Part shown: one piece after another, positions 1-35,946 of the stretch
Layout: each line of letters starts with the position of its first letter
How positions within the stretch are numbered: position 1 is the first letter of the stretch
From: Aromatoleum toluolicum
Lineage (GTDB): Bacteria > Pseudomonadota > Gammaproteobacteria > Burkholderiales > Rhodocyclaceae
Direction of reading: 5' to 3'
DNA: 35,946 nucleotides
Assembly (NCBI RefSeq): GCF_012911005.2
Contig: NZ_WTVS01000056.1
Location: 1-35,946, forward strand
Program-made: the position numbers and the translations under genes
The notes under the pieces: generated by a model
What the model saw: only the letters and a program-made list of their open reading frames with translations
What the model was told of the DNA's origin: nothing
Databases searched by the model: none

Positions 1-95
1 GGCTTGCCCTTGGCGTCCTGGGCAATGGCAGGCGCCGAGCCGAGCAGGGCGGCGGCGAACACGGTCAGGAGAAGGGTTGGAATACGGCGGGTCAT
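1..95 (-). CDS. Secreted protein of unknown function, 5' end only (truncated by window edge)
   Basis: Only about the first 31 codons are visible. The peptide begins MTRRIPTLLLTVFAAALLG and continues to an APAIAQ-type cleavage site, which is a clear Sec signal peptide, so the product is exported. Its ATG overlaps the TGA of the upstream triheme cytochrome gene as ATGA, so the two are translationally coupled and the protein probably works with that cytochrome. In the paralogous arrangement near 6791-7194 the gene after a triheme cytochrome encodes a beta-propeller protein. By analogy this could be the same, but nothing of the mature domain is visible. Confidence 0.75.
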   Translation of the reverse strand, partial: MTRRIPTLLLTVFAAALLGSAPAIAQDAKGK

Positions 96-523
96 TTCTT
101 GCTACCTCCTTGCCCGACGGGAACTGCCAGTTTCTGGATGGTGCTTTCGTGCACTTGCGTGGGGGTATTGGGTTTGCCGGAATGGCACAGGTCGCAGTTC
201 TCGACCGACCAGGCGACTTCGCCGTTGTGGCATGCGCCACAGAACTGGCCGTCAATGATCTTCAGCATCGTGATCTCGTTGCCGCCCGCCTTGAACTGGA
301 AGCCGAGGTCCGCGTGGCAGACCTTGCAGCGGAAACGGATCCGGTGGAACCAGTGCGGGAAGATCGCCGGGCGCATGCCGGCCGCGTCGGCATAGTTGTT
401 GATGACGATGTCGCCGTACTCGGCGCGGCTGTCGGACGGGGTCCAGAGCGTGATGGCCACTACGGCAAACAGCAGCGCAGTGAGCCCACGACGGACTCTT
501 GCTACCCACGGGACCTGCTTCAT
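92..523 (-). CDS. Periplasmic triheme c7-type cytochrome
   Basis: The 143-residue product has a signal peptide (cleavage after about residue 34, SRA|EYG) and three CXXCH heme motifs: CKVCH, CGACH and CDLCH. A segment before the first heme, FPHWFHRIRFRCKVCH, carries two histidines likely to act as distal heme ligands. This is the pattern of short c7/c3-like triheme cytochromes that carry electrons in the periplasm. A closely similar paralog lies at 6799-7194; most of the heme region is identical. The gene follows a 453-base gap holding a possible sigma-54 promoter and starts a new unit that continues with the gene at 95. Cytochrome identity is certain; its redox partners are inferred from the neighbourhood. 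Confidence 0.93.
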   Translation of the reverse strand: MKQVPWVARVRRGLTALLFAVVAITLWTPSDSRAEYGDIVINNYADAAGMRPAIFPHWFHRIRFRCKVCHADLGFQFKAGGNEITMLKIIDGQFCGACHNGEVAWSVENCDLCHSGKPNTPTQVHESTIQKLAVPVGQGGSKK

Positions 524-554
524 AGTTCAACCCTCTTGAAAACGTAAACCGTTT

Positions 555-592
555 TTGCCAGCCAAAGTGCCCGAGATTCCGCCGGCTGGCAA
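555..592 (-). promoter_or_regulatory. Inverted repeat in predicted leader of triheme cytochrome gene
   Basis: TTGCCAGCC (555-563) and GGCTGGCAA (584-592) are perfect 9-bp complements separated by 20 bases, 32 bases ahead of the ATG at 523. On the transcribed strand the stem is followed by AAAACGG, not a T run, so it is not an intrinsic terminator. It could be a leader hairpin or a dyad operator; function is unknown. Confidence 0.35.
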
Positions 593-733
593 CCAAACGA
601 ATGTAATCGTCCCCTTGGCCGCGCCAGACGAATCCGACATGGTGTTGGAGGTTCTTACTGTCGCACCGAGCTCGCCCGTCTTTTGAGTCACCCCTCCCGA
701 CCGGGCCACGCTGCGCGTCGGACTGGTGCAATT

Positions 734-749
734 AGCAAGAATTGCGCCC
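734..749 (-). promoter_or_regulatory. Possible sigma-54 (-24/-12) promoter of triheme cytochrome gene
   Basis: On the minus strand the sequence reads GGGCGCAATTCTTGCT. Compared with the sigma-54 consensus TGGCACG-N4-TTGCW it keeps the invariant GG and GC at the correct 10-base spacing and a full TTGCT -12 element. The inferred transcript would begin near 723, giving a leader of about 200 bases before the ATG at 523. The long leader lowers confidence; the upstream dyad at 843-858 raises it. Confidence 0.4.
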
Positions 750-842
750 GACGACTATTACGATCGACGTAACCCATGGCCGCCGCTTGACAGGCTCTGG
801 CTGCCGGTGAATGTAACTGATTGTATTGTGCGTGAGAATGGT

Positions 843-858
843 TTCCCGAAAGCGGGAA
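843..858. promoter_or_regulatory. Dyad TTCCCG-N4-CGGGAA, possible activator site
   Basis: A perfect 6-bp inverted repeat with a 4-base centre, about 94 bases upstream of the possible sigma-54 promoter at 734-749. That is a usual distance for an enhancer-binding protein site. A near-identical dyad occurs at 12771-12786 upstream of another sigma-54-like promoter, which argues against chance. Confidence 0.4.
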
Positions 859-976
859 TCGCCTGCGTGACGCTACGCCGGCCGGCCTTAGCCTACCGGG
901 CGCGCCTTCCGATGACAATCCATTACTTGCCTGTACAAAGGCTGCGCAAGGCTCCGTTCATCCGAGGCAGGGCGCG

Positions 977-1618
977 TCAATGGCCAGGAGCGGCGGATGC
1001 GGGGCGCTCTTCTGCGATTGTTGAATCGCGGGCGTCGGAACGCCATTCCCAGATCGCCGCTTCGGCTCGCGCGCGGAATGGGTCATCTGCCGGGGCACGA
1101 TGCAGATAGGTCTGCATCGCGCCCATGGCTCCGGGGCGGTTGCCCAGCGCGTCAAGCGTCAAGGCGAGCCCGAAGTAGGCATTGATCTGGTCACGTCGCA
1201 GCTCGATGGCCGACTCGAAGAAGTCGCGTGCGTGCTTCCATTGCTCGAGTCCGATCAGTGCGAATCCCATGTTGACGTGCGCTTCGGGAATCTCGGGCGC
1301 GAGCGCCAGGACTTGGTGGAAGGCCGTCAGGGCGTATTCGTACTGGTGCATGCGGAGCATCGCCACGCCCTGTTCGAATCGTGTCTGAACCTCTTTCAGC
1401 GTTGCAGCGTCGGCCGTCGCATTGCGCGGCTCGAGGGGCAAAATGTTGGCAAAGGCAAGGCGCTTCGGGGGGGGCAGGTCGCCACGCGGTGGGTCCAGGG
1501 CCAGCACGCCGCCGAGCGCCAGCGTGGCGAGCACTGTGATGACTAGCGCGCGGCGGCGAACGTCGCGGCGGGCTGGCTGGGGTTGTGTGGGGGCATCGTG
1601 GCCGTGCGTGATCTGCAT
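977..1618 (-). CDS. Membrane-anchored TPR protein
   Basis: The 213-residue product has a basic N-terminus, one hydrophobic segment (about residues 24-42, ALVITVLATLALGG) and then tetratricopeptide repeats over about residues 75-180, e.g. around AHVNMGFALIGLEQW and NAYFGLALTLDALG. It is therefore probably anchored in the inner membrane with the TPRs in the periplasm. It is the last gene of the ResB-CcsA-oxidase-like run, and TPR proteins of the CcmH/NrfG kind hold apocytochromes during heme attachment, so a cytochrome-assembly scaffold is a reasonable inference. The ATG chosen overlaps the preceding gene by 76 bases, unusually long. A GTG inside the hydrophobic segment is the only later candidate and would spoil the anchor. 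Confidence 0.8.
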   Translation of the reverse strand: MQITHGHDAPTQPQPARRDVRRRALVITVLATLALGGVLALDPPRGDLPPPKRLAFANILPLEPRNATADAATLKEVQTRFEQGVAMLRMHQYEYALTAFHQVLALAPEIPEAHVNMGFALIGLEQWKHARDFFESAIELRRDQINAYFGLALTLDALGNRPGAMGAMQTYLHRAPADDPFRARAEAAIWEWRSDARDSTIAEERPASAAPGH

Positions 1619-2859
1619 AGTCTGACAATCCGGGGTACGACGATGATTGCGAAGTAGGCGACGCCGACGATCGTGATGGTGCCGCCCACGCCGGTGAGTG
1701 TTGCGGCGATGATCGTTCCGGGCTCCGCGTCTGCGGGGCTGAATCCGGTCTTGCGCGGTGCACCCAGCGCACCGCTCCAGGCAAGACCGCAGATCAGCGT
1801 CGTTATTCCGAAGGCGTAGATCGAGAGCGGCCTCCGCGTCGGAGTGGCCTGTTCGCGAATATTGTGCGTCGGCGACAGGCGTGCGATCACCGCAGCCATC
1901 TGTGCGAGCGTAAAGGCGCCGATTGTACCGTGATAATGGGCCGGAATCAGCGTCGTCTGGCTATCGATGGCAGTGCCGGCGAAAATGCCAAGGCAATATA
2001 AGCCGAGTGATGCAACAAATCCGTCGGCTCGCCGGGCGCCTGGCTGGAATGCAAGGAGCAGGCCGAATATCAGCGGCGCCGGCCAGTTCGACAAGCGCAT
2101 GATCTGAGTGTGAAGTCCGTGCAGGGTGCCGTGATCGACCCCTCCGAGGAGCAGTGCGGGGGCGAGGACTCCGGGCAGGGATGCCGCGGCGAACAAGGCG
2201 AGCGTGACCCGCGAGGGGGGCGCGGTGACGCCGGCATTCTGTGTCAGCCGCAACCATATCGCCATCATCAGCGTCACGAATCCGAACTGAAGGATGTGTC
2301 CGGCGCCCCACAGAGCGTCGATCAGCCCCATCCCTTGTCGCCATGCGAGCAGCAGGTAGAGCGCCCCCATAAAGAAGGGCAGGCGGGCGATGACGAAGCC
2401 GCATTCGGCGGCATCACGGGGGCGGGACAGGGAGATGCTTGCGGTGAAGAGCGTTGCGAGCGCAAACAGCGCCAGCGATCCGAGAAACAAAGGGTGGTCG
2501 AGATAGGGAACGTAATTGGCGAGGGTCGGTGTGCCGGGAGCAAGAAGGCCCGTCGCAATCACGCCGAACGCCCCGGCGGCACCGCAAAGGTTCAGTATCC
2601 CGGCGAGCTTTTGGCGGCGCGCGTCCAGGCGTTCGGTCCATAAAGCGCTCGCCATCGAGAAGTACCATAGCAGCGTGGCCAGGTTTACATGCACCACGAG
2701 GGCGCGCGGAAAGCTGTCCGAGGCGATGAACGAGGTGAGGCCCGGGGTGCGCGCGAGCACGAGCAGAGCGGCCGCCACCGCGGACAGTCCCAGTGATATT
2801 GCCGCCGCAAGGAGCCATCGCTGAGAAACCACCGTGGGTTGCGCGCGCGTCTGCGGCAT
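1543..2859 (-). CDS. Heme-copper oxidase subunit I-like polytopic membrane protein
   Basis: The 438-residue protein has about twelve hydrophobic segments. Histidine-bearing motifs sit where subunit I of heme-copper oxidases has heme and copper ligands: HVNLATLLWYF (His57), WGAGHILQFGF, a helix with HGTLHGLHTQIMRL, and PAHYHGTIGAF near residue 315. The resemblance to NorB/cbb3-like subunit I is partial and no subunit II or III gene is adjacent, so it may be a quinol- or heme-interacting relative rather than a working oxidase. The open frame extends upstream to 3510 but that part is an out-of-frame reading of ccsA. The start at 2859 is preceded by CAGGGAG and its A is shared with the TGA of the full-length ccsA frame (TGATG), so the two are coupled. 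Confidence 0.8.
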   Translation of the reverse strand: MPQTRAQPTVVSQRWLLAAAISLGLSAVAAALLVLARTPGLTSFIASDSFPRALVVHVNLATLLWYFSMASALWTERLDARRQKLAGILNLCGAAGAFGVIATGLLAPGTPTLANYVPYLDHPLFLGSLALFALATLFTASISLSRPRDAAECGFVIARLPFFMGALYLLLAWRQGMGLIDALWGAGHILQFGFVTLMMAIWLRLTQNAGVTAPPSRVTLALFAAASLPGVLAPALLLGGVDHGTLHGLHTQIMRLSNWPAPLIFGLLLAFQPGARRADGFVASLGLYCLGIFAGTAIDSQTTLIPAHYHGTIGAFTLAQMAAVIARLSPTHNIREQATPTRRPLSIYAFGITTLICGLAWSGALGAPRKTGFSPADAEPGTIIAATLTGVGGTITIVGVAYFAIIVVPRIVRLCRSRTATMPPHNPSQPAATFAAAR

Positions 2860-3680
2860 CACACGGCTCCCTGGTGCGGGACAGCGGAGATGAACGGTAC
2901 GCCGAAGAATGTCAGGAAAGCGGTGATGAACACCGCGAGTACCAGTCCGGCGTGTGCCGGCGGCGAGAGGCGATAGGCAAGCCGGGCGTGAATGGTGAAT
3001 GCGACCGTGAGCTAGGTTATGAACGCCCATGTTTCCAGCGGATCCCAGGCCCAATAGCGGCCCCAGGCATCCTGGGCCCAGATGGCGCCGGCTATGAGCA
3101 TCAGGGTGTGGAAGATCAGCCCGATCGCCATGCAGCGGAAGGCGAGTTCGTCGAGTTGAGGGCTGGCCGGGAGGTGGGCCAGACGTTGCCGTCCGATTCC
3201 GGCATGGCGCATGAGAATTACGCACGACAGACCGACGGCGACCAGCACTGCGCCGAGGAAGACCTTGCCGAGTCCGATATGGATGTACAGCCAGGGCGTG
3301 TTGTAGGTAGGCGGGTAATGCCCTTCGCCGGGGTGGGCGACCATCAGCCAGCCCAGCATGACGAACATCAGCGGCATGACGATCGCGGCAGTTGCACGAA
3401 TCCGCGCGATGCGCCAGTAGGCCAGGGAATAGGCGGCCATCAGACTCCACACATTCGAGCACAGGATCTCGAACATCGTGATGAAGGGGCCGTGTCCGAG
3501 GCGATCCCAACGCAGCCCGATCGACAGGGTCTGTAGCGCAAGTCCGGCAAGCATGAGCGCGAGTACCGAGCGTTCGGGTCGTTTACCCAGCACGACGCCA
3601 ACGACGGCAACGACACCCGCGAGTACGTAGGCCGTCACTGCGGCCCAAAGGATCTGCAGTTCTTGTTCCATTTCAAGCAT
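2859..3680 (-). pseudogene. ccsA: CcsA/ResC-type cytochrome c assembly protein interrupted by in-frame TAG
   Basis: The frame encodes a system II cytochrome c synthase subunit that carries heme across the membrane. It has several membrane helices and the tryptophan-rich WWD motif (WGRYWAWDPLETWAFIT), with histidines in YIHIGLGKVFLG and IFHTLMLIAG. After 222 residues a TAG stands at 3014-3012, where family members read Trp (WAxIxW). The same frame then continues for 50 more codons with a family-like C-terminus (TAFLTFFGVPF) to a TGA at 2861-2859 that overlaps the next start. A TGG to TAG change explains everything. It may be a real inactivation, a suppressed amber, or a base-call error. Without readthrough the protein loses its last membrane helices. 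Confidence 0.85.
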
Positions 3681-4731
3681 CCCACGGCTTGGCCGTGAAT
3701 TTTCTCCAAAAGTGCGCAGCCAGACTCACGACCGCTAGCGCACAAGCAGCAAGCAGCCAAGGCAGGGTCCAATCGTAGAACACGCGGTAGCCCATCCAGC
3801 TGCGCAGCCCCTCGAATTCGAGGGTGCCTTCTGCGGTCTGCAGCGATTCTCCCGGGCGCATTTCATGGCGGTCGCGGCCGATCCGCACAACTAGCCGGTA
3901 TCGTTCCGGCAGCCGGAATGTCGTGTGTTCGGCGGGGTCAAGGAGAATCTCGTCGATGTCCAGCATTACCCAAATCGACAGCGCGCTGCCCGGAGGGGTC
4001 CATTCCGCCGCCTGGCTGTATTCCTTCAGAGGGTAGGGCGGAAGCTGCACGGACCCTCGCAGATCGGCCCCGTGAGCGTTGCGCCACCGGAATGTCGGCG
4101 CGAATCCCTTGTTGAACGTCGTGTAGAAGCGATATCCGGACAGCACAAGGGGAGTCTGGTCGCCGATCAGTTCCTCGTGCCAGCGCCCGTCCGGGCCGGC
4201 CCACGCCACCTCGTTACGGGTGGCGCCACGCTGGAGTCCGGGCGCGTAATCGATCCGAAAGCCCTTGTTCACGAAATGCACGCGCGCAAGGTCGCCTGCA
4301 TGCAGAGGCCCTTGGTCGGAGTCGGAAAGAGTGCCGTCGAAGGGCACGCCTTCGGTGACGCCGACATAGCCGTTCAGGTAGGTCAATCGTCCTGCAGCGA
4401 CGAGCAGCAGCAGGACGATCAGGGCAAGGTGGAAGACGAGCAATTCCGTCTGGCGGCGGAACACGCCATTGGTCAGCACCGCAGCCAGCAGGTTGAGCGC
4501 CAGCAGGACAAGCGGGACGACCAGTGGCCAGGTGCGGGCCCCTTCCCGCAGATAGGCAAACGCGACCCCGCATCCGAGGAGGGCGATCAGCGCCAGGGTC
4601 AGCCGTAGCGACGCGAGGAGGCGCAATATCCCTGCACTCGCCGGGCGTCGTTCCGGTGCGATCGTGAGAACTGCCCAAGCCCGGTCGACGCTGCCCTCCG
4701 TTGCCTTGCCCTCCTTAACAGCACGAACCAT
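3673..4731 (-). CDS. resB: ResB/Ccs1-family cytochrome c assembly protein
   Basis: The 352-residue product has three hydrophobic segments near the N-terminus (roughly residues 36-60, 68-90 and 97-116), a soluble periplasmic domain of about 200 residues, and a last membrane segment (about 323-345, PWLLAACALAVVSLAAHF). This is the ResB layout in short form. ResB partners CcsA in system II, keeping apocytochrome and heme in position for thioether formation. Its TGA lies 8 bases inside the ccsA start, so the two are co-translated. The gene follows the beta-propeller lipoprotein gene by 18 bases. Its place inside a cytochrome operon suggests assembly genes dedicated to these cytochromes, in addition to whatever system the rest of the genome has. 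Confidence 0.88.
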   Translation of the reverse strand: MVRAVKEGKATEGSVDRAWAVLTIAPERRPASAGILRLLASLRLTLALIALLGCGVAFAYLREGARTWPLVVPLVLLALNLLAAVLTNGVFRRQTELLVFHLALIVLLLLVAAGRLTYLNGYVGVTEGVPFDGTLSDSDQGPLHAGDLARVHFVNKGFRIDYAPGLQRGATRNEVAWAGPDGRWHEELIGDQTPLVLSGYRFYTTFNKGFAPTFRWRNAHGADLRGSVQLPPYPLKEYSQAAEWTPPGSALSIWVMLDIDEILLDPAEHTTFRLPERYRLVVRIGRDRHEMRPGESLQTAEGTLEFEGLRSWMGYRVFYDWTLPWLLAACALAVVSLAAHFWRKFTAKPWDA

Positions 4732-4749
4732 CTTGCCGCCCGGTCCTCG

Positions 4750-5850
4750 TCATTCCGCGTCGGCCTTCGCTCCGCCAAGGTACTGGAAGATCGTTACTCG
4801 CCCATTGAACGTATCTGCGACGAATACCCGATTGAAGGAGTCGACCCACACCCCGGAAGGGAGATAGAAATTGCCGGTTCCCTGGCCGACGCCGCCGATC
4901 GGCATCAGAAACTCCCCGGCTTCGTTGAAGATCAGCAAATTGTCGTAATAAGACTCGACGACGTAAATATTGTTCTCGCTATCGACGCCGACGCCTTTCG
5001 GTCGAACGAGATTGCCGTAGTAAAGACCGCGTTTGCCGATGACCTGCGGTTTTCCGTCGCCCTCGAGCGGGATCACCTGCACGCGGCTGTTCATCGTGTC
5101 CGTCACATAAAGCTTGCCTTGCCCGAGTGCGATGTGTGTCGGGAAATTGAATTCACCTGGAGCCTCGCCGCGTTCGCCGATGATCCGCTCCAGTCGTCCA
5201 TCGGCGCCGAAGACCTTGATGTCGTGTGCGTAGGTGTCAGCGACGTAGAGGAGGCCGGTGACCGCGTCGCGTGCGATTCCTGTGGGGCGCTGCAACACGC
5301 CAGCGCCGATGGGAGGCTGCGGGTTTCCCTGCGTGTCCAGGTGTGCGACGAGTTGCAGTTCCGCATCGGCTACCCAGATTCCGCCACCTTTGGCGAGTGC
5401 GACGCCAATGGGGGCGACGAAACGACGCAAGCCGACAGCGTATTCCCAGATCTTGAGCTCACCGGCCGGTTTGTCGAAGACGAAAACGGCGGCACGGCTG
5501 ACGTCGGTGACGAAGATCCTTTCGTGTTCATCCGCAATCACGGCTTGCGGCCGCTGCAGCACGTTCGGTTTTTCCTCGTCGAACAGACCGACTACCCAGG
5601 CGAGAAAGCGCACGATACCCTTCGAATCGTCCTCGCGGACAAAATTCTCCTCGCCGGTGAGTTGGCCGGCGAACTGATAGCGGGGGACTTCCGGTTCGCC
5701 CGGCCACATGAGTCGCTTGCCTTCCGGCGCTTCGAGCAGGCCGTAATGGAGGCGCGCCGGCGTGGCCTGGGTCGCGCACCCTGCCAGCGTAACGGCGAGC
5801 GCAAGTGTCAGCCACGAGAGGACGGACGACGCGGGATTTTTCAAACTCAT
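4750..5850 (-). CDS. NHL-repeat beta-propeller lipoprotein
   Basis: The 366-residue product begins with a lipoprotein signal peptide ending in LAGC (Cys at about residue 24), so it is membrane-anchored on the extracytoplasmic side. From about residue 95 to the end it has repeated NHL-type blades: a PxGV/PTGI-like turn, then a hydrophobic strand with LYVADT, LYVTDT or IYVVES, then a V-x-V/I-F strand. These make a six-bladed propeller. Such proteins accompany multiheme-cytochrome conduits in metal-reducing bacteria and may be assembly or docking factors; the exact role is not established. The start overlaps the preceding gene as ATGA. A similar lipoprotein lies at 12795-13907. Confidence 0.88.
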   Translation of the reverse strand: MSLKNPASSVLSWLTLALAVTLAGCATQATPARLHYGLLEAPEGKRLMWPGEPEVPRYQFAGQLTGEENFVREDDSKGIVRFLAWVVGLFDEEKPNVLQRPQAVIADEHERIFVTDVSRAAVFVFDKPAGELKIWEYAVGLRRFVAPIGVALAKGGGIWVADAELQLVAHLDTQGNPQPPIGAGVLQRPTGIARDAVTGLLYVADTYAHDIKVFGADGRLERIIGERGEAPGEFNFPTHIALGQGKLYVTDTMNSRVQVIPLEGDGKPQVIGKRGLYYGNLVRPKGVGVDSENNIYVVESYYDNLLIFNEAGEFLMPIGGVGQGTGNFYLPSGVWVDSFNRVFVADTFNGRVTIFQYLGGAKADAE

Positions 5851-6791
5851 CTCCGTGAGGGCGGGGTGACGCCGAATACTCCGATCCGGCCGGAAGGGGC
5901 GTCGGCGATGTATGCGTGATATACGTCGATCGAGATTGCGGTAAGGTCCACGAGCCCGAGCTGTGCGGGTTTCAGGGTGGCGACCAACTCGCCATGATCG
6001 AAGATCTTGAGACTTCGATCGCCCCGGTCAATCACCCATGTGCGGTCATGCGCGTCGAGCGCAATATCCGACGGGTTGAGCAGTTTGCCTTCCCCATACT
6101 TGCCGATAACGTACCCGTCGCGATCGAAGTCGACTATGCAGCGGCAACGCGGATCGATTCCGGCGACATGCACACGATTGGCAGCGAGAAGCGTCGCCCC
6201 GGCGAGCTCATCCGGAAAACCGTCACCACGCCCAACGAGGGGCTCGCTTTTTCGCCCGGATGGGTGAAAGGCGAATACGCCGCCTGCTGCATCGGATATC
6301 CACGGCCTGTTGAGGGTGGGTTCGATCACAATGTCAGCCGGTTGGAGGACCTCATACTTTGCGCTGAAGGTGACTATCGGGCGACCATCCCTTGTAAGGC
6401 GGGTGACCTCGCCACGATCAGGGCGGAGAACGTAGACGCTGCCGTCGATGCCGGCCTTGATGCGAACCCCTGGCAAAGGCGATATCTCGCGCAGCGGCGT
6501 GATCGACTGGCTAACGGTATCGATGCGCAGCAGCAAGCGCTGGCCGCTATCGACAACGTAGAGGTCGGGGCCGTTTGCGGTCAGAGCGGACGGATGAAAC
6601 AGCTTGAGATAAGCCCCGCTCGGAGGCTGTCCGGGGACCGGTGACGCTGGAGCCGAAAAGCCGCCGACAATCATCCTGTAGGGCGACAGGAAAGCAGAGG
6701 CGTGTTCGAAGGCCGCCGCCTCGGAACCCATGTCGGCGCCGGCTATCTGGGTCAACGCGAGGAACATGCTGCCGGCTAGGATGCGCAACAT
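5847..6791 (-). CDS. Secreted divergent NHL/beta-propeller protein
   Basis: The 314-residue product has a short signal peptide (MLRILAGSMFLALTQIAGA) without a lipobox, so it is probably soluble in the periplasm or exported. Propeller-like repeats run through most of the protein, with strands such as DLYVVDSGQRLLLRID, SVYVLRPDRG and AYIADAPSGRIGVF, but they are more diverged than in its two lipoprotein neighbours. A frame open further upstream overlaps the cytochrome gene. The ATG at 6791 is chosen because it is preceded by GGTGA at a good distance and lies 7 bases after the upstream stop. Function beyond a protein- or cytochrome-binding propeller cannot be stated. Confidence 0.82.
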   Translation of the reverse strand: MLRILAGSMFLALTQIAGADMGSEAAAFEHASAFLSPYRMIVGGFSAPASPVPGQPPSGAYLKLFHPSALTANGPDLYVVDSGQRLLLRIDTVSQSITPLREISPLPGVRIKAGIDGSVYVLRPDRGEVTRLTRDGRPIVTFSAKYEVLQPADIVIEPTLNRPWISDAAGGVFAFHPSGRKSEPLVGRGDGFPDELAGATLLAANRVHVAGIDPRCRCIVDFDRDGYVIGKYGEGKLLNPSDIALDAHDRTWVIDRGDRSLKIFDHGELVATLKPAQLGLVDLTAISIDVYHAYIADAPSGRIGVFGVTPPSRR

Positions 6792-6798
6792 GATGTAT

Positions 6799-7194
6799 TC
6801 ACCAACGTCCCGGTCCGAGTGTTTCGTGGCCGCCGAAAATGCCAGGGGGCAGACCCGCCTTTCCGGAATGACACAAATCGCAGTTCTCGACTGACCATGC
6901 GGTTTCTCCGTCATGACACGCGCCACAGAACCGGCCGTCGATGATATCGGTCATTTTGATCTGGTTCGCGCCTGCCCGCATCTTGAAGCCGAGTTCCGCG
7001 TGACATACCTTGCAGCGAAACCGGATGCGGTGGAACCAGTGGGGAAAGATCACCGGCCGCATGCCGGCCGCTTCGGCGGCTCGATTGATAACGACGTCAG
7101 CATACTCCGCTGTGGCGCGCGGCGCTGCAAAAAATGGCGACACGCACAGCAGCGCAGCGCAAACCATCCACAGCGGGGCCCGTGGCACACTCAT
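6799..7194 (-). CDS. Periplasmic triheme c7-type cytochrome (paralog of 92-523)
   Basis: The 131-residue product has a signal peptide ending near residue 29 (ATA|EYAD) and three heme motifs, CKVCH, CGACH and CDLCH. The heme region is nearly the same as in the protein at 92-523, including the FPHWFHRIRF segment with two likely distal histidines; the C-terminal tails differ. The open frame extends upstream through the preceding gene, but the ATG at 7194 overlaps that gene's TGA as ATGA and directly starts the signal peptide. It lies between another triheme cytochrome and a beta-propeller gene, so it probably shuttles electrons in the periplasmic part of the conduit. Confidence 0.92.
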   Translation of the reverse strand: MSVPRAPLWMVCAALLCVSPFFAAPRATAEYADVVINRAAEAAGMRPVIFPHWFHRIRFRCKVCHAELGFKMRAGANQIKMTDIIDGRFCGACHDGETAWSVENCDLCHSGKAGLPPGIFGGHETLGPGRW

Positions 7195-7847
7195 CTGGCT
7201 TTGCCCTCGGTCTTGCGCGCCGGGGGAGGCGTGTTCGGTGCTGCTGCGGGTTCGGGGGGCGGCGTGGCGCTGGGTTGCGCAGCGGCTTCGCGTTCGAGTT
7301 CGGCCAGTGCGTCGGCGCGCTTGACGCTGTGGCAGCGGCCGCATTCGGTCAGGGGGAAAGCCACGGCGCCGTGGCAAACCCCGCATTGCTCCCCCTGCAG
7401 AATCAGGAACATGCTGATCTTTGTCGCGCCTCTCTGCTTCTTGAACAAATGGTCATGACAATTCGTGCAGTCCAGCCACTCGTTGTGCACGCTGTGCGGA
7501 AAGCGCACGACCGGCATGCCCCCATTGAGGTTCAGCAGCACGTCCTTCTCGTAGCTTTCGCTCTTCAGCAGTTTGCGCAAGCTTGATCGCGGGTTGATCT
7601 GGCCCTCCTTCAAGGCGCGGACCCAGCGGACCTGATTGCCCGCGTTGTCCGGCGTGAGGGGAGACAGCGCATCTGCGGGCTGCTGCAGCACTTTCACGGC
7701 GGGGCCGCTGGAGTCACGAAGCCCATCCTTGGCAATCGGGAGCCAAGAACGGTCGTCAGCCCTCGCGGACTGGGGGGGCACGATCAAGAGCAGGCACAGG
7801 CAGCAGACGAAATGTCTCTGCGAAGTGCCTAGTAGGCGAGCAGACAT
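7191..7847 (-). CDS. Triheme cytochrome with proline/alanine-rich tail
   Basis: The 218-residue product has a signal peptide (to about residue 30, SARA|DD), a spacer, and three heme motifs at CTNCH, CGVCH and CGRCH in the central part. PVVRFPHSVHNEW before the first heme gives two likely distal histidines, as in the c7-type triheme family. The last 45 residues are rich in Ala, Pro and Glu and look disordered; they could tether the cytochrome to the barrel or to partner cytochromes. It lies 109 bases after the outer-membrane barrel gene and overlaps the next cytochrome gene by 4 bases. No strong ribosome site is seen before the ATG. Confidence 0.9.
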   Translation of the reverse strand: MSARLLGTSQRHFVCCLCLLLIVPPQSARADDRSWLPIAKDGLRDSSGPAVKVLQQPADALSPLTPDNAGNQVRWVRALKEGQINPRSSLRKLLKSESYEKDVLLNLNGGMPVVRFPHSVHNEWLDCTNCHDHLFKKQRGATKISMFLILQGEQCGVCHGAVAFPLTECGRCHSVKRADALAELEREAAAQPSATPPPEPAAAPNTPPPARKTEGKAR

Positions 7848-7956
7848 ATTTGCGACGCAACCGGTTCGGGCAGATCGGTCCGAGAGATTATCGGATTTAG
7901 TCGGCTCGCAGGGCAGAAGGTTGCACTCGGCAACACAGAGCGAGGCTGATCTGGCG

Positions 7957-10434
7957 TCAGAAGGAACCGAACTCCCTGCTGACCCGGAAGAAGATCAGTT
8001 GGTTACGCCGTCCTTCGATCTCGGCAATACGATACTGCAGTTCCGTGTCGAGGCGGCCGATGCGGTAGAACAGTCGCTGATCGAGATCCAGCGTTGCGCG
8101 GTCTTGTTGGCGCTGGGCATTCGGATTCCCGAATCGCCGCGAGTCGTCACGGTTGGTGTTCGCACGGAAATCGAGTCGATAGCGCAGGCCGCGGAGCCCG
8201 AAAAGTCGACGATGACTGTAACCCAGGCCTCCGCCTAGACTCGTATTGCCGCTGCGCGACGTGTCTTCGCGGAAGAGGGGGCGACCCAGTTCATCGACGA
8301 GCACCACCGGTTGATCGTTGTCGGACTCCTGGCGCGACCATTGCCATGTCAGGTTGGAATCGAGTTCCGAGTTCTGATTGATGCGCCAGTTGCCGGTGAG
8401 TTGGACATTAAGCATCTGGAACGAAGATGTCGTGTCTCCGGTGGTGCGGCTGTCCGAAGCACTGGCGCTGAGGTAACCGGTGAGCGTTTCGCCGGCATTC
8501 GCCTGCATGCCGAGGCTTGCGCCATGGCTAAGCGTGGTTGCGCTTGAGGAGCCGATGCCGGTAGAGCGCGAACTCGAAACCGACTGGTTCAGGCTGCCGC
8601 TGAGAGTGGTTTGCGCACTTGTCTGCCAGGTGCGCATCAGCGAGTGCCCGACCGCTCCGTTGACCGAGCGGAATGAGTCTCCCTCGCCGGATGTCGCATT
8701 CGACAACGATGCAGACGTAAACCAAGTGTAGTCATAATTGCCGAAGCGCAGCGGCTCGCCACTATAGCTGGCACCCAGAGATTGGTTCGACGTCAGGTTA
8801 TTGTCTGTGTCAGCGCTCAAGCCGGCCGTGCCGAAGAAGCTGAGGTTGCGGCTGGCTTGGTAATTCAGGCTGGCCGCCCCTCCAATCGTCCGATTCGTGA
8901 AATTTTCTCCTCCGACCGTATTGCTCGTCTGGAAATAACGCAGGTTTGCCGAGCCCCGCCATTTCGATTCCGCTGGCGACCAGTTTCCATAGCTGAACAC
9001 TTGCAGACTTTGCGTCGTTGCAGAATCCGTGTCCAGGTCGAACTGTTGGCCGGTAAGACTCGCGTTCGTGCTCAGGGACAGTTCATCGCTATAGGCGAAA
9101 CCGTGATTAGCGCCGAAGAAGTAGCTCTTCCCGGACTGCTCGTCGGCCAGGGTTCTCGAGAAGTCCCCGGTGAGATTGACGGAGTGCCGGTCCACCGAGT
9201 TCGAAAAGTTACCGAAGACGCGGTCGACGACGTCCGAGCCGAAATCGCCGGTCAGTTCGCTGCGGTCATAGCCCGCCGCGGTCGTCCATCGCCCGGTCTG
9301 TGGTCGGTAATCCTGTCGTAAGGACAGGCGCTGCTGCTTGATGTTCGAGTCCGAGAATGAGCCCTCGCTGCGGCTATCCGACAGCGTCAGGGACGCTGAA
9401 AATGGGAAGCGGCTCTGGGGAAAGAGCTGGAGTGTTCCACTCCCCGTCACGGAGGTGCCTATCAGATTGCTCGACGAGACGTCGCCGGACTCCTGCGATC
9501 GAATCGAGGTAAGCGCGAAATCGCCTGAAACGAGCGCGATATAGGGCCGCCAGACGTAGGAATTGGCGCGCAGCCGGCCTTCATACACCTGACTCGTCGA
9601 GCCCGACGTGGTGTCAGAGTTATTGCGCCTTACTCCGACTGAAACGATGCCGCCCCAGCGGATCGGGGCGACGCCCCAGCGCTTCTGGGAGGGGGGCGGC
9701 GAATTTGGTGTAGGCGAGCCCTTGCTGCGCGAAGGCACGGGAAGATCGGCGATCGTTGGCTCTATGTTCGCTTCGTCGGCCGGAAGAAACTCCTCGTCCC
9801 CGACGACCTTGGCATCGGCGCTCCCGGATTGTGCAGGTGACGCCTCGTCTTCGGATGCCACCTTCTGTTGGGCGACAGGTGCTGCAATCGTGTCGGCCGT
9901 GCGCTCGGTCTTGCGCGACGAGTCGATGAGCGTATCCCGCGGTTCGGACTTTGCGATCATCGAGCGTCGAGCGGGAATGGCGGGGGCGTCAGCACTGCCA
10001 GGTTTGTTACCGGGTTTCGGCTGCTCGGGCGGCGGAACGGACGCAGACGAATTCCCCTCCACTGACGACCCAGGTCCGGCGGCTGCGGACCTGGTGGTGG
10101 CGATGCCGGGCAACTGATACGTCCAGCTCAGGGTGAGCGGGGGAGATTCCGGCGTCGCGGACGAGGAGTCGATGTCCCCGGCTGCCGACGGCGGGACTTC
10201 GCCCTTCGTGTCGCGATCCCTGTGCAGGCTTGCGAGAACTGTCGCGAGACGCAAGCGCGACTGTGCCGGGGCGTCGGCCGGTTGTGGCGTCGAAGCTGCA
10301 AAGGCCTGCACGGTAGCCAAGCCCAGCAGCAGTCCGCCGCATAGAGGCGGAATTGAACCATGGCAGGCCGACACGAGCCTGCGTGTCATGTGAACTGCCG
10401 AATTGCTCGCTCGCACTAGCGCAGAACGCGACAT
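7957..10434 (-). CDS. Large outer-membrane beta-barrel protein, probable conduit porin
   Basis: The 825-residue product has a signal peptide (cleavage near AFA|AS, about residue 46) followed by about 200 residues rich in Pro, Ser, Ala and Glu. From about residue 260 on there are alternating hydrophobic strands rich in Tyr, Ser, Thr, Asn and Gly, and the chain ends in Phe (SREFGSF), the usual outer-membrane barrel terminus. The barrel part is long enough for some two dozen strands, comparable in size to MtrB/PioB-type barrels that sheath cytochromes. No CXXCH is present. Its position between the prolyl isomerase and the triheme cytochrome genes fits a pore for cytochromes or for filament export. 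A second ATG at 10389 also precedes a good signal peptide. Confidence 0.82.
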   Translation of the reverse strand: MSRSALVRASNSAVHMTRRLVSACHGSIPPLCGGLLLGLATVQAFAASTPQPADAPAQSRLRLATVLASLHRDRDTKGEVPPSAAGDIDSSSATPESPPLTLSWTYQLPGIATTRSAAAGPGSSVEGNSSASVPPPEQPKPGNKPGSADAPAIPARRSMIAKSEPRDTLIDSSRKTERTADTIAAPVAQQKVASEDEASPAQSGSADAKVVGDEEFLPADEANIEPTIADLPVPSRSKGSPTPNSPPPSQKRWGVAPIRWGGIVSVGVRRNNSDTTSGSTSQVYEGRLRANSYVWRPYIALVSGDFALTSIRSQESGDVSSSNLIGTSVTGSGTLQLFPQSRFPFSASLTLSDSRSEGSFSDSNIKQQRLSLRQDYRPQTGRWTTAAGYDRSELTGDFGSDVVDRVFGNFSNSVDRHSVNLTGDFSRTLADEQSGKSYFFGANHGFAYSDELSLSTNASLTGQQFDLDTDSATTQSLQVFSYGNWSPAESKWRGSANLRYFQTSNTVGGENFTNRTIGGAASLNYQASRNLSFFGTAGLSADTDNNLTSNQSLGASYSGEPLRFGNYDYTWFTSASLSNATSGEGDSFRSVNGAVGHSLMRTWQTSAQTTLSGSLNQSVSSSRSTGIGSSSATTLSHGASLGMQANAGETLTGYLSASASDSRTTGDTTSSFQMLNVQLTGNWRINQNSELDSNLTWQWSRQESDNDQPVVLVDELGRPLFREDTSRSGNTSLGGGLGYSHRRLFGLRGLRYRLDFRANTNRDDSRRFGNPNAQRQQDRATLDLDQRLFYRIGRLDTELQYRIAEIEGRRNQLIFFRVSREFGSF

Positions 10435-10446
10435 TCTTGGCGCGGA

Positions 10447-11505
10447 TTACTTGCCCGTAACCAACCCCTTTTTGGCGAGTGCCGGATAGCGTGCCGTGTT
10501 CAGCTCGATTTTCGCCTTCTTGCGCAGTTGCTCCTTCAGGCTTTGCCATGCTTCGTCGCTGAGATCGCGTTTGAGCAAATCACTTGCGCGGGACTTCACG
10601 GTCTCGAAATCATGATGTTTGGGAGGCTGCAGGGCTTCATAGCGGAACAGGGCAATGCCCTGCAGGACTCGCGTCGGAGGTGAGAGGTCGCCCGGTTTCA
10701 TGCCGTCGATCTTTTCCTGGATGCCCTCCGGCAGCATGCCGCGATGCATGTAGCCAAGGTCGCCCCCGTTTTCGGCCGATTCATGGCGCGAGCGCTCTTT
10801 TGCCAGTTGTGCGAAATCGGCGCCGCCCTCGGTGAGTTTAAGCCGCAGGGCGCCGGCATCGGTTTCTGCCGCCTCCCACGCCGAGGTAGGGGCCGACGGG
10901 TCAACCGACAGCAGGAGCAGCGAAATCCGCATCTTCTCGGGTTCGGTAAACTTCTCGGGATGCTTCTTGTAGTAGCCAAGCACCTTGTCTTGAGTCGGCT
11001 GCGGGACATTCCGCGTCTTGGCCTCGAGCGTGGCCAGCATGTCGTCTTCTTCGAGGCGCTCTCGCAGTGCCGGCAGAATCTGCTCCCGCTCCTGTTGCCA
11101 GCGTGCGCTCGATGCGTAGCGCTTTTCGTAAGCGGCAATCTTCTCATCGATCGCTTTTGCATTCGGCTTCAGGTCGCGACGTTTAATTTCTTCGACGAGC
11201 AGTCGACGGTCGATCATGTCGTTGGCGACATCGCGGACAAGTTGTTCGACTTCGCCTTCGGGCGGTGTGCCGTGATAGAACTTCTGGCGGATTGCTTCCC
11301 GGGTCGCTGCATCGAATTCGGAGGAACTGATCACCTTGCCATTGACGACCGCCAGGTATGGGGGCGAGGCGTGGGGGTCGGCGGGCCTCTGTGCCGTAGC
11401 GGCCGCCTTGGCGGGGTCGGGCTTGGGCGCGTCGGCCGCGTGGGTGCCGAAGGCAATGAGCGTTGCGGCGATAGTGCCGGAAACTGCGCGAGCGATCATT
11501 TTCAT
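10447..11505 (-). CDS. Parvulin-type (PpiC) periplasmic peptidyl-prolyl isomerase
   Basis: The 352-residue product has a signal peptide (to about residue 24), a SurA-like helical region (about 50-185) and a parvulin rotamase domain (about 190-295) with MRISLLLLSV, ADFAQLAKERS and GGDLGYMHRGMLPE typical of PpiC domains. It would assist folding of the barrel or of the proline-containing cytochromes in the periplasm. Its stop lies 12 bases ahead of the barrel gene. The start at 11505 is chosen over an upstream one because it begins the signal peptide and follows a GAGAA-like site. The strong terminator at 11588-11620 separates it from the cytochrome gene, so its transcription probably comes from readthrough or a promoter I cannot place. 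Confidence 0.9.
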   Translation of the reverse strand: MKMIARAVSGTIAATLIAFGTHAADAPKPDPAKAAATAQRPADPHASPPYLAVVNGKVISSSEFDAATREAIRQKFYHGTPPEGEVEQLVRDVANDMIDRRLLVEEIKRRDLKPNAKAIDEKIAAYEKRYASSARWQQEREQILPALRERLEEDDMLATLEAKTRNVPQPTQDKVLGYYKKHPEKFTEPEKMRISLLLLSVDPSAPTSAWEAAETDAGALRLKLTEGGADFAQLAKERSRHESAENGGDLGYMHRGMLPEGIQEKIDGMKPGDLSPPTRVLQGIALFRYEALQPPKHHDFETVKSRASDLLKRDLSDEAWQSLKEQLRKKAKIELNTARYPALAKKGLVTGK

Positions 11506-11587
11506 CAAGAATTCTCGTCTTGCTGGGCTGCTAGTGTCTGCTTCGGGCCAGCGGCGACGCAAGTTGGTTGCGATATGCGATTGTGAC

Positions 11588-11620
11588 AAAAAAAAGGTCA
11601 GGCGACCTTGTCGCCTGACC
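11588..11620 (-). terminator. Intrinsic terminator after OmcE-like cytochrome gene
   Basis: On the minus strand an 11-bp perfect stem (GGTCAGGCGAC / GTCGCCTGACC) with a 3-base loop is followed directly by eight T residues. It stands about 70 bases after the cytochrome stop codon. It would end most transcripts there and so raise the filament subunit over the downstream isomerase and barrel. Confidence 0.93.
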
Positions 11621-11689
11621 CCTTTCGTGACCGCGGCAGCGCAGTTTGCGTGGCAAAGTGCGTGGTGCAGATCGCGGTCTGTGCCCGAC

Positions 11690-12502
11690 TTACTTGGTGT
11701 GGCAGGCCAGGCAGATCTTGCTGCCGGACGTCGTGACGCGCATGAAGTTCACGTCGGAGTTCGTGCCAGCCTTGTCGGTATGCGGATCGTGGCAGGACGC
11801 GCACTCGACCGACGGGCCCGTTGCATTGCCCGTGAAGGTGCGGGTGTAGAGGATGATGTCGTTCTTCGAGCGGGTGCCAGCGCCGGTGGTGTCAACCCAG
11901 AAGACCTGCGAACCATTGATCGACTTCGTCGTTACGGCGTTGAAGTCCGAATCGGCACACGTACCGCTCACAGTGGCGCCCGAGCCGGTCAGGCCGCCGC
12001 CGCAGTACTGGATGCCGATCGGGTGGTCGTTGGTCAGATCCTTGGTGAGGTTGGCAACGCCGGTGACCTTGTTGGTGCCCGTGGTCCAGTTGTAGTTGCG
12101 GTCCGAGCCGGCGGCGTTCAGGCCGCCCGAGCCCGGCGCGTTGACCAGGTTGTCCATCGCCTGGGTGCCGTCGTGGCAGGACAGACAGGCTGCGGAGACC
12201 GAACCGACCGCCAGCACGTTACCGTCGATCGTCGACGAATTCGCCGTCGAGTAGGTCGTGTAACCGGTGCTCGCGGGAATAGCCTTGTTCCACAGGGGGG
12301 CAGTGGCGCTCGTGTTCGCCGCGTGCGGGGTGTGGCAGAAGACGCAGATCTGTTCGGTAGTGCTCTGCTTGTTCGGGCCAGGGCCAGGATTCGCGCCCCC
12401 AGCGGTCAGGTTATGCGGCGTGCTCACAATGCCCGCCGACGCGCCGCCGGCAATCAGCGCGAGCGACGCGGCTGCGAGCGACAGTTTGAAGATTTTTTTC
12501 AT
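11690..12502 (-). CDS. Tetraheme cytochrome resembling OmcE-type nanowire subunit
   Basis: The 270-residue product has a signal peptide (to about Ala23) and four heme motifs, at Cys53-His57, 106-110, 234-238 and 264-268. The mature chain has exactly four other histidines (30, 60, 160, 241), one for each heme, so all four hemes can be bis-histidine ligated. The order HNL...CVFCHTPH...CLSCHD...DHP...CASCHDPH...CLACH matches, as I recall it, the OmcE-type cytochromes that polymerise into extracellular filaments. Cys167/Cys182 could form a disulfide. The segment around 64-101 and later loops are rich in Ser, Thr and Asn. The ATG follows GGGGG; a longer frame upstream is non-coding. A strong terminator follows. 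Filament formation is inferred. Confidence 0.88.
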   Translation of the reverse strand: MKKIFKLSLAAASLALIAGGASAGIVSTPHNLTAGGANPGPGPNKQSTTEQICVFCHTPHAANTSATAPLWNKAIPASTGYTTYSTANSSTIDGNVLAVGSVSAACLSCHDGTQAMDNLVNAPGSGGLNAAGSDRNYNWTTGTNKVTGVANLTKDLTNDHPIGIQYCGGGLTGSGATVSGTCADSDFNAVTTKSINGSQVFWVDTTGAGTRSKNDIILYTRTFTGNATGPSVECASCHDPHTDKAGTNSDVNFMRVTTSGSKICLACHTK

Positions 12503-12617
12503 GGTAACCCCCGATGGATGGTTAAACGGTTTGTTAGTCATCAAGGACCGTGTCCGGGTCGTCGGACGGTTGTCGATGCTGACCTCAAAACGAGTTTGAA
12601 TGTTGCACGCTCTACTA

Positions 12618-12633
12618 GCAGGTTCCGGTCCAC
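12618..12633 (-). promoter_or_regulatory. Possible sigma-54 (-24/-12) promoter of OmcE-like gene
   Basis: The minus strand reads TGGACCGGAACCTGCT: TGG, the CG of the -24 element and TGCT of the -12 element match the consensus, with GG and GC 10 bases apart. The start of transcription would fall near 12606, about 105 bases ahead of the ATG at 12502. An AT-rich stretch at 12661-12700 lies just upstream and the dyad at 12771-12786 further upstream. Confidence 0.42.
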
Positions 12634-12770
12634 CTGTTCGGCTCGCAGGTAGATTAACGCAGCAAAATTCTAATAATCTGTTTTTAAAGGTTTTGTGATG
12701 GATTTTGCCGCTGCTGGCGGCTGCCTCGCAGATTTCAGGATGATGAAACCCGCGATGTGACACCGGAATA

Positions 12771-12786
12771 TTCCTGAACTCGGGAA
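12771..12786. promoter_or_regulatory. Dyad TTCCTG-N4-CGGGAA, possible activator site
   Basis: This near-perfect inverted repeat matches the one at 843-858 (both TTCCYG-N4-CRGGAA on one strand or the other). It stands about 138 bases upstream of the possible sigma-54 promoter of the OmcE-like gene. A 10-bp palindrome GGAATATTCC (12765-12774) overlaps it. Location and repetition suggest binding by a shared activator. Confidence 0.4.
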
Positions 12787-12794
12787 GGTGATTA

Positions 12795-13907
12795 TCAGCG
12801 TTTGGAACCGCTTGATCGATTTACGAGGAAGCCTTGGTCCGCTGGCAGGTTGTATGGTCTGAAGACGTCGATCTTGGAGAACCACTGGTCGACGAAAAAG
12901 ATCCGGCCGTCCTCGTCGATGGCGATGCCCGAGGGCAGAATGTACTGGGCCGGGCCGCCCTGCTCTGAGCGGTTGCCGATGTACATCAGCAGTTCGCCTT
13001 CCGGGTCGAAGATCTGAAAATTGCCGAATGCCGCATCGGCGACATAGACGTTGCCGTCGTTGTCGGTCGCGATCTCCTTGGGCCGGGCAAAGTTGCCGAG
13101 CTGGCGACCGACAGCGCCGAAGCTGCTGTGGTGGCTGCCGTCGGCGTTGAAGATCTGGACCCTGAAGTTGCCGCCATCGACGACATACAGTCGCCCGTCC
13201 TTGCCGATGGCCATGTCTCGTGGCAGATTGAATTCTCCCGGCCCCGTGCCGCGCTTGCCGATGTCCATGACGTGCCGGCCTGTTGCGGTCTCGAACACCC
13301 GGACACGATGGTTCTCCGATTTGACGCCACCGATGTCTACGACGTAGATCCGTTGTCCCGAGGGGTCGACGGTGACGCTGGAGATGCGGTCGAAGAGGTC
13401 CTTGCCCCCAATCTTGCGCAGGAATTTGCCGTCGCGGCTGTAGATGAAGACCATCTTCTGCGTGGCGTCGGCAACATAGAGTCGTCCGGAGCGATCGACG
13501 TCGAGTCCGAGCGGCTTGACGAGTTGGCCGGGCTCTTCGTCGCCGATCGTAAAATACTTCGCGGTGGCGACGTCGAAGACCTTCACCGAGCGTTCGGCAG
13601 TGTCCGACACGAAGATGCGGCCGCGGTGAGCGGCGACCGCATAGGGTTTCGTGAGAAAGTGGCCGCTGCGCTGCGCGCCGGTCACCATGCGCCGGAACGC
13701 ATCATCGCTCGTGTCGGTCTCGACGTCGGCCGAACTCGTGATCGTGCGTTCGTACACGAAGCGCGGCTCGTCCGGTGGGCCGGGGAATACCAATGGGCCG
13801 GTGGCGCGCGTTACCGGGGCTTCGCCGCCGATTTCCGCACATCCCGCGATCAGGGTGATGCTGGCGGCGAGGGTGAGGGCGAGAAGGCGCGAGCTTGTGC
13901 GAGGCAT
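12795..13907 (-). CDS. NHL-repeat beta-propeller lipoprotein
   Basis: The 370-residue product has a lipoprotein signal peptide ending in LIAGC (Cys at about residue 23). From about residue 85 to 350 it carries about six NHL blades, with repeated motifs such as RIFVSDTAERSVKVFD, RLYVADATQ, RLYVVDGGNFRVQIF and NVYVADAAFGNFQIF. It resembles the lipoprotein at 4750-5850 in layout and in the PGPPDEPRFVYE segment after the anchor. It sits between two tetraheme cytochrome genes and probably contacts them at the membrane. The open frame extends far upstream over the neighbouring cytochrome in another frame; an ATG at 13952 is an alternative start but would place 15 polar residues before the signal peptide. 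Confidence 0.88.
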   Translation of the reverse strand: MPRTSSRLLALTLAASITLIAGCAEIGGEAPVTRATGPLVFPGPPDEPRFVYERTITSSADVETDTSDDAFRRMVTGAQRSGHFLTKPYAVAAHRGRIFVSDTAERSVKVFDVATAKYFTIGDEEPGQLVKPLGLDVDRSGRLYVADATQKMVFIYSRDGKFLRKIGGKDLFDRISSVTVDPSGQRIYVVDIGGVKSENHRVRVFETATGRHVMDIGKRGTGPGEFNLPRDMAIGKDGRLYVVDGGNFRVQIFNADGSHHSSFGAVGRQLGNFARPKEIATDNDGNVYVADAAFGNFQIFDPEGELLMYIGNRSEQGGPAQYILPSGIAIDEDGRIFFVDQWFSKIDVFRPYNLPADQGFLVNRSSGSKR

Positions 13908-14019
13908 GGGTCGCGTCTTCGTGGAAGTTCGGCGGTCAGTGAGCAGTTTCATCGGCGTGTTGGGCAGGAATGGTCTGAGATGGAAATGGGGTATGCAGGT
14001 GGGGGCGTGCGCGCTTCGC

Positions 14020-14775
14020 TCACTTGACGTGGCAGGTGAGGCACAGTTCGCTGGGGTTGCTTTCGGTGCGGAGGAATAACGGGCGCACGGTGTGTGGGTC
14101 GTGGCAGCTGGCGCATTCCACGAATGGAATTTCCGTTTGGTCTTCCTGATCAAGGCGTACGTAGAGGGGTACATCGAGACGGCCGCGCTGAGCGGATGAC
14201 GTGTCCTTCGAGACCCACCAGACCGGGCGATCGTCGACAATCCCGCGCCTGGCTTGGCGAAACCCGTCATCGAACTTGATCTGCTTTGCTGTGTTGATGA
14301 GTTTGCCGGCGCGTTGCAGCTCTTCGCGGATCTGTTTGCGTTGTTCGGGGGTGAGTGCCCCTCTATAGGGGACCGCGTAGGGGTGGTCGAGGCTTCCGCC
14401 CGAGACCCCGAAAGCCTGGGACGAATCGTGGCACGAGAGGCAGGCAATCGACTGCGAGCCAACGGCTTCGCTGCCTTCCTTTCCCAGTCGGCCGATGTCG
14501 TCGAACATCAGGAAGACACCGTCTTTCGGCACCGAGCTCTGCCACTTCGGCTGGGCCGCATCGTCCGCGTTCGTGTCGGTCGGCGTGTGGCAAAAGACGC
14601 AGATCTGGCGCGGGTCAGCGCCTCCGTTGCCATTGATCTGGACGAGATTGTGCTTGCTGTTGCGCATGTCTATCCGCTGTGCCTGTGCCGGCAAGCTGCC
14701 GAGCGAGGTCAAGGCGAGAAGTGCGATCAGTGTCGTGATGAGCCGGAGCGGAGTCGAGAGGCGCGCGATTAGCAA
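14020..14775 (-). CDS. Tetraheme cytochrome, paralog of the OmcE-like protein lacking one distal histidine
   Basis: The 251-residue product has a signal peptide (to about Ala32) and four heme motifs (CVFCH, CLSCH, CASCH, CLTCH). Order and surroundings are the same as in the OmcE-like protein (SKHNL, DHP, CASCHDPH). The histidine that follows the first heme there (CVFCHTPH) is Thr66 here (CVFCHTPT), so there are four proximal but only three other histidines. The Ser/Thr-rich region is replaced by a charged, helical stretch around residues 130-160. It may cap a filament or link it to the barrel and periplasmic cytochromes. The start is a TTG; no ATG precedes the signal peptide in frame. Confidence 0.87.
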   Translation of the reverse strand: MLIARLSTPLRLITTLIALLALTSLGSLPAQAQRIDMRNSKHNLVQINGNGGADPRQICVFCHTPTDTNADDAAQPKWQSSVPKDGVFLMFDDIGRLGKEGSEAVGSQSIACLSCHDSSQAFGVSGGSLDHPYAVPYRGALTPEQRKQIREELQRAGKLINTAKQIKFDDGFRQARRGIVDDRPVWWVSKDTSSAQRGRLDVPLYVRLDQEDQTEIPFVECASCHDPHTVRPLFLRTESNPSELCLTCHVK

Positions 14776-14848
14776 TTGTCGCTCGTATGGTTGCGGGGTT
14801 TTCCAAACCGTGGAAGCCTGTTCTCAAGTTCGGGACCGGGTGCTGTTC

Positions 14849-15152
14849 CTACCGGGACTGTGACACCATATATTCCACCGCAGCTCGTACCTGGCTGTCG
14901 GCAAGTCCCGGGTTGCCCCCCCTTGGGCGGCATTCCGCCCTTGCCCCGGAGTGCCGATTGCTGCAACGCTTCAAGTCCTGCCGGCAGGCGTGGCGCCCAC
15001 GCGCTCTTGTCGCCAAGAATCGGGGCTCCGGCGACCCCGGTTGCATGACAGGCACGACAAATTTGAGTATAAACCGCCTTGCCGTCGGCAGCTGAAAGAT
15101 TGGTTGTCACGACGAGGAGTGCCAGGCCGGCAGGTGCAAGGAAGTGCTTCAT
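14849..15152 (-). pseudogene. Monoheme c5-type cytochrome with frameshift in a G7 run
   Basis: A signal peptide (to about Ala21) is followed by a class I cytochrome fold with CRACH at residue 32 and a methionine ligand in GKGGMPPKGG. At the run of seven G (14916-14922, C on the plus strand) the frame leaves the family pattern and reads on to 14769. With one G fewer the frame gives NPGLADSQVRAAVEYMVSQ, the normal last helix of c5-type cytochromes, and stops at 14849, for a protein of 100 residues. It would be a small periplasmic electron carrier. It is the first gene after the strongest sigma-54-like promoter. The extra G may be a sequence error or a true mutation. Confidence 0.82.
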
Positions 15153-15217
15153 TCTGGTCCCGTCGATTAATCGTAGCGCTGGTCGGAGGCGTAACGTATG
15201 GTTGGATCGGTTAGGCA

Positions 15218-15233
15218 AGCAATGCACATGCCA
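15218..15233 (-). promoter_or_regulatory. Sigma-54 promoter driving the leftward cytochrome operon
   Basis: The minus strand reads TGGCATGTGCATTGCT, which differs from TGGCACG-N4-TTGCW at one position only. The start would be near 15206, about 55 bases before the c5 gene ATG at 15152. This is the best match to the sigma-54 consensus that I found in the window. Confidence 0.7.
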
Positions 15234-15248
15234 AAGATGGAAACTGGC

Positions 15249-15264
15249 CGGTTCGGTTCTTGCA
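15249..15264 (+). promoter_or_regulatory. Sigma-54 promoter driving the rightward cytochrome pair
   Basis: The plus strand reads CGGTTCGGTTCTTGCA: GG and GC are 10 bases apart, CG and a perfect TTGCA -12 element are present. Transcription would start near 15275, 24 bases ahead of the GTG at 15299. An ATG at 15260 lies inside this element and so is unlikely to be the gene start. Confidence 0.55.
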
Positions 15265-15298
15265 TCTAGGCTGCAGTTTTTCGACCCAGAGGTATCTT

Positions 15299-16153
15299 GT
15301 GAATCAGAAGAAGCAATTCACGCAGGTCCTGCGCTCATGCGCGCTTGGTGTTGGCGTGGCGCTGAGTTACGGCGCGAGCGGCAGCACAATCAAGGCCGAC
15401 GTGCTTTACCATGAGTACTGTTCGGTGTGCCACGGCGACCGGGGTGACGGAAACTCCCGGGCGATGAAGAGCCTGAACCCCCCTCCCCGGGATCTGACCA
15501 CGGCGGGCGCGACACTTCCGCGCGACTATATTCTTCACGTTATTACGCACGGCAAGCCGAACACGGCGATGGTCGGTTACAAGTCCCGCCTGAATGCGGA
15601 GCAGCTGGCGGCGCTGGCGGACTACGTGCACACGGACATCGTGAACCGCGGAGCGGCAATTTCGGCGGGCATGATCAAGGGGATTTCCGGAACGTCCGGT
15701 ACGACCGGCGGGACCGGTGCCGCGAGTTCGGCGCCCGGTGCTGCGGGAGCTGCCCCGGTGCCGCCGATTGCCGCGCCTGTGCCGCCGGTGAAGCCGGTGG
15801 CGCCCGATGAGCGTGCCGACATGAGCGCACCGTTTCCGTCCGGATTGAAAGGTGATGCCGCCAAAGGCCAGGCGTTCTACGAGAAGAATTGCGCCGAATG
15901 CCATGGTGTGAAGGGGGACGGTCAGGGGCCGCGTGCCTACTTCATTCGTCCGGTGCCGCGCGACTTCCTGCACGAGCGTTCCCGTCTGACCCTGAATCGC
16001 CCGGCCATCTATGCAGCCGTATTTTTCGGGCGTAACGGGACTGAAATGCCGGCATGGAGCAAGGTGCTGACCGAGCAGGAGATCGCCAACGTCTCGGAAT
16101 ATGTGTTCCAGACCTTCATCCGCTCGGGTGAGAAGGCTGCCAAGGCGAAATGA
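15299..16153 (+). CDS. Secreted diheme class I cytochrome c
   Basis: The 284-residue product has an N-terminal hydrophobic export signal and two cytochrome c domains. The first has CSVCH with a likely Met ligand in GKPNTAMVGY, the second CAECH with Met in GRNGTEMPAW. About 55 residues rich in Ala, Pro, Gly and Thr (about 118-172) link them. Both hemes are thus of the His/Met type and of higher potential than the bis-His hemes nearby. The GTG start is chosen because AGAGG stands 8 bases before it, while the ATG 39 bases upstream falls in the promoter. The stop overlaps the next gene as ATGA. Confidence 0.9.
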   Translation: MNQKKQFTQVLRSCALGVGVALSYGASGSTIKADVLYHEYCSVCHGDRGDGNSRAMKSLNPPPRDLTTAGATLPRDYILHVITHGKPNTAMVGYKSRLNAEQLAALADYVHTDIVNRGAAISAGMIKGISGTSGTTGGTGAASSAPGAAGAAPVPPIAAPVPPVKPVAPDERADMSAPFPSGLKGDAAKGQAFYEKNCAECHGVKGDGQGPRAYFIRPVPRDFLHERSRLTLNRPAIYAAVFFGRNGTEMPAWSKVLTEQEIANVSEYVFQTFIRSGEKAAKAK

Positions 16154-17154
16154 TCGGACGTATCTGGTTGGGCGGGTTTGCCGCGGCACTTGTCGTGGCC
16201 CCGTTCACGGCACCGGCGTTTGCTGCCGACGCAGGCAAGGATGCCCGGCACGAGGCCGGGCGCAAGATCTACAATTTCCGCTGCTATTTTTGCCACGGCT
16301 ACTCCGGGGATGCGAAGACGCTCGCGGCGACGTATCTCGCTCCCAAGCCGCGAGACTTCACGAAGGACGATGAGAAGTCGCTCGGCCGTGAGCAGATGAT
16401 CGCCGCGGTGCGCGACGGCAAGTCGAGCACGGCGATGAAAGGCTTCAAGGGCATCATCCCGGAGCGCGACATCGAACTTGTGGTCGACTTCGTGCGTGCG
16501 GAATTCATTCTCGCCAAGGCGATGAATACGCGTTATCACACGCCGGAGAATGGTTGGCCCAACCATGAGCGGCACAAGGTGGCCTTTCCGTTCGCGACGG
16601 GCACGATTCCGCTCGACCGCCCGTGGGAACAGCTCAGCCCGACTGAGCAAAAGGGCAAGCGCCTGTTCCTGACGACGTGCATCTCATGTCATGACCACGC
16701 CCGCACCGAGGACCCGGGGCCGGTGTGGGGAGGGCGGCCGCTGTCGTACCCTCGCAACCATTTCGATCCGGGCGATTTCACTGCGCCGCCGCCAAGCAAG
16801 GCCGACGCCATTGCGAGCGCCAGTCCGTATGCCTTGCATGACGTGGTGCCGCAGGTGTCGGGCCTGGCGCCCAACGAGAAGCGCGGGGAGACGCTGTTTC
16901 AGGCGAACTGCGCCTTTTGCCACGGTGCGACCGGGACGGGGCGGAACTGGATCGGCAGCTTCATGGAGCCGCATCCGCGTGATCTGACCGATCCGAAATT
17001 CATGCAGAACATGACGCGCGGGCGCCTGTCGCACACCATCCGGGAAGGGTTGCCGAACACGTCGATGCCTGCGTGGAAATCCGTGCTGAAGGACGACGAA
17101 ATCGATGCGATCGTTTCCTACGTTTCGCGGGTGTTCCATCCCGTGAAGCCGTAG
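16150..17154 (+). CDS. Secreted triheme class I cytochrome c
   Basis: The 334-residue product has a signal peptide (to about Ala25, AFA|AD) and three cytochrome c domains with CYFCH (near residue 45), CISCH (near 178) and CAFCH (near 256). Met ligands are likely in SSTAMKGF for the first and LPNTSMPAW for the third; the middle domain is shorter and has no clear Met, with HDHARTEDPG after its heme. The first and third domains resemble those of the diheme protein just upstream, with which it overlaps by 4 bases. The pair probably delivers electrons to, or takes them from, the leftward-encoded conduit. Confidence 0.9.
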   Translation: MIGRIWLGGFAAALVVAPFTAPAFAADAGKDARHEAGRKIYNFRCYFCHGYSGDAKTLAATYLAPKPRDFTKDDEKSLGREQMIAAVRDGKSSTAMKGFKGIIPERDIELVVDFVRAEFILAKAMNTRYHTPENGWPNHERHKVAFPFATGTIPLDRPWEQLSPTEQKGKRLFLTTCISCHDHARTEDPGPVWGGRPLSYPRNHFDPGDFTAPPPSKADAIASASPYALHDVVPQVSGLAPNEKRGETLFQANCAFCHGATGTGRNWIGSFMEPHPRDLTDPKFMQNMTRGRLSHTIREGLPNTSMPAWKSVLKDDEIDAIVSYVSRVFHPVKP

Positions 17155-17209
17155 GAGGATCGAGCGCGATTCCGGGCGGCGCGGTGGTCGGGGCGTCGTC
17201 CGGCTACGC

Positions 17210-19282
17210 TCACTGCACCGTGCCGAGTTCGCTTACGAGGCGGGCGGTCCGTTCATCGGTGGGGTCGAGGACCAGCGATCGTTGGCCAGCTTCGAGCGCC
17301 TCGCGATGGCGGCCCAACTGTGTCAGGGCTTCGGCGCGGCCGTAGTGGGCGCGCGCGATGTCGGGCGACTGAGCGATCACCGCGTCGAAATCCGAGAGTG
17401 CTTCCCGCGGATTGCCGCTGCGCAGGTGGGCAAAGCCTCGATTCAGGCGGGCTCCGCCAAGGGCCGGGTCGATCTGCAACGCGCGATCGAATGCGTCGAT
17501 GGCCTGGTCGAAGCGACCGAGGCGACCGTGTGCGGCGCCCAGAAGCGTGAAGTAGGGCGCGTCGGCCATCGCGGCGTCGCGGGCGCGGGTGAGTTCGAGG
17601 GCGCGAATCGTGGCGTCGGGGCGTCCGGTGGCGAAATAGACGTTCGCCAGCTCACGCGCGGGAAGGGCTGAGCGCGGATTGAGTCGGTCGGCAAGGTCGA
17701 GCCAGCGGGCCGCGTCGTCGTATCGCCCGGATGCGGCATACAGGCTGCCGAGAGCGAAGGGGCCGCGATAGTCACCCGCTTCCAGGCGAATGAATTTCTG
17801 GTAGTCGGCCTCGGCAGCGGCGAGGTCGCCACGCTTGCGATAGCTCGATCCGCGGTTGAGGTAGGCAAGCGCGCGGGCAGGGTCGATCTCCAGGGCCTTC
17901 GTATATGCGGCGATTGCGTCCGTGGTCCTGTCCTGGCCTTCATAGGCTGTGGCGAGGTTGGTCCATGCGCGGGGTGCGTCCGGTGCATTGCGTACGGCAT
18001 GCTCGTAGAGCGATACGGGGGTGCGCCAGGTCGGAACGCGCACTATCGTGGCCGCCAAGAAGCCAAGCATCGCAATTGCCGCAAGCACGATTGCCGCGGG
18101 GCGGAACCGGGTGTCGGCGAGCTGATGGAGCCCGAGGCCGGCGAGTCCGGCCAACCCGACCGACGGGAGGTACATTCGGTGCTCGAAGACCATTTCGAGC
18201 GGGACGATGCTGCTTTCGATCGCCAGCGTGGCCGGTACCCAGAGGACCAGAAAGCCGGCAACGGGGAATTTGCTGCGCAGGGCGAGCCAGATGCCGCCGG
18301 CAATCCAGGCAGCGATGCCGGCGATCGCGACTGCGGTGGTCCATGGCTGCCAGAGACTCGTCGATGTCGGGAAGGCGTGTTCGATCGAAAAGCGGCCGGG
18401 TAGCGGGAGAAGTATCTGGCCGAGGTGGAAGAAAATCACGCGCGGCTGGGTGAGCAGGCGCTCGGTCGGAGTGAAGTCGCGCGACGCGTAACCCGCCATC
18501 ACGTAGTCCGACAGCGGGCCATGCAGGATCGCGAGGTCGACGATCGCATAGACGGCGACGACGACGGGCAGCGCCAGGAGAAGGTGGTCGACGCGCGATC
18601 TGATGCGCTCGCCCGGCTTGCGGCACAGCGTGTATTCGGCGAGCAGGACCAGAGCCGGCAGGATGTAGGCCGTCTCCTTGGACAAGCATGCGGCGACGGC
18701 TGCGACGCCGGCGACGCCATACCACGGCCAGCGGCGCGGGGCGGCTCTAGCGCGGACGTAGGCGATGAGCGTGACGAGCATGAAAAGGGCCGCCATCGAG
18801 GCCATGCGCTGGACGATATAGGTGACCGCCTGGACCTGGATCGGATGGACTGCCCAAAGCGTCGTGGCAGTCGCCGCGGTGATCCAGGCGCCACGCTCGG
18901 GAAGGCCGGCGCAGCGGAAGGTCGTGAGGAGGAATGCAAGCACGGCCAGCGCGGTGGCGGCATGGATCAGGATGTTGGTCAGCTGGAACGGTGCTGGTGC
19001 GCCGTCCCCGCGCCACCAGTCGATTGCCAGGCTGAGATTGGGGAGGACGCGATGCGGCAGGTGCGCCTCGGCGGCGGCACGCCTGAGCGATGCGACATCG
19101 AGTTCGGCAATGTGCATGGAACCATGACCGACGATGTTGACGGCATCGTCCAGATGGAATCCGTTTTGCGGCGCTGCGTGGTAGGCGATTGCAATGGCGA
19201 GGAGCGGTAGCGCGATCAGGCAGGGTTGGAGCAGGCGGAACCGGCTGCGCTGCACTTCGGGCTGAGCGGTGGTGTTGGGCAT
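17210..19282 (-). CDS. TMTC-like GT-C glycosyltransferase with C-terminal TPRs (paralog 1)
   Basis: The 690-residue protein has an N-terminal half with about ten membrane helices and a C-terminal half (about 430-690) of six or seven TPRs. GT-C signs are an acidic pair in the first outer loop (NGFHLDDAVNI), the segment HPIQVQAVTYIVQRMASMAA, CLSKETAY, and HRMYLPSVGLAG. These correspond to DD, HPVHTEAV, KE and LYLPS motifs of animal TMTC O-mannosyltransferases. Such enzymes use polyprenyl-phosphate sugars and act on exported proteins. It converges with the triheme cytochrome gene (55-base gap) and follows paralog 2 by 15 bases. Substrate is unknown; a cytochrome is a possible target given the location. 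Confidence 0.8.
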   Translation of the reverse strand: MPNTTAQPEVQRSRFRLLQPCLIALPLLAIAIAYHAAPQNGFHLDDAVNIVGHGSMHIAELDVASLRRAAAEAHLPHRVLPNLSLAIDWWRGDGAPAPFQLTNILIHAATALAVLAFLLTTFRCAGLPERGAWITAATATTLWAVHPIQVQAVTYIVQRMASMAALFMLVTLIAYVRARAAPRRWPWYGVAGVAAVAACLSKETAYILPALVLLAEYTLCRKPGERIRSRVDHLLLALPVVVAVYAIVDLAILHGPLSDYVMAGYASRDFTPTERLLTQPRVIFFHLGQILLPLPGRFSIEHAFPTSTSLWQPWTTAVAIAGIAAWIAGGIWLALRSKFPVAGFLVLWVPATLAIESSIVPLEMVFEHRMYLPSVGLAGLAGLGLHQLADTRFRPAAIVLAAIAMLGFLAATIVRVPTWRTPVSLYEHAVRNAPDAPRAWTNLATAYEGQDRTTDAIAAYTKALEIDPARALAYLNRGSSYRKRGDLAAAEADYQKFIRLEAGDYRGPFALGSLYAASGRYDDAARWLDLADRLNPRSALPARELANVYFATGRPDATIRALELTRARDAAMADAPYFTLLGAAHGRLGRFDQAIDAFDRALQIDPALGGARLNRGFAHLRSGNPREALSDFDAVIAQSPDIARAHYGRAEALTQLGRHREALEAGQRSLVLDPTDERTARLVSELGTVQ

Positions 19283-19297
19283 CGGGGAATGACCGTT

Positions 19298-20974
19298 TCA
19301 GCGGTTGCAGTCGACGCTTAGGCCGAGCGCGCACGCACGGCGACGGGCGGTGCGCGCTTCGTTAAAGCGTCCTGTCTGCAGATAGATTTCACCGAGATAG
19401 TGCTGGGCGGCGGCCTCGCGCGACGAGACGGCGATCGCTTTTTCGAGGTCCGACTGTGCGCCGGCAATGTCGCCCTGAAGGTAGCGTGCGACGCCGCGAT
19501 TGGTGAGCGGGGCCGCATATTTCGGATCGAGTGCAATGGCCCGGTCGAAGGCATCAAGGGCGCGCAGGTAACGGTCGCGGCTGACGGTTTCGCCACGATG
19601 CTGGGCGAGATTTGCGACGCCGAGATGGTTCCAAGCCCGCGCCGATCGCGGGGCGCGCAGCACCGCCTGTTCGTACAGGCTCGCGTCCGTGCGCCACTGG
19701 GGAATTCGCTCGCTGGTCGACCACAGCGCCAAGCTGGTGGCTGCGACGAAAACGAGTGCAGCGGAGGCAAGGGCTATGCCGCCGCGCCGGGCCGCATGTT
19801 CGAGTCCGAGCGCGATCAGTCCTGCGAGGCCGACCGAGGGGAGGTACATGCGGTGTTCGAAGACCATCTCGAGGGGGATCAGCGAGCTTTCGATGAGGAG
19901 GGTCGCCGGAAGCCAGAGCACGAAGTAGCCGGCGACACGGCTGCCCTGTCTCGCGGCGAGCGCGATGCCGGCCAGGCACCACGCGAGGATCGCCACGAGC
20001 GGTATCCAGAAATCGGGGGAGGCCGCGGAGCGCACGATGCCGAGCTCATGTTCGAGCGAGAAGCGGTGCGGGAGCGGCCAGGCGATCTGGGACAGGTGGA
20101 AGAGGACGACCTTGGGTTGGGTGAGGAGGCGCTCGGCGAGCGTGAAACTGCGGGTCGCATAGCCGGACAGTGCCCATTGGCTGACCGGTCCCTTGAAGAC
20201 GAGATCGGCGAGCAGGGCAATCGCGGCGCACGCCGGGATGAGCAGCAGAAGCGTGTCGCGCCGGCTGCGGACGAGCTTTCCGTCATTGCGCAGGACGAGG
20301 AATTCGGCCATCAGCAGCAGGACGGGCGTGATCCAGGCATTTTCCTTCGATAGCGCAGCAAGTGCGAGACTGAGTGCAGACAGCGCCCACCAAAGCCTCC
20401 TGGCACGGCTTGCGGGGCTGCCCTTCAGGTAAGCCCAGACGCAGAGGACCGTGAACAGCGCAGCCATTTCGGTCATGCGCTGGACGACGTAGCTCACCGC
20501 CTGCACGTGGATGGGCTGGGTGGCCCACCACAGGGCGGCTGCGCTGCAGGCCAGGACCGTGGGCAGTGTCGCGGGGCGATCCTGTGCGAGCACGCGCAGC
20601 AGCAATGCGAAGACCGCCCACGCGGTCAGGATGTGGAAGACCAGATTGGTGACGAGGAAGGGCGCCGCATCGCTGCCGCCGCCGCGCCACCAGTCGAGGG
20701 CAAAACTGATCGATGGAACAGGCCGTAGTGGCAGGAAGGCGCCGCGTGCGGCGTCGATGAGTGCCCCAATGCTTAAATGCGTCATGCGCAGTGAGGCGTT
20801 GTCGAGGATGTTGGGCCAGTCGTCGAAATGGAAGCTGTTTCTTTCGATGCCCTGGTAAGCAAAGGCCACGAGGAGGGTCATTGCGAGTAGCGCGAGCAGG
20901 AGATGTCCGCGTGTTGCTGCCTGACTCGGTGCGGCGGGAGGCGTGTCGGATGCGATGGCGGCGTGCTCGATCAT
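19298..20974 (-). CDS. TMTC-like GT-C glycosyltransferase with short TPR tail (paralog 2)
   Basis: The 558-residue protein shares the membrane half of its neighbours: NSFHFDDWPNIL in the first loop, HVQAVSYVVQRMTEMAALF, ALSKENAW and HRMYLPSVGLAGL. Only about three TPRs follow (about 430-540). The chain ends RRACALGLSVDCNR, with two cysteines also found at the end of paralog 3 but not of paralog 1. Membrane topology puts the acidic loop and TPRs on the periplasmic side, as in TMTC proteins. It starts 12 bases after paralog 3 and is clearly part of one operon with it. The three genes look like tandem duplicates that diverged in their TPR parts, perhaps to choose different acceptors. Confidence 0.8.
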   Translation of the reverse strand: MIEHAAIASDTPPAAPSQAATRGHLLLALLAMTLLVAFAYQGIERNSFHFDDWPNILDNASLRMTHLSIGALIDAARGAFLPLRPVPSISFALDWWRGGGSDAAPFLVTNLVFHILTAWAVFALLLRVLAQDRPATLPTVLACSAAALWWATQPIHVQAVSYVVQRMTEMAALFTVLCVWAYLKGSPASRARRLWWALSALSLALAALSKENAWITPVLLLMAEFLVLRNDGKLVRSRRDTLLLLIPACAAIALLADLVFKGPVSQWALSGYATRSFTLAERLLTQPKVVLFHLSQIAWPLPHRFSLEHELGIVRSAASPDFWIPLVAILAWCLAGIALAARQGSRVAGYFVLWLPATLLIESSLIPLEMVFEHRMYLPSVGLAGLIALGLEHAARRGGIALASAALVFVAATSLALWSTSERIPQWRTDASLYEQAVLRAPRSARAWNHLGVANLAQHRGETVSRDRYLRALDAFDRAIALDPKYAAPLTNRGVARYLQGDIAGAQSDLEKAIAVSSREAAAQHYLGEIYLQTGRFNEARTARRRACALGLSVDCNR

Positions 20975-20986
20975 GGCGGGCGGCGG

Positions 20987-22822
20987 TTATTGTGTGCAGT
21001 CTTTGGCGACACCGAGACGGCATGCACGAAGTCGGGCCGCTGCGGCTTCGGCTTGGCGGCCTCGGGCGGCGTAGATGTTGGCGAGATAGTGCCAGGCGAT
21101 CGACTCGCGGGGCGAGAGCCGGACCGCTGTTTCGAAGTCGGGGAGTGCAGCTTCGGTTCTGCCGCGCAGGAAATTGGTCGTGCCGCGATTCGTCCACGCG
21201 GGCGCGTAATCGGGTTCGATTTCGATCGCGCGGTCGAAATCGCGGGATGCGAGTTCGAATTCGCCGGCGCGCAGGCGTATCAAGCCCCGGTTGTTGTATC
21301 CGAGAACCTGACGCGGGAACAGGCGAATCGCTTCTTCGTAGATGGCAAGGGCCTTGTCGCGCTGGCCCATGGCCTCCAGAACGACGCCGCGATTGACGAA
21401 GGGGTAGCCGTCGCCCCAGCGCGGTTCGATCTGGTTGGCACGATCGATTGCACGCCTCGCGAGCTCGAGGTTCCCGTGTTCCAGATACTCCAGGCCGAGC
21501 TGGTTCCAGATCCGCACGGAGCCGGGTGCGTGCCTCGTCGAATTCTCCAACAGGCTGATCTCGGTGTGCCATTGCGGCAGGCGTTGCTGGGTCGACCAGA
21601 TGCCGAAGGCAGTGGCGAGTGCGACCGCCGCCCACGCGGGAGCCGAGAGCTTGGCGGTCCGGCCTGGTGTTCGTGCGAGACCGAGAGCGATCAAGCCTGC
21701 GACGCCGACGGAGGGCAGGTACATGCGGTGCTCGAATACAAGTTCGAGCGGAACGAAGGTGCTTTCGATCAGTAGCGTGACGGGCACCCAGAGCACGAAG
21801 AAGCCCGCCAGCCGGGTCTTGCGGTGCAGAGCCAGCCAGATGCCGCCCAGAGTCCAGGCGAGCACCGCGCTCATGGGTAGCCAGAACTGGAGGGCGGTTG
21901 CGGAGCGGACGATTTCGATGTCGTGCTCGAGCGAAAAGCGGTCCGGCAGTGGCCACAGGAGTTGCGAGACGTGGAACAGCACCACCTTGGGTTGGGTGAG
22001 CAGGCGTTCGGCGAGTGTGAAGTCCCGCCATTCATAGCCGCGCAGGATCCACTGGCTGAAGGGGCCGTCGATGAACAGGGCGGCAAGGCCAAGGACTCCG
22101 AGTATGGCCGGTAGCGCGAGCAGCCACCTGTCCAGTCGATTACGCACGAGGTCCGAGTGCTGGCGAAGCACGAGGAACTCGGCCATCAGCAAGAGCGCGG
22201 GGGTGATCCAGGCGTTTTGCTTGGACAGTGCGCCAAGGATGAGGCACAGCAATGACAGAGCCCACCACGCCATGCGTCCTCGCTCGGCTGTGCGTCCCCG
22301 CGCATAGGCCCAGATGCACAGCACCGAGAATAGCGCGGCGAGTTCGGTCATGCGCTGCACGACGTAGCTCACGGCCTGGACGTGGATCGGTTGCACGAGC
22401 CACCATGCGGCAGCAAGTCCGGCTGCCGCGACTGTCCGCAAGGATGCTTTGTCGGACCCGGTCAGGCTCAGCGACTGAAGGAGGAAGGCAAACACGGCAA
22501 CGCCGGTCGCGCCGTGCAGCACGAGATTCGTCACGAGAAAGTGTGCCGCGCGCTCGCCTCCCCCGCGCCACCAGTCGATCGCGAACGTGATCGAGGCGAC
22601 GGGGCGGTGCGGAAGCGACGCGCCCCGGGCGGCGTCGAGCAGGCCGTTCAGGGTGAGGTCGTCGAGATGGATCGCCGTGTTCAGGAGAATGTTGTGCCAG
22701 TCGTCGAAGTGGAAGCTGTTCGCCTCGATGCCGTGGTAGGCGGCAAAGATCACGGTGATCAGCAGGGCGGCGACAATCGCACGGGGAAGTAGGGACGACT
22801 CGGCTGTCTTCAGTTGAGGCAC
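20987..22822 (-). CDS. TMTC-like GT-C glycosyltransferase with TPRs (paralog 3)
   Basis: The 611-residue protein begins with GTG and has about ten membrane helices, NSFHFDDWHNIL in the first outer loop, HVQAVSYVVQRMTELAALF, ALSKQNAW in place of the KE motif, and HRMYLPSVGVAGL. About four TPRs (430-590) lead to the tail RACRLGVAKDCTQ. Note Lys-Gln in place of Lys-Glu: if this Glu matters for the TMTC reaction, activity may be altered. It is the first gene of the three-gene operon and is divergent from the polyprenyl-phosphate sugar synthase gene at 23013, with a 190-base region between them in which I could not place promoters confidently. Confidence 0.8.
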   Translation of the reverse strand: MPQLKTAESSLLPRAIVAALLITVIFAAYHGIEANSFHFDDWHNILLNTAIHLDDLTLNGLLDAARGASLPHRPVASITFAIDWWRGGGERAAHFLVTNLVLHGATGVAVFAFLLQSLSLTGSDKASLRTVAAAGLAAAWWLVQPIHVQAVSYVVQRMTELAALFSVLCIWAYARGRTAERGRMAWWALSLLCLILGALSKQNAWITPALLLMAEFLVLRQHSDLVRNRLDRWLLALPAILGVLGLAALFIDGPFSQWILRGYEWRDFTLAERLLTQPKVVLFHVSQLLWPLPDRFSLEHDIEIVRSATALQFWLPMSAVLAWTLGGIWLALHRKTRLAGFFVLWVPVTLLIESTFVPLELVFEHRMYLPSVGVAGLIALGLARTPGRTAKLSAPAWAAVALATAFGIWSTQQRLPQWHTEISLLENSTRHAPGSVRIWNQLGLEYLEHGNLELARRAIDRANQIEPRWGDGYPFVNRGVVLEAMGQRDKALAIYEEAIRLFPRQVLGYNNRGLIRLRAGEFELASRDFDRAIEIEPDYAPAWTNRGTTNFLRGRTEAALPDFETAVRLSPRESIAWHYLANIYAARGRQAEAAAARLRACRLGVAKDCTQ

Positions 22823-23012
22823 GGCGTTGGGGCGCTAGAGTGTGAGTCGGCGGCGCGCTGCGTTAGTTCAAGCGGCGAATGTCAAAAGCAAGCTTCGTTC
22901 CCGATTGGTGCGAATTAGCATGAATCGTGCTTGTGGTGTCAGGGGGCGTTATCATTGTCGCTTCAATGACGAGGTAATGGTCACGTGCCTGCCCGTTTGG
23001 ATCGGAAATTAC

Positions 23013-23888
23013 ATGAACAGACTCAGTGTCATCCTGCCCGCGAAGAACGAAGGGGCGGTAATCGGGAGGGTGGTAGAGGGGATCAGGAATCTATTTCCCG
23101 ATGCCGAGCTTCTCGTGGTCAACGACGGCTCAACGGACGCCACGTGCGAGGAGGCAGAGCGCGCGGGCGCAAAGGTGGTTACACACCCCTACAGCATGGG
23201 AAACGGTGCGGCGATCAAGAGCGGGGCGCGTGCGGCGACGGGCGATATCCTCGTGTTCATGGATGCGGACGGACAACACGATCCCGCCGATATTCCGCGA
23301 CTGCTGACGCAACTGGGCGAAGGCTTCGACATGGTCGTCGGTGCGCGTGACGGCGGTTCGCAGGCGAGTCTCGGGCGCGGGCTGGCGAACCGGTTCTACA
23401 ATCGTTTGGCGAGCTACATGACCGGCCATCGGATCGAGGACCTGACCTCGGGGTTTCGCGCGGCGCGTGCCCACCGGTTCCGCGAGTTTCTGTACCTGTT
23501 GCCGAATGGCTTTTCCTATCCGACCACGAGCACGATGGCGTTCTTCCGTGCGGGTTATCCGGTGGCGTATATCCCGATCAAGGCGGCGAAGCGGGTCGGC
23601 AAGAGCCATGTGCGGATTCTCAAGGACGGGGCGCGCTTCCTGCTGATCATTTTCAAGATCGGCACGCTGTATTCGCCGCTGAAGCTTTTTGCGCCGGTCG
23701 TGGGGCTGCAGGCACTGCTGGGAGTTGGCTACTATGCGTACACCTTTGCCGCCCATGGGCGCCTGTCGCTCGCGACGATCTTTCTGCTTACTGCGGCGGT
23801 GACGACTTTCCTGATCGGGTTGGTGTCGGAACAGATTACGCAGTTGATGTATCGGCCCGCAGGCGTGGAAGCGGACTCCAGGCCCTGA
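23013..23888 (+). CDS. GT2 polyprenyl-phosphate glycosyltransferase (DPM1/GtrB-like)
   Basis: The 291-residue protein opens with a GT-A fold: LSVILPAKNEGAVIG, VVNDGSTDAT, and the metal-binding DADGQHDP, then VVGARDGG and IEDLTSGFRAARA. Two hydrophobic segments close the chain (about 222-245 and 252-275). This layout is that of enzymes that move a sugar from a nucleotide donor to polyprenyl phosphate, as dolichol-phosphate mannose synthase and GtrB do. The ATG at 23013 follows GGAAA and directly starts the family's N-terminal strand; a longer frame begins at 22842. It is the natural donor-maker for the GT-C proteins encoded divergently next to it. Confidence 0.88.
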   Translation: MNRLSVILPAKNEGAVIGRVVEGIRNLFPDAELLVVNDGSTDATCEEAERAGAKVVTHPYSMGNGAAIKSGARAATGDILVFMDADGQHDPADIPRLLTQLGEGFDMVVGARDGGSQASLGRGLANRFYNRLASYMTGHRIEDLTSGFRAARAHRFREFLYLLPNGFSYPTTSTMAFFRAGYPVAYIPIKAAKRVGKSHVRILKDGARFLLIIFKIGTLYSPLKLFAPVVGLQALLGVGYYAYTFAAHGRLSLATIFLLTAAVTTFLIGLVSEQITQLMYRPAGVEADSRP

Positions 23889-23969
23889 CGCCTGACGGTC
23901 GAAAGTCAAGGCGTGCGGGCGCATCAGGTTTGCAGGGGGATTGCGCGGCACGGCCGCGCCGGCGTTGCC

Positions 23970-25217
23970 TCAAACTATTTCCAGTTTCGGCAGCGGAAAG
24001 ACCAAGCGAGACCTGCCCCACTCACCTCGCTTAACCAGAAAATCGCGGAAATGCCACGGCAACACCAGGAGATAATCCGGTTCCGTCGCCAGTACGTCGC
24101 CTTGAGGGACGATCGGAATCGCGGTGCCTGGTGTGTAACAGCCGTACTTGTCGGGATTCACCTCGCCGATAAGCGGCAGGTCGTCAGGGCCGATACCGCA
24201 ATACTGCAACAGCACGTTGCCTTTGGTCGAGGCTCCGAGCCCGGCGACCGACTCACCCATCGCTCGCGCGCGGGAAAGGAAGCCAAGCAGTGCGCGACGG
24301 CTTTCTGCGACGCGCGCGGCGAATTGTCGATATGCCTCGAGACCGTCGAGTCCGAGCTTTGCCTCGTCGCGGCGCAATGCGCCAAGCCGCGCAGACGGTC
24401 GCCGTTGATCATCCCGGTGCACCGCCGTGAACGAGAAGCTTCCGCCATTGATGTCGTTGAGTTCGGCGTCGACGAGCTTGAGGCCTGCGTGGTCAACCAG
24501 CCAGTCGATTTGGCGCAGCGCGTAGTACTCGAGGTGCTCGTGGCAGACTGTATCGTACGCGTTGCGCTCGAGCATAAGCGGGAGGTAGCTCTGCTCGCTC
24601 GTCCACGAGCCGCCCGGAGCAAGGATTTCGCGGATCTGGTTGACGAAGTCCTGGGGTGACGGGAGGTCGTAGAACATCGCGATCGATGTAACGATGTCGG
24701 CCCGACGGCCACCACTGGCGGCAAGGAAGGCTTTTGCGGAGAAGAAATCCGTCACGAGTTGGACATGGTCGGGATAGTAGCCGCGGAATTTCTCCGCTGA
24801 GGGATCCATGCCGATGAGCGTATGCCCCTGTTGCGGGTAAAACGAAAGGGTGGTTCCGTCATTGGCGCCGATGTCGAGTACGACCCGGTCGCCGGATTCA
24901 GGCGAGGGCGACTGCGCAAGGATGGCAGCCACTTTGCTGCGCAGATGCGCCACCATTGAAGGGTTCAGACCGGAGCGGTAGCCGTAGTGCGTTCCGTAAA
25001 GCTCGGTAGGGTCGAATTCGTTGCCGAGCTGGACCAGTCCACAACAGTTCGTGCCGACGCACTTTACAAGCTGGAGTCTGCCGCGCGGCAACACTGCGTC
25101 GGGGCTTCGCGGAAAGATGCCTGTGAATGCCTGCAGCCCAAGGTCGAGGATTGGTTCGAGCGTGGTATTGCCGCAGACGCGGCACGCGGTCAGCGGCGAA
25201 TGATCATGATCAGTCAT
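23970..25217 (-). CDS. Nucleotide-sugar C-methyltransferase (three-domain, zinc-binding)
   Basis: The 415-residue product has the layout of TylC3/TcaB9-type sugar C-methyltransferases. An N-terminal zinc site (CRVCGN and later CVGTNCCGL) is followed by a SAM-binding domain with VVLDIGANDGTTL, then CHEHLEYYAL, which holds the catalytic Glu-His pair of the family, and a C-terminal domain with GASTKGNVLLQY. These enzymes add a methyl to carbon 3 of 4-keto-6-deoxy sugars. The Gmd-type enzymes in the same operon make such keto sugars, though bound to GDP. The start at 25217 overlaps the upstream stop by 8 bases. It is the last gene of the operon and converges with the gene ending at 23888. Confidence 0.88.
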   Translation of the reverse strand: MTDHDHSPLTACRVCGNTTLEPILDLGLQAFTGIFPRSPDAVLPRGRLQLVKCVGTNCCGLVQLGNEFDPTELYGTHYGYRSGLNPSMVAHLRSKVAAILAQSPSPESGDRVVLDIGANDGTTLSFYPQQGHTLIGMDPSAEKFRGYYPDHVQLVTDFFSAKAFLAASGGRRADIVTSIAMFYDLPSPQDFVNQIREILAPGGSWTSEQSYLPLMLERNAYDTVCHEHLEYYALRQIDWLVDHAGLKLVDAELNDINGGSFSFTAVHRDDQRRPSARLGALRRDEAKLGLDGLEAYRQFAARVAESRRALLGFLSRARAMGESVAGLGASTKGNVLLQYCGIGPDDLPLIGEVNPDKYGCYTPGTAIPIVPQGDVLATEPDYLLVLPWHFRDFLVKRGEWGRSRLVFPLPKLEIV

Positions 25218-26205
25218 TGTGTGTCGTTTGGTCGAGGTTGCGGTCGATCGCCATGATCTCGGCATCGACCATGGCATGAATCATTTCCGTGAAGCTGACT
25301 GCGGGGGCCCAGCCGAGCACGTCGCGTGCCCTGCGGCTGTCTCCACATAGCGGTACGGCCTCGGGCGGCCTCGCGAGATTCGGATCGATGCTCGTAAAGG
25401 AACGGTAGTCGAGCCCTACGCGGGCAAAGGCGATCTCGCACAGGTCGTGAACGGAGTGCAGTTTGCCGGTGGCGACGACGTAGTCGTCGGCGATGTGATG
25501 CTGGAGCATGAGCCAGAGTGCACGCACGTAGTCTCCCGCGTAACCCCAGTCTCGTTGGGCATCCAGATTCCCCAGCGTGAGTGCAACGGGCAGACCGCGG
25601 TATGCGCGCGCGGCAGCGATGGCGACTTTGCGCGTGACCATTTCGTGGGCGCGGCGCGGGCTTTCGTGGTTATAGAGAACGGCGTTGCAGGCAAACATGC
25701 CGTGTCGTTCGCGGTAGGTCCGGACCGCCACGTGAGCAAAGAGCTTGGCCGCGCCATATGGATTGCGCGGCCTGAATGCCGTGGTTTCGTCCTGGGGGCT
25801 GACAGTCGCATTGCCGAACATTTCGCTGCTGCCGGCTTGGCAGAAGCGCGTACGGGGCGACGTTTGCCTGAGAATTTCGAGTATCTGTGCGACGACGACC
25901 CCGTTTTCGATTCCCATTTCTGCCGGGGCGTCGAACAGTGTCGCGCTGGAGGCTCGGGCGGCGAGGTTATAGAACTCGGCGGGCGCACATCTCCGGGCCA
26001 GTTCTTCGAGCGCGCTTGTGTCGCGCAGGTCAGCCTGCGTGATCTCGATCTGGCGATCGAGGTGCCGCAGCCGTTCGTAGCCTGTGGGCGCATGACGGAC
26101 GACGGCGATGACCTGATAGCCACGACCGACCAGCCATTCGGCAAGATAGGAGCCGTCTTGGCCGCCGGCGCCGGTAATTATCGCTGTGGGAGGGGATACG
26201 GTCAT
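25210..26205 (-). CDS. NAD-dependent sugar epimerase/dehydratase, GDP-mannose 4,6-dehydratase-like
   Basis: The 331-residue product is an extended short-chain dehydrogenase with the nucleotide site GAGGQDGSYLAEWL and Tyr/Lys in NPYGAAK. NLDAQRDWGYAGDYVRALW and YNHESPRR are Gmd-type signatures. In Gmd the active-site loop reads S-T-S-E-L; here it reads GSSEMFG, so Ser stands for the catalytic Thr while Glu is kept. With a typical Gmd also present (30702-31802) this one may work on a related GDP-sugar or as a reductase on the Gmd product. The frame starts further up with TTG; the ATG at 26205 lies 10 bases after the upstream stop but has no clear ribosome site. Confidence 0.82.
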   Translation of the reverse strand: MTVSPPTAIITGAGGQDGSYLAEWLVGRGYQVIAVVRHAPTGYERLRHLDRQIEITQADLRDTSALEELARRCAPAEFYNLAARASSATLFDAPAEMGIENGVVVAQILEILRQTSPRTRFCQAGSSEMFGNATVSPQDETTAFRPRNPYGAAKLFAHVAVRTYRERHGMFACNAVLYNHESPRRAHEMVTRKVAIAAARAYRGLPVALTLGNLDAQRDWGYAGDYVRALWLMLQHHIADDYVVATGKLHSVHDLCEIAFARVGLDYRSFTSIDPNLARPPEAVPLCGDSRRARDVLGWAPAVSFTEMIHAMVDAEIMAIDRNLDQTTHND

Positions 26206-26215
26206 CGCAGGGGTT

Positions 26216-27070
26216 TCAGAACGTCCGAGTGATGCCAAGCCAGCGCTTGGTTCTCTGGAGCCTGCGCTTCAGGGTCGGGTGGGCCGTCAGCCACGGCCTG
26301 AGGCTGGTCAGTAATGCCTCGACGGGGACGCGCAGGGTACGGCGCAGTGGGCCCGTTGCGACACGCCAGGCGATGTAGGCGCGGTTTGCCGGAGTATCGA
26401 ATGCCCGGTCGCCGATCGCGGCATACCAATCATTGACGCCGCTGCGGAAGACGCGGCGATATCCGTGCATCTGCATCCAGTCGGGGATGTGGGAATCGGC
26501 ATAGTCCGAGTTGTCCTCGACGATCAGGAGACGTGGCGCCCAGCGCCGGATGTCGAACCCGGTCAGGACGCTTGCTTCATGTCCTTCGACATCGATGGAC
26601 ACGACGTCCGGACGTCCGTCGATGCCCGCTTCCTCGAGCAGCGTATCGAGCCGAGTGGTCCGGACGGCAACTTCCCGTGTCGTGTAGCCCGCGGCTTTGA
26701 TCCGCTCGCGATTTGACTGCGCCAGTCCGATTCCGGACATCCCGTCTGCCCCCGGTGCCCCGCCGACTATTGTGAGGACAGCCTTACCCTCTTCATGCGA
26801 GAGCGCGCACTCGAAGACCTCCGACGTGCGGTTCGCTCGCGCCAGAGCTGCGAGGCTCGGATTTGGTTCGACGAGGATGCAGCGCCAGCCCAACTGTTCG
26901 AGCAATTTCGAGTTACTGCCGATGATGCCATCGTGGGCGCCGATGTCGACGATCACGCGTCCCGTTGCATTCGGGAATATGTCAGACAGCAGCGCGTCTT
27001 CGCCGAACTGTGCATAGCGGACCGGGGTTCGGCGCAGGGCTTGGTGGTAGTGATGACGTAGGCTGGTCAT
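26216..27070 (-). CDS. FkbM-family methyltransferase
   Basis: The 284-residue product has the FkbM SAM-binding pattern: VIVDIGAHDGIIGSNSKLLE, ILVEPNPSLAALARAN and, near residue 150, VVSIDVEGHEASVLTGFD. FkbM enzymes usually O-methylate sugars or similar groups, so it may place a methyl on the glycan made by this operon. Residues past about 190 are specific to this protein and rich in Arg. The open frame extends to 27496 but that is a shadow of the flippase gene. The ATG at 27070 overlaps the flippase TGA by 4 bases and begins just before the conserved region (RYAQFGEDALL). Confidence 0.88.
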   Translation of the reverse strand: MTSLRHHYHQALRRTPVRYAQFGEDALLSDIFPNATGRVIVDIGAHDGIIGSNSKLLEQLGWRCILVEPNPSLAALARANRTSEVFECALSHEEGKAVLTIVGGAPGADGMSGIGLAQSNRERIKAAGYTTREVAVRTTRLDTLLEEAGIDGRPDVVSIDVEGHEASVLTGFDIRRWAPRLLIVEDNSDYADSHIPDWMQMHGYRRVFRSGVNDWYAAIGDRAFDTPANRAYIAWRVATGPLRRTLRVPVEALLTSLRPWLTAHPTLKRRLQRTKRWLGITRTF

Positions 27071-28581
27071 TGCGAAATGGGACGCGTGTTCCGCCACGCC
27101 AGCACTTCCTTGAGGCACTGCGGCGTGGCGATGAAGGCGGCGGTGGCGCCGAGGACGAGAATGCCGCACAGCATCGCGCCCAGCGCCTGGCGCGATTCGG
27201 GCACAGGCAGCGCAGTCGCGAGCGCACACACGAGCACAGCGGCGAGAATCGGCCGTAGCACGTCCTGCAAGAGTCCTTCCAACGGGTGTGTTTCGGGAGC
27301 GTTGTTCGTCATGGAGTACAGGTTCGCTGCCACGTAGGCCAGATTGAATGTGAGCCAAGCAAACGCCGCGCCAGGCGGGCCGAATTCGCTTGCGCCGAAC
27401 CATAGCGCGGGAAGCATGGCGCAGAGCGATGCGAGATTGATTCGGATGGGAATCTGCGGCCAGCCGCGTGCGATCTGCCAAGTGTACGGGACGCACATGA
27501 GGCCATTAAGAAAGGCCCCTGCCATCAGCAGTGCGAGTGCCAGACCGACCTCCTCAGCCAGCCTGGCGTTGCCGCTCCAGGCAGCGAGTATTTCGTCGCC
27601 GAATGTGAGAGCCAGGGCGGTCGGCGCAGCGAGCGCGACGGCAAGCCAGCGGGATGTCCGCCGATAGAGCGCGATTGCGCCCGGGGTCGGTCCGTGGGCG
27701 AGTGCGTGGGACAGTTCCGGCAGCAGTGCGGCAGAAATTGGCGAAACGATGAATTGCGGTATCGTTGCGACGGCAGCGGCGGCCATGTAGTACCCATATT
27801 TATCCAGTGGCAACCATGCCGACAGCAGCAGCTTATCTACCTGCGTCACGATGATCGCCAGGACGGCGAGAATCGACATTCCGCCGGCGAAACGACTTAC
27901 CTGGGCGATCGCCGCGAGTTTCGGCCGGCCGCCGCGCAGCTCCGGAGGGGCGGCGCGGCGCAGCGCGAGTGCGAGCGTGAGGGAATGGGCGATGCTGCAT
28001 GTCGCGTTCCAGAGGAAGAAAGCAGCGGGCGTCGGTGAGACCTTCCACAGGATGAGGACGGACCCGACTCCCCGCAGGGTCGCAAAGATGGCACCCGCTG
28101 CCGCGGTCCAGGTCTGCCGGTTGAGACCGGCGAGGGTTCCGCTGTACAGCAGGACCGGCCATTGGGCGGCGACCGCGAGGCCTGCGAGGCCCATCGCGAG
28201 GGTGACCTGCTCCTGCGGGAGGCTATCCGGTCGAAGCCAGCCTGATGCGGTGAGGGTGAAGACGGACCAGAGGCTGGTTGCGATGATTAACGCAGTGGCC
28301 CATGTCACAGCTTCCGCTGTGGCCGTCAGGTCCTTGAGTGCAGCAAGTCTTGAAGCTAGCCCTGAAGCGCGTGAAAGCTCGCGCGTCATCGTTGGGCTCA
28401 GCCCGAGATCGAGCAGTTGCACGATCATGGACAGCGAGAGGTACAGACCCACGAGACCGTACGCCTCGGGGCCGAGAAATGCGAGATACGCGGGCACCAG
28501 AGCAAACCACAGCACCCCCGCCCACGTCCGCGCGAGGAGATTTGCCGCCACGTTGCGTCCGAAATTGCGTTGCGTGTTCAC
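27067..28581 (-). CDS. Wzx-like polysaccharide flippase (MOP superfamily)
   Basis: The 504-residue protein is hydrophobic throughout with 12 to 14 membrane segments, beginning MNTQRNFGRNVAANLLART and including LVGLYLSLSMIVQLLDLGLS, the usual opening of O-antigen/exopolysaccharide flippases. It would turn lipid-linked oligosaccharides from the cytoplasmic to the periplasmic face. The start is GTG and overlaps the preceding stop as GTGA. It is placed after two GT2 genes and before the FkbM gene with 4-base overlaps on both sides, so these genes are strictly co-translated. No Wzy polymerase or chain-length regulator is seen in the window. Confidence 0.87.
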   Translation of the reverse strand: MNTQRNFGRNVAANLLARTWAGVLWFALVPAYLAFLGPEAYGLVGLYLSLSMIVQLLDLGLSPTMTRELSRASGLASRLAALKDLTATAEAVTWATALIIATSLWSVFTLTASGWLRPDSLPQEQVTLAMGLAGLAVAAQWPVLLYSGTLAGLNRQTWTAAAGAIFATLRGVGSVLILWKVSPTPAAFFLWNATCSIAHSLTLALALRRAAPPELRGGRPKLAAIAQVSRFAGGMSILAVLAIIVTQVDKLLLSAWLPLDKYGYYMAAAAVATIPQFIVSPISAALLPELSHALAHGPTPGAIALYRRTSRWLAVALAAPTALALTFGDEILAAWSGNARLAEEVGLALALLMAGAFLNGLMCVPYTWQIARGWPQIPIRINLASLCAMLPALWFGASEFGPPGAAFAWLTFNLAYVAANLYSMTNNAPETHPLEGLLQDVLRPILAAVLVCALATALPVPESRQALGAMLCGILVLGATAAFIATPQCLKEVLAWRNTRPISQ

Positions 28582-29612
28582 GGCGCCCGGCCCAGGCTTC
28601 CGCTGAGGCAGCGTGCGGGGCGTCCGCCTGCGCTGGCCAGATCGACGAGATCGAGCGTCGCCTGCGGCTGGACCAATCGAATGTACAGGATCGCCAGTAG
28701 CCGCAATGGAGCGCGTGGGAGGTGCGCCACCAGACGGGCCGCCATGCGTCGTAATGGGGAGCAGACTTGTGCGGCGACGATGGTCTGAAACCCGTTGACG
28801 TCATATGCATTCTTTGCGCGGTAAAGCAGCAGCGATTTCAGTTTTCGTGCCGGGTAGCGCGGCACGACGGCGGCCTTGGCGCTGTCGGCGAGGGCAGGAA
28901 AGGACCAGATAAGGTCGGGCCATCGCTTCATCCAGATCTCGAACTGGCGCGGCCGCCAAGAGCCGACGCCATAGCGAATGAGGATTTCGGGCTGGACGAG
29001 CAAGCGTGCAGGGCCGGGCAGGGGAGCCTGGAAGATCATGCCGACGTGCACGAACATCGTTCCCCAGTAGGGCTGGGGGTCGCGGGCAAGCCACACATCG
29101 CGTCGAATGACGACGCAACCGATGAAGCTGAGGCATTGGCCGGCGATCCGGAGTAGTTCTGTCTGTTCTCCCGGCTGCAGGGTCAGTGATTTGTCCAGGG
29201 CCATCATCGCAGGCACGAGCTCGCGTCGCAGATCGGGGCCATGGACCGCTGCGTTGGCGACCACGAGCGCCGGTTCGTCGGCCAGATGCCTGCGCATGCG
29301 TTCGACCGCGCCCGGTTGGATCAGGTCGTCGTCCGAGAAAAGCCAGCAGTACTGCCCTGTCGCAAGTTCCACCGCATGGCAGAAGTCGCGATCGAGTCCG
29401 GAATTTTCCTCGCGGTGGAAATAGCGCAACGGCGGATGATGTGCCTCGAGTTCGGCTGCGATGCGTGCGCACACTCCGTCGGTGCCGGCGTCGACGACGA
29501 CGACCTCCACGTCCGCGTCCGCCTGAGCGAGCAGGCATTCGAGCGTTTCGCGGATCACTTCGCCCCGGTTGAAGGTTGTGATACAGAAGGAAATCAGCGG
29601 GCTGGCTGTCAT
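28578..29612 (-). CDS. GT2 glycosyltransferase, abequosyltransferase-like
   Basis: The 344-residue product starts with ISFCITTFNRGEVIRETLE, has VVDAGTDG and the metal-binding FSDDDLIQPGAVERM near residue 95, and IGCVVIRRDVW in the acceptor part. FSDDDxxxPGA is typical of GT2 enzymes similar to abequosyltransferases, which transfer deoxy sugars. The C-terminal part has an amphipathic, Arg- and Leu-rich stretch (about 285-330) that may bind the membrane. The frame opens further upstream; the ATG at 29612 overlaps the preceding TGA as ATGA and begins right before the first strand. Confidence 0.85.
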   Translation of the reverse strand: MTASPLISFCITTFNRGEVIRETLECLLAQADADVEVVVVDAGTDGVCARIAAELEAHHPPLRYFHREENSGLDRDFCHAVELATGQYCWLFSDDDLIQPGAVERMRRHLADEPALVVANAAVHGPDLRRELVPAMMALDKSLTLQPGEQTELLRIAGQCLSFIGCVVIRRDVWLARDPQPYWGTMFVHVGMIFQAPLPGPARLLVQPEILIRYGVGSWRPRQFEIWMKRWPDLIWSFPALADSAKAAVVPRYPARKLKSLLLYRAKNAYDVNGFQTIVAAQVCSPLRRMAARLVAHLPRAPLRLLAILYIRLVQPQATLDLVDLASAGGRPARCLSGSLGRAP

Positions 29613-30622
29613 GGTCGGTTTGGGGGGCGAGCCATTTGCGACGGCGCCCGGTCGTCCTCGTCGGCTGCAAGAAGATCGAACATGATGCTGTGCCAGTTGC
29701 GGCTGCTGCGGCGATATCCGCCATCGAGCCATTCACCGACGACGGGTATCCAGCGGCGCAGACGAGAAGAGGGCCATTGGAGACGACGTTCGAGATGGGC
29801 AAGCTTTGCCAGGATGGATGCGCGTGCCGACGTCGTGATGCGCGCGGGGCCCAGGCGCTCCAGCAACGTTTGCAGGCGGTCGATTTCGCCGCGAAGGTAG
29901 GTCTGCCGGGGCAGGGCGCGTGCAGCGCGCATTTTGTCCGCAAGGCCCTTCCGGGTGCCGCCGATCGCGTTCGATGTGTGCTGCCGGTACAGGACGAGCG
30001 CATCATCGACGGCCACGAGACCGCCGCCCGCGCCGGCCAGCATCGCCAGCCATTCGTCGTGCATCCAGCCTGCGGGAATGGGTAGTGCCGTGGCGCGCAG
30101 TCCGCTGCGGAACATGAGCGTGGCGCCGGTCACGACAGGCTGCCTGACAAGCACCGCGACGGCATTGCCGGCCCTGAAGGCGTGACGGTCCGCATCGCCG
30201 AACCCGATCGACTGCCAGACCGTGCGCCTCAATGGATCGAGTTCGCTCGAGACCAGTCGTGCATCGCTGAAGGCAGCCTGGGCTTCGGGGCGGCTTTCCA
30301 ATGCCTGTTCGAGCCGAGCGAGCTTGTGCGGGAGCCACACGTCATCCTGATCGGACAAAGCGATATAGTCGCTGCTGCACTGTGTGATCGCCTGGGCGAA
30401 ATTCGCCGTAATCCCGAGTCGTCGAGGGTTGCAGGTGATGCGGACGGGGAATGGGGCATTCTTTGCGAATGCGCTGAGGAGCGTTGTCGTGGCGTCGGAA
30501 GAGGCATCGTCGCAGATGACCACTTCGTCGGGAGCGCGGTGCTGATCGAGGTAGCTTCGCAACTGATCGCCGAGGTAGGCCTCGCCGTTGCACGTGCATA
30601 GCGCGATCGATATCTTGTTCAT
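29609..30622 (-). CDS. GT2 glycosyltransferase (rhamnosyltransferase-like)
   Basis: The 337-residue product begins MNKISIALCTCNGEAYLGDQ and has VVICDDASSDATTTLL and YIALSDQDDVWLPHKL, the DxD region in the form common among rhamnosyltransferase-type GT2 enzymes. DEWLAMLAGAGG near residue 190 carries the likely catalytic acid. It would add one sugar, perhaps a 6-deoxy-hexose made by the adjacent Gmd, to the lipid-linked glycan on the cytoplasmic face. It lies 79 bases after gmd and overlaps the next GT2 gene by 4 bases. Confidence 0.86.
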   Translation of the reverse strand: MNKISIALCTCNGEAYLGDQLRSYLDQHRAPDEVVICDDASSDATTTLLSAFAKNAPFPVRITCNPRRLGITANFAQAITQCSSDYIALSDQDDVWLPHKLARLEQALESRPEAQAAFSDARLVSSELDPLRRTVWQSIGFGDADRHAFRAGNAVAVLVRQPVVTGATLMFRSGLRATALPIPAGWMHDEWLAMLAGAGGGLVAVDDALVLYRQHTSNAIGGTRKGLADKMRAARALPRQTYLRGEIDRLQTLLERLGPARITTSARASILAKLAHLERRLQWPSSRLRRWIPVVGEWLDGGYRRSSRNWHSIMFDLLAADEDDRAPSQMARPPNRP

Positions 30623-30701
30623 GGTGCCGGGGCGGCTTTGCGGTCGATGTGCGCAGGGGCAAGGAATTGTCCTGCCGCCTTCGGGAGTTGTGCCGTACGC
30701 G

Positions 30702-31802
30702 TCACGTGTGGGGCGTCGTGTCGATGCGCGATCGCTCGAGCGCGGCAGCTGCTAGGTCGTGGTTGGCCATGTCGGCCACCAGCTGTTCGAAGCCGATGCG
30801 GGGTTCCCAGCCCAACTCTTCACGCGCACGCGACGCGTCCCCGAGAAGGGTCTCGACTTCGGCCGGGCGGAAGTAGCGTGGGTCTATGCGCACGACGGTC
30901 TGGCCAGCTTGCACATGCAAGCCGTCGCGCATGACCGCGCCCACCCGTCCGCATTCGTGGACGCCTTCGCCGTACCAGTCGATGGCAAAGCCCATGTGGC
31001 GGGCAGTGGCCTCGACGAATTCGCGCACCGTGTGTTGCTCACCCGTCGCGATGACATAGTCGCGTGCCTCTTCCTGCTGCAGCATCAGCCACTGCATCTC
31101 GACATAGTCGCGTGCGTCGCCCCAATCGCGGCGTGCGTCGAGGTTGCCCAGGAAGACGCAGTTCTCCAGTCCGTGTGCGACGCGGGCGAGACCGCGCGTG
31201 ATCTTGCGCGTGACGAACAGTTCGCCGCGTTTGGGTGACTCATGGTTGAACAGGATGCCATTGCATGCGTACAGGCCATAGGCTTCCCGGTAGTTGATCG
31301 TAATCCAGTAAGCATAAAGCTTGGCGACGCCGTAAGGGGATCGCGGGTAGAACGGCGTCGTTTCGCGTTGCGGCGTTTCCTGAACCTTGCCGAAGAGCTC
31401 GGAAGTGGATGCCTGGTAGAAGCGTGTCTTGCTGACCAGTCCAAGCGTGCGGATCGCTTCGAGGAGGCGAAGTGGACCGAGCGCATCGGCGTTGGCAGTG
31501 TATTCCGGCTGCTCGAAAGACACAGCGACATGGCTTTGCGCAGCCAGATTGTAGATCTCGTCCGGTTGCACTTTGGCGACGACATTGAGCAGGCTGCTCG
31601 AATCCGTCATGTCGCCGTGATGGAGGAATAGTTTCGCGTCCGGGTCGTGCGAATCGCGGTATATATGATCGATTCTGGCCGTATTGAACAGGGAGGTGCG
31701 ACGACGAATGCCATGGACTTCGTAGCCTTTTTGCAGAAGGAGATCGGCGAGATAAGCACCGTCCTGGCCGGTGATGCCCGTGATCAATGCGCGTTTGCTC
31801 AT
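30702..31802 (-). CDS. gmd: GDP-mannose 4,6-dehydratase
   Basis: The 366-residue product is a textbook Gmd: nucleotide site [45 protein letters not shown], the active-site loop [11 protein letters not shown] with Thr and Glu, [10 protein letters not shown] with the Tyr/Lys pair, and [19 protein letters not shown]. It converts GDP-D-mannose to GDP-4-keto-6-deoxymannose, precursor of GDP-rhamnose, GDP-fucose and related sugars. The ATG follows an AGGTT-like site. The 161 bases before it (31803-31963) hold nothing I can name; a promoter may lie there, as this is one of the larger gaps in the operon. Confidence 0.95.
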
Positions 31803-31963
31803 CCGGAACCTGCTTCCACAAAAATGGCGTCGAGACCATTCGGTCAGATGCGCCGGGTCAATCAGAGTTGCATAACTTAGTCCGCAATTTTCGCACGAAC
31901 GGCCCGCGGAATTGCGCCTGCAACTTCATTTCGGTGAACGTGAACCGAGACAGGTACTCAACC

Positions 31964-32986
31964 TTAGCGTAGTCCCGGCAATCCATGCCTGACCGCGAGC
32001 TGCAGCTTGCGCGAATATGGCAGAAAGCCGCGTAAGTAAGAGATGGAGCCAATCTTGCGCTTGCTTTGGACGGCCTGCCGCTCCAGCAATAGCTGTGAGT
32101 ATGTGCTGGCGAGGGTCCGATAGACGTTGGCGTAGATTTCGCGCCATATGCGCAGTTCCCTGCGCGCGAGCGCAAGCACGATTCCCTCGGTTGCGAGTGT
32201 CAGAAGGTGCAATGGGAGCAGCAGCCACATCCAGGGGCCGGGTGTGCAGATCGCCAGGACGAAAGTCTTATTGCGCTCGCTAAGGCGTCGGCGGCGATAG
32301 GTGCTGGCGAGCTTGCCGCCAGAGGCGCGGTTGCCGCCGAAACTTTGTCCCTGCCGATGCCGGTAGGCGCTGCCTGCAGTCACTTCGACCGGATAGCCCG
32401 CAAGGCGTGCGCGGCAGCAGAGGTACATGTCTTCCGCGATCGATTCGAACCATTCGGGGAAGCCGCCGAGCTCGTGCCATAGCTTGCGCGGGATCCACAG
32501 GCAGGCGCCGATGACCATCGCGACATCGGTACGGTCCGGCGCGAGGTTCGGAACGGGGTTGTAGAAGGGGTCGAGCAGGCAGCCGCGATCGACGAGTACG
32601 TTCGTCTCCCAGTCGTATTGCGGCAGGGTGAGGATGCCTGGCGGTTGCTGGCGGCGGGCATGGGCGAACAGGGTCGACAGGGCGTCCGGGGCGAGGGCGG
32701 CGTCGTTGTTGAGCAGCAGCAGGTAGTCGCCGCGGGCGCGGTCGGCGAGGCGGTTGTTGGCGATGCAGAAGCCGACGTTCGTGGTGCTCGTGATCACCTC
32801 GACCTGCGGGTAGCGCGCGTGCAGCACGGCGAGCGATGCGTCGGTCGAGGCATCGTCGTGGACAAGGATTTCGAACGCGAAATCGCAGTCCTGGGCGAGG
32901 ATGGAGTCGATGCAGTCGGCGAGCAGCGATTCGCCGTTGTAATTGGCGATGCAGATCGAGCAGGTCGGTGCGCTCATGGTCTTCAC
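31964..32986 (-). CDS. GT2 glycosyltransferase with C-terminal membrane segments
   Basis: The 340-residue product has CSICIANYNGESLLADC, LVHDDASTDASLAVL, the metal site LLLNNDAALAPD and the catalytic AEDMYLCCRARLAGY, all typical of rhamnosyl-type GT2 enzymes. About 30 hydrophobic residues near 245-275 (WMWLLLPLHLLTLATEG) probably hold it on the inner membrane. The start given is a GTG that overlaps the upstream TGA and follows AGGG; an ATG three codons later (32977) is equally possible. It acts in the same glycan pathway as its neighbours; donor and acceptor cannot be told. Confidence 0.87.
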   Translation of the reverse strand: MKTMSAPTCSICIANYNGESLLADCIDSILAQDCDFAFEILVHDDASTDASLAVLHARYPQVEVITSTTNVGFCIANNRLADRARGDYLLLLNNDAALAPDALSTLFAHARRQQPPGILTLPQYDWETNVLVDRGCLLDPFYNPVPNLAPDRTDVAMVIGACLWIPRKLWHELGGFPEWFESIAEDMYLCCRARLAGYPVEVTAGSAYRHRQGQSFGGNRASGGKLASTYRRRRLSERNKTFVLAICTPGPWMWLLLPLHLLTLATEGIVLALARRELRIWREIYANVYRTLASTYSQLLLERQAVQSKRKIGSISYLRGFLPYSRKLQLAVRHGLPGLR

Positions 32987-34284
32987 TGTTGCCCTGTTGT
33001 GGCCTGTTCGCGGGGCGTCGTTCCGGCGGGCGATTCGATGAGATTGTGGATGATCCGTGCGTAGCGGTCGGCAATTACGGGCCAGTCGAAGCGATCCAGA
33101 ACCGAGAGTCGACCAGCCTTTTGGAGGTGAAGGCGCAATGCAGGGTTATCGAGCAGCGTCCTGAGGGCGATCGTGAGGCCGTGAGCATCCTTCTGGGGCA
33201 CGATCAGTGCGTTGACGCGGTCTTCGAGGAAGTCCCTCATTGCAGGCAGGTCGGTTGCGATCAGGGCGCATTCGCATCCCAGTGCCTCGACGGCGACGAG
33301 CCCGAACCCTTCCTGGTCGCCCCCGCGGGCCATGATGGAGGGGAAAACCACGATTTCGGACCGCTGGTAGAGGGCGGGGAGCTGGTCATTGCAGATGCGG
33401 CCGAGAAAGCGGACGTGTGTGGCAAGTCCGTGGGATGTGGCTAGCTGTTCCAAGGCGGATCTGTCGGGGCCGTCGCCGGCTATGGTGAGCGTCAGGTCGG
33501 GAAAGTCCGTCAGTAGTGGTGGAAGCGCCTCAAGGAGGTATGCGAGACCCTTCTTTTCCACCAGTCGGCCAACAAACAGGAGCGATGTGCCGCTTCGCGC
33601 TGCCTGTCCGGGAATGAAGGTTTCCCTCAGATCGACGCCCATCGGGATTACGTCGATCCGCTCGGGGGCTGCGCCCAGCTCGATTTCGGCGCGTTTCATC
33701 GCTTGGCTCACGACCGTGTGGCGCTGGGCCCGCCGCAGGACGAGCCGCTTGATCCATTCGGCTGCGAAACCCTTGAGACCGAAGAGATCGCCTCCGTGGG
33801 AGGTGCACAGGATTGGTGGACGGGTCCGTGTGGCGGCGCATGTAATGGCTATGAGTCCCTGGGGAATCAGCCAGTGTGCGTGGATCGCGGCGAATGCCTT
33901 GTGGCGGAGAAGCCGGCGAACAGCCAGCCACTGACTCAGGATAAAGAAGGGCAGGACGAGATAGTTCGCGGGAGTCTTGCGTAGTTTTGCGGTGATGCCG
34001 CCTTCATAGGCGATGTTCTCCAGCCGTGCCGGGAAATAGCGGTATCGGACGACGTTAAGCCCATCTAGCTGCTCGCGGACGGCAGCGCCCGGTGCATGGG
34101 GTGCGAGAACCCAAACTTCATAACTGACGGCGAGGCGGCGGCAGAGCTCGAGGACGAAGGGCGGTTCCGTGTCGCCCATCCAGCGCGGAAAGGTGGAGGT
34201 GAGGACCAGAATCGCTGCCTTTCGCGTGCTTTCGCTGTGCGCGCTGCAGGTCACCTGTGGGGCGGAGGGGCTTCTGGTCGGCAT
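32983..34284 (-). CDS. GT4 (GT-B fold) glycosyltransferase
   Basis: The 433-residue product has an N-terminal domain with LVLTSTFPRWMGDTEPPFV and ICTSHGGDLFG-like motif (ILCTSHGGDLFGLKG), and a C-terminal GT1/GT4 domain with LLFVGRLVEKKGLAYLLEA, LTIAGDGPDRSALEQL and the donor-binding EX7E motif in GGDQEGFGLVAVEALGC. This is a retaining enzyme of the kind that adds mannose, glucose or similar sugars to a lipid-linked acceptor. It is the first gene of the leftward glycan operon; 104 bases with no clear promoter separate it from batD. The stop overlaps the next GT2 gene. Confidence 0.9.
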   Translation of the reverse strand: MPTRSPSAPQVTCSAHSESTRKAAILVLTSTFPRWMGDTEPPFVLELCRRLAVSYEVWVLAPHAPGAAVREQLDGLNVVRYRYFPARLENIAYEGGITAKLRKTPANYLVLPFFILSQWLAVRRLLRHKAFAAIHAHWLIPQGLIAITCAATRTRPPILCTSHGGDLFGLKGFAAEWIKRLVLRRAQRHTVVSQAMKRAEIELGAAPERIDVIPMGVDLRETFIPGQAARSGTSLLFVGRLVEKKGLAYLLEALPPLLTDFPDLTLTIAGDGPDRSALEQLATSHGLATHVRFLGRICNDQLPALYQRSEIVVFPSIMARGGDQEGFGLVAVEALGCECALIATDLPAMRDFLEDRVNALIVPQKDAHGLTIALRTLLDNPALRLHLQKAGRLSVLDRFDWPVIADRYARIIHNLIESPAGTTPREQATTGQQ

Positions 34285-34388
34285 GCACTGATCGCTTGTT
34301 GTCGGGGCAACTACCCGAGCCGCGGTCGGGATATGGCCTATGGTGGTGAGGGTGGCGGGCGGATTAGATCATAGCCGGGAGTTGAACG

Positions 34389-35759
34389 TCATTTTTCGCG
34401 GCCTCTGGACACGATTCCCTCAGGTCTTTTTCGGGCGCAGGATGAGGCAGGATGGAACTCCGTCTGTTCATGGTGCAGGGCGGCGAGAAGCGCTTGACCG
34501 CTCCAGGGCTCATGCACAGTGCCATACAGGTGGCGGTCGAGGGCGGCGAGCTCCCGGCCGGTTGCGGTGCCGCCCAGGTGATGGGCGAGCGCGAGCAGGC
34601 TGGTCGGTGCGGGCACGCCGATTTCGCGGGACCATTGCAGCAGGCTCGCGCAGGCGGCGACCGGGTCGTTGTCGTGGCAGGCGCGGCGGATGTCGCGCAG
34701 CGTCCTGGTGTCGCGATATCTGCGCGTGAAGGCTGCGCCGGTGGCCAGTAGCGCGATCGCGGCGAGGAGGGCGGCGCCGGTGGTGGTCGCGCTGGTGTCT
34801 GCTGCAGGCGCCGCGGGAGCGCTCTGTTGTGCCGGTGCGAGCGCGGCCGCAGGTGCCACGCGTCCGTCCGTCGGGATGTCTCTTGCGCGGGGCGAAGCCA
34901 TGACGGCAATGGGGCGTGCCGGAAGGGTGGCTTGTCGCGGCAGACCGGCGACGGGATCCCACCATGACAACGGGAGAATGGGGAGCGTGAGATCCCCCCC
35001 CTGCCTGGGAACGAGCCGCCAGCTCTGCTCGCGTATGCCTGTGATCCAGCCGTCTTCCACGCGTTCTTCGAGGTGCGGCGGTTCCGGATGCAGGGCGAAA
35101 CCGTCTGCGCCGGGGGTAAGTGGGGGAATCTGGGCCGCTGCGACGCCTTTGGCCTCGATGCGGATCGTGCGGCGCAGCGCTTGCCCGGGGCGTAGCTGCG
35201 GCGTGTCCGGCTGCCAGGATTCGGTGAGCGTCACGGCGCGGGCGGGCAGCCATTCCTGCGGTCGGTGGCCGGCGGGGACCGGGCTGACGTCACGGGTCAG
35301 GGGGGGCGCGTCGATTCGACGTTCGGGCGGCGAGGCGCCATCCGTGCGCAGCGAGACATGGCCGCCCGAGAGTTGCAGCGTGCCGCTCGCGAACGGGAAG
35401 ACCGCGAAGTGCCGCTCGGTGACGCGGTAGCGTTGGCCGTTTCGCGTGACGTCGTGGATGTTCTCGCCCGCTGGGCGGATCTCGGCGAGCGCGGAATGGG
35501 GGGCATGGAAGGCGAGCTCGCGCACGCTGACCGCCTGGTAGAGGCGCAGGGTGTAGCGCGCCTGCGCCTGGACGTGGAGCGTGTCCGGTTGCAGTTCCGC
35601 CTCGACCCATAGCGCCGGGCCTGGGCGTGCGCTGTCGCCTGTGTCGTCGGCGTGAGCCGGGCTCGGCGCGGCGGCGATGAGGGCGACGGTGAGGGACAGT
35701 CGCGCCAGTGCGTGCGCGGTTCCGTGGCGGCGGCCCGGGAGTGCGCTGGATTTCACCAT
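34389..35759 (-). CDS. batD: BatD-family (oxygen tolerance) membrane protein
   Basis: The 456-residue product has a signal peptide (to about Ala35, AHA|DDT), two or more periplasmic Ig-like regions (ALWVEAELQPDTLHVQ, a typical BatD opening, then RVTERHFAVFPFASG and QSWRLVPRQGGDLTLP) and one membrane helix near residue 325 (ALLAAIALLATGAAF). A cytoplasmic tail follows. This is the BatD layout, part of a MoxR/Bat group linked to stress and envelope functions. The start at 35759 overlaps the upstream gene by 7 bases; the frame opens further but without a signal peptide. It marks the right boundary of the glycan block. Confidence 0.85.
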   Translation of the reverse strand: MVKSSALPGRRHGTAHALARLSLTVALIAAAPSPAHADDTGDSARPGPALWVEAELQPDTLHVQAQARYTLRLYQAVSVRELAFHAPHSALAEIRPAGENIHDVTRNGQRYRVTERHFAVFPFASGTLQLSGGHVSLRTDGASPPERRIDAPPLTRDVSPVPAGHRPQEWLPARAVTLTESWQPDTPQLRPGQALRRTIRIEAKGVAAAQIPPLTPGADGFALHPEPPHLEERVEDGWITGIREQSWRLVPRQGGDLTLPILPLSWWDPVAGLPRQATLPARPIAVMASPRARDIPTDGRVAPAAALAPAQQSAPAAPAADTSATTTGAALLAAIALLATGAAFTRRYRDTRTLRDIRRACHDNDPVAACASLLQWSREIGVPAPTSLLALAHHLGGTATGRELAALDRHLYGTVHEPWSGQALLAALHHEQTEFHPASSCARKRPEGIVSRGREK

Positions 35760-35946
35760 GGTCGCGGAGCCTCGCCGCTCTGGCGCCGGCGGTGTTCGAG
35801 GTCGAGCTTGCGGCGCAGCAGTCCCGCCGGTTCGTCCGGGACGCGGCGCAGCCACTGTTCGGCGAGACTTTCGGCTTCTTGCTCGTGCGTGTCGCGACGG
35901 GCGACGGGAGCGGGAGGCGGCGGGGATGCGGCCGACGGTGCGTTCC
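35753..35946 (-). CDS. C-terminal end of a BatB/BatC-like (VWA-TPR) protein, truncated by window edge
   Basis: The last 64 codons of a leftward gene are visible. They read through a Pro/Ala-rich stretch to ESLAEQWLRRVPDEPAGLL and RRKLDLEHRRR, the ending usual for VWA-TPR proteins encoded just before batD. The stop TGA overlaps the batD start by 7 bases, so the genes are co-translated. The VWA and TPR domains lie outside the window, so the assignment rests on this tail and the neighbour. Confidence 0.72.
   Translation of the reverse strand, partial: NAPSAASPPPPAPVARRDTHEQEAESLAEQWLRRVPDEPAGLLRRKLDLEHRRRQSGEAPRPW

What the first reader, a model, noticed from the sequence alone, without database searches (positions are those of the whole stretch)
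1..17154. Complete-looking outer-membrane electron conduit and cytochrome filament locus in a betaproteobacterial setting
Seen: eight c-type cytochromes (23 CXXCH), three beta-propeller proteins, a parvulin isomerase, a large Phe-ended barrel, ResB, CcsA, an oxidase-I-like protein and a TPR protein, mostly in one direction with 4-base overlaps. Known: metal-reducing bacteria pair barrels with cytochromes, and OmcE forms filaments. Inferred: this set forms a conduit plus filament with its own cytochrome assembly genes. The combination with system II assembly genes and an oxidase-like protein in one run is not one I can match to a described system.
Basis: partly seen in the sequence, partly recalled or inferred. 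Interest (0 to 1): 0.85.

Follow-up and report, generated by a model that had tools for sequence, protein, structure and literature searches.

The report
Rearranged Uet nanowire locus in Aromatoleum
A group of culturable, pollutant-degrading soil bacteria carries a rearranged version of a known but barely studied gene set (Uet) that is predicted to carry electrons across the outer membrane and out along a protein wire.

Summary
One flaw: CcsA has an in-frame TAG where 11 of 11 orthologues have TGG. The claim of novelty fails: gene content and order match the Uet (undecaheme electron transfer) locus of Tenderiales and Gallionella (PMC10734462 passages). The window set is not complete: UetE, UetF and the undecaheme UetJ are missing. 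The genus is Aromatoleum. The same 12 of 17 Aromatoleum genomes carry the oxidase-like gene and UetJ; the other 5 lack both. In relatives UetJ is the next recognised gene after the main propeller in 66 of 66 loci; in 8 of 8 Aromatoleum-type loci it is ResB, and uetJ lies about 16-39 kb beyond the cluster where both are on one contig. ResB plus CcsA occur in 49 of 56 other Uet loci, so that link is usual. New here: the split architecture; an OmcE paralogue lacking one histidine; and a whole OmcE-like module at the N-terminus of UetJ, suggesting how a cytochrome filament could be anchored. No structure could be predicted.

The parts
92..523 (-). triheme c7 cytochrome, UetD-like by position (c7a)
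   Evidence: 3 CXXCH; Cytochrome_C7 4.9e-15; TIGR04257 nanowire_3heme 8.2e-18; 82-100% identity in L020-L028
977..1618 (-). TPR protein with a hydrophobic N-terminal stretch
   Evidence: TPR_2 6.7e-13; a TPR gene follows ccsA or cox1L in relatives
1543..2859 (-). haem-copper-oxidase-subunit-I-like membrane protein (cox1L), function unknown
   Evidence: no Pfam match, no NCBIfam match; invariant H57, H188, H308, H310 (alignment, numbering); 12 hydrophobic segments; sub-threshold profile match to oxidases
3012..3680 (-). ccsA (System II haem delivery), interrupted by in-frame TAG; the frame of the orthologues goes on to about 2860
   Evidence: Cytochrom_C_asm 4e-22; TAG vs TGG
3673..4731 (-). 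resB (System II), short form
   Evidence: ResB 4.4e-11
4750..5850 (-). NHL propeller lipoprotein, UetI-like by position (NHL1)
   Evidence: NHL 1.7e-26; lipobox LAGC read from sequence; 61-95% identity in A1
5847..6791 (-). second propeller, UetH-like by position (NHL2)
   Evidence: NHL 0.045 only; conserved at this position
6799..7194 (-). triheme c7 cytochrome (c7b)
   Evidence: 3 CXXCH; Cytochrome_C7 1.9e-15
7191..7847 (-). triheme c7 cytochrome, UetG-like by position (c7c)
   Evidence: 3 CXXCH; Cytochrome_C7 7.2e-10
7957..10434 (-). putative outer-membrane beta-barrel, UetC-like by position
   Evidence: C-terminal Phe read from sequence; orthologues in 12 of 61 genomes and by HMM in 61 of 80 loci; fold not tested
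10447..11505 (-). parvulin-type peptidyl-prolyl isomerase, UetB-like
   Evidence: Rotamase 1.6e-14
11690..12502 (-). tetraheme OmcE-like cytochrome, UetA-like
   Evidence: phmmer to OmcE 7tfs E=5.7e-28; 4 CXXCH plus 4 other His
12795..13961 (-). third NHL propeller lipoprotein (start approximate)
   Evidence: NHL 6.3e-27
14020..14775 (-). OmcE paralogue (OmcE2) lacking one non-CXXCH His
   Evidence: phmmer to 7tfs E=1.1e-12; CHTP[T/S] in 9 of 9 aligned sequences, window included, and in 11 of 11 rows from 9 other genomes
14769..15227 (-). monoheme class-I cytochrome (c1)
   Evidence: Cytochrome_CBB3 2.3e-12
15299..16153 (+). diheme class-I cytochrome (c2)
   Evidence: 2 CXXCH; Cytochrome_CBB3 1.3e-25
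16150..17154 (+). triheme class-I cytochrome (c3)
   Evidence: 3 CXXCH; Cytochrome_CBB3 5.1e-29
17210..22822 (-). three multi-pass membrane proteins with C-terminal TPRs (17210-19282, 19298-20974, 20987-22822), GT-C-like by my reading; link to the system uncertain
   Evidence: TPR families; close homologues of the third in 10 of 12 Uet-positive and 0 of 5 Uet-negative Aromatoleum genomes

Best explanation
The window holds most of a Uet-type (undecaheme electron transfer) locus of an Aromatoleum species. Shown: gene content, conserved order, and presence of the missing partner UetJ elsewhere in the same genome. Inferred mechanism: ResB/CcsA attach haem in the periplasm to the clustered cytochromes. 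Periplasmic class-I and triheme c7 cytochromes carry electrons between the inner membrane and the UetC barrel. A cytochrome, probably UetJ and/or trihemes, bridges the barrel. Outside, UetA polymerises as an OmcE-like wire with help from the parvulin UetB and the propeller lipoproteins. UetJ carries a whole OmcE-like module at its N-terminus and is proposed to be the socket joining wire to conduit. Direction of electron flow is not decided by sequence. The Aromatoleum arrangement looks derived: the D-E-F block lies behind the haem-attachment genes and uetJ lies about 16-39 kb beyond the cluster.
For: Uet components per PMC10734462 (passages) and the name uetABCDEFGHIJ per PMC12575090 (passage) correspond to the window genes. 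Homologous loci read omcE-PPI-barrel-c7a-c7-(300-aa protein)-c7c-(c7b)-NHL2-NHL1-undecaheme-resB-ccsA. The next recognised gene after NHL1 is the undecaheme in 66 of 66 non-Aromatoleum loci with at least 2.5 kb of flank, resB in 8 of 8 Aromatoleum-type loci (one search kept the best 80 of 198 loci). UetJ on own contigs C8 and C270. The same 12 of 17 genus genomes have cox1L and UetJ; the same 5 lack both. UetE-like and UetF-like genes sit left of c7a in G001. UetJ's N-terminus matches OmcE over residues 106-363, E=6e-26. ResB in 52 of 56 and ResB plus CcsA in 49 of 56 other loci.
Against: Tenderia Uet protein sequences were not compared and the original Uet paper is not held, so identity with Uet rests on gene content, haem counts and order. 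The barrel fold and filament formation are untested. No cytochrome in the window has more than 4 haems, so nothing in the window alone resembles an MtrA-type wire. The window's ccsA copy is interrupted. Three literature searches showed no expression or physiology data on this in Aromatoleum.
Confidence: 0.82

Rival explanations
1. The locus is a conduit that works without a filament: UetA and OmcE2 are monomeric terminal cytochromes on the cell surface.
For: OmcE-like fold does not prove polymerisation; a 2024 mBio title and abstract start report lack of physiological evidence for cytochrome filaments as conduits (PMC11077965, search listing).
Against: The window UetA keeps 4 CXXCH and 4 further His, as a bis-His tetraheme needs, and matches OmcE nearly full length.
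Confidence: 0.3
2. The locus works inward (uptake of electrons from Fe(II), minerals or a cathode) and feeds nitrate or oxygen respiration, rather than dumping electrons outward.
For: Uet was named in cathode-oxidising Tenderiales and occurs in iron-oxidising Gallionella (PMC10734462 passages; PMC12575090 passage). An oxidase-I-like gene is linked in 8 of 8 Aromatoleum-type and 10 of 56 other loci.
Against: An undecaheme cytochrome is also reported from a Mn-reducing Dechloromonas (PMC13264449 passage; source paper not held). Sequence cannot give direction.
Confidence: 0.45
3. In the window's own strain the system is decaying: the TAG in ccsA has inactivated the dedicated haem-delivery protein.
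For: TAG at a Trp position conserved in 11 of 11 orthologues.
Against: The other genes read here are open; a second, more distant ccsA on C270 has TGG there and reads on; the closest relative has System I genes nearby; a single-base assembly error is possible.
Confidence: 0.2
4. The oxidase-I-like protein is a working terminal oxidase or NO reductase of the pathway.
For: 12 hydrophobic segments; invariant His 57 in segment 3, His 188 in segment 7 and an HxH (308/310) after segment 10.
Against: Not found by PF00115 in its own genome at E<=0.001 although 5 other members were; the CuB HH pair is absent; hhalign E 0.065 (cbb3+NorB-like), 0.53 (cbb3 alone), 0.0012 over only 73 columns (CtaD, probability 19%).
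Confidence: 0.1

Closest known systems
Uet (undecaheme electron transfer) pathway, Tenderiales and Gallionella
   Same: tetraheme, parvulin, barrel, trihemes, two NHL proteins, undecaheme
   Different: uetJ about 16-39 kb beyond the cluster and in two copies in 8 of 12 genomes; D-E-F block moved; third propeller, OmcE2, c1-c3 and cox1L in addition (third propeller and cox1L also occur in part of the other loci)
Geobacter OmcE filament and its omcE neighbourhood
   Same: UetA homologous to OmcE; ResB/ResC pair GSU0613-0614 lies by locus tag near omcE GSU0618 (PMC2700814 passages)
   Different: barrel, undecaheme, NHL and parvulin set; whether these exist near omcE was not tested here
MtrCAB/MtoAB porin-cytochrome complexes
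   Same: barrel plus periplasmic cytochromes
   Different: no decaheme MtrA-type cytochrome in the window; UetJ scores only 36.6 bits against a 192.2 cut-off for the DmsE family
PCC3 / PCC4
   Same: porin plus multihemes in betaproteobacteria

Membership tests
Uet | extracellular tetraheme UetA | tested here: met
   4 CXXCH, OmcE-like; extracellular location not testable
Uet | peptidyl-prolyl isomerase UetB next to UetA and UetC | tested here: met
   Rotamase 1.6e-14, order
Uet | beta-barrel UetC | tested here: inconclusive
   conserved orthologue at the right place; no fold prediction possible
Uet | three trihemes UetD/E/G | tested here: met
   window has D-, G-like and one extra triheme; the E-like one is just outside, seen in G001 at L114:19398-20057
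Uet | UetF | tested here: inconclusive
   a conserved protein (317 aa in G001) lies between E and G in relatives and left of E in G001; what UetF is was not stated in the passages I read
Uet | NHL proteins UetH/I | tested here: met
   the H-like one is weak (0.045)
Uet | undecaheme UetJ in the genome | tested here: met
   own contigs C8 and C270
Uet | UetJ in the same cluster | tested here: not met
   0 of 8 Aromatoleum-type loci versus 66 of 66 others
Uet | direct sequence homology with Tenderia UetA-J | not tested
   no Tenderia sequence was fetched
OmcE filament cytochrome | sequence homology and enough His for four bis-His haems | tested here: met
   E=5.7e-28; 4+4 His
OmcE filament cytochrome | polymerises with a His from the next subunit | not testable with these tools
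   no structure obtained
MtrAB/PCC1 | decaheme MtrA-type cytochrome in the barrel | tested here: not met
   largest cytochrome in the window has 4 haems
PCC3 | very large multihemes (median 34/21) | tested here: not met
   definition
System II cytochrome c maturation | ResB and CcsA | tested here: met
   Pfam hits; CcsA copy has a stop
Haem-copper oxidase subunit I | PF00115 match and CuB His pair | tested here: not met

The most novel reading that the evidence does not exclude
UetJ is the anchoring socket of a cytochrome nanowire: its N-terminal OmcE-like module copies the filament subunit UetA and takes the first place of the wire, while its other seven haems connect to the barrel conduit. 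In Aromatoleum a second OmcE-like subunit, OmcE2, which has lost one of the four non-CXXCH histidines, acts as a cap or adaptor that stops or starts polymerisation. This would answer how OmcE-type wires are attached and ended.
Probability: 0.3. Interest if true: 0.8.

Novelty: new variant of a known kind. Interest (0 to 1): 0.5.

Why it matters
In the passages I saw, Uet is described from Tenderiales, including the not yet axenically cultured Tenderia, and from Gallionella genomes. One search finds the locus in named strains: Aromatoleum toluvorans, A. evansii, A. toluclasticum, A. tolulyticum, A. diolicum and Azoarcus sp. Aa7. I recall the genus as culturable aerobic/denitrifying degraders of aromatics. 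If the locus works, aromatic degradation could be tied to electrodes or minerals, and Uet could be dissected genetically. The OmcE module inside UetJ makes the attachment of cytochrome wires to the cell directly testable.

Tried and rejected
Considered and rejected: MtrCAB/MtoAB and PCC3/PCC4 (see membership test). A conserved in-frame stop (recoding) in ccsA was considered and rejected: 11 of 11 orthologues have TGG. The cox1L protein as a true oxidase was rejected as unproven: no PDB sequence match, not found by PF00115. Profile comparison gave E=0.065 to a mixed cbb3/NorB-like set, 0.53 to cbb3 alone, and 0.0012 over only 73 columns to CtaD (probability 19%), against 0.3, 0.61 and 0.62 for three unrelated control profiles.

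The idea that the membrane/TPR trio glycosylates the filament was tested and is only weakly supported. The query was the C-terminal 431 of 611 residues of the third protein (last membrane part plus TPRs), not its N-terminus. Close homologues are in 10 of 12 Uet-positive (not G002, G010, both with broken contigs) and 0 of 5 Uet-negative genus genomes. Of 35 distant Uet genomes, chosen from 72 non-Aromatoleum loci, one (L069/L130, an Ectothiorhodospiraceae MAG) has strong homologues, on the same contig near c2/c3. Four others (G436, G437, G440, G460) have weak partial hits to the membrane part; the other listed hits are mainly to the TPR part, and the list was cut.

Structure prediction of A2, A3 and A4 never started: the queue was full. 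Gene calling in G001 by longest ORF gave spurious genes and was replaced by codon scoring. In some searches several oxidase frames were misread; only correctly framed ones were used. Trees are FastTree, midpoint rooted. In one search OmcE2 falls on the tetraheme side, but a deep node there has support 0.381, so its exact origin is open. The clade of all 13 Aromatoleum UetJ copies has support 0.337. Rows dropped before the counts: 31 of 182 ORFs with 4 or more CXXCH; 29 are c7-type proteins of 4-6 haems beside the first triheme, one is an unrelated ORF (G012), one is the UetJ of L089 with CHIPH.
Full report
OBSERVATION. Family scans support the c7 and doubled-CXXCH cytochromes, ResB, CcsA, the parvulin and two of the three propellers; the third propeller is weak. 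The TPR protein is at 977-1618. The barrel and the oxidase-I-like protein have no family match. The CcsA frame is broken by a TAG at 3012-3014; the position is TGG in 11 of 11 orthologues, so it is private to this assembly (mutation or error).

WHERE IT IS. The window is the whole contig C241 of a 6.16 Mb assembly of 289 contigs. Close relatives of the locus carry names of Aromatoleum/Azoarcus strains. The barrel is found in 10 of 17 genus genomes including the window's own, and in 12 of 61 genomes searched in all. The oxidase-like gene is in 12 of 17. The two extra genomes, G002 and G013, have it at the same contig coordinates as L035 and L039, whose contigs break off just before the barrel.

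WHAT IT IS. A profile of the main propeller (NHL1) found 198 related places in the 84,980 species genomes, of which the best 80 were kept. Record titles place these in beta- and gammaproteobacteria or just Pseudomonadota, with one MAG titled Nitrospinota. HMMs made from the Aromatoleum genes show a standard locus: tetraheme - parvulin - barrel - triheme - c7 cytochrome (mostly 3-4 haems) - conserved protein of about 300 aa - triheme - (triheme) - propeller - propeller - 11-haem cytochrome - resB - ccsA - (cox1L) - TPR. Of 50 non-Aromatoleum loci with at least 8.8 kb on the left, 48 have the tetraheme, 47 the parvulin, 48 the barrel, 48 the first triheme, 48 the 300-aa protein, 46 NHL2, 27 c7b and 21 NHL3. 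Of 56 with at least 5.5 kb on the right, 56 have the 11-haem gene, 52 resB, 49 both resB and ccsA, and 10 cox1L. The four without resB are L058, L087, L088 and L100.

THE KNOWN NAME. [quoted passage not shown] six Gallionella have most of it, with barrel hits in four. PMC12575090 (passage) names the conserved cluster uetABCDEFGHIJ. PMC5371394 (passages) reports the Tenderia undecaheme Tel_16545, three trihemes Tel_16515, 16520 and 16530 among its most highly expressed genes, and a TPR gene Tel_16525 that appears co-transcribed with them. The original Uet paper (mSphere 2022) and the Dechloromonas Mn(III) paper are not held, and neither are the OmcE structure paper nor the 2023 survey of cytochrome wires. 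I therefore cannot say whether the OmcE-like module of UetJ or the ResB/CcsA link is already in print for Uet. That ResB/ResC pairs in Geobacter are predicted to be co-transcribed with multihemes and may be dedicated to them was written in 2009 (PMC2700814 passages).

THE ARRANGEMENT IN AROMATOLEUM. After the main propeller the next recognised gene is uetJ in 66 of 66 other loci, and resB in 8 of 8 Aromatoleum-type loci (seven Aromatoleum/Azoarcus, one from another genus of the family, G025 = L041). A profile of the seven C-terminal haems of UetJ nevertheless finds it in 12 of 17 genus genomes, exactly those with cox1L, and not in the other 5; 8 of the 12 have two strong matches. In 7 of the 12 (G001, G003, G005, G009, G012, G014, G016) uetJ and the cluster are on one contig; in the other 5 they are on different contigs. 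In G001 the order is: System I genes (CcmC, CcmE, CcmF-type and DsbE matched over cut-off) - second CcmC-like gene (below cut-off) - UetF-like - UetE-like - UetD-like - TPR - cox1L - ccsA - resB - NHL1 - NHL2 - c7b - c7c - barrel - parvulin - UetA-like - NHL3 - OmcE2 - c1 / c2 - c3 / membrane-TPR trio / glycan genes / BatD-like and following genes / ccsA2 - TPR - two FGE-sulfatase-like - resB2 - uetJ copy A - radical SAM - LuxE-like - uetJ copy B. Copies A and B begin 33 and 39 kb beyond c3; in G009 and G014 the copies lie 30-38 kb beyond it; in G003, G005 and G012 a single uetJ lies about 16-17 kb beyond it. What fills the gap was read only in the window and G001. In G025 two uetJ copies lie about 19 and 25 kb from c3, on that side. 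The window genome has uetJ on contigs C8 and C270, the latter with ccsA2 and resB2. A sample of the class gives UetJ-profile hits in 50 of 369 genomes, the window's own included and some of them short partial matches.

OMCE-LIKE PARTS. UetA matches OmcE (7tfs) at 5.7e-28 and another PDB multiheme (9yuq) at 3.8e-23. The own-genome UetJ matches 7tfs over residues 106-363, chain positions 6-230 of 232, at 6e-26. In a tree of 151 OmcE-like modules, 78 UetJ modules group apart from the tetrahemes (node support 0.901), together with two UetJ fragments cut by contig ends, one tetraheme (L054) and the pentaheme of C134. The His after CHTP is kept in all 79 UetJ modules seen (78 with CHTPH, one CHIPH) and in 62 of 62 other modules, but is Thr or Ser in 11 of 11 OmcE2 rows from 9 genomes (the window OmcE2 has Thr). 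By count of non-CXXCH His, the window UetA has 4 and OmcE2 has 3; of the 11 OmcE2 rows 9 have 3 and 2 have 4; of 60 UetA-type rows 59 have 4-7 and one has 3. So the lost position is the firm result, the total count less so. A review passage (PMC12954529) states that in OmcE an interfacial haem takes a His from the neighbouring subunit; which His that is was not available to me. The cap/socket reading is therefore an inference.

COX1L. Twelve hydrophobic segments and W-x-x-G-H and P-A-H-Y-H-G motifs invariant in 10 of 10 sequences. A weak colinear profile alignment to a cbb3/NorB-like set pairs these with the oxidase WWxGH and GHxHxG motifs, but E=0.065 is not significant and cbb3 alone gave 0.53. 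A link to the oxidase superfamily with loss of the CuB pair is plausible but unproven.

VERDICT. It is a rearranged member of the Uet kind in a genus for which three full-text searches showed no paper on extracellular electron transfer (0 papers with Aromatoleum + extracellular electron transfer + multiheme; 10 and 13 papers, titles and abstract starts only, none on it).

Noticed in passing
window 3012-3014: In-frame TAG at a conserved Trp of CcsA; TGG in 11 of 11 orthologues.
   Followed up: yes
window 17210-22822: Three consecutive multi-pass membrane proteins with C-terminal TPRs follow the cytochromes; a similar trio sits near c2/c3 in an Ectothiorhodospiraceae MAG (L130:8438-14890).
   Followed up: partly
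window 14769-15227; L028:11236-11406; L030:1812-2042: The monoheme c1 resembles a stretch just before the c7 part of the UetE-like gene in G010 and G047 (58% over 57 aa, 51% over 77 aa), where that gene has 4 CXXCH against 3 in Aromatoleum G001; c1 may be a split-off UetE domain.
   Followed up: no
L116:13114-16235: A B12-binding radical SAM protein and a LuxE-like acyl-protein synthetase stand between the two uetJ copies of G001.
   Followed up: no
L116:7626-9398: Two FGE-sulfatase-like proteins sit between ccsA2 and resB2 beside uetJ copy A.
   Followed up: no
L114:17219-18195: A second CcmC-like gene (154.5 bits, below its cut-off of 186) and a CcmD-like ORF (by eye) lie next to the Uet cluster in G001, apart from the main System I genes at L114:117-5872.
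   Followed up: partly
L033:8620-10835: Own contig C134 carries a further OmcE-like cytochrome with 5 CXXCH next to an NHL3-like propeller.
   Followed up: no
L089: A MAG titled Nitrospinota carries most of the standard Uet order, from the barrel to ccsA; transfer or mis-binning not tested.
   Followed up: no
window 34389-35759: BatD-like protein (DUF7939) at the contig end; in G001 it is followed by what I read as a Bat/MoxR-like gene run (named by eye).
   Followed up: no
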